64,000 bases of DNA, taken from positions 3,240,001-3,304,000 of the forward strand of contig NZ_LT907844.1 of the NCBI RefSeq assembly GCF_900215505.1, written 5' to 3'. The position numbers were made by a program, and so were the translations under genes. Positions 1 to 64,000 of the stretch are shown here, one piece after another. The stretch comes from Cohaesibacter sp. ES.047 (GTDB lineage Bacteria > Pseudomonadota > Alphaproteobacteria > Rhizobiales > Cohaesibacteraceae). Position 1 is the stretch's first letter, and each line of letters begins with the position of its first letter. The notes under the pieces are model-generated. The model did not search any database, was not told the origin of the DNA, and saw only the letters and a program-made list of their open reading frames with translations.

Positions 1-89
1 GCCTAAAGCGGGGCGACAGGGTCTCTTGTCTTGAAACTTTGCGGGTGCTTTCGCTCGTCCCGAAATCAGGGCCGAGCGAAAGCGTTTGT

Positions 90-1208
90 TCAATAGGCGG
101 CACGATAGATTGCCTCGATGTCCGCGACCGAAAGGTCTACAGGGTTCCAGTCGAGCAGCCGCCGGATGGCATGGGATTCTTCTGCCATGGCAGCGAGATC
201 GTCTTCGGGAACACCATAGGCTCTGAGTTGCATGTCGAGGCCTAGCGATTCACAGAAAGCCTTGGCACCCGCCAGAACGGCTTCATTGCTGCCGCCTTCA
301 AAACCAAGGGCTTGGCAAACCTTGTCGGTTTTCTCCGGTACAACCGCAGCATTGGCAGCCAGAGTGTGCGGGAAAACCAGAGCGTTGGCGATGCCATGGG
401 GCAGCTTGTGGCGCGTGCCGAGCGGGTAGGAAACCGCGTGGCCGGATGTTGTGTTGACCGGTCCAAGGCAGACCCCGCCGTAGAAGGCCGCGAGCGCCAG
501 CCCGGTTCGTGCTTCCGCATCAGAACCATCCTCAACCGCACGTTTGAGAAAGCGTCCGACCAGCTCAATGCCCATCATCGCGTAATTGTCGATGATTGGA
601 TGGGAACGTTTGGAGGTGAAGGCCTCAACGCAATGGGCCATGGCGTCAACGCCGGTCGCGGCTGTCACGCGGGCAGGGACCGTCATGGTCAGCGCCGGAT
701 CGATGATCGCAAGGTCGGCCAGCATGTGGACGCTTTCGGTGGCGACTTTGCTCAGGGTCTCCGGATTGGTCATGAGCGCACGTGTGCCAACCTCTGAACC
801 TGTGCCTGCCGTGGTTGGCAATTGGGCCAAACCGACCTTGCGCGGCAGGGCGCGGTGGGGGCCGGAAATGTCGTCAAAGCTGCAGTCTTGCGCGATCAGG
901 ACAGCAACCAGCTTCGCCAGATCCATTGCCGAGCCGCCGCCAAACCCGATGACCACGTCACAGCCTTTGGCTGCTTCGATCGCCTTGTAAAGATTGGGGA
1001 TGTCCGGCTCGGGGACAACATCGGAAAAGCAGGTCACATTCTCAAGATCAAGAAGGTCGAGCCGACCTGCGTTGGCAGCATCTGCCAATACGAACGGGGC
1101 CTTGTAACCCTTTTGGGCGACCCAATCCTTGAGCGTCTTGATGGTCCCGTCTCCAAACCGCACGATGGGTGGAAACTGCATCTCAATGGGCGACGTAAGG
1201 GGTAACAT
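90..1208 (-). CDS. Iron-containing alcohol dehydrogenase (group III)
   Basis: This 372-residue protein should be an NAD(P)-dependent, metal-containing dehydrogenase of the Fe-ADH family, acting in the cytoplasm on an alcohol, aldehyde or short hydroxyacid. The N-terminal nucleotide-binding half has GGGSAMDLAK (about 90-99) and PTTAGTGSE (131-139). The C-terminal half keeps all four expected metal ligands, Asp188 and His192 in GVDAMAH, His257 and His271 in LPHG. Length is normal for the family. It is transcribed away from tctBCA, and its start region holds a TATAAT at 1298-1303 (minus strand) beside a sequence shared with the tctB operator, so it probably belongs to the same sugar-acid regulon. 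A role in handling a C2-C4 aldehyde or keto acid from that pathway is inference; the substrate cannot be read from sequence. Confidence 0.85.
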   Translation of the reverse strand: MLPLTSPIEMQFPPIVRFGDGTIKTLKDWVAQKGYKAPFVLADAANAGRLDLLDLENVTCFSDVVPEPDIPNLYKAIEAAKGCDVVIGFGGGSAMDLAKLVAVLIAQDCSFDDISGPHRALPRKVGLAQLPTTAGTGSEVGTRALMTNPETLSKVATESVHMLADLAIIDPALTMTVPARVTAATGVDAMAHCVEAFTSKRSHPIIDNYAMMGIELVGRFLKRAVEDGSDAEARTGLALAAFYGGVCLGPVNTTSGHAVSYPLGTRHKLPHGIANALVFPHTLAANAAVVPEKTDKVCQALGFEGGSNEAVLAGAKAFCESLGLDMQLRAYGVPEDDLAAMAEESHAIRRLLDWNPVDLSVADIEAIYRAAY

Positions 1209-1305
1209 ATCCTCATTCCTCCGCTTGGGCCGCAGCAGACATATTTGGCGTCTCGAAATGGCGGCCTTTCTATTCCTGTTGGATGCATAAGACGCGCATT
1301 ATAAA

Positions 1306-1316
1306 AATTTGTCAAT
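1306..1316 (-). promoter_or_regulatory. Candidate partial GntR operator before adh
   Basis: On the minus strand this reads ATTGACAAATT, identical over 11 bases to part of the tctB-side site (1509-1519). It lies just upstream of a minus-strand TATAAT (1298-1303) that could be the adh -10 element. The second half of the site is degenerate, so this is weaker than the other two copies. Confidence 0.4.
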
Positions 1317-1512
1317 AATGTTTGTACATGTAAAATTTCGCTGGCTATAGATATTCTAAATGGCGGGAGTTTTGGTTTTGTGTTGATTTTTGCGATTAAA
1401 GAGCAATAAAAACAATGAAATATAAATTTTTTGATTTGCGAATAAATTGGCCTTGATGCGCGCTTGTGAATTTCCATAGGAATAAAGTTAGAAAATTTCC
1501 GATAAGATATTG

Positions 1513-1527
1513 ACAAATTATCAAATT
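1513..1527 (+). promoter_or_regulatory. Probable GntR-family operator before tctB
   Basis: The 15-mer ACAAATTATCAAATT here is repeated exactly at 9655-9669 before the DUF1537 kinase of the same locus. It overlaps a TTGACA hexamer (1510-1515) that could be a -35 element, a position suited to repression. The GntR/FadR protein encoded at 7709-8464 is the natural candidate binder; that link is inference. Confidence 0.6.
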
Positions 1528-1580
1528 CTATACAAGGTGACCCCTAAGGCAGGAGTTGCCTCGAGGGCGGGGTGCCCTTC

Positions 1581-1600
1581 GGCCAACAATTGGCCTTTTT
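1581..1600 (+). terminator. Terminator-like hairpin in the tctB leader
   Basis: GGCCAA-CAA-TTGGCC is followed at once by five T and lies 11 bases before the tctB start, overlapping the approach to its ribosome-binding site (CGGAGG, 1601-1606). It could attenuate transcription or limit translation. The stem is only six base pairs, so the effect is uncertain. Confidence 0.4.
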
Positions 1601-1611
1601 CGGAGGATTCA

Positions 1612-2073
1612 ATGTCGACAATTTCACCGCGCAAAAGTGATATGTGGATCGGTGGCTGCTTGCTGGTCTTTTGTATTGTGGTTGCCTGGCTAACCCTTTC
1701 CATCAAGAGCGGTATGGGTAGCTCGTCTGCTGGGCCCTCTATGATCCCATGGATGATGATTGGCGCAGTGGCTTTTTTGTCGTTGGTGCTGATTGGTCGC
1801 TCATTGGGTGGCAATAAAGAAGGCGAAGAGAGTAAGATCTCAATGCCTGATGCCCGCACTCTGCTGATTATGCTTGGCTTCGTGCTGTTGCTTACCGCAT
1901 ATGCAGCAGCCTTCTATCCCGTTGGTTACATTCCCGCGACGCTGATTACCTTCGTTGTTGGTCTGTGGCTCTTGGGCGAGCGGCGCTGGTACATTCTGGT
2001 GCTGTTTCCGCTGATAATGACCTTTGTTGTCTATTTCGGCTTTACCCGCCTTTTGACTGTTTGGCTTCCGTAA
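1612..2073 (+). CDS. tctB: TTT transporter small membrane subunit TctB
   Basis: This 153-residue protein is the small integral membrane subunit of a tripartite tricarboxylate transporter, which works with TctA and the binding protein TctC to import carboxylates. It shows about four hydrophobic segments: near residues 12-32, 43-60, 80-105 and 115-150, the usual TctB layout. I chose the ATG at 1612 because CGGAGG lies six bases upstream. Gene order tctB-tctC-tctA differs from the classical tctCBA order of Salmonella but is common for TTT loci. The substrate is probably the sugar acid degraded by the genes downstream rather than citrate; this is inferred from context only. Confidence 0.85.
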   Translation: MSTISPRKSDMWIGGCLLVFCIVVAWLTLSIKSGMGSSSAGPSMIPWMMIGAVAFLSLVLIGRSLGGNKEGEESKISMPDARTLLIMLGFVLLLTAYAAAFYPVGYIPATLITFVVGLWLLGERRWYILVLFPLIMTFVVYFGFTRLLTVWLP

Positions 2074-2108
2074 AACCATCAACAATATATCCTTGGGAGG
2101 ATACAAAG

Positions 2109-3074
2109 ATGAACATTTCAAAACTCGCCCTGTCTGTTGCAGCAACGGCCATCATGGCCACCGGTGTAGCCTCCGCTGCCGACTTCCCGGTTCGCCCCAT
2201 TCAGGTTGTTGTTCCTTATTCCGCAGGTGGATCCACGGATCTTTCGTTGCGCGTGTTTGCTGATACGTTCGAGAAAAAGTTCGAAGGCAAGCAGATGGTT
2301 ATTCGCAACCAGCCAGGTGGCGGTGGTGCCATTGGTACGTCTGCAGCAGCGCATGGTCGCGCTGACGGCTATACCCTTGGCGCAGCTGCGCAGGGCCCGA
2401 TCGCCATCAAGCCGCATATCGGCGGCACCGATTATCAGGTTGATGACTTGGCTTTCGTTGGTCTCTTTGCTCGCTCCTTGCAGGTTATGGTGGCTTGTAA
2501 GGATGCTCCGTTCACCGATTATGACTCCTTCGTAGAATACGCCAAGGGCAACAAGCCGCAGGTCGGTAACTCCGGTGCCGGTGGCGCAAACCAGGTGTCA
2601 GCCGAAGCCTTTGCCAAGGCTGCTGGTATCAAGATCGAATCCATCCCCTTCCAGGGGTCATCCAAAGCACGGACCGCATGTATCGGTGGTCACATCGATG
2701 CCATGGTTGCTTCCCCGGCTGAAGCCAAAGCGGCGTCAGATGCAGGCCAGATGACGCCTTTGTTTGTGATGGAAGAAAAACGGATCGATCTGTTCCCCGA
2801 CACCCCAACTGCAGTGGAAAAAGGCGTCGACTTCACTTGGTCTTCCTGGAAAGGCCTGATTGCGCCAAAAGACACGCCTGAAGCAGAGCTTGCATGGCTG
2901 CGCGATGCTGTGAAAGAAGTCGCAACCGATCCGGATTTTGTGACCAAGATGACCGACATGGGCGAATTCGTAACCTTTGAGGACGCTTCAACCTTCGAAA
3001 AACGCGTTCACAATGACAGCGAAGTCGCCAAGACGGTTCTTGAAGAGCTCGGCATGCTGGGCATGAACAAATAA
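2109..3074 (+). CDS. tctC: TTT transporter substrate-binding protein TctC
   Basis: This 321-residue periplasmic protein is the solute receptor of the TTT importer (Bug/TctC family). It begins with a clear signal peptide (positive start, hydrophobic core, cleavage after ASA near residue 22), then the typical mature start DFPVRPIQVVVPYSAGGSTD and the NQPGGGGAIGT segment that lines the carboxylate site. GGGAGG at 2095-2100 supports the ATG at 2109. Mature length is normal. It is followed by a strong stem-loop before tctA, which would keep the binding-protein part of the message abundant. The ligand is not predictable from the sequence; the neighbourhood points to a four-carbon or related sugar acid. 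Confidence 0.9.
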   Translation: MNISKLALSVAATAIMATGVASAADFPVRPIQVVVPYSAGGSTDLSLRVFADTFEKKFEGKQMVIRNQPGGGGAIGTSAAAHGRADGYTLGAAAQGPIAIKPHIGGTDYQVDDLAFVGLFARSLQVMVACKDAPFTDYDSFVEYAKGNKPQVGNSGAGGANQVSAEAFAKAAGIKIESIPFQGSSKARTACIGGHIDAMVASPAEAKAASDAGQMTPLFVMEEKRIDLFPDTPTAVEKGVDFTWSSWKGLIAPKDTPEAELAWLRDAVKEVATDPDFVTKMTDMGEFVTFEDASTFEKRVHNDSEVAKTVLEELGMLGMNK

Positions 3075-3108
3075 CAGAGAACGGCCCTGTGGCCGCTTCG
3101 ATCTGACA

Positions 3109-3133
3109 GGGGAGCGCGCGATGTGCGCTCCCC
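3109..3133 (+). other. Stem-loop between tctC and tctA
   Basis: GGGGAGCGC and GCGCTCCCC form a perfect nine-pair stem with a seven-base loop. There is no T-run, so it is more likely an mRNA 3'-end stabiliser or processing site for the tctBC part than a full terminator. Confidence 0.55.
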
Positions 3134-3195
3134 ATTCCCTCGCAAATGATCGCTACGTCTTAAGGACGCTCAGCCAACTTGCCTGAAAGTGCAGC

Positions 3196-4698
3196 ATGGA
3201 AACGCTCTCCTATCTTGCGCCGCTTCTCCAGTTTGATGTGATCTGGACCATTGCCCTTGGTACCCTCGGCGGTCTCGTGATCGGCGCACTTCCCGGATTG
3301 ACCGCCACAATGGGTGTGGCGCTTCTCATCCCTCTGACCTTCAGCATGACCCCGGTTATGGGGCTGAATATGCTGATCGGCATTTATATCGGCGGCATCT
3401 ATGGCGGCTGTGTCTCCTCGATCCTTCTCAGAACGCCAGGCACGCCAGCCTCTGCTGCCACCGTCCTTGATGGCTATCCGATGGCGCAAAAAGGCGAAGC
3501 GGGTAAGGCGCTGGGCATGGCGACCATCGCCTCAACGATCGGCGGGCTGATCGCCGCTGTTGTTCTGGCAACGCTCGCGCCGCAACTTGCAAGCATCGCG
3601 CTTGAATTTGGCGCGCCTGAATATTTCGCTCTTGCCCTGTTTGGCCTCACCATCATTGCTTCTTTGTCTGGTGACCTTGTCAAAGGGGCTATCTCGGGTT
3701 GTCTGGGGATTCTGATCGCCTGCGTCGGCGCCGACCCGATTTCCGGTGTCATGCGCTACACCTTCGGCATCAATGGCTTTGCATCCGGATTTGCCTTTAC
3801 CCCCGCCCTGATCGGCTTGTTTGCCTTGTCCGAAGTGTTCACCCAGCTTGAGCGTCTGTCCAACAAAGATGACGGTATCATCAGCAACGTGGCGAACCGT
3901 TGGCCCAGCATGAAAGAAATGAAGGAAAGCGCACCAGCCCTCATCCGTGGGTCTATCATCGGCACCTTTATTGGCATCGTGCCGGGGACCGGCTCCGGAA
4001 CGGCCTCCTGGATTTCCTACAACGAAGCGCGCCGGACATCCAAGACGCCCGAGAAGTTCGGCACTGGATATGCGCCCGGCGTTGCTGCGACCGAGTCCGC
4101 CAACAATGCGGTCTGTGCGTCTGCTCTTATTCCGCTGCTGGCGCTTGGTGTGCCGGGTGATGTGGTTACCGCTGTTCTGATGGGTGGCCTGATGATTCAG
4201 GGCCTAGCACCCGGGCCGATGCTGTTCCAGACCAACCCGGATATCGTCGTCGGTATCTTCGGCGGCACCTTCTTGGCGACCATCTTCATGTTCATCTTCG
4301 GTATGTTGCTCATTCCGGTCTTCTCCAAGATCCTGATGGTTCCGCGCCGCATGTTGACCATTTCCATCGTCATCTTCTGCTTTATCGGTTCCTTCTCCAT
4401 CAACCTCAACCCGGTCGATCTCTACACAATGGTCGGGTTCGGTGTGCTGGGGTGGGGCATGCAGAAATTCGGCTTCAGTCAGGCTGCGCTTTGTATCGCC
4501 CTAATCCTCGGTCCGATGATGGAATCCAACCTTCGCCGTGGCCTGTTGCAGACTGGTGATGATGTCATCGCCTTTGTCTCCGGCCCGATTACCCTTCTGT
4601 TCCTCGGCCTGACAGTCTTGTCTCTTGCCTGGCCGCTCATCTCCAAGGCGCGCTCCAAGTCTGGTACTTCCAGTGTGGCCCTGAACGAAACGGAGTAA
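3196..4698 (+). CDS. tctA: TTT transporter large membrane subunit TctA
   Basis: This 500-residue polytopic protein is the large permease subunit of the TTT importer and carries solute across the inner membrane, driven by an ion gradient. It has the family-typical start with GALPGLTATMGVALLIPLTF (about 35-54) and the GIYIGGIYGGCVSSILLRTPGTP segment that follows. The second half contains the matching GIVPGTGSGTASWISYNEARRTSK region, as expected for two inverted halves. About eleven or twelve hydrophobic segments are visible. It ends four bases before the lyase gene, so the transporter and enzymes are probably co-transcribed. No strong ribosome-binding site precedes this start (GAAAG only). Confidence 0.92.
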   Translation: METLSYLAPLLQFDVIWTIALGTLGGLVIGALPGLTATMGVALLIPLTFSMTPVMGLNMLIGIYIGGIYGGCVSSILLRTPGTPASAATVLDGYPMAQKGEAGKALGMATIASTIGGLIAAVVLATLAPQLASIALEFGAPEYFALALFGLTIIASLSGDLVKGAISGCLGILIACVGADPISGVMRYTFGINGFASGFAFTPALIGLFALSEVFTQLERLSNKDDGIISNVANRWPSMKEMKESAPALIRGSIIGTFIGIVPGTGSGTASWISYNEARRTSKTPEKFGTGYAPGVAATESANNAVCASALIPLLALGVPGDVVTAVLMGGLMIQGLAPGPMLFQTNPDIVVGIFGGTFLATIFMFIFGMLLIPVFSKILMVPRRMLTISIVIFCFIGSFSINLNPVDLYTMVGFGVLGWGMQKFGFSQAALCIALILGPMMESNLRRGLLQTGDDVIAFVSGPITLLFLGLTVLSLAWPLISKARSKSGTSSVALNETE

Positions 4699-4702
4699 AT
4701 CC

Positions 4703-5584
4703 ATGACCAAAGAAGCCTATGTGGCCCTCGTTAGCTGCTTCAACGACGACGAAACGCTGAACTACGAGGCGACCCGCGCTCAGGTCCGCCGCCAGATCGA
4801 AGCTGGCAACAACATCCTTGCCGCTGGTACCAACGGCGATTTCTCTGCCCTGACGTTCGAGGAAAAGGTCAAGCTGACCGCAGAAGTCGTTGATGAGGCC
4901 AAAGGCCGTTGCAAGGTGATCGTCAACGCCGGGATGCCAGCCACCTTCGAGACCGTCAAGCTGGCCAAGGAATGTGACAAGATCGGTGTTGATGGCATTG
5001 CGGTGATCACGCCATTCTTCATTGCCTGCACGCAGGATGGTCTGGAACGTCACTATCTGACGGTTGCCGATAGCGTCGATACGCCGATCTATCTCTATGA
5101 CATTCCGGCCCGCACCCAGAACCACATCGAACCGGCAACCGCGCGCAAACTTGCCGCGCACCCGAATATTGCCGGGATCAAGGATAGCGGCGGCCAGCAG
5201 GAGACCCTGTCCGAATATCTCAAAGTCGGCAACGAGGTCGAAGGCTTCGGCGTCTATTCCGGCCCGGACCATCTCGTCCACTGGGCGCTTCAGAACGGTG
5301 CAGCCGGTGCGATCTCCGGCCTTGGCAACGTGCTGCCGCATGTGCTCGCCAAGATCATTTCCTGCTTCAATGCAGGGGACGAAGAGGGCGCCGCTGCCGC
5401 TCAGGTCACCTATGGCAACTTCCGCAAAGATCTTTATGGCCTCGGCTTCCCGCCAGCCATGGTCAAGCGTGCTCTTTGGGTGATGGACAAATCCGTTGGT
5501 GCTTCCCGCCAGCCCGCGCTGCTGCCTGATCCCGAGCAGGACAAACTGGTTGAAGCTGTTCTCAAGAAATACGAGCTGATTTGA
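4703..5584 (+). CDS. DapA/NAL-superfamily lyase or synthase
   Basis: This 293-residue protein belongs to the dihydrodipicolinate synthase / N-acetylneuraminate lyase superfamily of TIM-barrel Schiff-base enzymes, which join or split pyruvate and an aldehyde, or dehydrate sugar acids. The Schiff-base lysine is in GIKDSGG (near 161), the catalytic tyrosine in YLYDIPA (near 133), and the carboxylate-binding motif reads GTNGDFS (near 42) where GTTGE or GTNGE is usual. It is not expected to be the housekeeping DapA because it sits in a transporter-catabolic operon between tctA and a hydroxyacid dehydrogenase. Likely role: aldol cleavage or dehydration of a 2-keto-3-deoxy acid. Substrate unknown. 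Confidence 0.8.
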   Translation: MTKEAYVALVSCFNDDETLNYEATRAQVRRQIEAGNNILAAGTNGDFSALTFEEKVKLTAEVVDEAKGRCKVIVNAGMPATFETVKLAKECDKIGVDGIAVITPFFIACTQDGLERHYLTVADSVDTPIYLYDIPARTQNHIEPATARKLAAHPNIAGIKDSGGQQETLSEYLKVGNEVEGFGVYSGPDHLVHWALQNGAAGAISGLGNVLPHVLAKIISCFNAGDEEGAAAAQVTYGNFRKDLYGLGFPPAMVKRALWVMDKSVGASRQPALLPDPEQDKLVEAVLKKYELI

Positions 5585-6549
5585 TGGTGAAAGTCCTCAC
5601 GACCTCTCCCGGCTTTGGCAAACACGGCCGGGTTCCTGATCGGATCGCCGAAATGGGCTGGGATCTGGTTCGCTGTGACGATGCCTCCAAACCCGATGGT
5701 GGCGTTTCTGATCAGATTGCCGATGCGGATATTCTCGTGGTGGGCCTCGTGCCCGCCACCGCAGAAACCCTCGTTGGTGCAGACAATCTCAAAGCGGTTA
5801 TCAAGCATGGCGTTGGCGTCGATAACATCGATATCCCCGCATGCACGGCAGCAGGGCTGCCGGTTTGCAACACGCCTGCGGCCAATGCAAACGCAGTTGC
5901 CGAGCTGGCCATGGGTCTATTGTATGCCATGGCGCGTTTCATCCCTCAGGGGCATGTCTCGGTAACCTCGGGCAAATGGGACCGCCGGGTTGGAACCGAA
6001 CTCTCCGGCAAGGTGCTTGGCATCGTCGGCCTCGGCAACATCGGCAAGAAATTGGCTCGTCACGCAATTGGTGTGGGGATCAAGGTGGTTGCGACCGATC
6101 CTTATGCGGATATGGACTTCGCCAAGGAGCATGATATCGAAATTCTGCCACTCGAGGACCTGCTCGGCAAGGCGGACTATGTGTCGCTCCATATTTTCGG
6201 CGGTAAGGACAACGCAGCGCTGATCAATCGGGAAACCATCGCAAAGATGAAGCCCGGATCCAAGCTGATCAATCTTGCCCGTGGCGAGGTGGTCGACCTT
6301 GATGCCGTGGCCGAAGCGCTTGAAAGCGGTCATTTGGGAGGTGTCGCAATTGATGCCTACGTCACCGAGCCGCCCGAAACCAGCCATCCGGTCTTTGGTC
6401 ATCCCAACGCGATCTTCACGCCTCATTCCGGCGCGGACACCAAGGAGGCGGTTGAAAATGTTGGCCTCATGGTCGTCGAAGATATCGCAACCATTCTTGA
6501 TGGCGGCACGCCGAAGCGCTGCCTGAACGCAGCCGAACTGAAAAAGTGA
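5584..6549 (+). CDS. D-2-hydroxyacid dehydrogenase (SerA-like)
   Basis: This 321-residue enzyme is an NAD(P)-dependent D-2-hydroxyacid dehydrogenase of the phosphoglycerate dehydrogenase group, without the C-terminal regulatory domains of full SerA. The Rossmann fold motif [11 protein letters not shown] lies near residue 143. The catalytic set is present: Arg in NLARGEVVD, Glu in the segment VTEPPE, His in FTPHSGADT. The ATG at 5584 overlaps the stop of the upstream lyase by one base (TGATG), so the two are translationally coupled. It probably oxidises or reduces a 2-hydroxy or 2-keto acid made or used by the neighbouring lyase. The exact substrate is unknown. Confidence 0.85.
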
Positions 6550-6579
6550 GGGCAGGGGGCTTTCTCTGCCCCCTCCCTC
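6548..6579 (+). other. Imperfect hairpin before pdxA
   Basis: GAGGGCAGGGGGC pairs with GCCCCCTCCCTC (one bulge) right at the end of the dehydrogenase gene. No T-run follows, so I read it as an mRNA stability or processing element. Confidence 0.4.
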
Positions 6580-6605
6580 AACTTGCTCAAGTCAAGGAGA
6601 AAGAC

Positions 6606-7592
6606 ATGTCAAACAACCCAGTTGTCATAACGATGGGAGATCCATCCGGGGTTGGCGCCGAAGTAATCGTCAAGGCCATGGCCACCTTGCCTGCCGCTGA
6701 TCGGGCGCAATATGCGGTGATCGGCGACATGGATACATTGGAGCGCGCCAGAGCCGTTTGCGGTGTTGATCTGCCGCTTCATAATTACGGTGAAAAGGGA
6801 GCCGTGGGCTCGCTGGCTATCGTTTACATCCCCGTCGCAGATCTGCCCGGTGAGTTTGGTATATTGTCCCCGGCTTGTGGTGAGGCTTCGTATCAATATA
6901 TCAAGAAAGCCGTCGAGATGGTTCAGGGCGGCGAGGCCGTCGGTATCGTCACCGCACCGATCAACAAGGCAACTCTCAATGCTGCCGGGCATCATTTCGA
7001 TGGCCATACGGGTATGCTGGCCCATCTGACCGGGTCAAAAAGCTCTTGGATGCTGCTCGCGTCTGAAACGCTCAATGTGCTGCATATCTCAACGCACGTG
7101 TCTCTGAAAACCGCAATCGAGCGGTCTACGCCTGAGCGGGTGCTCGCAACCATCCGCATGGGCGACAGACACTTCAAGCGCATGGGCTATGAAAACCCGC
7201 GCATCGCCGTTGCCGGTATCAACCCCCATTGTGGTGAGGGTGGACTGTTTGGCGATGAAGACGATGTTCAGACGCTGCCCGGTGTCGAGTTGGCACAGAA
7301 GGAAGGCATCAACGTCGTTGGTCCAATTCCCGCAGACACGGTCTACCACCGTGCCAACACCGGCGCCTTCGATCTGGTCATCGCCCAATATCATGATCAG
7401 GGCCATATCCCGATCAAGCTGATCGCCTTCGACAGCGCCGTCAACGTATCGCTGGGCCTGCCCATAGATCGCTGTTCGGTGGATCATGGAACCGCTTTTG
7501 ATATCGCCGGGACAAACAAGGCCAACCATGTCAACATGCTGTCGGCGCTGGATTATTCCGCCAAACTGGCGGCGACCCGCTCGAAACGCTAG
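6606..7592 (+). CDS. pdxA2: PdxA2-type 4-phospho-acid-sugar dehydrogenase
   Basis: This 328-residue enzyme is a member of the PdxA family of divalent-metal, NAD-dependent dehydrogenases. It has GDPSGVGAE at 11-19, GHTGML at 133-138, and three metal-binding histidines that match E. coli PdxA: His164 (STHV), His208 (NPHCGEGG) and His263 (YHDQGH). A DUF1537 kinase lies in the same locus. In described catabolic pathways that pair converts D-threonate or D-erythronate to the 4-phosphate and then, by oxidation and decarboxylation, to dihydroxyacetone phosphate. I therefore favour PdxA2 over vitamin B6 synthesis. The start at 6606 has AAGGAGA six bases upstream. A strong terminator follows. Confidence 0.85.
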
Positions 7593-7625
7593 ATGTCGGT
7601 TCGCTACTATCTCAGTCGAAATTGC

Positions 7626-7651
7626 AAAGGGAGCCAAAAGGCTCCCTTTTT
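7626..7651 (+). terminator. Intrinsic terminator after pdxA2
   Basis: AAAGGGAGCC-AAAA-GGCTCCCTTT is a perfect ten-pair stem running into TT. The A-rich left side means it could also work for the converging gntR gene. Confidence 0.85.
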
Positions 7652-7708
7652 GTGTCTGCAAGCTGTCGCATACTGCGCGGCGTGGGATCTCATGGCCATT
7701 GTCGGGCT

Positions 7709-8464
7709 TTAGGACGGATCCGGCATTTTGAGGTTGATCAGGCCGCCGCCGAACAGTCGATCTCGCGAATGTTCGAGATGGGAGCGCATCAGCTTTGATG
7801 CCAATGCGCCGTCGCGAGCACGAATGGCGTTGCTGATTTCCAGATGTTCTTCGAACACGAAAGCCAGCGCCTTGCCGCCCTCGTTGAGGAGGGACTGGCC
7901 GTGCATCTGCATGCCGACATAGATATGTTCCCTCAGAGCACGCATTGCCGCTTCAAAATAATGATTGTTCGTTGCCTTGGCGATGGCGATGTGAAAGGCA
8001 AAGTCAGCGTCTTCGCGGTGGATCTGGCTGCCAGTCGCGGTGCGCATCAACTCGAGCGCATCCTCAAGGTCAGCCATGATTGCGGTGTTGTGGCGTTCGG
8101 CTGCCAGAACCGCTGCGGTGGTTTCCAGATTGAGGCGGAATTCATAGCAGCGCTGAATGTCGGCCAGTGTTTCTACACGAGCAAAACCAACCGGTGACAC
8201 CGACGGTGCGCGCACGTAATTGCCAGCACCCTGCCTGGCGTAGATCACGCCCTCCTTGCGCAACTTCTCCAGCGCGGACCGCAGCACAGGACGCGATACA
8301 CCGAACTCCTCAGACAGTTGATGTTCTGACGGCAGGCGTTGATTGACAGGATAGTCGCCATTGGAGATGCGACTGAACAGGCTGTGATAGACCTTGTCTG
8401 CCAGAAGGCGTCGCGGTTTGCTCTTGGTTTCTTTGGCATTATTGTTTTCAGTCACAGCAAACAT
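7709..8464 (-). CDS. GntR-family regulator, FadR/FCD subgroup
   Basis: This 251-residue DNA-binding regulator has an N-terminal winged helix (about 22-88; LPSEHQLSEEFGVSRPVLRSALEKL, with the GAGNYV wing) and a C-terminal helical FCD ligand domain. The FCD metal-site residues are visible: an Asp and His in DADFAFHIAIAK, a His in EEHLEI, and a His in SHLEHSRDRL. FCD domains usually bind organic or sugar acids through a metal. The gene lies 25 bases downstream of the DUF1537 kinase on the same strand, so they probably form an operon. The shared operator-like 15-mer before tctB and before the kinase suggests local, probably repressive and autoregulatory, control. Confidence 0.88.
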   Translation of the reverse strand: MFAVTENNNAKETKSKPRRLLADKVYHSLFSRISNGDYPVNQRLPSEHQLSEEFGVSRPVLRSALEKLRKEGVIYARQGAGNYVRAPSVSPVGFARVETLADIQRCYEFRLNLETTAAVLAAERHNTAIMADLEDALELMRTATGSQIHREDADFAFHIAIAKATNNHYFEAAMRALREHIYVGMQMHGQSLLNEGGKALAFVFEEHLEISNAIRARDGALASKLMRSHLEHSRDRLFGGGLINLKMPDPS

Positions 8465-8489
8465 ACCCCTCCCGGCACAGGTGATTGAC

Positions 8490-9521
8490 TCATCTTTTTA
8501 CTAGCTTTGCAGCCAGATTTACAAGTGTATCCGGTGTGCCAAAACCGCCGGATTTGGTGATGATAAACAGGTCCCTTTGTCCATTAAGTGATTTTGACAT
8601 TGGTAGTCCGGGCAGGACTTCACCAAGGATCTCAAGAATGCCGATATCAAGACGCGCACAGATGGCCGCGGCACTTTCACCACCGCTCGCAAGAAAACTT
8701 GCGGGGCGGATTGTGGCTATCCAGTTGGCGATGCCCTTTGCGAATTGGTCTCCCGCCTCCTGACTGGATATCTCTGTCTCGCCCGAGGTCATCTGGATGA
8801 CTTGAACGTCATCGGAGAATGGGGTGGGGTCGGGAACAGACCCATTGGGAGCGGGCAGGGGCGCGAAGTTATCCAGCTGTGCCAGGGTCACTGGATCCCG
8901 TGATCCTATGGCAAACAGGGCAGGAGACTGGGGGCGGATGTCACGAAGCGTGCTGTCGGGCTTGATGGAGCGAGCTGCAAGGCTTTCTGCAAGGCCTGCA
9001 GCACCGACGAGAAGCCCTCCTTCAGGAAAGGCCTCCAGCGCCTTGGCGATGTCTTCCTGAGAGTTTGCATCGGGGCAGGCGGACAGCGGAACCTTGGCGA
9101 TGTCGGCAACCGAGCGTGGCGTGACGACACCTGCGCCGCAGAGCATGCCATTTTCAACGAACCGGCCAAGTTTCGGAATCGCCGGGCAGACGAGAATCGG
9201 CTGATCGGGGCTTCGCAAGGCTTCGGTTTCGGCGGCAACGTGCCCCTTGAGGCGACTGTCGACTTTCTTGAACAGGCGCGCCGTTTCACCATGCTTGCTG
9301 TCGCTCACGATATCGCGCACCTGACGGACCCGTTTGACGGCAGTCTCTTGCTCAATTTCTCGTGAGCCAGTGGAAACCGCAACAACGTCGGCATCCATGG
9401 CCAAGGCGGTCTCCAAATGGCTTGGGCCGAGTGCACACAGGACTTTTAATCCCTGATCCGCAAAGGCAACGGCGCTGTCCAGCGCCCCTGTCAAGTCATC
9501 AGCGACAATCACCACTTCCAT
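8490..9521 (-). CDS. DUF1537 four-carbon acid sugar kinase, short form
   Basis: This ATP-dependent kinase should phosphorylate a four-carbon sugar acid (D-threonate, D-erythronate or similar) in the cytoplasm, giving the substrate for PdxA2. The N-terminal signature VVIVADDLTGALDSA and VDSRLKGH are present, and the C-terminal nucleotide domain shows FLASGGESA, LGEVLPGLP and FIITKSGGFGTPDTL. I start it at the internal ATG at 9521 because the family begins just before the ADDLTGA motif; an upstream ATG at 9533 would add four residues. At 343 residues it is clearly shorter than usual (about 390-430). The missing part is the middle segment after the N-terminal domain. Catalytic motifs are intact, so it is probably functional. 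Confidence 0.82.
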   Translation of the reverse strand: MEVVIVADDLTGALDSAVAFADQGLKVLCALGPSHLETALAMDADVVAVSTGSREIEQETAVKRVRQVRDIVSDSKHGETARLFKKVDSRLKGHVAAETEALRSPDQPILVCPAIPKLGRFVENGMLCGAGVVTPRSVADIAKVPLSACPDANSQEDIAKALEAFPEGGLLVGAAGLAESLAARSIKPDSTLRDIRPQSPALFAIGSRDPVTLAQLDNFAPLPAPNGSVPDPTPFSDDVQVIQMTSGETEISSQEAGDQFAKGIANWIATIRPASFLASGGESAAAICARLDIGILEILGEVLPGLPMSKSLNGQRDLFIITKSGGFGTPDTLVNLAAKLVKR

Positions 9522-9533
9522 GCCGATTTCCAA

Positions 9534-9956
9534 TATTTGTTAATTCTGATTTTTAGCAAATCTCTTCGTATCATATCGCATTTAATGTTGAATATACAAG
9601 AAAAAATACCCGATCAATCTGGAAAATTCATATGGAGATTAGAAGGATTGATTTACAAATTATCAAATTTGTATCTGGCCGCTGCTCATCGGAACTGTCC
9701 ATCCGAAGCCGGGACAATCTGCCTGCTGACAAAGACGAAGAGCCGCTTAAAATGGTGCACATGTGACGCAAATGATCCGCATCTGTCGGGAATGCAAAAA
9801 TCAGAGCGAGCCATGGAAGACTGACGTTTGCGCAAGGTGCGACGCTTTGTCTGCTATTATACCCCGCCACTTTTAAATAGGTAAGTAGGATGAATGTTTT
9901 TGTCCTTTATGTGCGTATGTTCAAAGTAACGCAGTCACCTTTAGGGGATACACCAA
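9534..9956. other. Intergenic region, kinase / small secreted protein
   Basis: An AT-rich promoter region lies next to the kinase start and contains the palindromic operator at 9654-9673. The remainder (9680-9956) shows no convincing gene or structure; a TATTAT at 9855-9860 may be a -10 element, but it lacks a well-placed -35. Confidence 0.5.
9654..9673. promoter_or_regulatory. Palindromic GntR-family operator
   Basis: TACAAAT-N6-ATTTGTA is a perfect inverted repeat. Its interior holds the 15-mer ACAAATTATCAAATT found again at 1513-1527 before tctB. It lies about 130 bases upstream of the kinase-gntR operon. Symmetry and recurrence make it the best regulator-binding candidate in this locus. 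Confidence 0.65.
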
Positions 9957-10361
9957 GTGAGTGGTCGATTCGCAGCACCTTGCAGACTTAGGCATGCCGG
10001 CACATGTCTTGCGCTTTTTGCGTTTGCGCTGCAGTTTTATCTCTCGACCCTTGCTCTTGCTGCACACTTCACTGTTTTTTCTGCGACAGATGAACGCGCA
10101 GCTGTTCGGGTGATCTGCTCAGGATCGACGCTCTATGGGCATGATTTAACGCGGAAAAGTGTTGCGAACAGCCAGCATTCCGACGCCTGCATCTTCTATC
10201 GCAATAATGTCGTCGACGAAGCTGCGGCAATTGCATCGGGCAGTCGCGATTTTCAACTCACCGCTTTCTATGTCAAACTTCTTCGAGTTGCAGCAGTGAG
10301 TGATCGCGTCTGGGGCAACTGGACAGGTGCTGGATCCAGTCGATCTCCCCCTTTCGCCTGA
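9957..10361 (+). CDS. Small secreted hypothetical protein
   Basis: This 134-residue frame starts at a GTG about six bases after TTAGGGGAT. The first 36 residues look like a signal peptide: arginine-rich start, hydrophobic core LALFAFALQFYLSTLALAA. The mature part has two cysteines (in RVICSG and DACIFY) and no family I recognise. It lies 113 bases before cydA on the same strand. It could be a cell-envelope protein, or the reading frame may be partly fortuitous. I cannot assign a function. Confidence 0.45.
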   Translation: MSGRFAAPCRLRHAGTCLALFAFALQFYLSTLALAAHFTVFSATDERAAVRVICSGSTLYGHDLTRKSVANSQHSDACIFYRNNVVDEAAAIASGSRDFQLTAFYVKLLRVAAVSDRVWGNWTGAGSSRSPPFA

Positions 10362-10473
10362 TCGCTAACCTTTACTATTCAAACAATGAACCCGTCGAAT
10401 GCCTCGCAACGCATGCTTTAGGGCCGTTGGGGCAGGGATTCGGGACTGATGAAAACCAAGCAAGAGAGCCATT

Positions 10474-12060
10474 ATGGAACCTATCTATGACGATCTGTTC
10501 GTCAATCTCTCGCGCTGGCAATTTGCCGCCACGGCGCTATATCACTTTCTTTTCGTTCCCCTGACCTTGGGGCTTACCTGGATTCTTGTGATCATGGAAT
10601 CGGTCTACGTTATGACCGGTAAAGAGATCTACAGGGACATGACCAAATTCTGGGGCAAGTTGTTCGGTATCAACTTTGCCCTCGGGGTGACGACCGGCCT
10701 GACCATGGAGTTCCAGTTCGGCACCAACTGGTCCTACTACTCCCACTATGTGGGCGATGTTTTCGGAGCGCCTCTCGCAATCGAAGGCCTGATGGCATTC
10801 TTCCTAGAGTCAACCTTCGTGGGTCTGTTCTTCCTTGGTTGGGACAAGCTGACCAAGCGCCAGCATTTGGCGGTTACATTCTTTACGGCGCTCGGCTCCA
10901 ACCTGTCGGCGCTTTGGATTCTTGTGGCGAACGGCTGGATGCAAAACCCGGCAGGCTCGGAATTCTCCGCCGAAACGATGCGGATGGAAATGACCAACTT
11001 TGCACAAGTGGTTCTCAACCCGGTTGCGCAGGTCAAGTTCGTTCACACGGTCGCCGCTGGTTACGTAACGGCCTCCATGTTCGTGATTGGCATTTCCGCT
11101 TTCTACATCCTCAGAGGCCGCGATCTCGCCTTTGCGAAACGGTCCTTCGCTGTGGCCGCCGGCTTTGGTCTCGCGTCTGCCCTGTCCGTGATCGTGCTTG
11201 GTGATGAGAGCGGCTATGAACTCGGTGACGTGCAAAAGGTCAAGCTGGCCGCCATCGAAGCCGAGTATCACACGCAGGAAGCGCCTGCTGCGTTCAACCT
11301 CATCGGCATCCCGAACGACAAGACCGAGACCGTCGATTATGCCGTCCAGATACCATGGGCCATGGGCCTGATCGCGACTCGCTCGATTAGCAAAGAGGTC
11401 ACCGGTCTTGCGGATCTCAAGGAGCAGCATGCAGAGCGTATTCGCTCGGGCATGATCGCCTATGAGGATCTTGCACGCCTGCGTGCGGGCCAGAAAACAC
11501 CCGAAACTCTGGCAAGATTCGAAGAACACAAGGCGGACCTCGGTTACGGCCTTCTGCTCAAGCGCTATATCGACAATCCGGCATTGGCAACGGAAGAAAT
11601 GGTCATGGCCGCCGCAGAGGATTCCATCCCCTCGGTGCCCTATCTGTTCTGGAGCTTCCGCATCATGGTCGGCTTCGGCTTCCTGATGCTGCTGCTCTTC
11701 GGTATGGCCTTCTACTACACAGCCAACAAGACCATTGAAAATAAGCGTTGGTTGTTGCGGACCCTTGTCTGGTGCATTCCGCTGCCTTGGCTCGCTTGTG
11801 AGCTTGGCTGGTTTGTGGCCGAATACGGTCGCCAACCATGGGCGATCGGTGAGGTTCTTCCGACCTTCCTGGCGGCATCAAGCCTGACGATCGCCGATCT
11901 GATCTTCTCGCTCACCGGCTTTATGCTGTTCTATACAATTCTGTTGGTTATCGAAATGTGGTTGATGTTCAAGTTCGCGCGTCTGGGACCAAGCTCCCTG
12001 CACACGGGTCGCTACCATCACGAACAGACCCCTCCATCCACTTTGGCTCCCGCCGAATGA
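10474..12060 (+). CDS. cydA: Cytochrome bd ubiquinol oxidase subunit I
   Basis: This 528-residue membrane protein carries the quinol-oxidising site and heme b558 of cytochrome bd, a high-affinity terminal oxidase that reduces oxygen to water. His24 in [11 protein letters not shown] aligns with the conserved N-terminal heme ligand; [12 protein letters not shown] begins the Q-loop, [13 protein letters not shown] and [10 protein letters not shown] follow, and the [12 protein letters not shown] signature lies near 440. The Q-loop is the long form, like E. coli CydA (522 residues), consistent with the CydX subunit encoded nearby. Nine hydrophobic segments are expected. It heads the cydABXDC gene set. 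Regulation is probably by oxygen, but I see no clear FNR box. Confidence 0.97.
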
Positions 12061-12084
12061 TGCCCAATCAGAAGGAACTATCTC

Positions 12085-13242
12085 ATGTTATTTGACTATG
12101 AAGTCCTGAAGCTGGCATGGTGGGTGCTCGTTGGCGTCCTCCTGATTGGCTTCGCCATCACAGACGGGATGGATATGGGTGTCGGCAACGTGCTGCCATT
12201 CCTTGGCCACACCGATTCCGAACGCCGTGTCATCATCGAATCCGTCAGCCCTCACTGGGAGGGAAACCAGGTCTGGTTCATCACTGCCGGTGGGGCCATC
12301 TTCGCTGCTTGGCCTGCGGTTTATGCAGCCGCATTCTCCGGCTTCTACCTCGCCATGCTGCTTGTGCTGTTTGCCTTGTTCTTGCGGCCGGTGGGATTTG
12401 ACTATCGCGACAAACTGCAAAACCCGACATGGCGCAACGCCTGGGACTGGGGCCTGTTTGTTGGCGGGTTTGTTCCCTCGCTCATCTTTGGTGTGGCCTT
12501 TGGCAATCTGCTGCAGGGCGTACCCTTCCATCTGGATGAATTCCTGCGCGTCACCTATGACGCCCAATTTATCTGGGCACTCATTCCGTTGCTCAATCCG
12601 TTTGCCCTTCTGGCAGGATTGGTTTCGGTCGCCATGCTGACTGCCCATGGCAGCACCTGGCTGCAGTTGCGTGCCGATCCAGTCATTGCCGAGCGGGCAA
12701 AAACGACGAGCTTTTATCTGGGCATTGTCACGGCGGCCCTGTTCGCCTTGGGCGGCCTTTGGATCTGGCTGGGCAATATGGAGTATTTTGTCATCGTCAG
12801 CCAACCGCCATTTGACGCCATGCCCAATCCGCTCAACAAGATTGTCGCCAAACAGCCCGGTGCATTGTTCAACATCTACAGCGAGTATCCGCTTGCCATG
12901 CTGGCTCCCTTGCTGGGCATTGCAGGCCCCTTGCTGATGGCTGCCCTGAGCCGGGCAGGTCGGAGTGGCTTTGCCTTCGTGTTCAGCGCACTCGGCATGA
13001 CCGGGATCATCACGACAGCTGGTCTGTCGATGTTCCCCTTCATCATGCCATCGACGACTGATCCGGTTTCGTCCCTGACTGTATGGGATGCCACCTCGAG
13101 CCATCTCACGCTGACAGTCATGTTCTGGACCGCGGCCATCTTCGTGCCCATCGTGCTGCTCTACACCATCTGGTGCTATGTGCGGATGTGGGGGCGGATC
13201 ACAACCGAAGAGATGAACGCTCCGGGAACGTCAGGCTACTAA
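12085..13242 (+). CDS. cydB: Cytochrome bd ubiquinol oxidase subunit II
   Basis: This 385-residue membrane protein pairs with CydA in cytochrome bd. It has the family start FAITDGMDMGVGNVLPFLG (about 23-41), the conserved ESVSPHWEGNQVWFITAGGAIFAAWP segment, and the WDATSSHLTLTVMFWTA segment near the C-terminus. Length and about eight hydrophobic segments are normal. It follows cydA by 24 bases, with AGAAGGAA as ribosome-binding site, and precedes cydX by 26 bases. Confidence 0.97.
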   Translation: MLFDYEVLKLAWWVLVGVLLIGFAITDGMDMGVGNVLPFLGHTDSERRVIIESVSPHWEGNQVWFITAGGAIFAAWPAVYAAAFSGFYLAMLLVLFALFLRPVGFDYRDKLQNPTWRNAWDWGLFVGGFVPSLIFGVAFGNLLQGVPFHLDEFLRVTYDAQFIWALIPLLNPFALLAGLVSVAMLTAHGSTWLQLRADPVIAERAKTTSFYLGIVTAALFALGGLWIWLGNMEYFVIVSQPPFDAMPNPLNKIVAKQPGALFNIYSEYPLAMLAPLLGIAGPLLMAALSRAGRSGFAFVFSALGMTGIITTAGLSMFPFIMPSTTDPVSSLTVWDATSSHLTLTVMFWTAAIFVPIVLLYTIWCYVRMWGRITTEEMNAPGTSGY

Positions 13243-13268
13243 CGCCTCAAGATAGAAAGGAAACCCAA

Positions 13269-13412
13269 ATGTGGTATTTTGCATGGATCTTGGGGCTGAC
13301 GGCGGCTCTGGCTGTCGGCGTCATCAATGTCATGTGGTATGAAGCGCAGGACAGCTATAACGATACCGATGCATCGGATGGCTCTGATGCTGCAAAGGCC
13401 AAATCGGGCTGA
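13269..13412 (+). CDS. cydX: Cytochrome bd small subunit CydX
   Basis: This 47-residue peptide is the small single-helix subunit that stabilises cytochrome bd-I. It has the hallmark start MWYFAWILGL, one transmembrane helix (about 4-22) and the conserved NVMWYE that follows, then a hydrophilic Asp-rich tail. AGAAAGGAA lies just upstream of the ATG, and the gene sits directly after cydB, the position expected for cydX/cbdX. Confidence 0.93.
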   Translation: MWYFAWILGLTAALAVGVINVMWYEAQDSYNDTDASDGSDAAKAKSG

Positions 13413-13452
13413 TGCGGTTTAGACTGCAATTGACTATATGAACAAACGATAA

Positions 13453-13476
13453 CATGACCGGGCTTGCCCGGTCATG
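13453..13476. terminator. Perfect hairpin between cydX and cydD
   Basis: CATGACCGGG-CTTG-CCCGGTCATG is a ten-pair stem with a CTTG tetraloop closed by G-C, an especially stable type. There is no T-run, so it may separate the oxidase and exporter parts of the transcript by pausing or processing rather than full termination. Confidence 0.5.
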
Positions 13477-13558
13477 CCATATAGGGCTATTGAAGCCAAA
13501 ATTGCCCCAAGCTGGCACCCAAAGTCGGCGTTACACCTGCAGCAAACCAGATTCGGAT

Positions 13559-15349
13559 ATGTCAGCAACCGCAACAACAAAGACCTATCTCAAGCAACAG
13601 TCCAAAAAAGCCAAGACGCCACTCAACTGGTCCATTGCCCTCTCTTTTGCATCAGGCCTGCTGCTGATTGTCCAGATGGGCTTTCTTGCTCATATCATCA
13701 ACGGCGTGCTGATCGAAGGGGGCGGGCTATCGGCCTTCTATGTCCCGCTTGCGATCCTTCCCGCGATTTTTATCGCTCGAGCTGCTCTGACATATTTGTC
13801 CGAACGGATTGCGCTTCATGCCGCAATCGATCTCAAGGCCCAATTGCGAGCAGAGTTGCTCGCGCGCCTCCTCCAGAAGGGGCCGATCATCAAGCGCGGC
13901 GAGGAAGCATCCGTTGGCGAGCAGGCCACGATGTTGACCGAAGGTCTGGAGGCACTCCAAGGCTATTTCGCCCGCTATCTCCCTGCCATGGTCATGATGG
14001 CGCTGCTGCCCCTTGCAATCCTAGTGGTCACCCTGTCTATGGATTGGGTCTCAGCTCTGGTGATGGCTGTCACGGCGCCCCTGATCCCGGTGTTCATGAT
14101 CTTCATCGGCAAGGGCACCGAAAAACTCAATCAGAAACAGTGGCGCAAGCTGGCGCGTTTGTCAGCGCATTTCCTTGATATGATTCAGGGGCTGACCACA
14201 TTGAAGCTGTTCAATGCTTCACGCAAGGAAGCCGAAACCGTATCGCGCATGGCAGAAGATTATCGCCGCACCACCATGAGTGTGCTGCGCGTGGCGTTTC
14301 TGTCTTCGCTGGTGCTGGAATTTTTCGCCACCATTTCGATCGCGCTGATTGCTGTCTTCATCGGCTTCCGGCTGCTGTATGGCGAAATCGACTTCTTTTC
14401 CGGCTTTTATGTGCTGCTCCTTGCTCCGGATTTCTATGCTCCCTTGCGCAACATGGGCGGGCATTATCATGCGCGCATGGAAGCGGTAGGTGCCGCCGAG
14501 ACAATGGCGGATCTGATGCAGGAATCCCCGCAAACCAAAACGCCTGCTTCCCTGTCCCTGCCTGATAGCAAGGCGGGCATCGCGCTTGAATTTCGCGACG
14601 TATCCTTTGCCTATGAAGACGGCTCTCCGGCGCTCGAAGGCATCTCCTTTGATTTGAAGCGCGGCGAAAGTCTGGCGCTGGTCGGCCGGTCCGGTGCGGG
14701 CAAATCAACGCTCATCGACCTCCTGATCGGCTTTGTTCAGCCGACCTCTGGCGAGATTCTCATCAATGGGCAAAGCCTTTCGGATCTTTCGATGGAAGCA
14801 TGGAGGAAACAGCTCGCTTATGTTCCTCAGACACCGACACTATTCTCCGGCACGATCCGCGAGGCCATCCGCTATGGCGCTCCGGGTGCGGATGATGCAT
14901 CTGTCGAGGCTGCGGGCAAGGCCGCCCGTGTTGAGGATTTTGTCCGCGATTTCGCCGATGGCTACGATCACCACATCGGTGAGAAAGGCCAAGGCCTGTC
15001 CGGCGGGCAAATCCAGCGCATTGCCATCGCGCGGGCTCTGGTGCGCGCCGCACCACTCGTGTTGCTCGATGAACCGTCTGCCCATCTCGATCGCGAGAGC
15101 GAGAAAAAACTTCTTGAGGCTATGAAAGTCCTCAATGAAGCAGCAACGACAATCACCATTGCCCACCGGCTCTACACGATCCGTCAAGCGGATCGGATCC
15201 TCGTGCTCGACAGGGGCCACGTGGTTCAGAACGGGAGCCACGAAGAACTGATGGCAGAGGAGGGGCTCTACCGCACGCTCGTCAAGAGTGAGTTCGGCCT
15301 GACCATCCCGAAAGATGCTGTTGCCGCAGGGGAGAGCCGCGATGACTGA
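13559..15349 (+). CDS. cydD: Thiol-reductant ABC exporter subunit CydD
   Basis: This 596-residue protein is one half of the CydDC ABC exporter that moves glutathione or cysteine to the periplasm and is required for cytochrome bd assembly. An N-terminal six-helix membrane domain (about 20-330) is followed by an ATPase domain with Walker A VGRSGAGKSTL, signature LSGGQIQR and Walker B LVLLDEPSAHLD. I use the ATG at 13559 because the upstream extension runs through the hairpin at 13453-13476 and is not CydD-like; the ribosome-binding site is weak. The last eight bases overlap cydC. Confidence 0.93.
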   Translation: MSATATTKTYLKQQSKKAKTPLNWSIALSFASGLLLIVQMGFLAHIINGVLIEGGGLSAFYVPLAILPAIFIARAALTYLSERIALHAAIDLKAQLRAELLARLLQKGPIIKRGEEASVGEQATMLTEGLEALQGYFARYLPAMVMMALLPLAILVVTLSMDWVSALVMAVTAPLIPVFMIFIGKGTEKLNQKQWRKLARLSAHFLDMIQGLTTLKLFNASRKEAETVSRMAEDYRRTTMSVLRVAFLSSLVLEFFATISIALIAVFIGFRLLYGEIDFFSGFYVLLLAPDFYAPLRNMGGHYHARMEAVGAAETMADLMQESPQTKTPASLSLPDSKAGIALEFRDVSFAYEDGSPALEGISFDLKRGESLALVGRSGAGKSTLIDLLIGFVQPTSGEILINGQSLSDLSMEAWRKQLAYVPQTPTLFSGTIREAIRYGAPGADDASVEAAGKAARVEDFVRDFADGYDHHIGEKGQGLSGGQIQRIAIARALVRAAPLVLLDEPSAHLDRESEKKLLEAMKVLNEAATTITIAHRLYTIRQADRILVLDRGHVVQNGSHEELMAEEGLYRTLVKSEFGLTIPKDAVAAGESRDD

Positions 15350-17006
15350 CATCTTTCGCCTCCTTCGACTCATGCGCCCTTGGGCGGGCTGGATCGCTCT
15401 TGGCATCGCTCTATCGGTGATCACCCTTGTTGCCAATGTGACCTTGATGGCGATCTCAGGCTGGTTCATCGCGTCCATGGCTCTCGCCGGACTGACGGGC
15501 ATCGGATTCAACTATTTCACACCGGCCGCCATGATCCGCGCCATGGCGATCACGCGCACGGTCGGTCGTTATGTGGAAAGGCTGATTACGCACGAAGCAA
15601 CCCTCAAGCTCGTGGCACACCTGCGCCGCTGGTTCTATGACCAGTTGGAGCCACTGGCACCAGCCGGTCTCAGCAAGGCACGGGCAGGGGATTTGTTCTC
15701 CCGCATCGGATCCGATATTTCCGTGCTCGAGAATTTTTATCTGCGCACCTTTGCGCCCATGGTGGTTGCTCTGATCGCTCTGCCCGCCTTCGTTGCTCTG
15801 GCATCCTATTTTTCGCCATTGCTCGGACTGGGACTTGCTGCGCTCTATCTCGTTGCCGGTGTCGGGTTACCCGTTGCCGTGCATCGCCTTGGTCGCAAGG
15901 CAGGTGAACATGAGCTGCAGCTCCAATCAGAACTTCGCACTGAAGTCGTCGAGGGGCTTCAGGGAATGCGGGAAATGCTCGTCTACGGCCAGCAGGCCGA
16001 CTATCAGATGGCCATGGCCAAACGCTCTGATGCTCTTGCAGCCCGCCAGAAGGGACTGGCCAATCTGCAATCTGTCTCTCAGAGCGTGATTGCCCTTTCC
16101 GCCAATTTCGGCATTCTGATGGTTCTGCTGACCATGATACCGCTTGTCTCTGCTGGCGCGATTGAAGGGCCAATTCTGCCGATGCTGGCGCTGTTCGTGC
16201 TTGCCAGCTTCGAGGCCATTCTGCCGCTTCCCCTCGCGGTGCAGTCTTTGGTGTCCACCCGCATGGCGGCTGGGCGGCTTTTTGCTCTCGCCGATCAGCC
16301 GGTGCTCGCGCCAACCGCTTCCGCCGATCGTGCAGAGCAGATGCCGCAAGGCGTGCCGCATATTGAGTGTGATGCGATCAGCTTCCGGTATCCGGGTGAG
16401 AAAACAAGTGTTTTCAAAGATCTCTCTCTTTCCCTTGAACCGGGGAGCAAGCTTGCCATCGTTGGCCCGTCCGGGATCGGTAAATCGAGCCTCATCAACG
16501 CCCTTTGCGGGTTCTGGCCGCTGGATTCTGGTCAGATCCTGATTGATGGGACACCGCATCACACAATGTCCGGAGACCAGTTGCGGGCCTTTTTCGCGGT
16601 GGCTGACCAAAAGCCCCATATTTTCAACGCGACCCTGCGCGGTAACCTTCTGTTGGCCAATGAAACTGCCAGCGATGAACAGATGCTTGAGGCGTGCAAT
16701 ATCGCCCGCCTGAACGACTTCGTCGAAACCTTGCCCAAAGGGTTGGATACCTATGTCGGCGAGGCGGGCAGCAGCCTGTCGGGTGGCCAGGTTCGCCGCC
16801 TGTCGATTGCCCGTGCTTTGCTCTCTCCTTCGCCCATACTGGTTCTGGATGAGCCGGGTGAGGGGCTGGATCCCGAGATGGAACTTGCCATGCTCGAGGA
16901 CATCATCGCTTTTGCCCAACAAAGATCTATCATCCTGATCACCCACAATGCAGCCGCCCTGCCGCTGTTTGATCAGACCTGCGATCTTGAACAGCCCCGT
17001 GGGTGA
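15342..17006 (+). CDS. cydC: Thiol-reductant ABC exporter subunit CydC
   Basis: This 554-residue protein is the partner of CydD in the thiol exporter. The CydC-type start is visible (LLRLMRPW, then LMAISGWFIASMALAG). The ATPase domain has Walker A VGPSGIGKSSL, signature LSGGQVRRLSIARAL and Walker B ILVLDEPGEGLD. The ATG at 15342 has GGGGAG upstream and overlaps the cydD stop, which indicates translational coupling. In many alphaproteobacteria the order is cydDCAB; here the exporter genes come after cydABX. Confidence 0.93.
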   Translation: MTDIFRLLRLMRPWAGWIALGIALSVITLVANVTLMAISGWFIASMALAGLTGIGFNYFTPAAMIRAMAITRTVGRYVERLITHEATLKLVAHLRRWFYDQLEPLAPAGLSKARAGDLFSRIGSDISVLENFYLRTFAPMVVALIALPAFVALASYFSPLLGLGLAALYLVAGVGLPVAVHRLGRKAGEHELQLQSELRTEVVEGLQGMREMLVYGQQADYQMAMAKRSDALAARQKGLANLQSVSQSVIALSANFGILMVLLTMIPLVSAGAIEGPILPMLALFVLASFEAILPLPLAVQSLVSTRMAAGRLFALADQPVLAPTASADRAEQMPQGVPHIECDAISFRYPGEKTSVFKDLSLSLEPGSKLAIVGPSGIGKSSLINALCGFWPLDSGQILIDGTPHHTMSGDQLRAFFAVADQKPHIFNATLRGNLLLANETASDEQMLEACNIARLNDFVETLPKGLDTYVGEAGSSLSGGQVRRLSIARALLSPSPILVLDEPGEGLDPEMELAMLEDIIAFAQQRSIILITHNAAALPLFDQTCDLEQPRG

Positions 17007-17286
17007 TTAAGCGTCAGGCTAAAAAACCTGAAGTGATAAGCCACCGGCCCAAGCAATGGTAACGAAGTGTATCCAGGCGGTTTCCTGACACAAACCCCGA
17101 CACTATTCCAAGCAGCTGGCAAAGTTGTGCGACACTGTGCGTGTATCTTCATCTTGCAGCCGTTGCTCGGAAACCTTCAGGGTGGGTATTTATAGGTAAT
17201 AATACTTTACTTTCTTGAACGGTTTCAAAGTAAAGAGTTCCTCGACTGTTAATTGAAACGAACAGGTTTGAAAGAGGAGGGACAAA

Positions 17287-17859
17287 ATGTTCAGGAACAC
17301 AACCAAATGCCTCATTGCCCTTGCGCTGTTGGCTGGCACCACCGCGATTGCGTTTGATGTCCAGTCTGCCTCGGCCGCAGGTTGGGGGCGGGGATATGGC
17401 TACAATTGCCAGAACATTAAACAGGGATGGCGCGGCCCGCGTTATGGCAATCGTGGCGCTTTTGCCGGACAGCGCTATCGCAATCGACCCGCCAATATGG
17501 GCCCGCGCTATGGCAGAATGGGGCGGGGCGTCGGGTATGTATCCATGGTGCAAAAATATGATGCCGACAACAACGGTGCGCTGTTGAAAACTGAACTCTC
17601 ACGCAGTGTCACGTCCTACTTCAAGGAACGGGACAAAAATGGCGATCAGGCCATCACGCTCGATGAATTTCAGCCGCGCTGGCGCACCATGTCCGAACCC
17701 ATGCGGGTTCAAACCTTCAAGCAAAGGGATGCCAACGGTGATGGCAAGATTACCCTGTCCGAAATGACAGCACCGGGATCTGCCATGTTCAGCCGGCGGG
17801 ATGTCAACAATGACGGCAGGATTGATAGCGCCGATTGCCCACAGTGCCGTTGGCGCTAA
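17287..17859 (+). CDS. Secreted EF-hand calcium-binding protein
   Basis: This 190-residue protein has an N-terminal signal peptide (cleavage near ASAAG, residue 31), a Gly/Arg/Tyr-rich stretch (about 32-85) and four EF-hand-like loops: DADNNGALLKTE, DKNGDQAITLDEF, DANGDGKITLSEM and DVNNDGRIDSAD. The loops keep the Asp/Asn pattern for calcium binding. A GAGGAGGG ribosome-binding site precedes the ATG. It is a stand-alone gene convergent with the exbD pair. The role is unknown; it could be a periplasmic calcium sensor or buffer. Confidence 0.82.
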   Translation: MFRNTTKCLIALALLAGTTAIAFDVQSASAAGWGRGYGYNCQNIKQGWRGPRYGNRGAFAGQRYRNRPANMGPRYGRMGRGVGYVSMVQKYDADNNGALLKTELSRSVTSYFKERDKNGDQAITLDEFQPRWRTMSEPMRVQTFKQRDANGDGKITLSEMTAPGSAMFSRRDVNNDGRIDSADCPQCRWR

Positions 17860-17894
17860 CAGGGCCATCCGTTTCGCCATAATGATCTGGCGGC

Positions 17895-17976
17895 CCTATC
17901 GCTGATGCGATAGGTGACATTGTCCCCCGTGAGCCAGACACCGCCATCCTTATGGGTGGCGGTGATGGCGTGTCTG
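17895..17976. terminator. Hairpins between EF-hand gene and exbD pair
   Basis: CCTATCGC-TGAT-GCGATAGG (17895-17914) is a perfect stem. Farther on, CAGACAC (17935-17941) can pair with GTGTCTG (17970-17976), while CACCGCCA inside can pair with TGGCGGTG. The second set gives two overlapping folds. The place, between convergent genes, suggests bidirectional transcription termination, although no long T-run is present. Confidence 0.45.
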
Positions 17977-17999
17977 TATTGGTTCCAGTTTTCGGGTCT

Positions 18000-18416
18000 C
18001 TAGGTGTCTGTCTTGAGCGTCACCAGACGAATGGAACGGTGGCCAACACCACGCAGAGCTTTGAGTACTGGCATCAGCTTGTCTGCGGGCAAGGCTTTAT
18101 CGGCAACAATCTTCACCACGTCAGTTTCGGGCTCTCCTCTTTCACCTGTCACAGGAAAGCGGCTCAGAACATCGGCGAGCGTGAGGCGATCACCGCGATG
18201 CACAAGTGTGCCGTCGGCAAGAATTTCGATTGCATTGTCGGCCGGGGGCATTTGTGGCAGATCGACCGCAGACGGGGGGCTGAGACTTGGCGAGATCGGC
18301 GGCGCGACTGTCCCCGCGATGAGAAAGAAGATCAGCATCAGAAAGACGATGTTGATGAGCGGTATGGTGTTCTCCGGTAGCACCCGCCGGTGTGCTTTGG
18401 CCTTGTGCATCTGCAT
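18000..18416 (-). CDS. exbD: ExbD/TolR-family protein, Asn variant
   Basis: This 138-residue inner-membrane protein has one N-terminal transmembrane helix (PLINIVFLMLIFFLIAG, about 19-35) and a periplasmic domain, the layout of ExbD/TolR proton-channel subunits. The helix carries Asn where ExbD and TolR have an essential, proton-carrying Asp. AAGGGA upstream supports this start. It follows a second ExbD with the normal Asp by 26 bases. Two-ExbD arrangements are known in TonB-like systems, where the variant partner may be structural. No exbB or tonB gene is adjacent. Confidence 0.85.
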   Translation of the reverse strand: MQMHKAKAHRRVLPENTIPLINIVFLMLIFFLIAGTVAPPISPSLSPPSAVDLPQMPPADNAIEILADGTLVHRGDRLTLADVLSRFPVTGERGEPETDVVKIVADKALPADKLMPVLKALRGVGHRSIRLVTLKTDT

Positions 18417-18442
18417 GAAAGAATATCCCTTGGCTTTGCTGG

Positions 18443-18826
18443 CTAGTCAGCCAGCGAGACCTTGCTAAGGCCGGAGCGCTTCAATGTTTCGAGCACTGTC
18501 ACCAGCTCTTGCAGCTTAACGCCATCCCTTGGCACCACGACGGCGCTCTCTACGCCTTTCTCTGTGAAGGTTGCTATCTCGTCATTGAGCGCTGCGATCT
18601 CTGCAGGCTGCCCGTTGAGGCGCACAGAACCATCCCTGGATACTGCAACAATCAGCTTTGGCCGTTCGCCAGCACCGCTTCCAACCCCGGCGACACCAAG
18701 GTCGAACTGGCTGAATTTCGAGAAGGTGGATGTCAGCATGAAAAACAGCAACAACAGGAAGATAACATCGATTAGCGATGTCAGCCCTACAATGGATCTG
18801 CGTCTGGTTGGCATGGTAAGGCGCAT
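18443..18826 (-). CDS. exbD: ExbD/TolR-family protein, canonical Asp
   Basis: This 127-residue protein has a single membrane helix with the conserved acidic residue (LTSLIDVIFLLLLFFMLTSTF) and a periplasmic domain ending in a motif of helix and strand typical of ExbD/TolR. I prefer the ATG at 18826, which has GCAGGA at suitable spacing; an ATG at 18847 would add seven residues. It should act with an ExbB-type pentamer to use the proton gradient for energising an outer-membrane receptor or similar machine, but ExbB is not encoded beside it. Confidence 0.85.
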   Translation of the reverse strand: MRLTMPTRRRSIVGLTSLIDVIFLLLLFFMLTSTFSKFSQFDLGVAGVGSGAGERPKLIVAVSRDGSVRLNGQPAEIAALNDEIATFTEKGVESAVVVPRDGVKLQELVTVLETLKRSGLSKVSLAD

Positions 18827-18986
18827 GGTTCGGGTTCCTGCAAGCATGTGTTCAGAAGCAAAAGCCTGTTGCGCATCGGCTCTCGATCATTTGCTTGGCT
18901 GGACCGTAATTAAACTTGAGTGAAAATGTCAAGAATATATTATGAAGCCCGCTTTCTCCCGGCTCCAAGTCAAGAGGGAGCTGGGT

Positions 18987-20069
18987 TCAGGTGCGGGTGG
19001 GAGCAGGGCCGGTGCTTTCGCGAATTTGAAAGATCGGCTTGATCTCGATGGACTTGCTCTTGTCGACCGGGCCCTTCGAAACCTGTCCCAGAATCTGAGC
19101 AGCTAGGCTACCGATGCGCTGGTTGTCGACCTTCATCGTCGTCAGTTTCGGTGTGAAGCGAGAAGCCATGTCCAGATCGTCAAAGCCCGAAATGGAAAAA
19201 TCATCCGGTGCTTTCAACCCCATTTCTTTGGCAGCCATCAAGGCACCAATGGCGAGCGCATCGTTACCGCAAACAATCGCGGTGGGGCGTTCATCAGCCT
19301 TTTTGTCCATCAATTCCTTGAAGCTTCTGGCTCCGAAATCTAGCGAGGCTCTGCCCACGCAAAGAGCGTCGTCAGAGAGCGTGATGCAGGCCTCTGACAG
19401 AGCATCTTTGAGCCCTCGCAGACGCTCCGTGGCACGGGAGTTGTTCTCGAGCGGCTGAAATATCGCGGCAAACCGGCGATGGCCATGCGAGAGAAAATGA
19501 TGCGTCATCCTGTAGAAGGCGGCATGGTTGTCAAAGCCAACGAACGCATAGGGAAGATCGGTGCGAAAGGCATAGGTGATCAGAAACGGAACCTTGCGTG
19601 TCTCGAGGGCCGTGAATAGCGCTTCGGGATAGTTTTCACCCGCCAGAACAAGTGCCTCAACGCCGCGCGTGAGCATGGCTGTCGCCTGCTTCAAACCCTG
19701 CTCGGGGTCATAGTTGGTGCACCCCAGAAACAGCGTCAGGCCATGGTCGGAAAGGCCGCTTTGAAGGCCTGAAATCTGCCGTGCATAAACTTCATTATCG
19801 AGGGTGGGAATGATGGCCCCGGCGATGTGGGTTCGGTTTGAGGCGAGGGCCTTTCCCGCTGCATTCGGAATCCAGTTCAGCTCTGCCGCCGCTTTGAGGG
19901 TCCGTTCTCTGACTTCTTTTTTCACCTTCTGGGGTTCGTTGAATGTGCGCGACACTGTCGCTGTTGAAACCCCCGCAAGCGCGGCGACATCAGCCAACCT
20001 GACGAACCCTTTGCTGCCGCGGGTCCTCTGTTCTGAAGATCCGTTTTTTGTTGATTTTTTGTTGTTCAT
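18987..20069 (-). CDS. LacI-family transcriptional regulator (1)
   Basis: This roughly 360-residue regulator has an N-terminal helix-turn-helix (VRLADVAALAGVSTATVSRTFN, about 23-44) and hinge helix, then a periplasmic-binding-protein-like effector domain (IAGAIIPTLDNEVYARQISGLQ onward; FDDLDMASRFTPKLTT near the end). A GTG at 20090 is an alternative start that adds seven residues. It is divergent from the PfkB kinase gene, and the spacer holds a perfect palindrome overlapping the kinase -10 element. It therefore probably represses the downstream sugar or sugar-acid genes and releases on binding a pathway sugar. Confidence 0.9.
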   Translation of the reverse strand: MNNKKSTKNGSSEQRTRGSKGFVRLADVAALAGVSTATVSRTFNEPQKVKKEVRERTLKAAAELNWIPNAAGKALASNRTHIAGAIIPTLDNEVYARQISGLQSGLSDHGLTLFLGCTNYDPEQGLKQATAMLTRGVEALVLAGENYPEALFTALETRKVPFLITYAFRTDLPYAFVGFDNHAAFYRMTHHFLSHGHRRFAAIFQPLENNSRATERLRGLKDALSEACITLSDDALCVGRASLDFGARSFKELMDKKADERPTAIVCGNDALAIGALMAAKEMGLKAPDDFSISGFDDLDMASRFTPKLTTMKVDNQRIGSLAAQILGQVSKGPVDKSKSIEIKPIFQIRESTGPAPTRT

Positions 20070-20127
20070 AGGAAGCTTCTTTCTGTTCACGAACCCTGTC
20101 GCCCCACACTGTTGCGCGATTCTAAGG

Positions 20128-20166
20128 TTGACATCCAGAGCTTACAGCGTAATGTAAGCGCTTACA
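20128..20166 (+). promoter_or_regulatory. Promoter with LacI-type operator
   Basis: TTGACA (20128-20133) and TAATGT (20150-20155) are spaced by 16 bases. TGTAAGCGCTTACA (20153-20166) is a perfect 14-base palindrome with a central CG, the classic LacI/GalR-family operator shape, and overlaps the -10 element. A half-site GCTTACA occurs just upstream at 20140-20146. This is strong evidence that the divergent LacI protein represses the 20181-gene transcript. Confidence 0.8.
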
Positions 20167-20180
20167 AATGGAGGCCCGTA

Positions 20181-21059
20181 ATGATCATCTGTTTTGGTTC
20201 GCTGAATGCGGACATGACCTTCCAAATGGATAAAGCTCCGAAGTCGGGGCAAACCCTGCTGGCAAACTCCTTCACGATGAGTGCTGGAGGGAAGGGCGCC
20301 AATCAGGCCGTTGCGGCCGCGCGCCTTGGTGGTGAAGTGGCCATGGTCGGTGCTGTTGGCTCGGATGCGCTTGCGCAGGTCGCCCTCGAACATCTCAAGG
20401 CATCCAACTGTGATGTCAGCCGCGTGGCTGTCGTTGATCACCCCACCGGTTGCGCTTCCGTTATCGTTGATTCAAGTGCTCACAATCAGATTGCCGTCGC
20501 CATGGGCGCGAACGAGCTGGCGCGCGCGACGAGCGTCGATGACGCATTGCTGCAGCGGGCCAATATTCTGCTTCTTCAGATGGAGAGCGGCAAGGCTGAG
20601 GTCGAAACACTTCTGAAACGGGCCAAAGAGGCCGGTGTGAAGAGCATCCTCAATCTGGCACCTGCGGTGAAGATCGATCTTGAGGCGCTCAAGGCCTGCG
20701 GCATCCTGGTTGTCAATGAAGACGAAGCCGAATTTGTTGCTCAGTGGCTGGCCTGTGATCCATCGGCTCAAAGCATCAGCAAGACACTCGGTATCTGCGT
20801 GATCCGCACCCTCGGATCTGATGGCGCTGAAGCGGCAGACGGCGAGGATGTGTTCAAGGTCAGCGCAGTCCGCGTTGATGCAAAGGACACCACCTCTGCT
20901 GGCGACTGCTTCGTCGGAGCGCTGGCATCATTCCTTGACCAGAATTTTTCGCTCAAAGACGCGATGGAGAAGGCGAGCCTCGCAGCGGCGATTTGCTGCT
21001 CGCGCCACGGCAGTCAGATCAGTCTGCCATGGGCCGATGAGCTTGTGAAGGCGGCATAA
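20181..21059 (+). CDS. PfkB-family sugar kinase (ribokinase-like)
   Basis: This 292-residue cytoplasmic kinase uses ATP to phosphorylate a sugar or sugar acid. The N-terminal PfkB signature GGKGANQAVAAARLGG (about 36-51) and the C-terminal active-site motif DTTSAGDCFVGAL are clear; the Asp before CF is the catalytic base. The Ser in DTTSAGD replaces the more usual Gly or Ala. GGAGG at 20170-20174 fixes the start. Ribokinase and 2-keto-3-deoxygluconate kinase are the closest known activities; the sequence alone does not separate them. It is the first gene after the LacI operator. Confidence 0.85.
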   Translation: MIICFGSLNADMTFQMDKAPKSGQTLLANSFTMSAGGKGANQAVAAARLGGEVAMVGAVGSDALAQVALEHLKASNCDVSRVAVVDHPTGCASVIVDSSAHNQIAVAMGANELARATSVDDALLQRANILLLQMESGKAEVETLLKRAKEAGVKSILNLAPAVKIDLEALKACGILVVNEDEAEFVAQWLACDPSAQSISKTLGICVIRTLGSDGAEAADGEDVFKVSAVRVDAKDTTSAGDCFVGALASFLDQNFSLKDAMEKASLAAAICCSRHGSQISLPWADELVKAA

Positions 21060-21134
21060 GCAATACCAGACCGGCCCTATGTACGGCTACATGAGCCTTA
21101 GTCGGTGGGTCGGAATTCAAGCAGGAAGAAGAAG

Positions 21135-22061
21135 ATGACCAAGAAATTCGAAGGGATCATACCGGTTATGATCACGCCGTTCAAAGACGGCAAGATTGAC
21201 TATCCGGGTGTGACCAATCTGGTGGAATGGTATATTGCCAATGGCGTTGATGCGCTGTTTGCCGTTTGCCAGTCCAGCGAGATGCTGTTCCTCGACCTCG
21301 AAGAGCGTATCGCACTGGCTGAACATGTCGCAAAGGTCGTTGCAGGCCGCGTTCCCGTCATTGCCTCCGGTCATGTGAGCGAAAGCCTTGAAGACCAGAT
21401 CGCCGAATTGTCCGCCATCGCCAAAACTGGTGTTGACGGTATCGTTCTGGTGACCAACCGCCTTGATGCCAAACAGCAGGGTGGCACCAAGTTCATCGAT
21501 GACATGAAGGAAATTCTCGCCGCTCTTCCGGCCGATATGCCTCTTGGTCTTTATGAATGCCCGGCGCCTTATCGCCGGTTGCTGACGGACGAGGAAATCA
21601 AATTCTGTGCCGACAGCGGTCGCTTTGTCATTCTCAAGGATGTCTCTTGTGATCTGGAAACCGTCAAGCGGCGTGTTGAACTGACCAAAGGCACCCCTCT
21701 GGCAATCGTCAACGCCAATGCTGCCATCGCCTTTGATGCAATGAAGGCTGGCTCGCGTGGGTTCACTGGCGTTTTCACGAACTTCCATCCCGATCTCTAC
21801 AAGTGGCTGATGATCAGCCATCAGGATCATCCGGAACTGGCAGATAAGCTCTCTGTCTATCTCGCTCTGGCAGCAATGGCCGAGCCGATGGGCTATCCGA
21901 AGCTCGCAAAACTCTATCATCAGCAGCTTGGCACATTCGCCCAGATTGAAAGCCGCGCAGTCACGTTCGACATCGTCGAAAAATTCTGGGCGCTTGATGT
22001 CCTGCTGGCGAAGATCGTTGAGGGGCAAAACGCCTTTCGCGCAAAGATCAAGGCTCTGTAA
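21135..22061 (+). CDS. NAL-superfamily lyase, CQSSE variant (1)
   Basis: This 308-residue TIM-barrel protein belongs to the DapA / N-acetylneuraminate lyase superfamily. It keeps the Schiff-base lysine (VILKDVSCD, near 165) and a tyrosine in GLYECPAPY (near 137). The motif that binds the pyruvate carboxylate, normally GTTGE, reads CQSSEM (near 46-51). The tandem neighbour at 22627 has the same change. The two share much sequence and make a distinct subgroup. I infer a pyruvate-releasing aldolase or a dehydratase acting on a long-chain ulosonic or keto-deoxy acid. GCAGGAAG supports the ATG at 21135. Confidence 0.82.
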   Translation: MTKKFEGIIPVMITPFKDGKIDYPGVTNLVEWYIANGVDALFAVCQSSEMLFLDLEERIALAEHVAKVVAGRVPVIASGHVSESLEDQIAELSAIAKTGVDGIVLVTNRLDAKQQGGTKFIDDMKEILAALPADMPLGLYECPAPYRRLLTDEEIKFCADSGRFVILKDVSCDLETVKRRVELTKGTPLAIVNANAAIAFDAMKAGSRGFTGVFTNFHPDLYKWLMISHQDHPELADKLSVYLALAAMAEPMGYPKLAKLYHQQLGTFAQIESRAVTFDIVEKFWALDVLLAKIVEGQNAFRAKIKAL

Positions 22062-22626
22062 AAAGAGTCCCCGCGGCGGAGGGCGCCGTCCTACGACCCT
22101 GATCAATCGACCATACCAGCGCATGGTTTGATGATCCTCCTAACAGAGAAGGTCGGGACTGGACGCCCTCTGCTTCAAATTTAAAGTGTGCAAGGAATTG
22201 GAAGTCTTGAACCGTGACTTGTTTCAGATTTCTCCATGCGTGGCCCGACCTGAGGATAGGGCTATAAAAAAGTTGGTGATGATCGGATCACAAAGTCACA
22301 AAACCCGTCCGGAAGAGGTTGCCAACAGACCTAAAATGGACTAGATGTCGATTGCTAACTCGTAACAGCAAGCAATTCTGGGAGGATTTGCGAAAAACCA
22401 AAGTTTGAGCACGTCGTGTGAAAAGACCCGTCCATCTCGCCCGATTTTCTATTGGCGAAGATGTCGGGATCAAGTTCCGCGGCAGTTGATCAGCGGATGG
22501 ATCGCACGTCATTCCACAAAAAGCAGATGTCGAGCCAGCAGTATCTTTCGATGCGCGATGAGCAGACCCCGAACCGTCTTCCCGGCCTTTTCTCACTCGC
22601 GTGACTATACAGAACAGGCAGCAACG
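22062..22626. other. Long spacer between the tandem lyases
   Basis: There are 565 bases between two genes that otherwise look co-directional and related. I see no convincing coding sequence, strong terminator or operator palindrome. The second lyase frame could be read upstream to 22405, but that part shows no family similarity. The spacer may hold an independent promoter. Confidence 0.45.
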
Positions 22627-23580
22627 ATGACTGATAAAGACAACGCGGCACTCGAGCATCATTCCGGCGTATGGCCCGTGATGCTGACCCCATTTACTGA
22701 CACGCTGGAAATCGACTGGAAATCGCTCGAGAAGCTGATTGACTGGTATATTGATTGTGGTGTTCACGGCCTCTTCGCAAACTGTCAGTCGAGCGAAATG
22801 TTCTTCTTGTCCGAAGAGGAATCGCTCAAGCTAACCAAATTCGTGGTCGATCATGCGAATGGTCGCGTTCCTGTCGTTGCCTCCGGTCACACCGCGTCTT
22901 CTCCCTCCCATCAGGCTGAACAGCTTCAGGCGCAGGCTGAAACCGGTGTCGACAGCGTGATCATGATCAGCAACCGTCTTGCGACGGCTGATGAATCCGG
23001 TGAAGTCTTCCTGCGGCGTCTGCAGGACATGACCGCGCAGATTCCCGAAAAAGTCGGTGTTGGGCTTTATGAGTGCCCTTATCCTTACAAGCGCCTGCTT
23101 CCCGATGAAGCTGTCAAATGGTGCGCCCAATCCGGTCGCTACACCTTCATCAAGGACACTTGCTGCGATCCGGAAATGCTCAAGCGCCGGGCCAAGCTGG
23201 TCGAAGGCAGTGAGCTGCATATCGCCAACGCCAATGCCCAGACCGTGCTGGAAAGCCTGAAGGCAGGTTGTCATGGCTATAGTGGTGTGATGGCAAACTT
23301 CCATCCTCAGCTTTGGGTGTGGCTGCTTGAAAACTGGAAGACCGAGCCCGAGAAAGCAGAGACATTGTCTCAGTATCTGACGTCTGCTGCTATGCTTGAA
23401 GCTCTGGATTATCCGGTCTGTGCCAAAAGCTATCAGAAGTCGATCGGCAATTTCGCGACCGATCTTTGCCGCACCCGGCCCACCGGTGGTTACTATGCAA
23501 ACCACTTCCCCACGACCGTTGCACAGACAATTGCGCTCGGTGAAAAACTTGCCGAGATGCTTGGTCTCGACGTCAAATAG
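22627..23580 (+). CDS. NAL-superfamily lyase, CQSSE variant (2)
   Basis: This 317-residue protein is a paralogue of the preceding lyase. It shows CQSSEMFFL (near 55), YECPYPYKRLL with the catalytic-type tyrosine (near 146), and the Schiff-base lysine in TFIKDTCCD. The C-terminal segment differs from the first copy (GGYYANHFPTTVAQ). The ATG at 22627 has only a weak ribosome-binding site but is where family similarity begins. It is 16 bases before the hydroxyacid dehydrogenase, so they are probably one operon. Two enzymes may act on related substrates, or the pair may form a mixed complex; both are inference. Confidence 0.82.
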   Translation: MTDKDNAALEHHSGVWPVMLTPFTDTLEIDWKSLEKLIDWYIDCGVHGLFANCQSSEMFFLSEEESLKLTKFVVDHANGRVPVVASGHTASSPSHQAEQLQAQAETGVDSVIMISNRLATADESGEVFLRRLQDMTAQIPEKVGVGLYECPYPYKRLLPDEAVKWCAQSGRYTFIKDTCCDPEMLKRRAKLVEGSELHIANANAQTVLESLKAGCHGYSGVMANFHPQLWVWLLENWKTEPEKAETLSQYLTSAAMLEALDYPVCAKSYQKSIGNFATDLCRTRPTGGYYANHFPTTVAQTIALGEKLAEMLGLDVK

Positions 23581-23596
23581 GGATTAGGAGGGATCA

Positions 23597-24550
23597 ATGG
23601 GACATAAAGTACTCGTTACCGCCACCAACTATTCAAAACTCTGCGGTGCCGCCAAGGCGCTGCTCGAAGAGAATGACTGCGAAATCATCGAAAGCCCGTT
23701 CGGTCGCCCGATGACATTCGATGAAATCAAGGAACGGATTTCCGGTGTCGAGGCGGTTGTTGCCGGTGTTGATGACTGGAATGAAGATGTCTTCAAGATC
23801 GCTCCGGATCTGAAGGTCATCTCGCGCTTTGGTGTTGGCGTCGATAATATCGATGTTGAAACCGCACGGAAATACGATGTCAAGGTTACAAACGCGGCTG
23901 GTGGCAACTCCAATGCCGTTGCGGAATTGACAATCGGGCTTATCATTGGCGCGATGAGACATGTTCCGCAGCTGCATGTGACGACAAGGCAGGGCGCATG
24001 GGATCGTTTCGTGGGTGACGAGATTGTCAATCGCACGGTCGGTCTGCTTGGTTTCGGCAATATCGCACGCCTCATCGCCAAGAAACTTCAGGGCTTTGAC
24101 GTCAATGTCGTTGCTTACGACAAGTTTCCGAACATGGAAGCAGCCAATGAACTGAATGTTGCCATGATGGAAGCCGATGAGGTTATTTCATCCGCGGATG
24201 TTCTTTGCATGATGCTGCCAAGCCTGCCCGAGACACAGCATTTCATGAACGCCGAAACCTTCGGCAAGATGAAAGATGGTGCCTATCTGATCAACACCGC
24301 GCGCGGGGCCCTTGTCGACGAGATAGCACTCGCTGATGCTCTGAACAGCGGCAAGTTGCGTGCCGCAGCCATTGATGTTTATGAACAGGAGCCAACGTCT
24401 CCGGACAACCCGCTCTTTAACATTCCCAACATCGTGACAACACCGCATACGGCAGCAGAAACCTACGAAACCTACCACGGAGTGGGGCTGTTGACCGCGA
24501 ACGCCATTCTTGACGTTTTTGCAGGACGCGAGCCGAAAAACCTTCTCTAG
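23597..24550 (+). CDS. D-2-hydroxyacid dehydrogenase (2)
   Basis: This 317-residue NAD(P)-dependent enzyme belongs to the D-isomer-specific 2-hydroxyacid dehydrogenases. The Rossmann motif is GLLGFGNIARLIAKKL (near 149). The catalytic residues are Arg in NTARGALVD, Glu in YEQEPTSP and His in TPHTAAET. AGGAGGGATCA upstream is a strong ribosome-binding site. It sits between the CQSSE lyases and the TRAP importer. It may reduce pyruvate or a keto acid released by the lyases, or oxidise the imported hydroxyacid. A similar dehydrogenase stands beside the lyase of the first locus. Confidence 0.85.
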   Translation: MGHKVLVTATNYSKLCGAAKALLEENDCEIIESPFGRPMTFDEIKERISGVEAVVAGVDDWNEDVFKIAPDLKVISRFGVGVDNIDVETARKYDVKVTNAAGGNSNAVAELTIGLIIGAMRHVPQLHVTTRQGAWDRFVGDEIVNRTVGLLGFGNIARLIAKKLQGFDVNVVAYDKFPNMEAANELNVAMMEADEVISSADVLCMMLPSLPETQHFMNAETFGKMKDGAYLINTARGALVDEIALADALNSGKLRAAAIDVYEQEPTSPDNPLFNIPNIVTTPHTAAETYETYHGVGLLTANAILDVFAGREPKNLL

Positions 24551-24563
24551 GCAGAACAATGAT

Positions 24564-24587
24564 GTGAGCGCAGCTTGCTGCGCTCAC
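24564..24587. terminator. Perfect hairpin before the TRAP genes
   Basis: GTGAGCGCAG-CTTG-CTGCGCTCAC is a ten-pair stem with a G(CTTG)C tetraloop. No T-run follows, so complete termination is doubtful. It probably marks a processing or partial-termination point between enzyme and transporter genes. Confidence 0.55.
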
Positions 24588-24636
24588 TCCCGCAAAAAAA
24601 ACTCTAACCAACAACAGGCTAAAAAGGGAGGGTTTT

Positions 24637-25149
24637 ATGAATATATTCGGTTTTCTGGACCGACATCTGGAGCGAATAGTCGTCACGGGCGTTCTGATGA
24701 CGACAACGATCACACTGGTGATCCAGGTGTTTATGCGTTACGTGCTCGCCGAACCGCTCGTTTGGGCTGAGGAGTTGGCGCGCTATCTTTTGGTCTGGTG
24801 CACGATGGTTGGTGCCAGCCTGGCGGTGAAAGAATCCCGCCATATTATCGTGGACTTTGCTCCCGTTCTCTTCGGTCCTCGTTCAATCAAGCTGTTCTCG
24901 ATCATCTCCCATACCGGGGTGTTGGTCTTCTGTGCTGTCATTCTCTACTACAGCATCCCGTTTGTGCAGCGGGTCATGGCCATCGGGCAGCTTTCTCCGA
25001 CGCTGCAAGTGCCCATGTGGACGGTGTATCTCGCACTGCCGGTTGGCTGTGGCATGGCGGCTCTGCGTACCATTCAGGCAATCTACAAAGAAACCCGCAA
25101 GCCCGATGCAGACGTTGTTCTGGGCACCCCTGTGGAGGAGGCTGACTAA
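24637..25149 (+). CDS. dctQ: TRAP transporter small membrane subunit DctQ
   Basis: This 170-residue protein has four hydrophobic segments (about 13-33, 48-65, 84-108, 128-147), the layout of TRAP small subunits. ERIVVTGVLMTTTITLVIQVFMRYV and the WAEELARYLLVW segment are family-typical. It works with DctM and the binding protein DctP to import organic or sugar acids with a sodium gradient. AAGGGAGGG precedes the ATG. Its stop overlaps the dctM start by one base. Confidence 0.93.
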   Translation: MNIFGFLDRHLERIVVTGVLMTTTITLVIQVFMRYVLAEPLVWAEELARYLLVWCTMVGASLAVKESRHIIVDFAPVLFGPRSIKLFSIISHTGVLVFCAVILYYSIPFVQRVMAIGQLSPTLQVPMWTVYLALPVGCGMAALRTIQAIYKETRKPDADVVLGTPVEEAD

Positions 25150-26426
25150 TGTATCCGATAGTTGCCCTGACTTCGTTCCTGTTCCTTCTTCTTCTGACAA
25201 TCCCCATCGCGATGTCGTTGGGTCTGGCTGCGTTTGTGCCGGGCTGGATGGGCGCGCCGATCAACTCCAGCCAGGTGGTCCGCACGATCGTAACCGCGAT
25301 CGACTCCTTCCCCCTGCTGGCTGTGCCTCTGTTCATGGTCGCCGGTGACATCATGACTCAGGGCGGTCTCGCCCGTCGTCTGTTCAGCTTCGCTGATGCC
25401 TTGCTGGGTCGACTGAACGGTGGTCTCGCCATCTCGACCGTTGTGGCCTGCATGCTGTTCGGTGCTATTTCAGGCTCTTCGCCTGCGACCGTTGCCGCCA
25501 TCGGCGCCATGGCAATCCCCTTGCTGGTGAGCAATGGCTACGACAAACGCTTCGCAACCGTTCTTGTGACGACCGCAGGAACCCTTGGGGTGATCGTGCC
25601 GCCAAGTATCCCGATGATCATCTACGGTATGGCAGCGAACGTGTCCGTGAGCCGTCTGTTCATGGCTGGGATCGGCCCTGCACTGACCATCGCCTTCCTG
25701 CTGTGCTCTTGGGCATTCTGGTACGGCACCAAGCACAAAGACAAAATCAAGACAACCGCAGGCAACATTCCGCTTATGACGGCTATGCGCCAGAGCGTCT
25801 GGGCTCTGCTGGCTCCGGTCGTTGTTCTGGGTGGTATCTATTCGGGTGCCTTCACCCCGACTGAAGCTGCCGCGATTGCTGTGGCCTACAGTGCCGTTAT
25901 CTCGATATTCGTGTTCCGCGAGATGACCTTCATGCAATTGGTCAACACGGTTGGCCGGACGGCGCTGACGGTGGCTCCCATCCTGATTATTGCAGGCACG
26001 GGTGCAGCTCTTGGCCGCGTTTTCAACCTCCTGCGTGTGCCGGTCATGCTTGGTGATCTGATCAACAGCATCGTCAGCGAACCAATCATGCTCTTGCTGC
26101 TGATCAACTTCATGCTGCTGCTTATCGGCATGTTCATGGAAACACTGGCTGCGATCATTGTGCTGACGCCGATCTTCCTGCCCATCGTGTTGCCATATGG
26201 CATTGATCCGCTCCATTTCGGTCTGATCTTGACCACCAACCTTGCAATCGGATTTGTTACCCCGCCGGTCGGCGCCAACATCTTCATTGCAACGGGACTA
26301 ACCAAGCTCAGTGTCGTGGACATCTGTAAGGGTCTACCCGTGCCGCTGTTCCTGCTGATCTTGGGGCTGGCCGCGATCACTTATGTTCCGGAGCTGTCCC
26401 TGTGGCTTCCAAATGCCTTCGGGTAA
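25149..26426 (+). CDS. dctM: TRAP transporter large membrane subunit DctM
   Basis: This 425-residue polytopic protein is the permease subunit of the TRAP importer. The VPLFMVAGDIMTQGG and GAISGSSPATVAAIGAMAIP segments early, and GFVTPPVGANIFIATGL near residue 370, are hallmarks of DctM. Length and the dozen or so hydrophobic segments are normal. The start codon ATG overlaps the dctQ stop (TAATG). Confidence 0.95.
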   Translation: MYPIVALTSFLFLLLLTIPIAMSLGLAAFVPGWMGAPINSSQVVRTIVTAIDSFPLLAVPLFMVAGDIMTQGGLARRLFSFADALLGRLNGGLAISTVVACMLFGAISGSSPATVAAIGAMAIPLLVSNGYDKRFATVLVTTAGTLGVIVPPSIPMIIYGMAANVSVSRLFMAGIGPALTIAFLLCSWAFWYGTKHKDKIKTTAGNIPLMTAMRQSVWALLAPVVVLGGIYSGAFTPTEAAAIAVAYSAVISIFVFREMTFMQLVNTVGRTALTVAPILIIAGTGAALGRVFNLLRVPVMLGDLINSIVSEPIMLLLLINFMLLLIGMFMETLAAIIVLTPIFLPIVLPYGIDPLHFGLILTTNLAIGFVTPPVGANIFIATGLTKLSVVDICKGLPVPLFLLILGLAAITYVPELSLWLPNAFG

Positions 26427-26483
26427 AGCCAAATGACGAAGTTCTCTCAATTCCAAACCAGTTCAACAAAAGGGAGTGAAACC

Positions 26484-27485
26484 ATGAAACATTTCAACAA
26501 ACTTCTTGCCGGTGTGGCGCTCGTCGCCATGACCGCTACGGGTCCAGCATGGTCTGCAGACTATACCATGATCATGGCTCATACGCTGTCAGACACCGAA
26601 CATCCGATCTATCAGGCATTCCTGAAACTCAAGAGCGAGATCGAGGAAAAATCTGACGGTCGCATCGAAGTGATCGATCAGGGTGGTGGTGCTCTGGGTG
26701 GTGACCGCGAGATCATGGAATCGACCATGTTTGGCGATATCCAGTTCGGCCCGATGTCTACCTCTGGTGCAACCCAGTTCATCAAAGAACTGTCCGTCTT
26801 TGACATTCCTTACGTCATGCCTACCGATGATGCGGAACGTAAGGCTCTGGTCAACGACGGCCCGCTTGCCGAAGCAATTTCCAAGGCACTTGATGCCAAA
26901 GGACTGCGCTACGAAGGCATCATGAACGGTGGTTTCCGTAACCTGACAACTGCGAAAACCGAAGTTCATAGCCCAAAAGATATCGCTGATGCAGGCTTGC
27001 GCATCCGCGTTCAGGAAAACCCTGTTCACATCAAGATCTGGAAAGACCTCGGCGCAGCTCCGACCCCGATCTCGTTCCCGGAACTCTATGGAGCCCTGCA
27101 GCAGGGTGTTGTTGACGGTCAGGAAAACCCCTATGGCCATATTCTGTCCCAGCGCTTCTACGAAGTTCAGGGCTACTTGACCAATACCCGTCACATCTTC
27201 CTCGCCAACATTTCGATGATCAACAAAGGCTGGTACGAAAGCCTTCCTGATGATCTGAAAAAAGTTGTCGATGACGGTTTCAAAACTGCAACCGACTTCC
27301 AGTGGAAGGTTCAGGCAGAGCTGGAAGATTCCCAGCGTGCTGAATTGGCCAAGAATATGACCATCATCGATCTGACCCCGGAAGAGTTGAAGCAGTTTCA
27401 GGATAAAACCGCCGATGTTGCGAACTTGGTTCGCGAAACGGCTGGCGATGAAATCGTCGATACTCTGATGAACGAAATCAAATAA
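26484..27485 (+). CDS. dctP: TRAP transporter solute-binding protein DctP
   Basis: This 333-residue periplasmic receptor starts with a signal peptide (MKHFNKLLAGVALVAMTATG, cleavage after WSA). The DctP-family core is present: GALGGDREIMES, then GLRIRVQENP whose second arginine normally binds the ligand carboxylate, and GVVDGQENPYGHI. So the ligand is an acid. The family includes sialic-acid, uronate and keto-acid receptors. AGGGAG at 26471-26476 fixes the start. A strong hairpin follows the gene, as after tctC. In context I suggest an ulosonic acid such as Kdo as ligand; this needs direct testing. Confidence 0.92.
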   Translation: MKHFNKLLAGVALVAMTATGPAWSADYTMIMAHTLSDTEHPIYQAFLKLKSEIEEKSDGRIEVIDQGGGALGGDREIMESTMFGDIQFGPMSTSGATQFIKELSVFDIPYVMPTDDAERKALVNDGPLAEAISKALDAKGLRYEGIMNGGFRNLTTAKTEVHSPKDIADAGLRIRVQENPVHIKIWKDLGAAPTPISFPELYGALQQGVVDGQENPYGHILSQRFYEVQGYLTNTRHIFLANISMINKGWYESLPDDLKKVVDDGFKTATDFQWKVQAELEDSQRAELAKNMTIIDLTPEELKQFQDKTADVANLVRETAGDEIVDTLMNEIK

Positions 27486-27505
27486 GTTCCAACTCTCCCA
27501 AGAAG

Positions 27506-27540
27506 GGTTGTCGCCGGTTCCCCTCGGACTGGCGGCAACC
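27506..27540 (+). other. Stem-loop after dctP
   Basis: GGTTGTCGCCGG pairs over twelve positions with CTGGCGGCAACC if two G-U pairs are allowed. There is no T-run. It probably protects the 3' end of the binding-protein message. Confidence 0.5.
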
Positions 27541-27614
27541 ACCTGCGGCGATCATCTCGATCCTGTGCCGCAGAATGAATGCTTCTGCAAATTATCCGCC
27601 TGAAAAGTGAGCTT

Positions 27615-29237
27615 ATGACAGATAAAAAAACGTCGTATCTGGTCGCAAGTGGTGACTTGCGCCCAAGCGCGAACGAAACCTGTTGGCCTGCGCAAGCTGA
27701 AATGGAAGCGAAGCTGACCAAGGTAATCGAAACCCTTGGCGGCTCCGTTACGAGAGCCCATCCCTACAAGGAAGACCTCAAACATGGCTTCATTGCGAGC
27801 CAGAAGGAAGGGCTTGAAGTTTTCGCCAATCTGGATCGCAAGGCGCCGCTGATCGTCGCTGAAGCTGTCTGGCAATATTCCCAGCACCTGCTGGCCGGTC
27901 TGATCGCCCATGAAGGCCCGATCCTGACAGTAGGCAACTGGTCTCCGACCTATCCCGGTTTGGTTGGCCTGCTCAACCTGAACGGCTCGCTGACCAAAGC
28001 TGGCGTGAAATATTCCTCGCTCTGGAGTGTCGACTTCGAGGACGAGTGGTTTATCGAACGCCTCGGTGAATGGCTGAAAACCGGATCCGTCTCCCACGAT
28101 ACCAGCCACGTCACCGCCTACACGCCTTCCGCAAACCAAAAGGCTGTGTCTCTGGCCAAGGATATTGCAGGCGATCTGCGCGAAAAACGCTCCATCATGG
28201 GCATTTTCGATGAAGGCTGCATGGGCATGTATAATGCCATCATTCCCGATGAAATGCTGTTCCCCCTCGGCATCTTCAAGGAACGCCTGTCCCAATCCGC
28301 GCTCTATTACGCCACCACGCAGGTCTCCGATGAAGACGCACGCGAAGCCTATGACTGGCTCGTCAAGAGCGGCATCACCTTCCATTATGGCAAGGACGGT
28401 GCGACGGATCTCATCGAAGAGCAGGTGCTGCTGCAGTGCAAAATGTACATTGCCGCGGTCCGCATTGCTGAAGACTTCGGCTGTGAGACTATCGGCATCC
28501 AGTATCAGCAGGGCCTGAAAGACCTTCTGCCTGCCTCCGACCTTGTCGAAGGCCTCCTCAACAATGATGAACGCCCGCCGGTCAAGAATGCCAAAGGCGA
28601 GGTCATTCGCGATGGACAAGCTGTTGTGCATTTCAACGAAGTGGATGAGTGCGCCGGTCTTGATGCCCTGATGACCAATCGTATTCATCGTGCGCTCGGC
28701 CAGCCAGTGGAGACCACGCTGCACGATCTGCGCTGGGGTGACTTTGATCAGTCGGGCACGACGGACGAGTATGTCTGGGTGTTCGAGATTTCTGGAGCTG
28801 CTCCGGCAGCCCATCATGGCGGGTACAGCATGAGTTCCTCCATGCGGCAACCCGCCATGTTCTTTCCCGCAGGTGGCGGCACCTTGCGCGGTATCGCCAA
28901 GCCCGGCGAAATCGTTTGGTCGCGCATCTTCGTTGAAGATGGCAAGCTGAAAATGGACCTTGGCCGCGGTAAGGCGATCTCGTTGCCTGAAGAAGAAACC
29001 GAGCGTCGCTGGACCCAGACGGACTATGCCTGGCCCATGATGCATGGCGTTCTTTACGGCGTTACCCGTGACCAGATGATGGCGCGCCATAAGGCCAACC
29101 ACATTCAGGTGGTCTACGCAACCGATGCCGATGCTGCCGATCAGGCCATGGCAACCAAAGCCGCGCTTGCAAGCGAACTCGGCATGGAAGTCAGCCTTTG
29201 CGGAACCGCCGCTGATGGCGGACCGCTCAAGTCCTGA
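27615..29237 (+). CDS. L-fucose/D-arabinose isomerase-family protein
   Basis: This 540-residue protein resembles the L-fucose isomerase superfamily, which interconverts aldoses and ketoses (L-fucose to L-fuculose, D-arabinose to D-ribulose) using a metal. The C-terminal part shows [17 protein letters not shown] and then KANHIQVVY. These parallel the E. coli FucI segment around the metal-binding His of its ANHG motif. [10 protein letters not shown] (near 195-204) is a likely acidic active-site segment in the middle domain. It is followed by an FGGY pentulose kinase. The pair would convert D-arabinose to D-ribulose and then D-ribulose 5-phosphate. The family call is fairly secure; the substrate is inference. 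The ribosome-binding site is weak. Confidence 0.72.
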
Positions 29238-29269
29238 TCTGCCCTTAAGAGGGTTGTTTAATAAAATCA

Positions 29270-29298
29270 GGCGCTGCCGACCCAAGGTTGGCAGTGCC
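29270..29298 (+). other. Stem-loop between isomerase and kinase
   Basis: GGCGCTGCCGACC and GGTTGGCAGTGCC pair over thirteen positions (two G-U pairs) around a three-base loop. No T-run. It is probably an mRNA stability or processing element. Confidence 0.45.
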
Positions 29299-29404
29299 AT
29301 CGCATGGGAATTTCGTTAAGCACAAATTCCACGGTTCTTACACAGACAGATTTTCGAAATCGAAAGCGCGGAAGGGGAGCCATCTCATTCCGTAAAGTGG
29401 AGAC

Positions 29405-31039
29405 ATGAGCGTGAGCAATTATTTCATCGGCATTGACGTAGGAACCGGCAGCGCACGCGCCGGCCTATTTGACGAGAGCGGAACGCTGCTTGGTGTTGCG
29501 AAAAAAGACATCCAGACCTGGCGCGAAGACGGGCATATCGTCGAGCAGTCCTCTGAAAATATCTGGCAGTCAATCTGCTATTGCACACGCAAGGTCCTTG
29601 CTGATGCCGGCATAAAGGATCCCTCTGAGGTCAAGGGCGTTGGCTTTGATGCCACCTGTTCTCTGGTGGTGCTCGATTCCCAAGGCACGCCGCTCCCCGT
29701 GGGGCCGTCTGATGATCCCGAGCGCAATATCATCGTCTGGATGGATCATCGTGCGATCAAAGAGGCGCACCGCATCAATTGCGGCCACTACGAAGTTCTC
29801 AATTATGTCGGCGGCACCATTTCACCTGAAATGGAAACGCCCAAATTGCTCTGGCTCAAAGAACACAAGCCAGATGTCTTCTCGGCAGCGGGGCATTTCT
29901 TTGATCTTGCAGATTTCCTGTCATGGCGCTCCACCGGCTCGACCGCCCGCTCGGTATGCACGGTCACCTGCAAATGGACCTATATGGCCCATGAGAAGAA
30001 GTGGGATGCGGACTATTTCCATTCCATCGGTCTGGGTGACCTGACCAACAAAAATTTTGCCCGTATCGGCAGCGAGATTGTCGATATCGCAACGCCTCTT
30101 GGCAATGGGTTGACCGAAAAGTCGGCCGACGAATTGGGGCTTAGTGCCGGTACGCCGGTCGGGGCCTCTCTCATTGATGCCCACAGCGGTGGCGTGGGAA
30201 CCTTTGCCGGTCGTCTGCCCGACGGCACGACCCTTGAACCGGAGAAACAGATGTCCCTGATCATGGGGACATCAGCTTGCGCGATGGCTTTGGCCAAGGA
30301 CGCGACCTTCGTTGACGGCGTCTGGGGGCCCTATCATGGTGCCATGGTGCCGGGATACTGGCTGCTCGAAGGGGGGCAGTCGGCTTATGGCGCGGCCCTC
30401 GATCACCTGATTACGCTCCATCCGGCCTATGCCGAGGTGAAAGCGGCCGCAGGCGACAAGCCGATCCTCGTGCATCTTGAAGAACAGGCTCTCAAACTCG
30501 CAGGCTCCATGGATAAGGTGGCTTGGCTGGCTCAGGATCTTCAGGTCGTGCCCGAGTTTCTTGGCAACCGCGCTCCCTATGCCGACCCTGAAGCGACCGG
30601 CGTGATTTCTGGTCTCACACTTGATGCATCGGCCAATGGCCTTGTCAGGCTCTACGTCGCGGGTCTTTGTGGCCTTTGCTATGGCACGCGCCAGATCGTT
30701 GAAGCGCTCAGCAAGTCTGGCGTCGAGATTGATACGCTGGTGCTCAGTGGCGGTGCAGCGCAGAGCAGTCTCTTCCGCCGCATTCTTGCCGACACAACCG
30801 GCCTCAAGATCGCACTTCCCGAGACGGCCGAGCCCGTTCTCCTCGGTGGTGCCATCGTGGGTGCTGTTGCTGCAGGAACGTTCAAGGATCTTGTCGAGGC
30901 GGGCCAGACCATGTCGCGGATCAAGGACCTCGTTGAACCCGACACCGGCGACGTGATGCAATTGCACAACGCCAAGTTCGAAGCTTTCGGCTTGCTGCAG
31001 TCAGCTGACCGCAAGATCCGTGGGCTGGTGAAAAAGTAG
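29405..31039 (+). CDS. FGGY-family pentulose kinase
   Basis: This 544-residue kinase has the actin-like ATPase fold. The N-terminal phosphate motif is FIGIDVGTGSARAGLFD (about 7-23), followed by GVGFDATCSLVVLD and VWMDHRA, which are typical of the FGGY pentulose (ribulose) kinase subgroup. The FGGY signature region GLVRLYVAGLCGLCYGTRQI and the adenosine motif VLSGGAAQSSLFRR are in the second half. Family members of this length phosphorylate D-ribulose or L-ribulose. Placed after a FucI-like isomerase, it most probably makes D-ribulose 5-phosphate for the pentose phosphate pathway. GTGGAGA precedes the ATG. Confidence 0.88.
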   Translation: MSVSNYFIGIDVGTGSARAGLFDESGTLLGVAKKDIQTWREDGHIVEQSSENIWQSICYCTRKVLADAGIKDPSEVKGVGFDATCSLVVLDSQGTPLPVGPSDDPERNIIVWMDHRAIKEAHRINCGHYEVLNYVGGTISPEMETPKLLWLKEHKPDVFSAAGHFFDLADFLSWRSTGSTARSVCTVTCKWTYMAHEKKWDADYFHSIGLGDLTNKNFARIGSEIVDIATPLGNGLTEKSADELGLSAGTPVGASLIDAHSGGVGTFAGRLPDGTTLEPEKQMSLIMGTSACAMALAKDATFVDGVWGPYHGAMVPGYWLLEGGQSAYGAALDHLITLHPAYAEVKAAAGDKPILVHLEEQALKLAGSMDKVAWLAQDLQVVPEFLGNRAPYADPEATGVISGLTLDASANGLVRLYVAGLCGLCYGTRQIVEALSKSGVEIDTLVLSGGAAQSSLFRRILADTTGLKIALPETAEPVLLGGAIVGAVAAGTFKDLVEAGQTMSRIKDLVEPDTGDVMQLHNAKFEAFGLLQSADRKIRGLVKK

Positions 31040-31054
31040 ATTTGGTGAGCGTGT

Positions 31055-31121
31055 CCCGCTCCTCTGGTTGAGATCAGAGGAGCGGGGCAAACTGATTGGA
31101 TCGGCCCGGAAGGAGGGCCGA
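31055..31121. terminator. Tandem hairpins between convergent genes
   Basis: CCCGCTCCTCTG (31055-31066) and CAGAGGAGCGGG (31075-31086) form a perfect twelve-pair stem. TCGGCCC and GGGCCGA (31101-31121) form a second, seven-pair stem. They lie between the converging kinase and phosphatase genes and probably act as bidirectional terminators, though T-runs are lacking. Confidence 0.6.
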
Positions 31122-31153
31122 AACAATATGCCGTCGGGTGGAGGCTGGCGGTT

Positions 31154-31759
31154 TCAGGAGAGTGTTTTGGAATTCCAGACTTTGACCACGCCGTCTTCTA
31201 TCAGGCAAATATGCCCTGTGCCGACCTTGGCATCAGATGCCGAAATGCCATATCGCGGGGCGACCAGCCTCAGTATGCCGTTGCTGGTGACGATCACGGC
31301 GACCGCATCCAGTCCATATCGGCCCTCAATCGAGACCATCATGGCGTTCCAGTTGGACTGAATGACCTCTGCCCCCGGCAGCCATCCCAACCCTTCCGGC
31401 CAGACACTGTCTTTTTGCCATGCGTCTATCGCTGCGTCTCCGAATTCGGCGCGAATGTCCTCGTTGCTCTTGCCTTCCCAGTCGCCATAATCGATTTCCT
31501 TCAGGGCATCGGTAATCTCAATCGGTACGTCGGACCATCCGGCATGCTTGGACGCGATATCCGTGGTTTGGATGGTGCGCTTCAGCGGGCCGCAACAGAT
31601 CACCGATGGCTTGAGGCCACTTTGCTTAAGTGCCTCGCCAACAGCTGCCGCCTGTTCCTTGCCTTTCTCGACAAGATCAAGATCGCTGCGCGCACCGACC
31701 CAGACGACCTTGTCCTCGGGACCGAACGTGTTGCCGTGTCTGACAAGAATCACCTTCAT
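31154..31759 (-). CDS. Histidine phosphatase-family protein, altered site
   Basis: This 201-residue protein belongs to the histidine phosphatase (phosphoglycerate mutase-like) superfamily. The N-terminal LVRHGNT keeps the phospho-accepting His, and CCGPLKRTIQTT and EIDYGDWEGKS are typical. The second catalytic His, normally in a VSHGG-like motif, is replaced: the segment reads VTSNGIL (near 157). Activity may thus be low or different. The ATG overlaps the stop of the KdsB-like gene (ATGA), so the two are coupled. A small-molecule phosphatase acting with the cytidylyltransferase is a reasonable guess only. Confidence 0.8.
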   Translation of the reverse strand: MKVILVRHGNTFGPEDKVVWVGARSDLDLVEKGKEQAAAVGEALKQSGLKPSVICCGPLKRTIQTTDIASKHAGWSDVPIEITDALKEIDYGDWEGKSNEDIRAEFGDAAIDAWQKDSVWPEGLGWLPGAEVIQSNWNAMMVSIEGRYGLDAVAVIVTSNGILRLVAPRYGISASDAKVGTGHICLIEDGVVKVWNSKTLS

Positions 31760-32550
31760 GCCTTGCTCCCTTCAACCAGTTCGCCTTCGCGGCGGATGAT
31801 CTCTTCGGCGATTGTGATGTCTTCTGCGGCATCAACAGACGCATGGGTGCGCCCGCGATAGTCGACAATGACCACGCGCACCGTCATGCCAGCTTCAAGG
31901 GCGCGCAGCTGTTCCAAACCTTCAGTTTGTTCAAGCGGAGAGGGGGGCAGGGACACATAGCGTTTGAGCGCCGGGACCCGATAGCCATAAAGCCCGATGT
32001 GGCGATAGACAGACGCAAAGCCCTGACTTCTGAAATAGGGCAGGATGGTTTTGGAGAAATAGAGCGCATTCTGTTTGGCATCGAACACCACGGTCGTGCC
32101 GCTTGCAGGATTGACCTTTTTGCTCTCGCGCAGCGCTTCGAGCGCCTCGGCAGTGAGCTTTGTTGCCGGGGTGACGAGATCGAAATCACCTTCGGCCTTC
32201 TCGAATTCGTCAATCATCGACTGCAGCACCCACGGCGGGGTCAGGACCGCATCGCCCTGAAAGTTGATCACGGCGTCCGCTTCGATGTTGGCCGCTTCGA
32301 TGGTCGCAAACGTCCGCTCCGTTCCGTTGCGGCAAGATTCTGGTGTCAGGACGGCTTCCGCTCCGAACGTCTTGGCATGGTCGACAACACGCTGATCCTC
32401 GGTGCTGATAACGACGCGGGAGCACCCGGTCGTCGCATTCGCAATGCGCCAGACACGTTCGAGCATGCTCAAGCCGAGAATGCCGAGCATCGGCTTGCCG
32501 GGCAGGCGGCTTGAACCATAGCGGGCTGGGATAATGATTGCAGTCGACAT
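31756..32550 (-). CDS. KdsB-like cytidylyltransferase
   Basis: This 264-residue protein resembles 3-deoxy-manno-octulosonate cytidylyltransferase, which makes CMP-Kdo from Kdo and CTP. The nucleotide loop IIPARYGSSRLPGKPM and VISTEDQRVVDHAKTFGAE are typical, as is VDAAEDI near the C-terminus. Two motifs deviate: the SGTDR region reads CRNGTERT, and the VQGDEP motif reads NFQGDAVLTP. So it may be a paralogue using a related keto-deoxy sugar acid rather than the lipopolysaccharide enzyme. Its location beside NAL lyases and a TRAP importer supports ulosonic-acid metabolism. It is coupled to the phosphatase-like gene downstream. Confidence 0.78.
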   Translation of the reverse strand: MSTAIIIPARYGSSRLPGKPMLGILGLSMLERVWRIANATTGCSRVVISTEDQRVVDHAKTFGAEAVLTPESCRNGTERTFATIEAANIEADAVINFQGDAVLTPPWVLQSMIDEFEKAEGDFDLVTPATKLTAEALEALRESKKVNPASGTTVVFDAKQNALYFSKTILPYFRSQGFASVYRHIGLYGYRVPALKRYVSLPPSPLEQTEGLEQLRALEAGMTVRVVIVDYRGRTHASVDAAEDITIAEEIIRREGELVEGSKA

Positions 32551-32715
32551 CAGGCGTTCCTCCGGTTCGGACCTGTCGTTGTTTTACGAACTGAGGCCAT
32601 GAATGGCCAGAGAGCGGCAAAAACAATTCTGTCTTTGTGAACAGCTGGGGGCCAGATTGTGCCGTGTCTCATCTTACCGGAGCCGGACCGCGCCTGTTCC
32701 TGCCAGTGGATCGCC

Positions 32716-33747
32716 TCAGCCAGCATCCGCATGTTGGCTGCGAGAGGAAAGCCGCACGAGTCTTGTATCGATGATCTGTGGCTCGATATCCATTTCTAGT
32801 TTGTCCATTTGCGATTTCAATTGCGCGAAAATGGACTGGGCCAGTCCCTCTTCATTCTGCTTGATCGCGAAGACGAGATTGGGCAAAAACTCCAGCAAGC
32901 CGTCATAGTCGAACGTGCCGATGACAAGATCGGACGGAACCTGACCCAGCTGTGACTTGAGCTGATCCAGAACACCTTCCAAGACCAGAAGAGACGAGCA
33001 GAGAATGGCTGGCGGCAGCTCCTGATTGTCTGCGAGCAGCATCGCACCAAGTTCCTTGCCTGCTTCGATGCTGTCGTCCGAAACTGACAGGACCACGGCA
33101 TCTTCATCGCTCAAGCCTGCTTCACGCGCCGTTTCGCGAAAACCGGCGATACGATACTCGATACTTGGATTTTCCGGATGACCGCACAGGAGCGCAATGC
33201 GCGAGCAGCCATGCTCGGCTATGCGCTTGGTGATCATACGGGCGCTCTCGGAATGATTGCTTGAGATAAAGGGGGCTGAAACGTCCGGATAGTAACGGTC
33301 GATTGCGACCAATGGTGTCTTTTTGGCCCGTTTCAGTCCTGCGGTAAAGCTTTTTTGAGAACAGGGGGCAATGATCAAACCGTCAACGCCGCGTCCCAGC
33401 ATGCTGTTGATGGCCTTGAGTTCCAGGTCAGGGTCTTCACCGCTCGACGTCGTGATCAGCACGAGATCCTCGGCGCGACACATAACCTCAAGATAGGCGA
33501 TGAGATTGGCAAAAAAGGTGTTGGCCAGATCCGGCACGACAAATCCGACCGTATAGCTGCGCTTCATTTTCAAATTGCGCGCCGTCTGGTTGATCGTATA
33601 GCCACCATGGTCGGCGACATATTGCTCAATGGTCTTCTGGGCCTGATCGCTGATGCGATAGGTCTTTGCCTGTCCTTTTAAAACCAGGGTGATTGTCGTT
33701 CTGGAATATCCTGTTGCAGCAGCGATTTCCGATATTGTTTTTGGCAT
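32716..33747 (-). CDS. LacI-family transcriptional regulator (2)
   Basis: This 343-residue regulator has an N-terminal helix-turn-helix (TISEIAAATGYSRTTITLVLKG, about 4-25), the linker segment GYTINQTARNLKMKRS, and an effector domain starting TVGFVVPDLANTFFANL. The N-terminus is more like the FruR/Cra side of the family. I use the ATG at 33747 because the family begins there. It lies 165 bases upstream of the KdsB-like gene on the same strand. A palindrome GGCCAT-GA-ATGGCC at 32595-32608 in that spacer could be its site, but this is weak. It could respond to a sugar or phosphosugar of the pathway. Confidence 0.88.
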   Translation of the reverse strand: MPKTISEIAAATGYSRTTITLVLKGQAKTYRISDQAQKTIEQYVADHGGYTINQTARNLKMKRSYTVGFVVPDLANTFFANLIAYLEVMCRAEDLVLITTSSGEDPDLELKAINSMLGRGVDGLIIAPCSQKSFTAGLKRAKKTPLVAIDRYYPDVSAPFISSNHSESARMITKRIAEHGCSRIALLCGHPENPSIEYRIAGFRETAREAGLSDEDAVVLSVSDDSIEAGKELGAMLLADNQELPPAILCSSLLVLEGVLDQLKSQLGQVPSDLVIGTFDYDGLLEFLPNLVFAIKQNEEGLAQSIFAQLKSQMDKLEMDIEPQIIDTRLVRLSSRSQHADAG

Positions 33748-34174
33748 GAGGTCCAATCGATCACAAAAGTGAGCTGAGAGCATCGAAGTCTATGACAACC
33801 TCGAAAAAGGTCAGGATAGAGCCGGTCCCTCGCAGGGTTCATTTCTGTCTTTTGGGCAAACCATGCAATTGGCCCATGAACGACAAGAAAGCTTCAAAGA
33901 TACAAGAAATATAGTGACTTATCTCCGCCGAGGCAATGAACAAAACTACGTGCTTCGTCAAGATGAGCGCATTTGTCTAGCCGTCACGACCCTTGAGAGC
34001 AAAGCAGGGAGGCATGGGTGAAAGGCTTGGCACATTCGGGCTGTCGACCGTCGATTTTTTGAAACCCCACGGGGGAACCAATTGCCACCTTCAAGGGTTC
34101 TTGTTGAAAGGGCAGTGGATGACTGCTTGTGTTTCACCAAGGCTGATATGCTGAAACGATTGCCAAAGGGACAA
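33748..34174. other. Intergenic region, lacI2 / exoD
   Basis: This divergent spacer of about 430 bases must contain both promoters. I see no clear palindrome, RNA gene or coding frame. Part of it (34082-34174) could extend the exoD frame upstream. Confidence 0.4.
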
Positions 34175-34777
34175 ATGTCTGACCAATCGACCAAGACCAC
34201 TGAGCAGGATGCTTCCGTCGTTTCCATTCTAGAACAGACGAATGAAGCGGCGAATGGAGAAAAGACGTCGGTCGGGGAGGCAATGGATACCCTCGGCGCA
34301 GAGTCCTATGTTGCGCTGATCCTCGTGCCTGCCTTGCTTGCGGTATCGCCTCTGAGCGGTATTCCGACAGCATCGTCTTTTCTGGGGATTACCATTGCGC
34401 TGGTGTCATTTCAGGCCCTGCTTGGGCGAGAACAATTCTGGTTTCCCGGATGGCTTCTGAGGCGCAAGGTGGATACGGAGAAATTCAGGTCCGCTATGAC
34501 ATCGCTGCAAAAGCCGGCGGGTTATATCGACCGATTCACCAAAAAACGCTTTTCGTTTCTGGTTCAACCACCGGCACGGACGCTGATGAAGCTGGTCTGT
34601 ATGCTCTGCGGGCTGACGATGCCATTTATGGAGCTGATTCCCTTCTCCTCATCGATCCTCGGGGCCGCAGTGAGCCTTCTTGCCACCGCTCTTATCGTTC
34701 GGGACGGGTTGCTGGCCGTGCTTGGTCTGCTGATTTTGAGCGGAGCTGCCGTCGCTGTGCTATTTCTATTTCTTTGA
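34175..34777 (+). CDS. exoD: ExoD-family membrane protein
   Basis: This 200-residue protein matches the ExoD family, inner-membrane proteins linked to exopolysaccharide synthesis and alkali tolerance in rhizobia. After a hydrophilic N-terminus it shows ALILVPALLAVSPLSGIPTASSFLGITIALVSFQ and GREQFWFPGWLL, the ExoD hallmark, then three hydrophobic segments near the C-terminus. Starts at 34148 or 34082 would lengthen the N-terminus; the ATG at 34175 has AAGGGA very close by. The family's molecular activity is not established. Confidence 0.85.
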   Translation: MSDQSTKTTEQDASVVSILEQTNEAANGEKTSVGEAMDTLGAESYVALILVPALLAVSPLSGIPTASSFLGITIALVSFQALLGREQFWFPGWLLRRKVDTEKFRSAMTSLQKPAGYIDRFTKKRFSFLVQPPARTLMKLVCMLCGLTMPFMELIPFSSSILGAAVSLLATALIVRDGLLAVLGLLILSGAAVAVLFLFL

Positions 34778-34879
34778 GCCAGGCCCGGCCGCTCGAGGAT
34801 AAGCGATGAGACCGTTTGCAGACTCAGGCGCCAATGGCAAAGAAGCTCGGCTTGCTTATTCAATTGAATGGAAGAGAAT

Positions 34880-34954
34880 TGGCTGGGGTGGTAGGATTCG
34901 AACCTACGATACACGATACCAAAAACCGATGCCTTACCACTTGGCCACACCCCA
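34880..34954 (-). tRNA. tRNA-Gln (TTG)
   Basis: Read on the minus strand, the gene starts TGGGGTG and ends CACCCCA-GCCA, giving a seven-pair acceptor stem with encoded CCA. The D arm GGCCAAGTGGTAAGGC, an anticodon loop TTTTGGT with anticodon TTG, and the T arm GGTTCGAATCC are all present. The anticodon stem has a weak terminal pair. Length is 75 bases. Confidence 0.95.
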
Positions 34955-35210
34955 GCAGGACAACAGGCAAATCAGCCCACGTCCAGAGTAGGCTTTCTAT
35001 ACATAACGGGATTGAGGGACGCAATGCCCGTTAGGCGTTTTTTTCACAAGGCAAAAGGGGCCTGTGAACCCGAAGTGCTCATGTCGTCAGGCTGAAGCCG
35101 GAAAGCTGGTGCAATAGGAAACGTGGAAATCTCAACCTCTTCATGGAATTGCACAGATTGGCCCTTGCCATCGGGCAAGGGGAAGGCTATAAGCGCCTCC
35201 ACCGAAGGTA

Positions 35211-35287
<77 letters not shown>

Positions 35288-35357
35288 AGGTACTTCCCCC
35301 AAAATGGAATATTTTTGTCCCGATGCCATTGTTCGCGATGCGCGTTGCATCCGCTGA

Positions 35358-35771
35358 TCATTCCATCGTGTCAAAGGTGAATTGGGCCAGCAGAATGAGC
35401 GCTGCAAAGCTGATCGCAAACAAAGTGCACAGCATGCCGCTGAACCGATAGATACGGTGCTGCAACTGCCCCTTGCCGATCCTTTCCTTGACCCCGACGC
35501 CATAAGCATGAGACAGACGCCCAACCAGAAAGAGGCTGCCAAGTCCGTGCACTGCCAGCGAGGGCAGACCGTGATACTCGACGAGGGCCAGCAGAATCAG
35601 GAACATCGGCGTATATTCGACAAAGTTGCCATGGCTGCGAATGCGCCTTTGCATATCGTCCTGTCCGCCATCACCCAGCGCCACACGATAGCGATAGCGT
35701 CCTTGAATGACACGAGCGGAAAGGCCCACAAACAGAAGGGCCAGAAGCCCGGCGTAAAGTACGGTTGCCAT
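35358..35771 (-). CDS. MAPEG-family membrane protein
   Basis: This 137-residue protein has four hydrophobic segments and the MAPEG signature: RIRSHGNFVEYTPMFLILLALVEYHG (about 43-68) and GRLSHAYGV. MAPEG proteins are membrane glutathione-linked enzymes. The bacterial members are poorly characterised and may detoxify lipophilic peroxides or electrophiles. It is followed on the same strand, across 54 bases, by no further gene downstream; upstream is the nitronate monooxygenase-like gene, so the two may be co-transcribed. Confidence 0.85.
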   Translation of the reverse strand: MATVLYAGLLALLFVGLSARVIQGRYRYRVALGDGGQDDMQRRIRSHGNFVEYTPMFLILLALVEYHGLPSLAVHGLGSLFLVGRLSHAYGVGVKERIGKGQLQHRIYRFSGMLCTLFAISFAALILLAQFTFDTME

Positions 35772-35825
35772 GCGATTGTCCTTCTCAAACAGGCGTTGGA
35801 GATCGGGGCTATCAGGGGAGCCGGT

Positions 35826-36785
35826 TCAGGCAAGAAGCCGGGCTCTGGCAGCATCATACTCCGCTGTGAGGCGCGTGACGATATCGGAAATGGACTCAAC
35901 GGCCTTCACCGTGCCGATGCCCTGACCAGAGCCCCAGATCGACTTCCACGCCTTGGCCTCGCTGCCGGGGGCCTTGGCAAAGTCCATCGCACTGCGCTCC
36001 TCTTTCAAAAGCTCAGCAGGATCTATGCCTGAAGCAACCAGCGAAGGCTTAAGGTAATTGCCATGCACCCCGGTGAATTTGTCCGTGTAGATGATGTCGT
36101 CCGCTGCGCAGTCCACGACCATTTGCTTGTAGGCCTCTTCGGCGTTGGCTTCTTTGGATGCGATGAAGGCTGATCCCATATAGGCAAGATCGGCCCCCAT
36201 GGCTTGTGCGGCGAGAATGGAAGAGCCGGTTGATATGGCACCGGACAACAGAAGCGGGCCATCAAACCAACTGCGGATTTCGCCAATCAGGGCGAGTGGA
36301 GACAAGGTGCCAGCATGACCGCCTGCACCCGCAGCCACGGCAATCAGACCATCCGCGCCCTTTTCGATGGCTTTTCGAGCAAAACGATTGTTGATGACAT
36401 CATGGAGCACGATGCCACCATAGGAATGCACGGCCTCGTTCACTGCCTCCACCGCGCCCAGTGAGGTGATGACAATCGGCACCTGATGTTTCACGCAGAC
36501 CTCAAGGTCCGCCATCAATCGGTCATTGGAACGATGAACGATCTGGTTGACCGCATAGGGTGCGGCTGGACTATCCGGATTGGCCTGATTGTGGGCGTCG
36601 AGCGCCTCTTCAATTTCAGTCAACCAACCATCAAGCGCTTCTTGCGGCCGGGCATTGAGGGCCGGGAAGGACCCCACGATGCCAGCTTTACACTGGGCAA
36701 CGACCATCGCCGGATTGGAAATGATGAACATGGGTGAGGCCACGACGGGCAGGCGAAGGGGATCAAAGAGGGCAGGAAGGCTCAT
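35826..36785 (-). CDS. Nitronate monooxygenase-like FMN enzyme
   Basis: This 319-residue TIM-barrel flavoprotein belongs to the nitronate monooxygenase / 2-nitropropane dioxygenase family. LFDPLRLPVVASPMFIISNPAMVVAQCKAGIVGSF is the typical N-terminus. The GAGGHAGTLSPLALIGEIR segment (near 150-168) carries the FMN-phosphate loop and the conserved His. LLLSGAISTGSSILAAQAMGADLAYMGSAFI is the second phosphate-binding part. Members oxidise alkyl nitronates or act as NADH:quinone reductases. The gene is divergent from an ene-reductase; together with MAPEG this looks like a small detoxification group. Confidence 0.87.
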   Translation of the reverse strand: MSLPALFDPLRLPVVASPMFIISNPAMVVAQCKAGIVGSFPALNARPQEALDGWLTEIEEALDAHNQANPDSPAAPYAVNQIVHRSNDRLMADLEVCVKHQVPIVITSLGAVEAVNEAVHSYGGIVLHDVINNRFARKAIEKGADGLIAVAAGAGGHAGTLSPLALIGEIRSWFDGPLLLSGAISTGSSILAAQAMGADLAYMGSAFIASKEANAEEAYKQMVVDCAADDIIYTDKFTGVHGNYLKPSLVASGIDPAELLKEERSAMDFAKAPGSEAKAWKSIWGSGQGIGTVKAVESISDIVTRLTAEYDAARARLLA

Positions 36786-36978
36786 CTGGGAAGTCTCGCT
36801 TTTGCTGTTGGCTGCATGTTACGTTAACGGCAGGCTAGCGAAGGCCTGAGCGGCTGTAAATCAGTCAAAGGCATGGGGTCTCATTGCGTCGGCATCGGCC
36901 TGCGGTTGAAACCTGTACCTCCTGTCCTCATACTGGCTTTGTATTTTAAGGATTCTTGCAAGAAACCAAGGGATTTTC

Positions 36979-38196
36979 ATGATCGATGACGTCACCACCT
37001 CCGCCAATGACAACAGCCCTTTGTTTGAGCCACTGCGGTTGCCGTGCGGGGTAATGCTCAAGAATCGCATTATCAAATCCGCCATGTCGGATTCGCTTGG
37101 GGACGGATGCGGCTTGCCCACCAGAGAGCAGATGCGTCTGTATGCCCGCTGGGCCGAGGGTGGACTAGCCGCAGCGATCATCGGTGAGGTGCAGGGCAAT
37201 GGCCACTTTGCCGAAAAGCCGGGCAATCTGGTTCTGTCAATGGATCAGGATCCTGCGCCTTTTAAAGCGTTGGCTGAGGCTGGAGCGGCAGAAGGGGCGC
37301 TGTTGTGGCTTCAACTGGGCCATGCAGGCGCCATGGCGCACGCTCCAATCAGCACGCCCAAAGGCCCTAGCGCACTCGACCTGCCCGGTCTTCAGTGCGA
37401 TGCCCTCAGCCTTGAGGAGATCAGAGCGCTGCCGGAAGACTTCGCCGCAACAGCTGTTCTTGCGCGGGACTTTGGCTTTGGCGGTGCCGAAATCCATGCT
37501 GCACACGGCTTCCTGCTCAGCCAGTTCCTCTCCCCATTGTTCAACAAACGCACCGACGATTATGGCGGATCGCTTGAGAACCGTATGCGACTGATCCTCG
37601 AAACAGTCGCCGCCGTCCGTCAGACGGTGGGACCAGACTTTCCCATAGCGATCAAGATCAACGCAACAGATCAGCTCGAAGGTGGTTTTTCTCAAGAAGA
37701 AGCCCTGCAACTGGTCACTTCGCTTGAGACAACATCTATCGATCTCATCGATATCAGCGGCGGCACCTATTTTCCCGGAGCCAAATCCGCATCCGATGCG
37801 GGCGGTGGCGGGCCATATTTTTTATCTTTTGCCGAGAAGGCAAAGAAACTGACCGCCAAGCCGCTGATGGTCACCGGCGGGTTCAAAAAGAGGCATGATG
37901 CCGAAGACGCCATCGCGTCAGGCAAGGCCGATATCATAGGCCTTGCACGAGCTTTGGTCATCGAACCCGAACTGCCACACAAATGGCAGGCCGATCCGGC
38001 ATTCGATCCACCTTTTCCGAGATTTGACGCGCGCCCTGAAGGCGGGATCACCGCTTGGTATACCATGCGGATGACCGATTGGGCTGAAGACCAGAGCGCC
38101 TCTGGCCGCGCCTTGCCGCAAGCGGTTGCCGACTATGAAGCAAGGGATCAGGAGCGTGTGAAGCGCTGGAAGGCCCGGTTCGGAGGCCAAAACTAG
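36979..38196 (+). CDS. Old yellow enzyme-family NADH:flavin oxidoreductase
   Basis: This 405-residue FMN enzyme is a single-domain ene-reductase of the old yellow enzyme family. WLQLGHAGAMAH (near 110), HAAHGFLLSQFLSPLFNKR with DDYGGSLENR (near 172-202), and PLMVTGGFKKR with IGLARALVIEP near the C-terminus are family-defining. It lacks the iron-sulfur and FAD domains of dienoyl-CoA reductases. It probably reduces activated alkenes or nitro compounds with NAD(P)H. Its stop lies three bases from the converging CDF gene. Confidence 0.9.
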   Translation: MIDDVTTSANDNSPLFEPLRLPCGVMLKNRIIKSAMSDSLGDGCGLPTREQMRLYARWAEGGLAAAIIGEVQGNGHFAEKPGNLVLSMDQDPAPFKALAEAGAAEGALLWLQLGHAGAMAHAPISTPKGPSALDLPGLQCDALSLEEIRALPEDFAATAVLARDFGFGGAEIHAAHGFLLSQFLSPLFNKRTDDYGGSLENRMRLILETVAAVRQTVGPDFPIAIKINATDQLEGGFSQEEALQLVTSLETTSIDLIDISGGTYFPGAKSASDAGGGGPYFLSFAEKAKKLTAKPLMVTGGFKKRHDAEDAIASGKADIIGLARALVIEPELPHKWQADPAFDPPFPRFDARPEGGITAWYTMRMTDWAEDQSASGRALPQAVADYEARDQERVKRWKARFGGQN

Positions 38197-38199
38197 GCG

Positions 38200-39114
38200 T
38201 CAGATCACCATGCTGCCATCGGCGTTTGGCTCGTGGGCCTTGTCCTCCGGCTCAATATGGATGACCACATGGGCGCTGGAAATGGCCGCTTCCAGCCCGT
38301 CCTCAATCTTGTCGCAGATTTCGTGCGCGCTAAAGACGGTCATGTTGCTTGGTACGACCAGATGAAACTCGATGAAGGTGATTCTGCCTGCATGACGCGT
38401 TCTCAAATCATGGGCTTCGATCGCACCGTGCGCATGATCTGTGATCACCTGCTGGATGTGTTCAAGCTCTTCCTCGTCGACTGCCTCGTCCATCAGGCCC
38501 CCCAGAGAGTTTCGAATGAGGCCCCACCCGGTCCACAAGATCAATATCGCCACCAGTAAGGCGAGCAGCGGATCGAGCCAATTCAACCCCGAGACCAACG
38601 CGATGACGATGCCGACGAGAATGCCGAGCGATGAAATCACGTCTGTGAAGAGATGCTTGCCATCAGCCACCAGCGCCGGTGAGCGCATCTTGCGGCCAAG
38701 CCGGATGAGAACCATCGCCCAGCCGCCATTCAAAACACCTGCCAAGGCATTGAGACCAAGCCCGAGCACCGGAATATCGAGCGCACGCGGATGTAGCAGG
38801 GCCTCGCTCGCTTCCATGAAAATCGCAACGGCCGCCAGAACAATCAGAACGCCCTCAAGGACGGCGGAGATATACTCCGCCTTGTCGTGGCCATAGGGAT
38901 GATTGTGATCGGCGGGCTTGTCTCTCAGCCAGATGGCAATTGCCACGGCGATGGACGCAGCCAGATTGACGATGGATTCCAGAGCATCCGAATAGAGCCC
39001 GACCGAGTTGGTCATGGCGTAGGCCAGATATTTCAAACCCAACACCAGAACCGCAACAATGATCGAACCGATCGCAAGCTGTTTGGGGGTGAAAATGGCA
39101 GCTTTGGAGGTCAT
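38200..39114 (-). CDS. Cation diffusion facilitator metal transporter
   Basis: This 304-residue inner-membrane exporter of the CDF family moves Zn, Fe or related divalent metals out in exchange for protons. It has six hydrophobic segments; SDALESIVNLAA in segment 2 and ADGKHLFTDVISSLG in segment 5 carry the paired Asp/His metal-site residues, and a C-terminal cytoplasmic domain follows with HAGRITFIEFHLVVP. DHNHPYGHDKAEYI is the conserved cytoplasmic loop. The frame is open to 39291, and starts at 39165 or 39180 are possible. The ATG at 39114 gives the usual family length. Confidence 0.87.
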   Translation of the reverse strand: MTSKAAIFTPKQLAIGSIIVAVLVLGLKYLAYAMTNSVGLYSDALESIVNLAASIAVAIAIWLRDKPADHNHPYGHDKAEYISAVLEGVLIVLAAVAIFMEASEALLHPRALDIPVLGLGLNALAGVLNGGWAMVLIRLGRKMRSPALVADGKHLFTDVISSLGILVGIVIALVSGLNWLDPLLALLVAILILWTGWGLIRNSLGGLMDEAVDEEELEHIQQVITDHAHGAIEAHDLRTRHAGRITFIEFHLVVPSNMTVFSAHEICDKIEDGLEAAISSAHVVIHIEPEDKAHEPNADGSMVI

Positions 39115-39437
39115 GGCAAGAGGATCACTCGAAATCGGGTCGTCTGGAAACAGGTGTAGATGCATGGCCTCGCAGACCATGCGCTCCTTCTTGCATAGCT
39201 GGGACATGATTCCCAGACGCTTGTCTGCAATATTCGATAAAGGTGAATAACCGGTGCAAGAAATGCTGGGCGCGAGACGAGTGATTGTCAAGCTGCAAGG
39301 CAGACCCTAAGCTGGTCGCAAGCGATCGCGTCGATCCCGCCACATCCGAGTTGGGATGGCTCAATCAGTCCTCTGATCCGACCCGTGTCTTTGATCGGAT
39401 AAACCCAGTTTCCCCGCAGCGTCAGGAAAGGCCCCAA
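39115..39437. other. Intergenic region, CDF / aminotransferase
   Basis: This divergent spacer may include an N-terminal extension of the CDF gene (to 39180). It shows no convincing palindrome, RNA gene or other reading frame. Confidence 0.4.
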
Positions 39438-40292
39438 ATGTCACGCACAGTCTATGTGAATGGAGAATTCTTGCCAGAGGAAAAGGCTACCATTTCGATC
39501 TTTGACCGAGGGTTCCTGTTTGCCGACGGGGTCTATGAAGTCTCGACCATTCTGGGCGGAAAGCTGGTGGACAATGAGGCTCATCTGGCCCGCCTCGAGC
39601 GCTCCCTTCGCGAGCTCGACATGGCCGCGCCTTGCTCGATGGAAGAGATCGAGCAGATCCAGCGTGAATTGTTGGAGCGCAATGATGTCGAGGAAGGTGG
39701 CCTCTATCTGCAAGTAACACGCGGGGTTGCGGATCGTGACTTCGCCTTTCCCAAGGACGCCAAGTCCTCTCTCGTCATGTTCTCCCAGAGCCGTCCAGTG
39801 ATCAAGTCCGCAGCAGCCGAGACTGGCCTTTCAGTGATTTCCCTGCCCGACATTCGCTGGCAACGGCGCGATATCAAGACCGTCGGTCTGCTGCCGGCTT
39901 CGCTCGCCAAACAGGCCGCTCTCAATGCCGGAGCCAATGATGCCTGGATGATTGAAGACGGTTTCGTCACTGAGGGGACGTCGAACAATGCCCATATCGT
40001 GACGAGCGAAGGCAAGCTCATCACCCGCGATCTCAGCAACCAGATCTTGCACGGCATTACCCGCAAGGCGGTTCTTGCGCTTGCAGAGGAAACGGGCATC
40101 GTGGTTGAAGAACGCAAATTCACGCCTGAAGAAGTAGAAGCCGCAGCCGAAGCCTTTATCACCTCCGCCTCAACCTTCGTCACGCCGGTTGTCAGTTTTG
40201 ATGGCAAGCCGATTGGCGATGGCAAACCCGGACCGGTCGCCAAACGCCTGAGAGAGCTTTATATCGACTTTGCCTTGAAGAGCTGCACCTGA
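39438..40292 (+). CDS. dat: D-amino acid aminotransferase (class IV)
   Basis: This 284-residue PLP enzyme is a class IV aminotransferase of the D-alanine transaminase type. YVNGEFLPEEKATISIFDRGFLFADGVYEV is the typical start, with the RGFLFADGVYE segment. The PLP lysine is Lys147 in RRDIKTVG, and EGTSNNAHIV holds the phosphate-binding turn. It should interconvert D-amino acids and keto acids, for example to make D-glutamate. GTCAGGAAAGG precedes the ATG at 39438. The stop codon is directly adjacent to the converging flavoprotein stop (TGATCA). Confidence 0.9.
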   Translation: MSRTVYVNGEFLPEEKATISIFDRGFLFADGVYEVSTILGGKLVDNEAHLARLERSLRELDMAAPCSMEEIEQIQRELLERNDVEEGGLYLQVTRGVADRDFAFPKDAKSSLVMFSQSRPVIKSAAAETGLSVISLPDIRWQRRDIKTVGLLPASLAKQAALNAGANDAWMIEDGFVTEGTSNNAHIVTSEGKLITRDLSNQILHGITRKAVLALAEETGIVVEERKFTPEEVEAAAEAFITSASTFVTPVVSFDGKPIGDGKPGPVAKRLRELYIDFALKSCT

Positions 40293-41546
40293 TCAGGCCT
40301 TGGCGAGATAATCATCAATGCCCTTGGCAGCCCTGTAGCCTTGCGAAAGGCACGCGGTGAGCAGATACCCCCCTGTGGGTGCTTCCCAGTCCAGCATCTC
40401 GCCAGCCAAGAACAGCCCCGGTCTTGCCTTGACCATCAGTTGGTCATCCAATGTATCAACCGACACGCCGCCTGCCGTGCTGATCGCCTCATCCAGCGGG
40501 CGAGGGCGCAGCAAGGGTAGGGACAATGTCTTGAGGCTCCGGGCAAGGCGCTCGGGATCGGACATCACATCCCGGTCGGTGAGCAGCTTGTGCAGCGCGG
40601 TCTCGACGGTCTGCAACTTGGCACTTTTGCGCAAATGGTTGGCCATTGATTGCTTGCCGCGCGGTCGCGAGAGACGAGCGACAAGCTCGTCTTCGCTTTG
40701 GTTTGGGCGCAGGTCGATGACGAGCTGCACTTCGCCCTTTGCTTCGATCTGGTCGCGCAAAGCCGCCGAGAGTGCATAGACCGGGCCGCCTTCAATGCCA
40801 TTGCGGGTGATAACGAAATCCCCCGGTACAGACTGTCCATCAAAATGCAGCCGGACCGATTTTACCGGTTGACCGGCCCAGCGGTCGATGAAGTCTTCCG
40901 GCCAGTCTACATCAAATCCACAATTTGCCGGGCGATAGGGGCTGGTTTCAAGGCCAAGCTCTGCGAGCACTGGGAGAAAGGCGCCGTCGGTGCCAAGGCG
41001 TGACCAACTCGGCCCACCCAGCGCCAGGAGTGTCGCATCAGCTTGTACGGAAGAAGGGGGGCTGTCCTGACCAGTCGAGAAAACCAGTTGCCCCGTCTCG
41101 TCCCATCCACGCCAGCGATGGCGCGGGACGAGCGTAACGCCACGCGCCTCGAGCCGGCGCATCAAAGCCCGCAACAGTGGCGACGCCTTCATGCTGGTGG
41201 GGAACACGCGCCCCGATGATCCGGTGATGCTTTCCTGACCAAGCTCGGACATCCATGCGACAACTTCAGCGGCCCCGAACGCATCCAGCATTGGTGCCAT
41301 CCAGTCAGCGTGTGCACCATAACGTTTGGCAAAGCGTGCGGGATCAGAGAGGCCTTCGCTATGGGTAATGTTGAGGCCGCTCTTGCCAGCCATCAGGATC
41401 TTGCGCGCTGGAGAGGGCATGGCATCAAAAAGCGTTACGGCAAGATCGGGCCGGAGGGCAGAAAGATGATCGGCGGCCATCAAGCCCGCCGCACCAGCGC
41501 CGACGATGGCGACGTTGGTTGTTTTCCCGTCAGGCTTATGCGGCAT
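40293..41546 (-). CDS. NAD(P)/FAD-dependent flavoprotein (PP_4765/HI0933 type)
   Basis: This 417-residue flavoprotein has an N-terminal FAD-binding motif VAIVGAGAAGLMAADHL (about 12-28), the family segment ARKILMAGKSGLNITHSE (about 47-64), and a C-terminal FAD segment TAGGVSVDTLDDQLMVKARPGLFLAGEMLDWEAPTGGYLLTACLSQGYRAA in several parts. This is the HI0933/BaiN-like family, PP_4765 subgroup. Biochemical role in this subgroup is not known. It may reduce an unsaturated substrate or serve in tRNA or redox biology; I would not go further. Confidence 0.85.
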   Translation of the reverse strand: MPHKPDGKTTNVAIVGAGAAGLMAADHLSALRPDLAVTLFDAMPSPARKILMAGKSGLNITHSEGLSDPARFAKRYGAHADWMAPMLDAFGAAEVVAWMSELGQESITGSSGRVFPTSMKASPLLRALMRRLEARGVTLVPRHRWRGWDETGQLVFSTGQDSPPSSVQADATLLALGGPSWSRLGTDGAFLPVLAELGLETSPYRPANCGFDVDWPEDFIDRWAGQPVKSVRLHFDGQSVPGDFVITRNGIEGGPVYALSAALRDQIEAKGEVQLVIDLRPNQSEDELVARLSRPRGKQSMANHLRKSAKLQTVETALHKLLTDRDVMSDPERLARSLKTLSLPLLRPRPLDEAISTAGGVSVDTLDDQLMVKARPGLFLAGEMLDWEAPTGGYLLTACLSQGYRAAKGIDDYLAKA

Positions 41547-41860
41547 GTGTCATGATTCCCTTATGTGTTTGGTCTCTCTTCATAAGACCAATTGCACCGG
41601 TTGGGAAATGCTGATGAAAAACATACGCAGAAAACAAGAAGGACCCCGAACAAAGTCCGGGGTCAGTGAGGACAGCGTGTGAGTGAGCCGTCCCAGCTCA
41701 GGTTGGATTGGTCTCCCTGAATATGGCCCTGCCGAATGCTTGGGGGTCTCCTCCGCCAGATCATCAAAGGGTCCATAGTCCCGACACTGCAATCGATGCA
41801 GTCGTCTTTACCTCCGGGAGTAAGAGGCTGTGGCTGCTTGCCACCAATTTCTGTGTGCCT
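41547..41860. other. Intergenic region, flavoprotein / BTLCP
   Basis: It holds a probable minus-strand terminator (41642-41664) for the peptidase gene and the flavoprotein promoter. No convincing gene is visible. Confidence 0.5.
41642..41664 (-). terminator. Probable terminator after the BTLCP gene
   Basis: On the minus strand GACCCCG and CGGGGTC enclose a nine-base loop, followed by a T-rich CTTCTTGTTTTC stretch. It lies about 200 bases beyond the stop of the peptidase gene. Confidence 0.5.
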
Positions 41861-42499
41861 CTAGGGCTGTGCTGGGCGCAGTTGAAGCCCGGCAAGTGGC
41901 TGGTCTGCGCTGGTGACCGGTGCCCCGGCAATGCGTTGCCAGGCATGCGGATTGCCCACCGCCTGACGCTTGTTCCAGTGATATCTCACATCCTGCCATG
42001 GCAGGATTTCAGGGTTGAGGTTGTCGAGCACGAACTCGCCCCAATCGGTGCGAACCAGCAAGACAGCGTGATAGGTTCCATCATTCAGATAGGCCGTCGT
42101 TAGCAAAAGAGCATCTGATGGCCAACCGGCGCGCAACAGCTCACGCTGTTTGGTGAGGGCATAATCTTCGCAGTCCCCCTGGCTGACGTAGGCCGACCAT
42201 GTGTCGTCGATGCCATCTTCAACCGGAGTAATGGATCGATTTACACGGGCGTTGATCTCAACGAGCTGATCCCAGCTTTGTTGTGTGAGCGCTATGACAC
42301 CACGGCCATATCGCGCACAGGCTTTGGGGTTGCTTGCACAATAGTAAGCATGTCCTGCTGGAATACTTGTCAGTTCGCGAACCTGCATGAAGGTGCCTGT
42401 GGCGCCAGCATGGCCAGTGCTGAACAGTATGCTGTAAAGCACCCCCAAGGCCATGCTTCCCACGGCTTGATATCTGGAAATGTTGGTGCGAACGCTCAA
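41861..42499 (-). CDS. Transglutaminase-like cysteine peptidase (BTLCP)
   Basis: This 212-residue protein has a signal peptide or N-terminal anchor (about 10-33) and a BTLCP domain, found in many proteobacteria. The catalytic triad is visible: Cys110 in QGDCEDYALTKQ, His144 in GTYHAVLLV and Asp159 in FVLDNLNP. The homologue LapG cleaves a surface adhesin under cyclic-di-GMP control; this alphaproteobacterial subgroup has no established substrate. No lapD-like gene is adjacent. It probably acts in the periplasm. Confidence 0.88.
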   Translation of the reverse strand: MSVRTNISRYQAVGSMALGVLYSILFSTGHAGATGTFMQVRELTSIPAGHAYYCASNPKACARYGRGVIALTQQSWDQLVEINARVNRSITPVEDGIDDTWSAYVSQGDCEDYALTKQRELLRAGWPSDALLLTTAYLNDGTYHAVLLVRTDWGEFVLDNLNPEILPWQDVRYHWNKRQAVGNPHAWQRIAGAPVTSADQPLAGLQLRPAQP

Positions 42500-43070
42500 C
42501 TCGAACCTCTCGTCTTGAATTTGAGGTTCAGGTTACGGCTGCGTTTTAAAGAAGGTCTTTGAAATTACTTGAGTTTTTGGACTGAGAGTTCAGTGTTCAT
42601 TAACCCTGCTCAACAGCGGCTGCGGGCAAGGTTACGCGTTTTCTCTCATGCTGGACTGGCCGCATCGCAAGCTGTTGTTCTCACGGCAAAAACTGGGGTG
42701 TGGTTCCTTTGCGTTTAGCCTTCGTTCACTATGAGTGAGTTCGACAGCTCTGGGCTCATCGGCATTCGGCACGGACCGAAAATTCAAAGACTGCACCGCT
42801 TTGTTCGGTCATGCTTATGAAAGCGTTGATCGCGGATCAAAAATTTGAGCGATTGCGACAGGAGTTTGTTAAGGCGCTGGCAAAAGCCTCGCATTTGCAA
42901 GGCGTAACTCCGGGCGGCTGGTCTGAATCACTTTGTAAGGAACTTGAATCGGACTCTCAGCAAGCTGAATCAATCTCTCAAATGCATGAATCACGACATT
43001 AAGTCGGCGAATCGAACCTTCAATGTTTCAGCTTAACTATATGAAATTTCAACGATAATAGTCTTCATGT
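42500..43070. other. Intergenic region before the CoA-transferase terminator
   Basis: Apart from one weak 63-codon frame (42811-43002) nothing is evident. The BTLCP promoter should lie at the left edge. Confidence 0.4.
42811..43002 (+). CDS. Possible small protein, unsupported family
   Basis: This 63-codon frame encodes a hydrophilic, helix-prone peptide rich in Lys, Glu, Gln and Ser. An in-frame ATG at 42817 is an alternative start. There is no good ribosome-binding site and no family I recognise. It is the only frame of note in a 570-base gap. It may well be non-coding. Confidence 0.2.
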   Translation: MLMKALIADQKFERLRQEFVKALAKASHLQGVTPGGWSESLCKELESDSQQAESISQMHESRH

Positions 43071-43099
43071 AAAAAAACGGCGAGCCAAAGCTCGCCGTT
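43071..43099 (-). terminator. Intrinsic terminator after the CoA-transferase
   Basis: On the minus strand AACGGCGAGC-TTTG-GCTCGCCGTT is a perfect ten-pair stem running into a T-run (43071-43077), 59 bases after the CoA-transferase stop. Confidence 0.9.
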
Positions 43100-43157
43100 C
43101 TTCCTCATTATCCCAATGACAAGGTCAGGGCCTTTGGCCTGCCTCGCGCCGTCGAGC

Positions 43158-44753
43158 TTATTCGCACAGATCGAGTTTGACGTCCCAATCCTTGATCTTC
43201 ATGGTGCCGTTCTTTGCCAGATTGAGCTGCATCTTGAAGACGCAATCCCAAAGCTGCGGCTCGTGGCCAACACCCCGAGCAAGACAATCCTTTTCGGCCA
43301 TATTGAAATATTCGTTGAGGATGTCTGCGTAGTCCGGATGGGCGCAATTGTTGATGATCGAGTGGGCACGGTCCCTTGGCGAGAGACCACGAAGGTCAGC
43401 CAGACCCTGCTCGGTCACGACCACGTCGAGGTCATGCTCGGTATGGTCGATATGCTGGGCATGCGGCACGATGCAGCTGATGCCGGTCGGGTCGGTCTTG
43501 GTTGGGCGAACCGAAGGGGTATGCATGATCTTCAGGAAGCCCGAGCGCAGGAAGTCACCAGACCCGCCGATGCCGTTGACGATGCGTGTGCCGCCGACGA
43601 GCGTCGAGTTGGCATGGCCATACATGTCGATCTCGATCGGGGTGTTCATCGCAATCACACCAAGACGCCGGGCGACCTCGGGGTTGTTGGAAATCGACAA
43701 CGGTCTCAGGATAATCTTGTCCTGATAGAACTCCCGCTTCTCGATGAAGCGTGGCATGCCTTCGTGCTCAGAGAGTGATAGCGAGCAGGAGGAGGCGTAA
43801 CTGAGGCGCCCGGAGTCGAACAGATCCAGCATGCCATCCTGCAGCACCTCGGTATAGACGCTAAGGTCATAGAAGGGGCCCTTCGCAAGGCCACCGACAA
43901 CCGCGTTGGCGATGGAGCCCACACCGGACTGCAGCGGCAGCAGGTTGTGGGGCAGGCGGCCGGCCTTCACTTCGTCTTCGAAGAAGGAGAGCAGGTGACC
44001 GGCGATGGCGATAGAGCCTTCGTCAGCACCAGACAGCGCACGGCCTTTGTCGGTATACTCGGATTCGACAATAGCGACGATCTTGGACGGATCACAAGGA
44101 ACGCACTGCATGCCGATGCGGCTGTTCGCTTTGGTGATGCCAATGATTTCGCGGTGCGGAGGTGCATGCAACACCATGATGTCATGCATGCCTTCGAACG
44201 ATGGCATCGCCGTGTTGACTTCGAGAATGATGTTGTCGCAGGTCTGGATGAGTTCCGGGATCACGCCAACGGACGCGGACGGGATCAGGGCACCATCTTC
44301 CGTAACGCCGGATACTTCGATGATTGCAACGTCGAGCTTACCAGACTTGGTGTCCTTGGTGTAATAACCATAGGCCAGATCCTGAGCAAAGAGCGACAAG
44401 TGCTTGTCACCCATGCGAATGCGACCCTCGTTGATGGCCTTGGCGATGTTGCGGCCAGTCTGGTAGGGCCAGCGCCGGTCGATCATATCCAGCTGAGCCC
44501 AGCGGTCTTCGGTCTCTGCGCCGACAGATGCACCAATGAACAGGTTGAAGCGCATCTTCCCCTGCAGATTGTTTTCCTCGACATAATCAGCCAGAGCAAT
44601 GGGGATCGCCTTCGGATAGCCCGCCGGGGTGAACCCGGACCAGCCAAGGTTCATGCCGTCCTTGAACATGTCGAGCGTATCCTCGACCTTCATGACCTTG
44701 TTCATAAGGAACTGGCAACGGACGCGTTCTTCCAGTGTTCCAAACTTACCCAT
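43158..44753 (-). CDS. Acetyl-CoA hydrolase/transferase (succinate CoA-transferase type)
   Basis: This 531-residue enzyme belongs to the acetyl-CoA hydrolase/transferase family, closest in features to succinyl-CoA:acetate (or propionyl-CoA:succinate) CoA-transferases. LQSGVGSIANAVVGGL holds the CoA-binding glycine loop, a glutamate that forms the CoA thioester is expected within VNTAMPSFEGMH or the adjoining segment, and NGIGGSGDFLRSGFLKI with VTEQGLADLRGLSPRDRA are family-defining. It moves CoA between short-chain acids in central carbon metabolism. It is a single gene with its own terminator. MeaB, encoded at 52657, also points to propionyl/methylmalonyl-CoA metabolism in this organism. Confidence 0.9.
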   Translation of the reverse strand: MGKFGTLEERVRCQFLMNKVMKVEDTLDMFKDGMNLGWSGFTPAGYPKAIPIALADYVEENNLQGKMRFNLFIGASVGAETEDRWAQLDMIDRRWPYQTGRNIAKAINEGRIRMGDKHLSLFAQDLAYGYYTKDTKSGKLDVAIIEVSGVTEDGALIPSASVGVIPELIQTCDNIILEVNTAMPSFEGMHDIMVLHAPPHREIIGITKANSRIGMQCVPCDPSKIVAIVESEYTDKGRALSGADEGSIAIAGHLLSFFEDEVKAGRLPHNLLPLQSGVGSIANAVVGGLAKGPFYDLSVYTEVLQDGMLDLFDSGRLSYASSCSLSLSEHEGMPRFIEKREFYQDKIILRPLSISNNPEVARRLGVIAMNTPIEIDMYGHANSTLVGGTRIVNGIGGSGDFLRSGFLKIMHTPSVRPTKTDPTGISCIVPHAQHIDHTEHDLDVVVTEQGLADLRGLSPRDRAHSIINNCAHPDYADILNEYFNMAEKDCLARGVGHEPQLWDCVFKMQLNLAKNGTMKIKDWDVKLDLCE

Positions 44754-45434
44754 TCTTGTATTCTCCTGTCAGGATTCTCTCATATACGGGGAGCCATGCG
44801 GATTGGGAGCGGGTCACGCGTGGCCGAAATGCAATCATGTGAGTAAAGAGGCGATCTTTCTTCCCTCCGCAGCGGCGGAGGGGATCGATCTGATTTTTCG
44901 CATGAAGCAGAAAGGACGTGGACGGACGATAAGAGGAGCAAGCGGGGCACAAGGATGCCTTGTGGTATCGATCGCTATCGATAGCGCCTTTGGTGCGATA
45001 AGTGCGAAGGCATGCGTCCTGTTTCAGGCTTGGAGCCTGACAGATTTTGCTGTTTGGTGTGTCGTTGCTGAAGTCAGCAAATAAAGCCACTCCCACCTCC
45101 CACGTGGACAGCCTACCCAATGCCTTGTCGCGTCTCTTTGTCGCGTCCTGAACATGGAGGTACATACCCTTAGTAGATATTTCAGTCTTTGAGGATGATC
45201 ATTCGTACAAAAGTATAAGGAGGTGTTTGGTGGCTGGTAAATTTTTCTACCGTTTAAGTAATTGAAACATATGGATATTTTTTGACGAAATAGGTGAGGA
45301 TAAAGTCGGTATAAATCGTCGCATCATCACGAAACCTGCTTGGCACGAAAATCCGCGCCATCTTCCCGCCAATGGCGGGTCGCTGCACGATCGTGTGCCA
45401 AGCGGTATTTGTTCTTATTTGAGTCTAGTGTCGG
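44754..45434. other. Intergenic region, CoA-transferase / SLAC1
   Basis: In this 680-base spacer I find no convincing gene. It contains a perfect 14-base palindrome CGCTATCGATAGCG (44973-44986) and a small hairpin TCAGGCT-TGG-AGCCTGA near 45026. The right end carries the end of the SLAC1-type gene. Confidence 0.45.
44973..44986. promoter_or_regulatory. Perfect 14-base palindrome
   Basis: CGCTATCGATAGCG lies about 220 bases upstream of the CoA-transferase start. It could be a regulator site; no binder is suggested by the neighbours. Confidence 0.3.
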
Positions 45435-46427
45435 CTATTCCGGTTTGCAGATTTGCCGACGAGCAATGCCCTTTGCCGTTCTGGCCAGCAGACCGATAAT
45501 AATCAGCACGAGCAGGCCGAAGAATGCGATGCCGGCGATTTCGTGCATTTCCGATTGCGTCTTTTCCGCATACAGCAAAGTCGAAATGGTCAGAGCCGCC
45601 ATCGGAAAGCTGTAGGCCCACCACGACATGGCAAACTGGATGCGGGAGAGCTTTGGCAATTGGGACAGGATGATGAGCAGGAAGAAGACGCCGGAATAAT
45701 AAAGAATTCGAGCAAAGGGATCGAGCGCACCGGTCATGGTGACATAAGCCACGAAGCCGACAGCAGGAGGCGCGATCAGGATCATCAGCGTCGGCAGCAG
45801 GCGTTCTGCCAGCGGGTGATGAAAAATGAGCCGGTTAAAGACAAGGGTTAGAAGCACGATCCAGAAAATGATGCCGACTGAAAAGAAGAACCAACCGATT
45901 TCAACAAAGCCCAAGTGGCCCGCGACGATCGGCACCAGTATATTGCCAACTGCCGGGATGAACCAGGCCGGGGTCAACTGCGGCGTATCGAACGTTCGCT
46001 GTCCGATCCAGGTGGATACGACGGCGAGGGTGCCGAAAAGATGCAGGGCTGTTCCAACGCCCCACAGCATGACCGACGGTCCTTTGGAAAACGGGCCGAT
46101 GGCAGTTCCCATCAGGATCAGGCCGATGGAAATGGCGGGGAAAAAGCACATGCGCACGGGGTGGTTCCATTCCCACTTCACCGCAGCTGGATATCTTATT
46201 GCCTTCAAGCCATAAATTGACAGCAGCAGTGCGAAGATCACGGCTGTCACCACCAACAAAACCAGACTGGCCTGATGCACAAGGCCGAGGCTTTTCTCCA
46301 GACGTTCGGTGGCCAGCGTGAAGCCGGCAAGCCCCATGATCATGGCGAAAAAGGCATTGGGAAAATGCTCCAGACGGGAGACCACTTCCGTTTCTGTGTT
46401 TACCGCCTGCGAGTCCTGTTGCGTCAT
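45435..46427 (-). CDS. SLAC1/TehA-type (TDT) transporter
   Basis: This 330-residue membrane protein has ten hydrophobic segments and belongs to the tellurite-resistance/dicarboxylate transporter (TDT, SLAC1) family. FPNAFFAMIMGLAGFTLA (about 22-39) is the typical first helix, and QLTPAWFIPAVGNILVPI (near 150) and FAMSWWAYSFPMAALT (near 266) are conserved. Members are anion channels or exporters of C4-dicarboxylates, chloride or sulfite. It is divergent from nsrR. The substrate is not predictable. Confidence 0.87.
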   Translation of the reverse strand: MTQQDSQAVNTETEVVSRLEHFPNAFFAMIMGLAGFTLATERLEKSLGLVHQASLVLLVVTAVIFALLLSIYGLKAIRYPAAVKWEWNHPVRMCFFPAISIGLILMGTAIGPFSKGPSVMLWGVGTALHLFGTLAVVSTWIGQRTFDTPQLTPAWFIPAVGNILVPIVAGHLGFVEIGWFFFSVGIIFWIVLLTLVFNRLIFHHPLAERLLPTLMILIAPPAVGFVAYVTMTGALDPFARILYYSGVFFLLIILSQLPKLSRIQFAMSWWAYSFPMAALTISTLLYAEKTQSEMHEIAGIAFFGLLVLIIIGLLARTAKGIARRQICKPE

Positions 46428-46600
46428 TCTGCCCTCCGTGCCAAGGCGCTATATAAAGAAGTAAACTTGATACTTGTTATATTACCTGCTACAACATATG
46501 CAATCAGACAATTGTGCGAAACTGCTAAATTCTAGTATTTTCGAATTATTGAAATTAACGACCAGATTTATATCCCATCGCTTTCCGACGAGGAGAGCCG

Positions 46601-46645
46601 ATGCTGTCACCCAGTCCATTCCCGGTCTCTTGCTGGACTGGGTGA
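46601..46645 (+). CDS. Possible 14-codon leader peptide in a terminator
   Basis: A GAGGAGAG ribosome-binding site at 46590-46597 precedes an ATG and 14 codons (MLSPSPFPVSCWTG) ending in TGA. The whole frame lies inside the stem-loop of the terminator at 46604-46654. The 15 bases GAGGAGAGCCGATGC occur again at the nsrR start (46773-46787). It could be a translated attenuator leader, or a fossil of a duplicated nsrR start region. Confidence 0.4.
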   Translation: MLSPSPFPVSCWTG

Positions 46646-46654
46646 CAGTTTTTT
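46604..46654 (+). terminator. Perfect intrinsic terminator with no gene upstream
   Basis: CTGTCACCCAGTCCA and TGGACTGGGTGACAG form a perfect 15-pair stem around a 15-base loop, followed by six T. No plus-strand gene precedes it in the 175 bases after the SLAC1 start. It is either the end of a small RNA or an attenuator ahead of nsrR. Confidence 0.85.
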
Positions 46655-46784
46655 GCGCTTCATGGATCGGGAATGCATGATTGCTGTTCGAAAGAGCCGA
46701 ATCGGAGTCTAATAGTCAACATTCCGCATTTGCTTGAATCGGGCAGAAATCAACATTGAGTACGAAGGGGATTGAGGAGAGCCG

Positions 46785-47264
46785 ATGCGACTGACCCAGC
46801 ATTCAAACTACGCCATGCGGTTGCTGATGTATTGTGCGCTCAAGCCTGATCAGCCCATTCGCCTCGCTGAAATCGCCGATGCCTATGATATTTCGGGCCA
46901 TCACCTCAACAAGATAGCCCAGCGGCTGGCCCATGTCGGGGTCATTCACGCCATTCGAGGCCGCAATGGGGGCATCCGCCTTGCAAAGAATCCCGCCGAC
47001 ATCAACGTCGGACAAATCTTGCGTCAAACCGAAGAGAACCTGACAATTGTCGAGTGCTTTTCCGAAGAGACAAACACCTGCCCTCTGATCAACGAATGCC
47101 GGTTCCGCGTCCTGTTGCAGGACGCACTAGCCGCCTTCCTCAAAGTGCTCGATGCTCATACGCTCGAAGATCTGATCGCACACCCCGAATGTCTGAAACC
47201 GCTGCTGGGTTTGAATACGCAGTTGAGCGACTTAACGAAGATTCACCAGCCCCAGTGCAGCTGA
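46785..47264 (+). CDS. nsrR: NsrR, nitric-oxide-sensing Rrf2 regulator
   Basis: This 159-residue Rrf2-family repressor senses nitric oxide with an iron-sulfur cluster. It has the winged helix start MRLTQHSNYAMRLLMYCAL and HLNKIAQRLAHVGVIHAIRGRNGGIRLA. The three cluster cysteines are Cys91, Cys99 and Cys105 (ECFSEETNTCPLINEC). The sequence of these segments is characteristic of NsrR rather than IscR. GAGGAGAG precedes the ATG. No obvious NO-detoxifying gene (hmp, nor) is adjacent, but cytochrome bd, which resists NO, is encoded elsewhere in the window. Confidence 0.93.
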   Translation: MRLTQHSNYAMRLLMYCALKPDQPIRLAEIADAYDISGHHLNKIAQRLAHVGVIHAIRGRNGGIRLAKNPADINVGQILRQTEENLTIVECFSEETNTCPLINECRFRVLLQDALAAFLKVLDAHTLEDLIAHPECLKPLLGLNTQLSDLTKIHQPQCS

Positions 47265-47352
47265 ATGATCCGTCGCCCCTATCCGTCGCTGAGCAACGCT
47301 GAACAGACGCGCAGCGGGTCTTCGCTCGAGGAAGAGCGCGGCAGAGCACTTC

Positions 47353-48276
47353 TCAATGGTCCAAACCATTCACAATCGAACGGCGCTCAGTGTGATGAAG
47401 AAAGTCTCCAAGCGCATCCGCCAGCTTGCGCGCCAAAGCCTTCTGACCGCAGTCGCGCGATATCGTCGCAATGAGCCCCTGTCGGCTGGCAATCCAACCC
47501 GGCATCAGGTCGACAAGCGTTCCATCTGCAACGGCCTGATCGATAGCAACATCCGGCAGCACTGCAAATCCGGCATCCGCTTCGACCAGTTCACTGATCA
47601 TCGCGCTGTTGTTGACCACGAGATGACGGCGCGCCCTTATCTGAGTGGTTTGGACTGACACGCGCCGACGCATCAACAGCTTCGATGAGACCAGAGGTTG
47701 CCTGATCCAGTCGTGCTCTGACAATTGCGATGCGGATCTCAAGGCCAGGGCCAGCGAGGTTGAGCCGATCAGGCGGCTTTCCACCTCCTTTAGCAAATGC
47801 GCTTGTTTCTGTTTGCTGTCGAGTGGAGCCAAACGAAGAGAGAGGTCAAATCCGTCAATCTGATTGGGTTTGATCTCGTCATCGAACGAAAGCTCAAGTT
47901 TGATGTCTGGATGGTCCGCTTGAAAGCGGCTCATGAATTTAGCGAGTGGGGCACAAGCCAAGCTGCATTGCACCCATACCCGCAATATGCCTTCCTCATG
48001 GGCATGATGCGGAGCGATGTTGCCCAGCCCCTCTCGAAAGCCATCGAGCAACATGGAACTGGTTTCGAAGAACTGCTCTCCCGCTTCTGTAAGGGTCGGC
48101 TTTTGCTGGGTGCGATGGAGCAATTGCACACCAAGGCGGGCTTCGAGATCGGTGATCATTTGACTGACCAGAGGAGCTGACATGTCGAGTGTCTTGGCAG
48201 CAGCCCGAAAACTGCCATGCTGCACGACCGAGGCAAAAACCGCGGCTGGGCGGAGAAGATCGATTTGATGGCGCAT
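47353..48276 (-). CDS. LysR-family transcriptional regulator
   Basis: This 307-residue regulator has an N-terminal winged helix-turn-helix (FASVVQHGSFRAAAKTLDMSAPLVSQMITDLEARLGVQLLHRT, in parts at about 13-55) and a C-terminal LysR substrate domain. The helix-turn-helix places the start at the ATG at 48276; the open frame upstream to 48426 is not LysR-like. It converges on nsrR with 88 bases between stops. No divergent target gene is adjacent, so the regulated function is unknown. Confidence 0.88.
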   Translation of the reverse strand: MRHQIDLLRPAAVFASVVQHGSFRAAAKTLDMSAPLVSQMITDLEARLGVQLLHRTQQKPTLTEAGEQFFETSSMLLDGFREGLGNIAPHHAHEEGILRVWVQCSLACAPLAKFMSRFQADHPDIKLELSFDDEIKPNQIDGFDLSLRLAPLDSKQKQAHLLKEVESRLIGSTSLALALRSASQLSEHDWIRQPLVSSKLLMRRRVSVQTTQIRARRHLVVNNSAMISELVEADAGFAVLPDVAIDQAVADGTLVDLMPGWIASRQGLIATISRDCGQKALARKLADALGDFLHHTERRSIVNGLDH

Positions 48277-48984
48277 ATGATTTAATCGTCCACTGGAGCG
48301 TTTGCACAACCGACCGGTGAACCAAACAGACCGACGACCGGACGGAAAAAACGCCTGTTTCAAGGAAGCGGAGCAGACCACATGATCGGCTGCATTCTGC
48401 GTCTGCCCTCGCGCACGGGAGCGCAACTATAGGTGATTAAGATCGGATATGTGCCAGAGGAAAAGAGCAAAGTAAAAGAGCAAAATTTTTCCAAAACGGC
48501 GGTGGCTCAGCTGGCCCTGATTCAAGAAAGCTTTGGTCTCCAGCGGGCACCAAATGACAGCCAAAGCGCCGCGCAGTCTTGGTTGCTTTTGCTGAGCGCT
48601 TGCGAGAGCCGAGGAGTGTTTCATCAACAAACAAATGATATCCCCAGAGAATTTCTCCACTGCGTTGACCAGAAAGGTCAGGATCCTTGATGCCCCCCTC
48701 GCGCCAGTAGCAGACACCACAGCGTCAAAGCCTCACGAAGCCGCCATTGGCCTCACTTCTGCTCGCAAGCGCCAACACAACTGTGAAAAACAGTCTGGAC
48801 CAATGACTAATGCTAATTGGGGTGGTGACCTAGAGTGCATTGCCGTCTAAAGTCTCGCCTGCATCCTATTGAGCATTGATTTCATGCAAGATTTTTGTCT
48901 TGCAATTGTGTTTTTGACAAAGTCGACAAATTGTCGTTGAAGCCGACTCTGGTCGCGTGACGCATAAAGAATGGACAAAGAGCC
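48277..48984. other. Intergenic region, lysR / SDR-DoxX gene
   Basis: This 708-base spacer has several short frames but none with a ribosome-binding site and plausible composition. The right end holds a TTGACA (48914-48919) and a palindrome (48924-48936) upstream of the SDR gene. Confidence 0.45.
48924..48936. promoter_or_regulatory. Candidate operator before the SDR-DoxX gene
   Basis: CGACAA-A-TTGTCG is a perfect inverted repeat 48 bases before the start codon and five bases after a TTGACA hexamer, a position suited to a repressor. Confidence 0.4.
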
Positions 48985-50283
48985 ATGCGCATTCTGGTTC
49001 TAGGGGGGTACGGCCTCATCGGATCGGAAATTTGCCGGTCACTGTTGAAGGCAGGGCACGAGGTGGTCAGCCTATCGCGCTCGCCCAAGGCTGCTGCACG
49101 CCTTCTGCCGCAGGTCGAATGGCACACCGGCGACATGCGGCGCATGCTCAATCACGCCGAATGGACCCATTTGCTTGATGACGTGGATGCGGTGGTCAAT
49201 GCGGCCAGTGCTCTTCAGGACGGTCTGATGATCGATCTTGACGCCGTGCATCATCTCTCCGTCAAAGCCTGTCTTGAAGCCTGCGAGTTACGCGGCATTG
49301 TCCGGTTCGTCCAGATCTCCTCCACCGGAGCTGAACCCAATGCACCCACCGCCTTCATGCGTACCAAGGCGGCTGGCGATGACGTGGTTATGGATTCCTC
49401 GATTGACTGGGTTATTCTCAGGCCCGGGCTGGTGCTTGCCCCATCGGCCTATTCCGGTACAGCGCTGATGCGGCTGCTCGCCGGGTTTCCAATCTTTCAG
49501 CCTCTGGTCATGTCGGATCGGCGCTTGCAGACCGTGCATGTCGATGAATTGACCGAAGCGGCGCTGATGGCTGTCGAGGGGCGAATACCGGCGCATGCTG
49601 ATATCGATCTTGTCGAAGCCGAGAGCCACACCTTCGAAGACCTCGTCGCGGGCATGCGCAACTGGCTTGGCTTTTCACCTGCAGTGCGCACAATCCGCCT
49701 TGGCGAGGGCGGCAGCCGGATTGTCAGCCTTGTTGCCAACGGCCTTGGCCATCTTGGTTGGCGGTCACCCTTGCGCTCGACGGCGCTGCAAGTGCTTGAG
49801 GGGCACGTGAATGGCGACCCGGCACTCTGGCATTCCATCTCCGGTCGCTATTGTCGCCCCTATGAGGAAACGCTCAACATGATGCCGAGCACCACGCAGG
49901 AGCGATGGTTCTCGAAACTGGCACTGATGTTGCCATTGCTGGTTCTTGTTCTCTCGCTCTTCTGGTTGATGACGGGGATCATAACGCTGTTTCAAATGCA
50001 GGAAGCCACCACCCTTCTTGAAGGGTCGGGAACGACGCTCCTGCAATCCCAGTTCATGCTGGCCAGCGCGGCGTTGATTGATATCGCGCTGGGCATTGCA
50101 ATCCTGTTCAGAAATCTCGCCAGCAAGGTTTGCATGGCTATGGTTCTGATGACGCTCATCTATTTGGGTACGGCAACGTTTCTTGTTCCGGATCTCTGGA
50201 TTGATCCGCTCGGTGCGCTACTCAAGGCTGTGCCTGCGATGATGCTCGCAATCCTCACGCGCAGCCTGATCACCGGTCACTAG
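48985..50283 (+). CDS. NAD(P)-binding SDR protein with DoxX-like domain
   Basis: This 432-residue protein joins two parts. Residues 1-290 are an atypical short-chain dehydrogenase / NAD-epimerase fold: Rossmann motif LVLGGYGLIGSEI (4-16), VQISSTGAE and WVILRPGLV. Residues about 305-430 hold four hydrophobic segments resembling DoxX-like membrane proteins. The fusion would place a redox or isomerase domain at the inner membrane. Such SDR-DoxX fusions exist in proteobacteria, function unknown. The C-terminal family assignment is less certain than the N-terminal one. A ribosome-binding site is weak (AAAGAGCC). Confidence 0.82.
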   Translation: MRILVLGGYGLIGSEICRSLLKAGHEVVSLSRSPKAAARLLPQVEWHTGDMRRMLNHAEWTHLLDDVDAVVNAASALQDGLMIDLDAVHHLSVKACLEACELRGIVRFVQISSTGAEPNAPTAFMRTKAAGDDVVMDSSIDWVILRPGLVLAPSAYSGTALMRLLAGFPIFQPLVMSDRRLQTVHVDELTEAALMAVEGRIPAHADIDLVEAESHTFEDLVAGMRNWLGFSPAVRTIRLGEGGSRIVSLVANGLGHLGWRSPLRSTALQVLEGHVNGDPALWHSISGRYCRPYEETLNMMPSTTQERWFSKLALMLPLLVLVLSLFWLMTGIITLFQMQEATTLLEGSGTTLLQSQFMLASAALIDIALGIAILFRNLASKVCMAMVLMTLIYLGTATFLVPDLWIDPLGALLKAVPAMMLAILTRSLITGH

Positions 50284-50407
50284 ACTTCATTTATCTTTCT
50301 CCGTTTTCACACAGCTTGCCCTCAAAGCGCGCAATCGCTAGGGTCTGTTCGGAGTCGTTCGGCATGCTGAATGCGGCGCGCGTAGTAAACCTTGGGGAGC
50401 CTTCCAA

Positions 50408-51445
50408 ATGGCCGTTCTTGTAGAAGTAACCCGCGGAATGCGGGTGGAAAGTTGGCACTTGGGTGCAATTGCCGTTGTGGATGATGCGGGCAATCTGGTC
50501 GCTTCCATCGGTGATATCGAAAGCCCCGTCTTTGGGCGCTCGGCGATCAAGGGGCTGCAGGCATTGCCATTTGTCGAATCCGGCGCTGTCGAAGCCTTTA
50601 AACTGGATGACAAGGCGATTTCGGTTGCCTGTGCGTCCCACAACGGCGAGCCTGTCCACGTGGAGACCGTAAAAGCAATGCTTGCCGCTTGCGGTCTCGA
50701 TGAAGGGGCTCTTGAATGCGGTGCCCAGATGCCCGAGCTGAAAGAGGATCAGGCCCGGTTGCACAAGGCGGGCCTTGAGCCATCGCCACTCCACAACAAT
50801 TGCTCGGGCAAACATGCCGGCTTTCTGTGCTTTGCTCAGGCTGCCGGATTTGATCCAGCCGGATATGTAGGCTACGAGCATCCAGTGCAGCGCGAGGTCC
50901 GCGCGGTCTATGAGCAAATGACAGGCTGGCCACTCGGAGGCGAAAGCGGTCACGATCTGTGCGGCATTGATGGCTGCTCAATTCCTACCTATGCGACACC
51001 CTTGCAGAATATGGCCCACGCTTTCGCGCGCTTTGGCACAGGCAATGGCCTTGATGCGAAGCGAGCGGAAGCTGCCTCGCGTCTACGAAAGGCAGTGGCC
51101 GCCGAACCTTATATGGTGGCAGGAAAGAAGCGCTTTTGTACCTCTATCATGGAGATCTTCGGCGAGCGTGCGTTCGTTAAAACCGGTGCAGAAGGGGTTT
51201 TCTGCGCCAGTTTGCCTGAACAGGGGCTGGGCGTTGCCATCAAATGCTGGGACGGGGCATCACGAGCCTCGGAAGTCATGATGGCGGCGGTGATTGATGC
51301 CTTTTTGCCCATGAGCGAAGGAGAGGCTGTTGCCATGGAGGATTTGCGCGCGCCCAAACTGAAAAACCGCAAGGGCCTGCATGTTGGCGATATCAAGCTT
51401 GTCGACGGAGCGCTGTCTCACCTGATGCAGAGAAAAACCGTCTGA
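50408..51445 (+). CDS. L-asparaginase II family (rhizobial type)
   Basis: This 345-residue enzyme should hydrolyse L-asparagine to aspartate and ammonia. It belongs to the asparaginase II family typified by the inducible Rhizobium etli enzyme, unrelated to E. coli asparaginases. The serine-lysine pair of the active site is visible in GRSAIKGLQ (SxxK). The zinc-site residues occur in NNCSGKHAGF (Cys and Lys) and GIDGCSIPTYATPL (Cys). GGGGAG lies nine bases before the ATG. It converges with the response regulator gene. Confidence 0.92.
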   Translation: MAVLVEVTRGMRVESWHLGAIAVVDDAGNLVASIGDIESPVFGRSAIKGLQALPFVESGAVEAFKLDDKAISVACASHNGEPVHVETVKAMLAACGLDEGALECGAQMPELKEDQARLHKAGLEPSPLHNNCSGKHAGFLCFAQAAGFDPAGYVGYEHPVQREVRAVYEQMTGWPLGGESGHDLCGIDGCSIPTYATPLQNMAHAFARFGTGNGLDAKRAEAASRLRKAVAAEPYMVAGKKRFCTSIMEIFGERAFVKTGAEGVFCASLPEQGLGVAIKCWDGASRASEVMMAAVIDAFLPMSEGEAVAMEDLRAPKLKNRKGLHVGDIKLVDGALSHLMQRKTV

Positions 51446-51458
51446 CCACACGCTTTCG

Positions 51459-52307
51459 TCAGATCATCAGGTAGTTGTCTCGGAAGTTATCCTGAATGTT
51501 TTCATAGACGTTGGCATGCGTGAGAGCATCGAGAAAGTCTTGCTTGTGAATGTTAGGCAGCGGCAGTCCGAGCAGCGGATGCAGGATCGCATCAACATCA
51601 TGCGGCAAAAAGGGCTTGTGCAGAAAACCCGCCAGTCCGGCAAAAAGGGCATCTTCCTGAAGCTTCGGATCCTTGGTTGCCGTGATGAGCACGATGCTGC
51701 TGTCTGGCAAGCTCTTTAGCATCTCTTTGGCCGCATCCAGACCATTCAGACCGGGCATCGAATAGTCGATGAACAGAAAGTGGAACGGGATCGTTTTGCA
51801 AAGAGCGACGGCCATCTTGCCCGAGGCCGCCTCAGAGAGCGTCATCTGAAAGGAGCTCTCTTCCAGCACCTTGAAAATGACCCGGCGAGTCACTCTCGAA
51901 TCATCGACGATCAGCACAGGATAGTTGTCATCCTGAAACCCAAGGCGCCGCACAAGCCGCTCCATGTCTTCGCTGGCATAGGGTTTTAAAATGCAGTCAT
52001 AAAAGCCAAGCAGTTTGGCTTTCTCAACCATCTCCAGATCATATTCTTCAGATGTCAGCACACAAAGCGGCGGAGACTTAAGCTCCTTGATCTTGGCAAC
52101 GAGCGAAAAGCAATCGGTATCCAGAAAGGCAACATTTATAAAACAGAGGTTGTGCGCGCCATTACCTAGCGCGTCGAGACATGCCTCGCCGCTGTTGGCT
52201 TGATGGACCATGACATTCGGGTTAGCGCTCTTCAATGCAGTGCTAAGCGCCGACGCATCATCGGCATCCGGGTTCGCTATAAGAAAAGATTTGGCATCTG
52301 ACTGCAT
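51459..52307 (-). CDS. Response regulator with two receiver domains
   Basis: This 282-residue protein has two CheY-like domains and no DNA-binding or enzyme output. The first (about 7-125) is degenerate, with NLCFINVAFLD where the phospho-Asp region should be, though the switch lysine in ILKPY remains. The second (about 130-250) is canonical: VLIVDDSRVTRR acidic pocket, FLFIDYSMPGLNG phospho-Asp, LITATKD and LHKPFLP. It may relay or buffer phosphate in a phosphorelay or control motility. No histidine kinase is adjacent. Confidence 0.87.
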   Translation of the reverse strand: MQSDAKSFLIANPDADDASALSTALKSANPNVMVHQANSGEACLDALGNGAHNLCFINVAFLDTDCFSLVAKIKELKSPPLCVLTSEEYDLEMVEKAKLLGFYDCILKPYASEDMERLVRRLGFQDDNYPVLIVDDSRVTRRVIFKVLEESSFQMTLSEAASGKMAVALCKTIPFHFLFIDYSMPGLNGLDAAKEMLKSLPDSSIVLITATKDPKLQEDALFAGLAGFLHKPFLPHDVDAILHPLLGLPLPNIHKQDFLDALTHANVYENIQDNFRDNYLMI

Positions 52308-52656
52308 TGAAACTTGATCCCCACTTCAAGTTCAAATTAATTCAAAAACTCGACGATTTTATACAACCTGAAGAAAATCGAACATCCTTCAGGTAAAGGA
52401 ATGTATCGGCTTTTCAACGAGAATTTTTTTTGACGTTTACCCATATACCCTCGTTGCGCTTTACGGCAAGAGGGGGCTTGACCTTAAATCAAATGCATAA
52501 TTACCAATGCAGTAATTATGTCATAAGAAAAGTAGTCTCTACAACTTAATGAAAATTCTGAAATATTACGTAAATATGGGCGCTTTGTGCAAGCGCCCAT
52601 AAAGTTCGATCTGGCCTGCGGCCCTTCACATCAGTGGGGATATGGACAGCAAAAGA
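52308..52656. other. AT-rich intergenic region, response regulator / meaB
   Basis: It contains the response-regulator promoter and the hairpin terminator of meaB. No gene is visible. Confidence 0.5.
52576..52600 (-). terminator. Hairpin terminator after meaB
   Basis: ATGGGCGCTT and AAGCGCCCAT form a ten-pair stem with a five-base loop, 57 bases beyond the meaB stop. On the minus strand an AT-rich ATTTACG follows rather than a clean T-run. Confidence 0.6.
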
Positions 52657-53664
52657 TCAGACGTCCTTGAACCCGTCAATTAGGCGTCTCATCACGCGGT
52701 CGACTGCAACCGATGCGGGCAAGGTGCCAGACCTGACCGATTGTTCAACCTGATGCAGCATTCGGCCAACGCCTTCGCTCTCCTTGAGCAAAGACATCAT
52801 CCGGTAATCAAGCATGGACCACATCCAGCGTACTTGCTGGCCGCTCCTCTTGGCATCGAGCTCGCCTGTTTTGCCCAGCTTTTGCTGGTGATCTTCGACG
52901 CGTGACCACATTTTATCAAGGCTTTCGTTCGCCAGACCGGACACCGTGATGACCGGTGGCGTCCAGTTCTGACTGATCGGTGTCATGATATGAAGGGCTG
53001 CTCGATACTGGGCAGCTGCCTTTCTGGCGCGAGCCCAGTTATCTCCGTCCGCCTTGTTCACTGCAATCATGTCAGCGATTTCCAGAACGCCCTTCTTGAT
53101 GCCCTGAAGTTCGTCCCCGGCACCGGGCAGCATCAGCACCAGAAAGAAGTCGACCATATCGGCAACGGTGGTTTCGGACTGGCCAATGCCCACGGTCTCA
53201 ACGAGGATGACATCATATCCGGCTGCCTCGCAAAGAAACATGGTTTCGCGGGTTCTGGCTGCGACACCGCCAAGGGTGCCTGCGGACGGGGAGGGGCGAA
53301 TGAAGGCATTGGGATCACCACAAAGCCGTTCCATACGGGTTTTGTCACCCAGAATCGAACCACCTGTACGCGTTGAGGAAGGATCAACGGCGAGAACAGC
53401 CACTTTCTTGCCCGCATTGGTCAGGTTGGTGCCTAATTGATCGATCGTCGTGGATTTCCCGACCCCCGGTACACCGGTGATGCCGACGCGATGCGCCTTG
53501 CCACTGTAGGGCAGAAGTTTGGTCAGTAGATCATGGGCAACGACCCTGTGGGCTGCCTTGCGGCTTTCCACAAGCGTAATCGCCCGGGCGAGGGCAGCAC
53601 GGTTTCCTTCGAGAATTTTTTCGGCAAGTTCGTCGGCAGTGAGATTTGCAGGTACCATGATCAT
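52657..53664 (-). CDS. meaB: MeaB, methylmalonyl-CoA mutase-associated GTPase
   Basis: This 335-residue G3E-family GTPase protects and loads methylmalonyl-CoA mutase with its B12 cofactor. Walker A is GVPGVGKST (near 63-71). AVDPSSTRTGGSILGDKTRM is the MeaB switch segment, ETVGIGQSE another conserved segment, and AVNKADGDN the guanine-recognition motif. Length is normal. An ATG two codons inside (MVPAN) is an alternative start. The mutase genes are not in this window. It implies a propionate/methylmalonyl-CoA route. Confidence 0.93.
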   Translation of the reverse strand: MIMVPANLTADELAEKILEGNRAALARAITLVESRKAAHRVVAHDLLTKLLPYSGKAHRVGITGVPGVGKSTTIDQLGTNLTNAGKKVAVLAVDPSSTRTGGSILGDKTRMERLCGDPNAFIRPSPSAGTLGGVAARTRETMFLCEAAGYDVILVETVGIGQSETTVADMVDFFLVLMLPGAGDELQGIKKGVLEIADMIAVNKADGDNWARARKAAAQYRAALHIMTPISQNWTPPVITVSGLANESLDKMWSRVEDHQQKLGKTGELDAKRSGQQVRWMWSMLDYRMMSLLKESEGVGRMLHQVEQSVRSGTLPASVAVDRVMRRLIDGFKDV

Positions 53665-53875
53665 CCTTGGCCCGCAGGTCGCAGGCCCTTGTGTTCGGTC
53701 TTTCGTGAAAGCGCCCCGGCCTGCTTGGCAAGACTGATGGACGCGAGGCGCGCCGCCTCATTGATCTCATGGGCCTTGTCTAAACCATTCTGGACATTTT
53801 GTCTGCCTGCCCAAATGGAGATGCACAACAAGGCTTCCATGACGTTAGTTAATATCGCAAGTAAGGGTTTGTAAG

Positions 53876-55738
53876 TCAGTAGGTCACCGGAACTGAAACC
53901 GTGTCTTGCTCAGGGTCGGGGGGAGTGATTTCCTCATCACTACGGCACACACTGCCTGATCGCGGCTGAAGGCGTCCGTTCTTCACCTCGATTTTGTAGG
54001 GCTCGAACACCAGCTCTCCGGTGGTTCCACCATTGCCCGGTGCTGATAGCTCCGCCCGAAAGCGCAGCATATTGTCCGCCAGACCAAAGGATGGGACGTC
54101 CGGGAGCTTGTTGACAAAGGCCTCAGCCACGATCTGTCCACTATTTTTGTCGGTCAAAGACAAATGGAAGCCATCGCACCAACTGGCCGGAACCTCGCCT
54201 TCCAGCACCATGTCGCCACCGATATCTGCATCGGAGCGCAATCCGGCCAGATTGACACTCGCTGTCGAGAAACCGGAGGCATAGTGCCGTGAGGCCATCA
54301 TGGCCTCTCCCCCGAACATGTCGGCGAACCGGGGGGCCAGAGACGGGGCAAAGATCGCTGCAGGAACATAGACGTCATAGGCACCATCGGCCTCGGCACC
54401 CAGAAGGCCGGGATTGAAATGGAACTTCAGTCCTGCAATTTGACCGTTTTGCCGTGATGGGACCAGCGTGAAGGTGCTCAGGAAGTCAAGATCCGGGCGC
54501 ATGTTGCTCAGCCAAGAATCCTGCTGCGGTGTGACTTGTGTTCCCAGCCTGATGGATTTCTGGCGCACGATATCCGCCTGAATATAGGCGGTCAGCAACT
54601 GGGCAACCGAATTCAGGGCGTTGTTAGTCTCGTTCCGGAATAGATCCGCAAGTCCGAACGCAGACCGGCTTGTGAGGTCATAATTGAAGCTTAGAAGCGT
54701 TTTGGGGAAGCCGACGTCCCCCAGACTGCGCTGTTCTTCAAGATAGAGCGAGATGTAGTTCGATGAAGCGAACTGGTCTTCGACTCTGCCGGTGATCACG
54801 AGCGAAGGGCGCTCGACGGCTTCAATTTCTTTTCCGGAAGGCGCGTTCGCTGTTTGCGCCTCTGTGGCCTCGGCTGCGCGTTCCGTGCGCATTTCCTGCC
54901 AACTGATCAGGGCTCGCTGCTCGAGGATGTCGCGCAGATAACGGCTAAGAGACGGATTGCCAACGATTGCATTGGGCATCAAATAGGTGATCGATGCATC
55001 GCTCGCATACAGAAGGAAAGGGCGCTGTTCTGTATAAAGCACAGAGAGGCTCTGCCGCAGAACTGGCCTGTGGCTCGAAGGGGGCCGCGCATCGTCTTCT
55101 GCTTGGTTGGATGCAGAAGGAGACGCGTCAGGCGCGTCGAGCGCTTCTGATCCAATTTCAGACGGAGCTGCGGGCTCACTGGGCTTTGTTTCCTGATCGA
55201 CAGCCGGTGCAGTAATTGGATCCATAACTGGCGGCACTGCTGGAGCCGTCTCGCCCGTTGGTGCCGTGCCATCGCCTTCTGGCAGGGAGGACGGTACATT
55301 GGGCAGTACGGGCGTTGTCAAAGCCGACGGCATACTCTTGTTCAATGTATCGACTGGCTCTTCCGTGTTCTGGCCCGAAGTGTCTGTCGATTGAGTGGTC
55401 TGGGCCATCGTCGGAACGGGATTGAACATAGGCGACAACATGGAACCCGGCGCCGAGAATATCGTGAAGCCCTCATTATTCTGGCTATAATCGAACAAGA
55501 TAGGGTCGCGAAAGCCCGGCTCAACATCCCGCACGATAGGTGGCAGATCGAGAATTGAGACCGGCGTGTTCACTTGCAAGGTAGCTCCGGGCAACACCGG
55601 AACCACACGAACAGGAAGATATGGATCCTGTGCCAGAACTGGCGCAGCCAGCAAACCGGACGAAAGCCAAAGAGCACCAATTCCAGATCTAGCCGATAAA
55701 AGACGCAAGGCCTTTCGATGGCTTGTCTTAAGGGACAT
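53876..55738 (-). CDS. Secreted protein with DUF3298/RsiV-like C-terminus
   Basis: This roughly 620-residue protein starts with a signal peptide (ALWLSSGLLAAPVLAQ), followed by a long Pro/Ser/Thr-rich, low-complexity region (about 110-225) and a folded C-terminal part (about 225-620). YISLYLEEQRSL, ALSSFNYDL-like strands, FGLADLFR, and FHFNPGLLGAEADGAYDVYVPAAIF resemble the DUF3298/RsiV-type fold of extracytoplasmic anti-sigma or lysozyme-binding proteins. A GTG at 55756 would add six residues. It is probably periplasmic. It lies next to a lipoprotein gene on the same strand. The family call is tentative. Confidence 0.65.
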   Translation of the reverse strand: MSLKTSHRKALRLLSARSGIGALWLSSGLLAAPVLAQDPYLPVRVVPVLPGATLQVNTPVSILDLPPIVRDVEPGFRDPILFDYSQNNEGFTIFSAPGSMLSPMFNPVPTMAQTTQSTDTSGQNTEEPVDTLNKSMPSALTTPVLPNVPSSLPEGDGTAPTGETAPAVPPVMDPITAPAVDQETKPSEPAAPSEIGSEALDAPDASPSASNQAEDDARPPSSHRPVLRQSLSVLYTEQRPFLLYASDASITYLMPNAIVGNPSLSRYLRDILEQRALISWQEMRTERAAEATEAQTANAPSGKEIEAVERPSLVITGRVEDQFASSNYISLYLEEQRSLGDVGFPKTLLSFNYDLTSRSAFGLADLFRNETNNALNSVAQLLTAYIQADIVRQKSIRLGTQVTPQQDSWLSNMRPDLDFLSTFTLVPSRQNGQIAGLKFHFNPGLLGAEADGAYDVYVPAAIFAPSLAPRFADMFGGEAMMASRHYASGFSTASVNLAGLRSDADIGGDMVLEGEVPASWCDGFHLSLTDKNSGQIVAEAFVNKLPDVPSFGLADNMLRFRAELSAPGNGGTTGELVFEPYKIEVKNGRLQPRSGSVCRSDEEITPPDPEQDTVSVPVTY

Positions 55739-55845
55739 GATTGCGGACTTGGTCACGATTCTGGTCTTTCAGGGAAGTTTTGAGGCTGGACAGAATTGTC
55801 GGACTTTGCGGCGAAACAATGAAGCTGGGATTCGATTTGAGAAGA

Positions 55846-56448
55846 TCAGGGCACCCAGAGAATGCGTTGCAGAGTGGCTCGATCCAGCTCCGAAGAGGGG
55901 GCAAGTCTGTCGAACGGTCCATCAAACTCCGCAATGGCGAAAACCAGCTTGATCTTTTCGGAGTTTCGGGCGTCGCAAATCGCCATGCCGCGCCACAATT
56001 TTGTACCCACCCGGCAGGATCTGCGTGACAATCCTGATTGGGCAAAGGTCATGCCGAGGCGCTCGCCGTTCGGCCCCGCCACGGCGTCACCAACGCCGTG
56101 CACGACCCCGATCTTGCCGTTTTCACCCTTGAATATCTGGGCGATCTGCAGGCCATCAAGAAAGGCCGCATAGGTCCATTGCGTCCCGGTTTCGCCCGCG
56201 GTTTGAATTGTCTCGATTTCGAAACCCGGCATCGCCTCGCCGATGGATTTGGGGCCGTAGCGGGTTTCTGGTGTCAAATTGGAAATACCAGCATCCGAGA
56301 TGACCAGCACCGCCTGCGGCGGAGGGGCCCCACCGGGGCCGACCAGACGCCCTGTCGGGCTGCTACAGCTAGAGAGCAGAAAAGCCGCGGCGACCAATGC
56401 AGTAAGACGCAACACAAACAGACGCCATTGAGTGAATAATCCGCGCAA
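55846..56448 (-). CDS. Lipoprotein, DUF1131-like
   Basis: This 200-residue protein has a lipoprotein signal peptide with lipobox LLSSC (Cys28). The mature part includes LVISDAGISNLTPETRYGPKSIGEAMPGFEI and, later, GTKLWRGMAICDA and FDGPFDRLAPSSELDRATLQRILWVP. These resemble the DUF1131 family typified by E. coli YfeY, a RpoE-linked lipoprotein. Two cysteines in SRRSCRVG and AICDA may form a disulfide. It is about 90 bases upstream of the DUF3298-like gene on the same strand, so the two may be an envelope operon. Function unknown. Confidence 0.72.
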   Translation of the reverse strand: MRGLFTQWRLFVLRLTALVAAAFLLSSCSSPTGRLVGPGGAPPPQAVLVISDAGISNLTPETRYGPKSIGEAMPGFEIETIQTAGETGTQWTYAAFLDGLQIAQIFKGENGKIGVVHGVGDAVAGPNGERLGMTFAQSGLSRRSCRVGTKLWRGMAICDARNSEKIKLVFAIAEFDGPFDRLAPSSELDRATLQRILWVP

Positions 56449-56827
56449 TAGAAATTCCTGAATTTGAGAACAAAACCAACCGACTGGCGAATGGATGTCA
56501 CATGCGCCAGATCAATCCTTATCAGATTCGATGAGCAGGGCCACCCAACCGCAAATTTTGCCTGGCATCCCCCTGTTTGATTAAAAAGTTATCATTTCCA
56601 CTCGGCAAGGAAAAGTAGTCGTTCGTGACTAAATGGGGAAAAGCCTTTTTTAAAAGGCACAGATTGGATCCTGTGGTTCTGGCTGAGCGCGGTCGGAACA
56701 GACAAGCACAAGAAAGCCTCCGGTGTGCCTTCGAAGGACGATCCACCAGCAACGGCCCGTTCTTGAAATGATTAGAGCCGACAATTAGCCGGCTCTTTTC
56801 GCATCACGTCAAACCGCTCCACACTGC
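56449..56827. other. Intergenic region, lipoprotein / dipeptidase
   Basis: It contains a perfect AT-rich hairpin GCCTTTT-TT-AAAAGGC (56649-56664 approximately) and a plus-strand terminator-like hairpin at 56774-56799 with no plus-strand gene before it. A small RNA is possible, but no good promoter is visible. Confidence 0.4.
56774..56799 (+). terminator. Terminator-like hairpin without an upstream gene
   Basis: AGAGCCG and CGGCTCT form a seven-pair stem around a nine-base loop, followed by TTT on the plus strand. The converging dipeptidase gene ends at 56828 on the other strand; the hairpin may serve it imperfectly. Confidence 0.45.
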
Positions 56828-58216
56828 CTATTCAGCAAGCGCTGCCAAAACACGCGCCCAGGACCGAATGCCGCGGTGATAGCTCTCGATGTTATATTTC
56901 TCGTTGGGCGAATGGATGTTGTCATCGTCAAGTCCGAAGCCAATCAGCAGGGAATCCATCTCCAAAATGCTTTTGAACTCGCCAACAATCGGAATTGAGC
57001 CACCCATACCCATCGGGATGGGTGCCTTGCCCCATTCGTCCTGAAGCGCCTTGGCCCCCTGTTTGAGAGGAGCAAAGTCGGGCGACAGGCTGTGAGCCGG
57101 GCTGGCCCCGTGCTCGGCAAAATCAACCGAACAATCGGCCGGGACACGAGCCTTGATGAACGCACGCAGGTTTTTGCGGATCGCATGGGGATCCTGCTGC
57201 CCTACAAGGCGGCAGGAAAGCTTGGCGGATGCCTTGGATGCGATCACTGTTTTGAAGCCATCTCCGGTATACCCGCCGGTAATGCCGTTGAACTCGCAGG
57301 TCGGGCGGGCACTGATCTGTTCGTAGATCGAATAGCCGGTTTCCCCGGTCGGAATCGATAGCCCGACATTGCCCAAAAAGGCGTCGCCATCAAAAGGCAG
57401 AGAATCCCATTGAGCCTTGACCTCGGGGGACAGCTCGGGGACGCCGTCATAAAAATCAGGGATCTGCACACGGCCGTTCTCATCATGAAGATCGGCAAGA
57501 ATGCGCGCCAGCACCCGGATCGGGTTGGCTGCCGGTCCGCCGTAGGAGCCGGAATGCAGGTCACGATCCGCCGCCGTGATGGTGATCTCTTCACCCACCA
57601 AACCACGCAGCATGGTGGTTATGGCCGGGGTTTCGGGATCAAACATGGTGGTATCGCAAACGAGCGCCAGATCCTTGGACAGTTCTGACTTGTTGGCCTC
57701 AAGGAATGGCAACAGGCTACCCGAGCCGCTCTCTTCTTCGCCTTCAAGCAGGATCGAGACTTTGACCGGCAGGCTGCCTTTGACGGCCTTATAGGCGCGG
57801 CAGGCCTCAAGAAAGGTCAGCAGCTGGCCCTTGTCGTCGGATGTGCCGCGTCCGGTCATCATCTTGACGCCGTCTTTTTCGATGATGGCAGGCCCAAACG
57901 GATCGCTGTTCCAAAGTTCGAGCGGATCCACCGGCTGTACGTCATAGTGGCCATAGAAGAGAACATCTGGCCCCGGTTTTTCGCCTTCATCCCCGTCATG
58001 TCCGACAACCATGGGATGGCCGGAGGTTTCGCGAACCGAACCGTCAAAACCGATGTCCTGCAGCGACGCGGCGAGCCATTCTGCAGCCTTGCGGCAGTCA
58101 TCCTTGAACGCAGCGTCGGTTGAAATGGATTTGAACCGCACAAGGGCTTCCATTCGGGCAAGGGAAGCATCAATATTGGCGTCGATATGCGCCAGAACAT
58201 CATCAATCTGGGTCAT
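56828..58216 (-). CDS. M20-family dipeptidase
   Basis: This 462-residue metallopeptidase of the M20/M25/M40 family should hydrolyse dipeptides or acylated amino acids with two zinc ions. Metal and catalytic residues are present: His and Asp in FYGHYDVQPVDP, Asp in GRGTSDDKGQ, the Glu pair in EGEEESGSG, Asp in LVCDTTMFDP, His in RDLHSGSYGG and the C-terminal His in IHSPNEKYN. A lid/dimerisation domain lies between. I use the ATG at 58216, which has AAGAGGA upstream and matches the family start; the open frame continues to 58318. Confidence 0.92.
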   Translation of the reverse strand: MTQIDDVLAHIDANIDASLARMEALVRFKSISTDAAFKDDCRKAAEWLAASLQDIGFDGSVRETSGHPMVVGHDGDEGEKPGPDVLFYGHYDVQPVDPLELWNSDPFGPAIIEKDGVKMMTGRGTSDDKGQLLTFLEACRAYKAVKGSLPVKVSILLEGEEESGSGSLLPFLEANKSELSKDLALVCDTTMFDPETPAITTMLRGLVGEEITITAADRDLHSGSYGGPAANPIRVLARILADLHDENGRVQIPDFYDGVPELSPEVKAQWDSLPFDGDAFLGNVGLSIPTGETGYSIYEQISARPTCEFNGITGGYTGDGFKTVIASKASAKLSCRLVGQQDPHAIRKNLRAFIKARVPADCSVDFAEHGASPAHSLSPDFAPLKQGAKALQDEWGKAPIPMGMGGSIPIVGEFKSILEMDSLLIGFGLDDDNIHSPNEKYNIESYHRGIRSWARVLAALAE

Positions 58217-58351
58217 GGAGTCCTCTTCCGGGGGAGATTGAACGCGACAGTGGTCGGTTTGGGCAAGGCTATCAGCTTCCAAGCTCACAGACCAGAGGCC
58301 CAAAGGCCTTCTGCACACGCGCCAACCGGATAGGAACCAAGAGCCGGTGCC

Positions 58352-59260
58352 TTACAGATACACCATTTCCTCTTCAGCGCTTTTGCCCGACCGGCCCGTG
58401 ATTTTTACGGCCACCAAACCATCTTCATGATCGGCATCGCTTTGAGATCGGGTTTGTGTCTGGGGCTTTTGTCCGACATTGGCTGCACTTTGAGCGGTTT
58501 CAGACAACGATGGCTCTGATTGGCTGTTGGAGCGGGGGGCGCCATTTGGTCGCGGCTGCCGCTCATTGTCCAGATCATCGCCCCAGGCCTTGAGGTCTTT
58601 GGCAAGCTCCGAGCTATCAGGCTCTGAAGAGGGGGGCGACGATATCTCAGCCGCTGCTGTGCTGGTTCCTGATTGCCTACCCCGCGACGTCGCGTTGCCT
58701 TTGCGGGGCATCGTGGCCTCGGGGCTATCTTTCGGCTCCGGCGGAGCAGGGGCTTCCTGCTCGCGCTTGGCCATGATTTTCGGAGCGGACCAGCCCAACT
58801 CTTCATCGCTCTTGGGAATGTATCGGGTAGCCAGTTCCAGATGCTTGCGGACCGTATCGGTGGAGGCAGGCAAAATAATCAGCGACGCAAATCCGAGATT
58901 GCGCGCGTTGATGACGTCTTGGGTGGTCGCCCGTTTGGAGCAAAGAACAAGACAAATGCCCCGACCTCCGGCAAATTCCACATTGCGGGCCGGAATGAGC
59001 ACACTGGCAATCCCCTTGGGACCATAGGCTTCATCAACGAAAACAACATCGACCTGCCCGGACCCCACCGTTGCCGAAGCCTGCTCGATTTCGGACATGG
59101 AAAGTGGGTGATTGATGCCGCAGTTCTTGAGTAATTCCGCCCACAACTGGCGATCATGTTTGCGCTGGGCAAGCACGAGAACGGATAGATCTTTGATCGG
59201 TTTCAAGCGGCGCGACAATATGGCCTCACTCAAGACTTTGGCTGAAATCGATCGAATCAC
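58352..59260 (-). CDS. Degenerate receiver-domain protein with disordered tail
   Basis: This 302-residue protein has a CheY-like N-terminal domain (about 25-150): LSVLVLAQRKHD, VDVVFVDEAYGPKG with an Asp in the phosphorylation position, and SLIILPAS where active receivers have a Lys-Pro pair. The switch lysine is missing, so it is probably not phosphorylated normally. The rest (about 165-290) is rich in Pro, Ser, Glu and Gln and looks disordered, with a conserved-looking C-terminal end VAVKITGRSGKSAEEEMVYL. It may be a scaffold or phosphate-independent signalling protein. No partner is adjacent. Confidence 0.75.
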   Translation of the reverse strand: MIRSISAKVLSEAILSRRLKPIKDLSVLVLAQRKHDRQLWAELLKNCGINHPLSMSEIEQASATVGSGQVDVVFVDEAYGPKGIASVLIPARNVEFAGGRGICLVLCSKRATTQDVINARNLGFASLIILPASTDTVRKHLELATRYIPKSDEELGWSAPKIMAKREQEAPAPPEPKDSPEATMPRKGNATSRGRQSGTSTAAAEISSPPSSEPDSSELAKDLKAWGDDLDNERQPRPNGAPRSNSQSEPSLSETAQSAANVGQKPQTQTRSQSDADHEDGLVAVKITGRSGKSAEEEMVYL

Positions 59261-59315
59261 TGATTAATTTCGGCCTATTTCCCCCAACTGCTGGCCTATT
59301 TTAGCCAAACAGAAC

Positions 59316-59345
59316 TAAAAAGGACCAACCTTTTTGCAAGGTTGG
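59316..59345 (-). terminator. Terminator after the HerA-like gene
   Basis: CCAACCTT and AAGGTTGG form a perfect eight-pair stem with a five-base loop. On the minus strand TCCTTTTTAG follows. It lies 82 bases beyond the stop of the HerA-like gene. Confidence 0.75.
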
Positions 59346-59426
59346 CCCATTGTGGATTGGAATTCCTTGTAATCGGTAAATATTCACTTTCCAAACGCGT
59401 TGGGGTTAAAAATTCGTAGCGGAATG

Positions 59427-61016
59427 CTACCGACCGCTTTTGAGGCTGCCCAGAATGCCGCGCACAAGCGCTTTTCCCAAAGAGGTGGCAACAGAGCGGG
59501 CGATCGATTTCATTGCAGTCTCCGCTACTGTCTGACGATTGGAGCGGCGTCTTGAGGCCTTCTTGCGTGCCGTTCGTGTTGGCCTGTCGTCACGATCAAA
59601 ATCTGGCAGTGTAAAACCGGTCCGGCTTTTCTTTGGGCGACCACGTGCTTCGCGTTGGCGATCTTCTTCCTTGCGCTCTTGAGCTTCGCGTTTTGCCTTC
59701 TGTTCGGCCTGTTCTTTGAGCACTTCGTAGGCGCTTTCGCGGTCAACAACCTTGTCATACAGCCCAAACACAGGGCTGTTGGCAATCACATCGCGCCGTT
59801 CCGCCTCGCTCAGAGGGCCGATGCGCGAGCTTGGCGGGCGAATGAGTGTTCTTTGAACAATCGAGGGCACACCCTTTTTCATCAGGGTCGAGACGAGCGC
59901 TTCACCCACTCCCATCTCCATGATCACCTGCCGGGTGTCGAGCGCTGGATTGGGTCGGAAGGTATCCGCCGCCACCTTTACGGCCTTCTGGTCGCGCGGC
60001 GTGAAGGCGCGCAATGCATGCTGCACTCTGTTGCCAAGCTGGGACAGGACGCCATCGGGCACATCAAGCGGGTTCTGGGTGACAAAATAGACGCCAACCC
60101 CCTTGGACCGGATCAATTTGACCACCTGTTCTACCTTGTCGACCAGCACCTTGGGAGCATCTTCAAACAAGAGGTGCGCCTCATCAAAGAAGAAGACAAG
60201 ACGCGGTTGGTCGAGGTCGCCGACTTCGGGCAATTCCTCGAACAGTTCGGACAGCAGCCAGAGCAAAAAGGTGGCATAGAGGCGAGGGGACTGCATCAGC
60301 TTATCGGCGGCCAGAATCGAGACCACGCCGCGCCCGTCACGCGTTGTGCGCATCAGATCGAGAATATCGAGCGCCGTCTCACCAAAGAATTGTTCCGCAC
60401 CCTGTTGTTCCAGAACCAAAAGATCACGCTGGATCGCGCCAATCGAGGCTGTCGAGATGTTGCCATATTCAGCCGAGAGTTCCTTGCGCCGCTCTTCCAT
60501 GTTCACCAGCAGCGCTCTGAGGTCCTTCAGATCGAGCAGCAGCATGCCCTCATCATCGGCGAGCTTGAAGGCAATGTTGAGAATGCCCTCTTGCGTATCG
60601 TTCAAACCGAGAAGACGGGCGAGCAACAATGGCCCCATGTCCGTGATGGTGGTGCGGACGGGATGCCCTTGCTCGCCGAACAGATCCCAGAAGATGGTCG
60701 GAACAGAATCGAAGCTGTAATCGTCAGAAAAGCCGATCTGCTCGGCGCGTTTGGCAAGAAAGTCCTTGGGTTCGCCTTTGGCGGCAAGGCCGGAAAGATC
60801 GCCTTTGACGTCCGCACAGAAAACCGGGACTCCGGCACTGGAAAAGCCTTCCGTCAGAATCTGCAAGGAGACGGTCTTGCCGGTGCCGGTTGCCCCTGTG
60901 ATCAAGCCATGGCGATTGGCCCGCTTGAGATTGAGATATTCCCCCTGGCTGGTTTCCTGACCGTCACTATCCTTCAAAAAGGAAGTGCCCAGATAAATTT
61001 CACCGTCCTTAAACAT
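59427..61016 (-). CDS. HerA/YjgR-type P-loop ATPase (DUF853)
   Basis: This 529-residue ATPase belongs to the DUF853 family (E. coli YjgR), related to HerA/FtsK motor ATPases. Walker A is [13 protein letters not shown] (near 39-51), Walker [16 protein letters not shown] (near 271-285), and [30 protein letters not shown] the sensor segment. The C-terminal 90 residues are very basic and Glu/Arg-rich (helical), then hydrophobic. The cellular role of the family is not established. It is divergent from the small gene at 61332. Confidence 0.9.
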
Positions 61017-61331
61017 GGTGACCCCGTATCCCGTGTTGTGTGCATCTATCGACTTGATCCCGAATGCATGACAGCCTCGTCGATCTGTTCAGTTTGCATT
61101 CATTCCCGCCGCGCTACGTCTTGCTGCATACTCCGGCAGATCACCATCATCCGGAATCATTTTTACGACCGTTGTCAAAAGGCTGCAACCGACTTGAAGA
61201 ATACTCAGCCAATAGTATGCATTCAGCAAACAAGCTGAGCCTTGTCATGGTTCGCTGGCTGTGCAAGTTTACGCCAGCGTAAGGATGGCAAAAACGCCAC
61301 GGATCGCAACAGATCGAATTGGGAGACACAA
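61017..61331. other. Divergent promoter region, HerA-like / small protein
   Basis: It should contain the two promoters. I see no palindrome or RNA gene. The plus-strand frame could be read up to 61242 but lacks support there. Confidence 0.4.
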
Positions 61332-61718
61332 ATGGATCAAATCATCGCACGCATCGCTTCTGCAGCCGGAATCTCGGAAGAACTCGCAAAACAGGCCGTA
61401 GAAATCATTCTCAACTTTTTGGCCAAGGAAGGGCCGCAGGACAAGGTTCAGATGATCGTTGATGCGTTGGGAGCAAACCAACTGGTCGACACGTCTTCCG
61501 CCGATGTCGGTGGTGGTCTTTTGGGCGGCATGCTTGGTTCAATGGGCGGCATGGGGTCGGCAATGGCCGCTCTGAATGAACTGACTAGCGCTGGCCTCAG
61601 CATGGGTGAGGTCAAAACGGTTGCGCGTGAAATGATCGACGTCGCCAAAGAGAATACAGACGAGCAGGCGGTCGATGATGTCATCAACTCTGTACCTGCG
61701 CTCAATCAGATATTGTAA
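61332..61718 (+). CDS. Small helical protein of unknown function
   Basis: This 128-residue protein has an N-terminal helical part (IIARIASAAGISEELAKQAVEIILNFLAK), a Gly/Met-rich linker (VGGGLLGGMLGSMGGMGSAMA, in parts at about 57-78) and a C-terminal helical part. It resembles DUF2267/DUF2780-like small proteins in pattern, but I cannot place it firmly. GGGAGACAC upstream supports the ATG at 61332. No signal peptide or membrane segment is evident. Confidence 0.75.
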   Translation: MDQIIARIASAAGISEELAKQAVEIILNFLAKEGPQDKVQMIVDALGANQLVDTSSADVGGGLLGGMLGSMGGMGSAMAALNELTSAGLSMGEVKTVAREMIDVAKENTDEQAVDDVINSVPALNQIL

Positions 61719-61843
61719 ATCTGATCAATGCGGCTCTTGCGGGCAATGCGGATTTGTAACACTCTGTTAACGCTCAACCAACAAGACGTGTAAGTCAGGA
61801 CGCTTGGCTCCCTGACCGGTTGGTACCATCATGGAGGAACACG

Positions 61844-62254
61844 ATGTCATCTTATCCAATTTCGAAAATCGAAGGTATTGGGCCGTCCTATGCTGAGAAA
61901 CTCAAGAAAGTGGGAATCAGCAACACCAAAGCATATCTGGCAAGAGCCAAGGATCCTGCGGGTCGCAAGGCGCTGGAAGAAGAAACCGGAATTGAACACG
62001 CGCGCATTCTGAAATGGGCCAACATGTCCGATCTGATGCGGATCAAGGGTGTGGGGGAGAAATTTTCCGAACTGCTGGAAGCCGCCGGGGTTGATACCGT
62101 CAAGGAATTGCGCAATCGCAATGCGGAAAACCTCACCAAGGCAATGAAGGAAGCCAACGACCAGAAGAAACTCGTTCGTCAGGTCCCTGCCCAGAGCAAT
62201 GTGGAAAAATGGGTGGCGCAGGCCAAAGATCTCACGCCTATGATGACCTACTAG
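61844..62254 (+). CDS. DUF4332 helix-hairpin-helix protein
   Basis: This 136-residue protein matches DUF4332, a family with two helix-hairpin-helix-like repeats: ISKIEGIGPSYAEKLKKVGISNT (about 6-28) and DLMRIKGVGEKFSELLEAAGVDT (about 65-87). Such repeats bind DNA or RNA without sequence specificity. The C-terminal part is helical and charged (WVAQAKDL). GGAGGAACACG upstream supports the ATG at 61844. A strong terminator follows. Role unknown; DNA repair or translation-related roles are possible. Confidence 0.87.
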   Translation: MSSYPISKIEGIGPSYAEKLKKVGISNTKAYLARAKDPAGRKALEEETGIEHARILKWANMSDLMRIKGVGEKFSELLEAAGVDTVKELRNRNAENLTKAMKEANDQKKLVRQVPAQSNVEKWVAQAKDLTPMMTY

Positions 62255-62291
62255 CAGTGGTTGGCGTCTGCCAGTCGCGCCCAGAAAACAC

Positions 62292-62317
62292 AAAGCCAGC
62301 GCAAGCGCTGGCTTTTT
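62292..62317 (+). terminator. Intrinsic terminator after the DUF4332 gene
   Basis: AAAGCCAGCG-CAAG-CGCTGGCTTT is a perfect ten-pair stem followed by TT. It lies between the gene and the left end of the IS200-like element and would also protect the transposase gene from read-through. Confidence 0.9.
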
Positions 62318-62383
62318 CTTCTATCTGAAATAAACCTCCACCTCCGGTGGAGGACTGGACAGGTTCTACATTTTCAGTAAGAG

Positions 62384-62434
62384 ACCTCCTCACTTGAACC
62401 ATTGGCGTGGTTTTAAGAAAGCAAGCGAGGAGGT
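62384..62434 (+). promoter_or_regulatory. Hairpin masking the tnpA ribosome-binding site
   Basis: ACCTCCTC (62384-62391) is the perfect complement of GAGGAGGT (62427-62434), which includes the tnpA ribosome-binding site. CTTG and CAAG extend the stem past one mismatch, and AACCA/TGGTT can pair in the loop. Translation of the transposase should be held down, as known for IS200. Confidence 0.7.
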
Positions 62435-62438
62435 TTTT

Positions 62439-62873
62439 ATGGACAAAAATCACCTATCACACAGCACTTGGGACTGCAAATATCACGTGGTCTTCGGGTC
62501 CAAGTACCGCACCAAACGTCTCTACGGAGACTTGCGGCTTGAGTTGCGAGATCAATTTAGCAAAGTGGCATCCCAGAAAGGATGCCATATTGAGGAAGGG
62601 CATCTGATGCCTGACCATGTTCATATGTTGATCTCGATCCCACCCAAATATTCTGTGGCCCATATAGTGGGGTTCTTGAAAGGAAAAACGGCGCTTTACG
62701 TGGCAAACAAATATGCCCGGAAACGTCGTTACAAGGGATATCACTTTTGGGCACGTGGATACTTTGTCTCAACAACGGGCTATCAAGAGGAGGTCGTCAG
62801 ACGCTATATCCGTAATCAGGAGAAGCAGGACAAGGCATCTGACTATGCCGATATGTTCAAGCCTAATTATTGA
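62439..62873 (+). CDS. tnpA: IS200/IS605-family transposase TnpA
   Basis: This 144-residue HUH transposase cuts and joins single-stranded DNA through a tyrosine. The HUH motif is His60-Val61-His62 in LMPDHVHML and the catalytic residue is Tyr123 in VVRRYIRNQE. FWARGYFVSTTGY is family-typical. Length is normal and the frame intact, so it may be active. The GAGGAGG ribosome-binding site lies six bases before the ATG at 62439 and is sequestered in a hairpin. Confidence 0.95.
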   Translation: MDKNHLSHSTWDCKYHVVFGSKYRTKRLYGDLRLELRDQFSKVASQKGCHIEEGHLMPDHVHMLISIPPKYSVAHIVGFLKGKTALYVANKYARKRRYKGYHFWARGYFVSTTGYQEEVVRRYIRNQEKQDKASDYADMFKPNY

Positions 62874-63001
62874 AACCTAACAAAACCACTTCTAGTGGTT
62901 CAAGCGAAGCGTCTCAAACCTCCCCCTCTGGGGGAGGTCATGACTTTGCAATATCAGCAGGCGAGGGGCCGCGAACAGGCTGTTCTCCCTCGGGTTTGAT
63001 G

Positions 63002-63739
63002 TCAGAGAAGTTCAATCTGGCCGTAGCGCAAGGCTTCGACAACCGTTTGGGTCTTGTTCGATGCCTGCATCTTTTCCGATGCATTCTGCAGGTGAGCATG
63101 GACGGTCCGCTGGGAGATGTCCAGCTGAGCCGCGATGTCGCTGGCGGTTCTTCCCTCTGCGGTCAGAGCCAGAATCGTGCGCTCGCGTGCGGACAGTTCA
63201 CCTGGGCGGTTCAGGATCGGTTTGATGGCATCTGCATCTTCAAGGGCGAAGCGGATTTCCGTCGCCATCGATAGCAACTCACGCCGTGTCGCTACGATAT
63301 CTGCACCAGCCAGACAAAGCGCGATCTGGAAATGGCCAAACACATGGATATGCAGACCTGCGATCGTGCGATACTCATCCGGATGCTGCGCACTGCGGCG
63401 GAGCAAAGAGATAAGACTGGAGTTAGCGAGCCATTGGTTGTTCGTATCCTGAAGACGCCAGATTGTTGGCTCCTTGAGAACCGCGATCTGACGCAGGAGC
63501 GGATCGCCGCCCTTGATCTGCGCCAACTGGCCGGTCGTGATTTCCTCTTCGCCCCATTTCTGGAACAAGGCGAGTTTGACGAGGTCGCGTCCGGGAAGAG
63601 GCACCCCCGCAGCCAGAACATGGTTCGCACCAATTGCTTGGAAACGCGGAAAATAGGTTTCAAACAATGATTGGGGGCTCGTGTCCAGACGGTTGATGTA
63701 GGAAACGTTATTGGGATGGTCCCATAGTGTATCGTTCAT
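63002..63739 (-). CDS. LuxR-family regulator without luxI
   Basis: This 245-residue regulator has a C-terminal LuxR helix-turn-helix (about 180-240; LSARERTILALTAEGRTASDIAAQLDISQRTVHAHLQNASEKM in parts). The N-terminal 165 residues have the length and place of an autoinducer-binding domain, but the usual Trp/Tyr/Asp ligand motif is not obvious. It may bind another signal or none. No acyl-homoserine-lactone synthase gene is in the window, so it is a LuxR solo. It lies just beyond the right end of the IS200-like element. Confidence 0.82.
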   Translation of the reverse strand: MNDTLWDHPNNVSYINRLDTSPQSLFETYFPRFQAIGANHVLAAGVPLPGRDLVKLALFQKWGEEEITTGQLAQIKGGDPLLRQIAVLKEPTIWRLQDTNNQWLANSSLISLLRRSAQHPDEYRTIAGLHIHVFGHFQIALCLAGADIVATRRELLSMATEIRFALEDADAIKPILNRPGELSARERTILALTAEGRTASDIAAQLDISQRTVHAHLQNASEKMQASNKTQTVVEALRYGQIELL

Positions 63740-64000
63740 CTATCTGATCTGCGGTTGTTGGGTTACAATTAGGTCTGCCGCAAAAGGTTTTGCGGCGTGA
63801 TTTACTATATGCAACGGCAGATTCAGGACCGGTCTTACGATACCAATATCTTGTCGCACACCCCATTCTTGCCCCCGAAAGATTGCACTAATTGTGTAAC
63901 AAGGAGCAACCTCAAATAGTGGGCAAGCGCGACAAAATCGGATTTATGACTGTAAATACCTGAATTATTGGCTCAACTATATTGATAAAAATGCCGATAG
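63740..64000. other. Right edge, luxR promoter region
   Basis: This AT-rich stretch should contain the luxR promoter. I see nothing else in it. Confidence 0.4.

Follow-up and report, generated by a model that had tools for sequence, protein, structure and literature searches.

We describe a gene cluster in Cohaesibacter sp. ES.047 that probably, if only just, serves the catabolism of Kdo, or of a 3-deoxy-ulosonic acid very close to it, as an operon. Nearly all Gram-negative bacteria have Kdo, an eight-carbon acid sugar, in their outer membrane, and it also occurs in plant RG-II and certain algae; being so widespread, much of it must get broken down somewhere. In those parts of the literature that our search covered, Kdo aldolase or Kdo degradation is mentioned rarely and in passing. 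The cluster supplies named candidate genes for Kdo breakdown, with relatives in enteric bacteria.

The cluster lies within the window, the whole 64,000-nucleotide stretch of DNA that was analysed, and all genes named in the initial annotation are intact frames between 18987 and 33747. Pfam and NCBIfam profiles bear out the TRAP importer, two NAL lyases, FucI-like isomerase, FGGY kinase and KdsB-like enzyme that it listed. What it treated as one cluster is indeed one stretch of genes but comprises two modules: module A consists of LacI1, RbsK and NAL1, and module B of NAL2, 2HADH, TRAP, isomerase and FGGY, with KdsB2, HPase and LacI2, so that NAL1 is paired with RbsK and not with the isomerase and FGGY kinase. 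RbsK (20181-21059), 2HADH (23597-24550), HPase (31154-31759), LacI1 and LacI2 had been left out. Starts were fixed from the frame reading for RbsK (ATG 20181), NAL1 (ATG 21135) and NAL2 (ATG about 22627).

18987..20090, minus strand: LacI1, LacI-family putative regulator of module A (PF00356/PF13377)
20181..21059, plus strand: RbsK-like PfkB sugar kinase, module A (PF00294, 4.3e-47)
21135..22061, plus strand: NAL1, NAL/DapA-superfamily lyase (PF00701, alignment, motif count)
22353..22370, plus strand: putative LacI2 operator TGCTAACTCGTAACAGCA, upstream of NAL2 (palindrome common to module-B loci)
22627..23580, plus strand: NAL2, candidate ulosonic acid (Kdo-type) aldolase (PF00701; isomerase in cluster in 8/13 loci)
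23597..24550, plus strand: 2HADH, D-2-hydroxyacid dehydrogenase, PGDH-like (PF02826, 8.6e-59)
24637..25149, plus strand: DctQ, TRAP small permease (PF04290, 2.6e-35)
25149..26426, plus strand: DctM, TRAP large permease (PF06808, 9e-104; TIGR00786 above cut-off)
26433..27485, plus strand: DctP, TRAP solute receptor (PF03480, 1.9e-72; TIGR00787 above cut-off)
27579..29237, plus strand: FucI-like aldose isomerase, candidate D-arabinose isomerase (PF02952, weak; AlphaFold2 model)
29405..31039, plus strand: FGGY pentulose kinase, candidate D-ribulokinase (TIGR01315)
31154..31759, minus strand: HPase, histidine-phosphatase-like partner of KdsB2 (PF00300)
31756..32550, minus strand: KdsB2, CMP-Kdo synthetase-like cytidylyltransferase (TIGR00466 above cut-off)
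32716..33747, minus strand: LacI2, FruR/Cra-like LacI-family putative regulator of module B (TIGR02417-like, below cut-off)

Neighbourhoods in other genomes were read by tblastn together with a composition-scored gene caller. An isomerase lies within the cluster in 8 of the 13 NAL2 loci, spread over two classes, and isomerase and FGGY occur together in 7; the NAL2-isomerase clusters come from the taxonomic order to which the window belongs, from Proteus and Klebsiella, and from one genome of the same phylum but of another class. Module B genes are thus found side by side again in other genera and another class, which is more than chance. Counting against a firm link, co-occurrence of NAL2 and isomerase is significant over the order (p 4e-5) but neither within the own genus (p 0.23) nor outside it (p 0.13). 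Homologous loci without the isomerase-kinase pair had been named as evidence against the pathway, and such loci exist: within the stretches fetched, the isomerase is absent from 5/13 NAL2 loci and the full pair from 6/13, so the proposed skeleton recurs in part of the loci only. Searches at E<=1e-30 found no isomerase genome-wide in G276, G357 and G370, which are behind four of the five isomerase-less loci; of plasmid records, 22 contain an isomerase, and that of the Martelella plasmid is not one of them. Locus L145 has an isomerase and no FGGY match, in a co-directional run of isomerase, NAL2, sialidase fold, TctCBA, LacI2, KdsB2 and HPase.

NAL1 and NAL2 are paralogues (46% identity) that belong to the NAL/DHDPS superfamily by profile (PF00701: 1.7e-25 and 89.8 bits for NAL1, 2.4e-21 and 76.2 bits for NAL2, cut-off 22.1) and by alignment of the catalytic residues, the Schiff-base Lys (ILKD/FIKD) and catalytic Tyr (YECP) being kept in both. 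Their active-site signature sets them apart as a subfamily of lyases: NAL1 has CQSSE where other family members have GTTGE/GSTGE, and all 51 distinct NAL1/NAL2-type genes carry either CQSSE (48) or AQSSE (3). Neither is a NanA by the model NF003164, which scores 34.8 bits for NAL1 and 41.7 for NAL2 with a cut-off of 281. At E<=1e-40 the lyase family is present in 34/397 genomes of the order, with module B in few of the loci read; at the same threshold it is matched in 2/385 genomes of the class and 8/398 of the phylum, own genome included, where G929 holds the only new close NAL2 copy. Of 30 short NAL1 loci, 16 have a RbsK-type gene close to the lyase gene, and RbsK itself scores 252.8 bits with the ribokinase model TIGR02152, below the equivalog cut-off of 299.65. 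Among E. coli genomes, 574 of 5426 carry NAL1/RbsK-type DNA, and on Salmonella and Pantoea plasmids NAL1-type genes (58% and 61% to NAL1) are adjoined by genes of the YhcH family, whose proteins are elsewhere called sialic acid anomerases.

In the receptor DctP, the segment GFRNLT...LRIRVQENPVH lines up position by position with the TRAP receptors 4p47 and 4pdh, which together with 7bbr are its nearest solved relatives. The Arg singled out earlier as carboxylate-binding does align with theirs; its carboxylate role is one that we presume from family knowledge. The only Pfam match of the isomerase is a weak one, at 37.6 bits with a cut-off of 29.3, to the C-terminal PF02952 (Fucose_iso_C). The profile search gave it no NCBIfam match, and PDB sequence searches gave no useful one. 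This weak assignment is upheld by its AlphaFold2 model (pLDDT 92), since the model matches only FucI/AraA-family structures: each of the 41 PDB structures that it hits at E<=0.001 is an isomerase of D-arabinose, L-fucose or L-arabinose, at TM about 0.5, 16% identity and a large whole-chain rmsd (about 23), and the best is the D-arabinose isomerase 3a9r (9e-22). Judged by the model, the enzyme shares the FucI fold. Its relatives, among the best 80 of at least 595, are common in Verrucomicrobiota, Planctomycetota and others and have NAL1 and NAL2 matches nearby in just 3 and 1 cases, all weak; the isomerase is therefore no marker of the pathway. The FGGY kinase, nearest among solved structures to 3gg4/3l0q, scores 674 bits with TIGR01315 (curated cut-off 408.7), and D-ribulokinases of this family are known (PMC12307932). 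Nor is the pair Kdo-specific, because elsewhere isomerase and FGGY are found alongside genes for HpcH, for RraA and for other members of the NAL family, and the own genome has another isomerase copy (81%) that sits within an oligosaccharide/peptide-type ABC cluster.

Both modules have operator-like sites. A perfect palindrome, TGTAAGCGCTTACA, occupies 20153-20166, a short way ahead of where RbsK starts. The putative LacI2 operator at 22353 was found by comparing upstream regions of loci; a LacI palindrome search with a strict CG centre did not pick it up. It is the sole match with fewer than 2 mismatches in the own genome, and this same palindrome, with 0-1 mismatches, stands upstream of module-B genes in 10 of the 13 loci, Proteus and Klebsiella included, while 11 of the 13 have a LacI2-like gene. 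Upstream of KdsB2 in the window no operator was found.

KdsB2 is a second copy, the other kdsB being at G000:2280493. It scores 162 bits with TIGR00466 (cut-off 155.2), falls below the cut-offs of two other equivalog/subfamily models (NF009905 and NF003948), conserves the two metal-binding Asp and the P-loop Lys, and has QGDAV where the E. coli enzyme has QGDEP. HPase, which has SNG at the expected position of the fold's second His, is paired with KdsB2 in 22/22 KdsB2 loci read. KdsB2 and HPase constitute an independent cassette whose link to NAL2 is not tight: KdsB2 occurs in 26/397 genomes of the order and next to NAL2 in 4 of them, the four being G000/G355 from one family and G370/G223 from a second. 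The CMP-Kdo synthetase homologue recorded beside the pathway genes thus adjoins them here but usually lies elsewhere in other genomes, which weakens its presence as proof of Kdo. That argument is partly restored by locus L205, in which KdsB2 and HPase run into a kdsD-like gene and kdsA (KdsA 407 bits, cut-off 314), tying the cassette to Kdo in one genome.

The gene beside NAL2 varies. 2HADH, PGDH/hydroxypyruvate-reductase-like by NCBIfam, adjoins NAL2 in 6/13 loci, TRAP being present in each; in the other 7 its place is taken by a sialidase-fold protein (Foldseek TM about 0.7 to sialidases), and these sister clusters use a Tct or MFS importer. A homologue of the sialidase-fold protein in Monoglobus pectinilyticus (43% to the Klebsiella copy) adjoins genes for a GH106 rhamnosidase, GH95, an arabinofuranosidase and a pectinesterase; RG-II contains rhamnosyl-Kdo, which this pectin-gene neighbourhood fits. 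Near the Pandoraea sialidase-fold gene there is no isomerase or NAL match. 2HADH does not fit into a simple route for Kdo and counts against the Kdo reading. The earlier statement that every step of Kdo use is represented is supported for the skeleton of uptake, NAL cleavage, isomerase and kinase, but it passed over 2HADH and the ribokinase-like kinase.

From the genes, folds, conservation and common operator-like palindrome seen directly, we infer reactions, regulation and substrate as follows. TRAP would import the free acid, which NAL2 and NAL1 in parallel would cleave by Schiff-base retro-aldol reaction to pyruvate and D-arabinose; NAL-superfamily NanA and human NPL are described as cleaving Kdo (PMC13220900). 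The FucI-like isomerase would convert D-arabinose to D-ribulose, and the FGGY kinase would yield D-ribulose 5-phosphate, which could enter the pentose phosphate pathway with no further enzymes. NAL1 and RbsK may provide a second route, in which the released aldose is phosphorylated directly, with LacI2 (operator 22353) and LacI1 (operator 20153) each switching one half. KdsB2/HPase would be a side branch taking the same sugar to CMP-Kdo. In the Tct and MFS sister clusters the sialidase-fold protein may free the acid from an imported glycoside, and in the TRAP version 2HADH may handle some 2-oxo/2-hydroxy acid step. The substrate named in the initial annotation, Kdo, remains inferential, favoured by the L205 run and by the sialidase fold in 7/13 loci and disfavoured by the usual location of KdsB2 elsewhere.

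The presence of 2HADH could instead point to a different 2-oxo sugar acid as the substrate, an alternative that we regard as unlikely; the most plausible choice would be an ulosonic acid of the non-deoxy kind, for instance Ko. NAL2 would then release hydroxypyruvate and D-arabinose, and 2HADH would have a job fitting its type, the reduction of hydroxypyruvate to D-glycerate. For this speak the changed carboxylate-binding motif of the lyases (CQSSE) and the repeated pairing of 2HADH with NAL-type genes, which is seen not only in module B but also in the own genus's NAL1 clusters, in A. fabrum C58 and in a second window cluster at 4703-6549; yet the seven sialidase-fold loci have no 2HADH beside NAL2, no glycerate kinase is among the 13 cluster proteins scanned, and KdsB-type enzymes are known for 3-deoxy acids. 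It is equally improbable that the route has nothing to do with Kdo, 2HADH oxidising an imported 2-hydroxy acid, NAL cleaving the 2-oxo product, isomerase and kinase disposing of a tetrose or other aldose, and KdsB2/HPase being present by chance. Such a scheme is favoured by the independence of that cassette and by the company that isomerase/FGGY pairs keep in other genomes: HpcH/RraA in rhizobia and in relatives from the order, and, in E. coli and Klebsiella, an enolase-superfamily dehydratase together with an SDR and a further NAL; against it stand the recurrence of KdsB2/HPase next to NAL2 in two families, the YhcH-family neighbours of plasmid NAL1-type genes, and the sialidase fold, which is expected for ulosonosides rather than aldonates.

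We give very little credence to the modules being unrelated units for different acids, neighbours by chance with only a superfamily in common. Each does have its own LacI regulator and palindrome, and module B is seen in few loci of a lyase family found in 34/397 genomes. The two lyases nevertheless have the QSSE/YECP signature in common, and the modules adjoin again in another family, where L125 has NAL2, TRAP and then NAL1-RbsK; the operator-like site before RbsK there has 2 mismatches, a level also reached by chance.

Returning to the Kdo reading, its fullest form is a tentative one, to which we give somewhat less than even weight: NAL2, of the QSSE/YECP subfamily, may be the gene that the orphan Kdo aldolase has been missing. 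It would stand at the head of a regulon spread by horizontal transfer over the window's taxonomic order, Martelella, Proteus and a Klebsiella plasmid, whose food would be Kdo released from LPS, from RG-II pectin or from the cell walls of algae; the regulon could also reactivate Kdo as CMP-Kdo, with NAL1 and the PfkB kinase as a second, wider route. Kdo aldolase (EC 4.1.2.23) belongs to the enzymology of Aerobacter in the 1960s, and the reaction predicted for NAL2 is the same, Kdo to pyruvate and D-arabinose. A 2007 survey of orphan activities includes EC 4.1.2.23, rated 'difficult' (PMC1940265); if the Kdo reading is true, the cluster holds a candidate gene for a lyase then listed without one.

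Sialic acid (nan/sia) operons combine the SiaPQM TRAP importer, the NanA lyase, a kinase and a sialidase. The cluster resembles them in its TRAP importer, NAL-superfamily lyase, kinase for the released sugar and local regulator, and, in sister clusters, in the sialidase-fold partner. It differs in that no NanE or NanK is among the 13 cluster proteins scanned, in that NAL1 and NAL2 score far below the NanA model and have QSSE in place of the GSTGE-type motif, and in a sugar arm made of an isomerase and a pentulose kinase. KdsB2 is like KdsB/KpsU in exceeding the TIGR00466 cut-off and keeping the metal Asp and Lys, and unlike them in being an extra, HPase-paired copy with QGDAV for QGDEP. In the FucI and DarK route a FucI-type isomerase acts on D-arabinose. 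The FGGY D-ribulokinase chemistry predicted here is like that of D-arabinose catabolism by E. coli B DarK and Citrobacter rodentium Rbl (PMC12307932); unlike in that route, the isomerase belongs to a remote branch, for which PDB sequence searches give nothing meaningful, and the pair would presumably receive its sugar from an aldolase and not through uptake.

The genes at 18987 to 33783 of the window form a genuine, conserved operon of catabolic type that probably serves an acid of the ulosonic kind, with Kdo or a close relative as the leading substrate, an assignment whose chances we consider about evenly balanced. The genome, presumably alphaproteobacterial and probably hyphomicrobial, is a single contig of 5.11 Mb, and the window represents its bases 3240001-3304000. 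The gene list of the initial annotation was correct but did not include the RbsK-like kinase, the 2-hydroxyacid dehydrogenase, HPase, or either LacI regulator. The full set is as follows:

Gene 1, (-) strand: the regulator LacI1
Genes 2-10, in order, all (+) strand: RbsK-like kinase, the lyases NAL1 and NAL2, 2-hydroxyacid dehydrogenase (2HADH), the TRAP importer (DctQ, DctM, DctP), FucI-like isomerase, FGGY pentulose kinase
Genes 11-13, in order, all (-) strand: the histidine-phosphatase-like HPase, the CMP-Kdo synthetase-like KdsB2, the regulator LacI2

Comparison of loci divides the cluster into two modules, A (LacI1, RbsK, NAL1) and B (NAL2 through FGGY, with KdsB2, HPase, and LacI2). The NAL1 family was found in 34 of 397 genomes of the order (E<=1e-40), and the 30 short loci returned, of ~4 kb each, carried an RbsK-type gene (16/30), DctM (15/30), or 2HADH (11/30) nearby. 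When wider NAL1 stretches were read, isomerase matches appeared only in L119, L145, L148, and L149, all of which also have NAL2, and FGGY matches appeared in addition in two loci lacking the isomerase (L137 and L139). NAL2-type genes (>=58% identity to the window's NAL2) are rare, being found in 8 of the 397 genomes, in one genome of the same phylum outside the class (G929), and in plasmid-collection records of Martelella, Proteus (two), and Klebsiella. We compared 13 NAL2 loci, leaving out the second Proteus record; L125 and L161 share a contig in G370. Eight loci carry the isomerase (the window, L119, L145, L148, L149, L157, L163, and L164), the same loci except L145 carry FGGY (7/13), and all but L161 and L165 carry a LacI2-like gene (11/13, L185 counted for L119). 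NAL2 neighbors 2HADH, with a TRAP importer, in six loci, and a sialidase-fold protein in the other seven, where the importer is Tct (six) or an MFS transporter (one). No locus belongs to both sets; in L145, distant TRAP matches (31-33%) accompany Tct.

On a Klebsiella plasmid typed as conjugative (L164 4721-17042), FGGY, isomerase, NAL2, sialidase-fold, MFS, and LacI genes are flanked by IS5 and IS110 transposases. Six loci of the window's own genus (L129-L132, L151, and L152) carry a NAL1/2HADH/RbsK/TRAP module near a protein of ~800 aa that by eye is glycyl radical enzyme-like, with a cupin-HTH-like regulator also nearby.

Across the 397 genomes, NAL2 co-occurs with the isomerase in 5 of 8 NAL2 genomes (Fisher p 4e-5) and six of the eight also have KdsB2 (p 1e-6). 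When the genus is taken separately, the isomerase association loses significance both within it (0.23) and outside it (0.13), and the KdsB2 association is significant only outside (0.006). Co-occurrence is owed in part to shared ancestry, and neighborhood conservation across two classes weighs more than these statistics.

A palindrome upstream of NAL2, TGCTAACTCGTAACAGCA at 22353, recurs with 0-1 mismatches upstream of a module-B gene in 10 of the 13 NAL2 loci: it precedes NAL2 in the window, L119, L146-L149, and L165, FGGY in the Proteus and Klebsiella loci, and the isomerase in L145. The sole such site in L125, in front of RbsK, has 2 mismatches, and the promoters of L157 and L161 lack one. 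At 0-1 mismatches the pattern occurs nowhere else in the 12 loci scanned, over which 2-mismatch matches, given no weight, are scattered, and the 22353 site is the only match with <2 mismatches in its own genome. Within the window by itself, matches at <=3 mismatches do not exceed chance, so it is recurrence that gives the site its weight, counted in loci of which seven also supplied the pattern. A separate perfect palindrome for LacI1 lies at 20153.

For the isomerase, family profiles offer thin evidence and a sequence search of the PDB returned nothing useful. Its structure model (pLDDT 92, alignment of 33 sequences), however, has 41 PDB matches at E<=0.001, all of them D-arabinose, L-fucose, or L-arabinose isomerases, and the FGGY kinase is above its family cut-off. 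An L-fucose route would require a fuculose-phosphate-type aldolase; since Pfam scans of 12 of the 13 cluster proteins (LacI2 by NCBIfam) contain none, the simplest reading is that isomerase and kinase would convert D-arabinose to D-ribulose and then to D-ribulose 5-phosphate. Elsewhere the isomerase family accompanies other aldolases (HpcH, RraA, and other NALs), and a second copy (81%) in the same genome (L192 9522-17563; G000:979001-999000) lies beside an SBP_bac_5-type ABC transporter, an alpha/beta hydrolase, and a LacI regulator: aldoses of more than one origin are probably handled by this family. In E. coli DA33135 (L188 7708-16976) and in L166, isomerase and FGGY are found with MFS, enolase-superfamily dehydratase, SDR, another NAL, HbpS-like, and LacI genes. 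Relatives of the Klebsiella FGGY/isomerase/NAL2 DNA were matched in 82 of 5426 E. coli genomes, and in no case did the match extend over 80% of the query.

The sialidase-fold protein adjoining NAL2 in seven loci belongs to PF13088 (two copies scanned), and by eye no signal peptide is evident in the proteobacterial copies. The L148 copy yields a sialidase-like model (pLDDT 83, alignment of three sequences). In PDB sequence searches, the protein matched sialidases only weakly. A planctomycete (L080) has a related protein (33%) among genes for NAL, FGGY, and isomerase proteins, another adjoins a GH106 rhamnosidase in Monoglobus pectinilyticus, and Pandoraea has the gene without the other cluster genes.

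A CMP-Kdo synthetase homologue had been placed beside the cluster; KdsB2 is indeed there, above the TIGR00466 cut-off, but it lies elsewhere in 18 of the 22 genomes read, adjoining NAL2 in four (the window's own G000, G355, G370, and G223) and a distant TRAP system in two of the 18 (L201 and L203). In alignment it retains both metal-binding Asp residues and the Lys of KdsB, residues named in PMC3149649. A separate kdsB lies at 2280493 of the genome. KdsB2 (E<=1e-60) occurs in 26 of the 397 genomes, and its surroundings were read in all of these but G102, G288, G316, and G330. HPase is on the same strand in 22/22 loci and within ~30 bases in 17/22. In all 22 (31154-31759 in the window), HPase has SNG in place of SHG, where the second catalytic His of the histidine-phosphatase fold is expected, and it perhaps has an altered or non-phosphatase role. 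Since the G000 and G355 KdsB2 copies are closer to other copies of the genus (75-79%) than to those of the other family (66-69%), which sit at a different place, the KdsB2/HPase pair seems to have come to adjoin NAL2 twice. In G165, a compact run (L205 5523-8885) of KdsB2-HPase, a KpsF/KdsD-family isomerase that passes TIGR00393 but stays under the KdsD equivalog cut-off, and KdsA, which scores 407 bits against a cut-off of 314, is predicted from sequence to be CMP-Kdo-making. It is the best link of the pair with Kdo, and HPase may there replace KdsC as the Kdo-8-phosphate phosphatase.

Both lyases retain the catalytic Lys and Tyr, replace the GTTGE-type motif with QSSE, and score far under the NanA and DapA model cut-offs; QSSE is present in 51/51 distinct NAL1/NAL2-type genes compared (48 CQSSE, 3 AQSSE). 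In E. coli SK1144 (L189 6001-11173), a NAL1-type gene (59% to NAL1), an HTH-PfkB kinase, and TctCBA lie between araC and yabI, and the PfkB-NAL1-TctC DNA has matches in 574 of 5426 E. coli genomes, in 572 of which at least 80% of the query was covered. On Salmonella and Pantoea plasmids, the NAL1-type cluster also includes a YhcH-family gene. The window holds a second sugar-acid cluster (1965-9533) of NAL3 (DHDPS family), 2HADH, a PdxA-family dehydrogenase, a D-threonate-kinase-like protein, and, by eye, Tct-type transporter genes and a GntR-like regulator, accompanied by an Fe-alcohol-dehydrogenase-like gene (90-1208).

Literature searches covered Kdo aldolase/EC 4.1.2.23, Kdo as a carbon source, Kdo hydrolase, GH33, RG-II, Tetraselmis, D-ribulokinase, and orphan enzymes/octulosonate/arabinose. 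Among the titles and abstract openings of the matches listed, with subscription journals thinly covered, we found no description of a Kdo catabolic gene cluster, and under the same thin coverage none of this cluster's own gene set. The chemistry of Kdo cleavage lies within the superfamily, because Kdo is cleaved by E. coli NanA and human NPL, according to PMC13220900.
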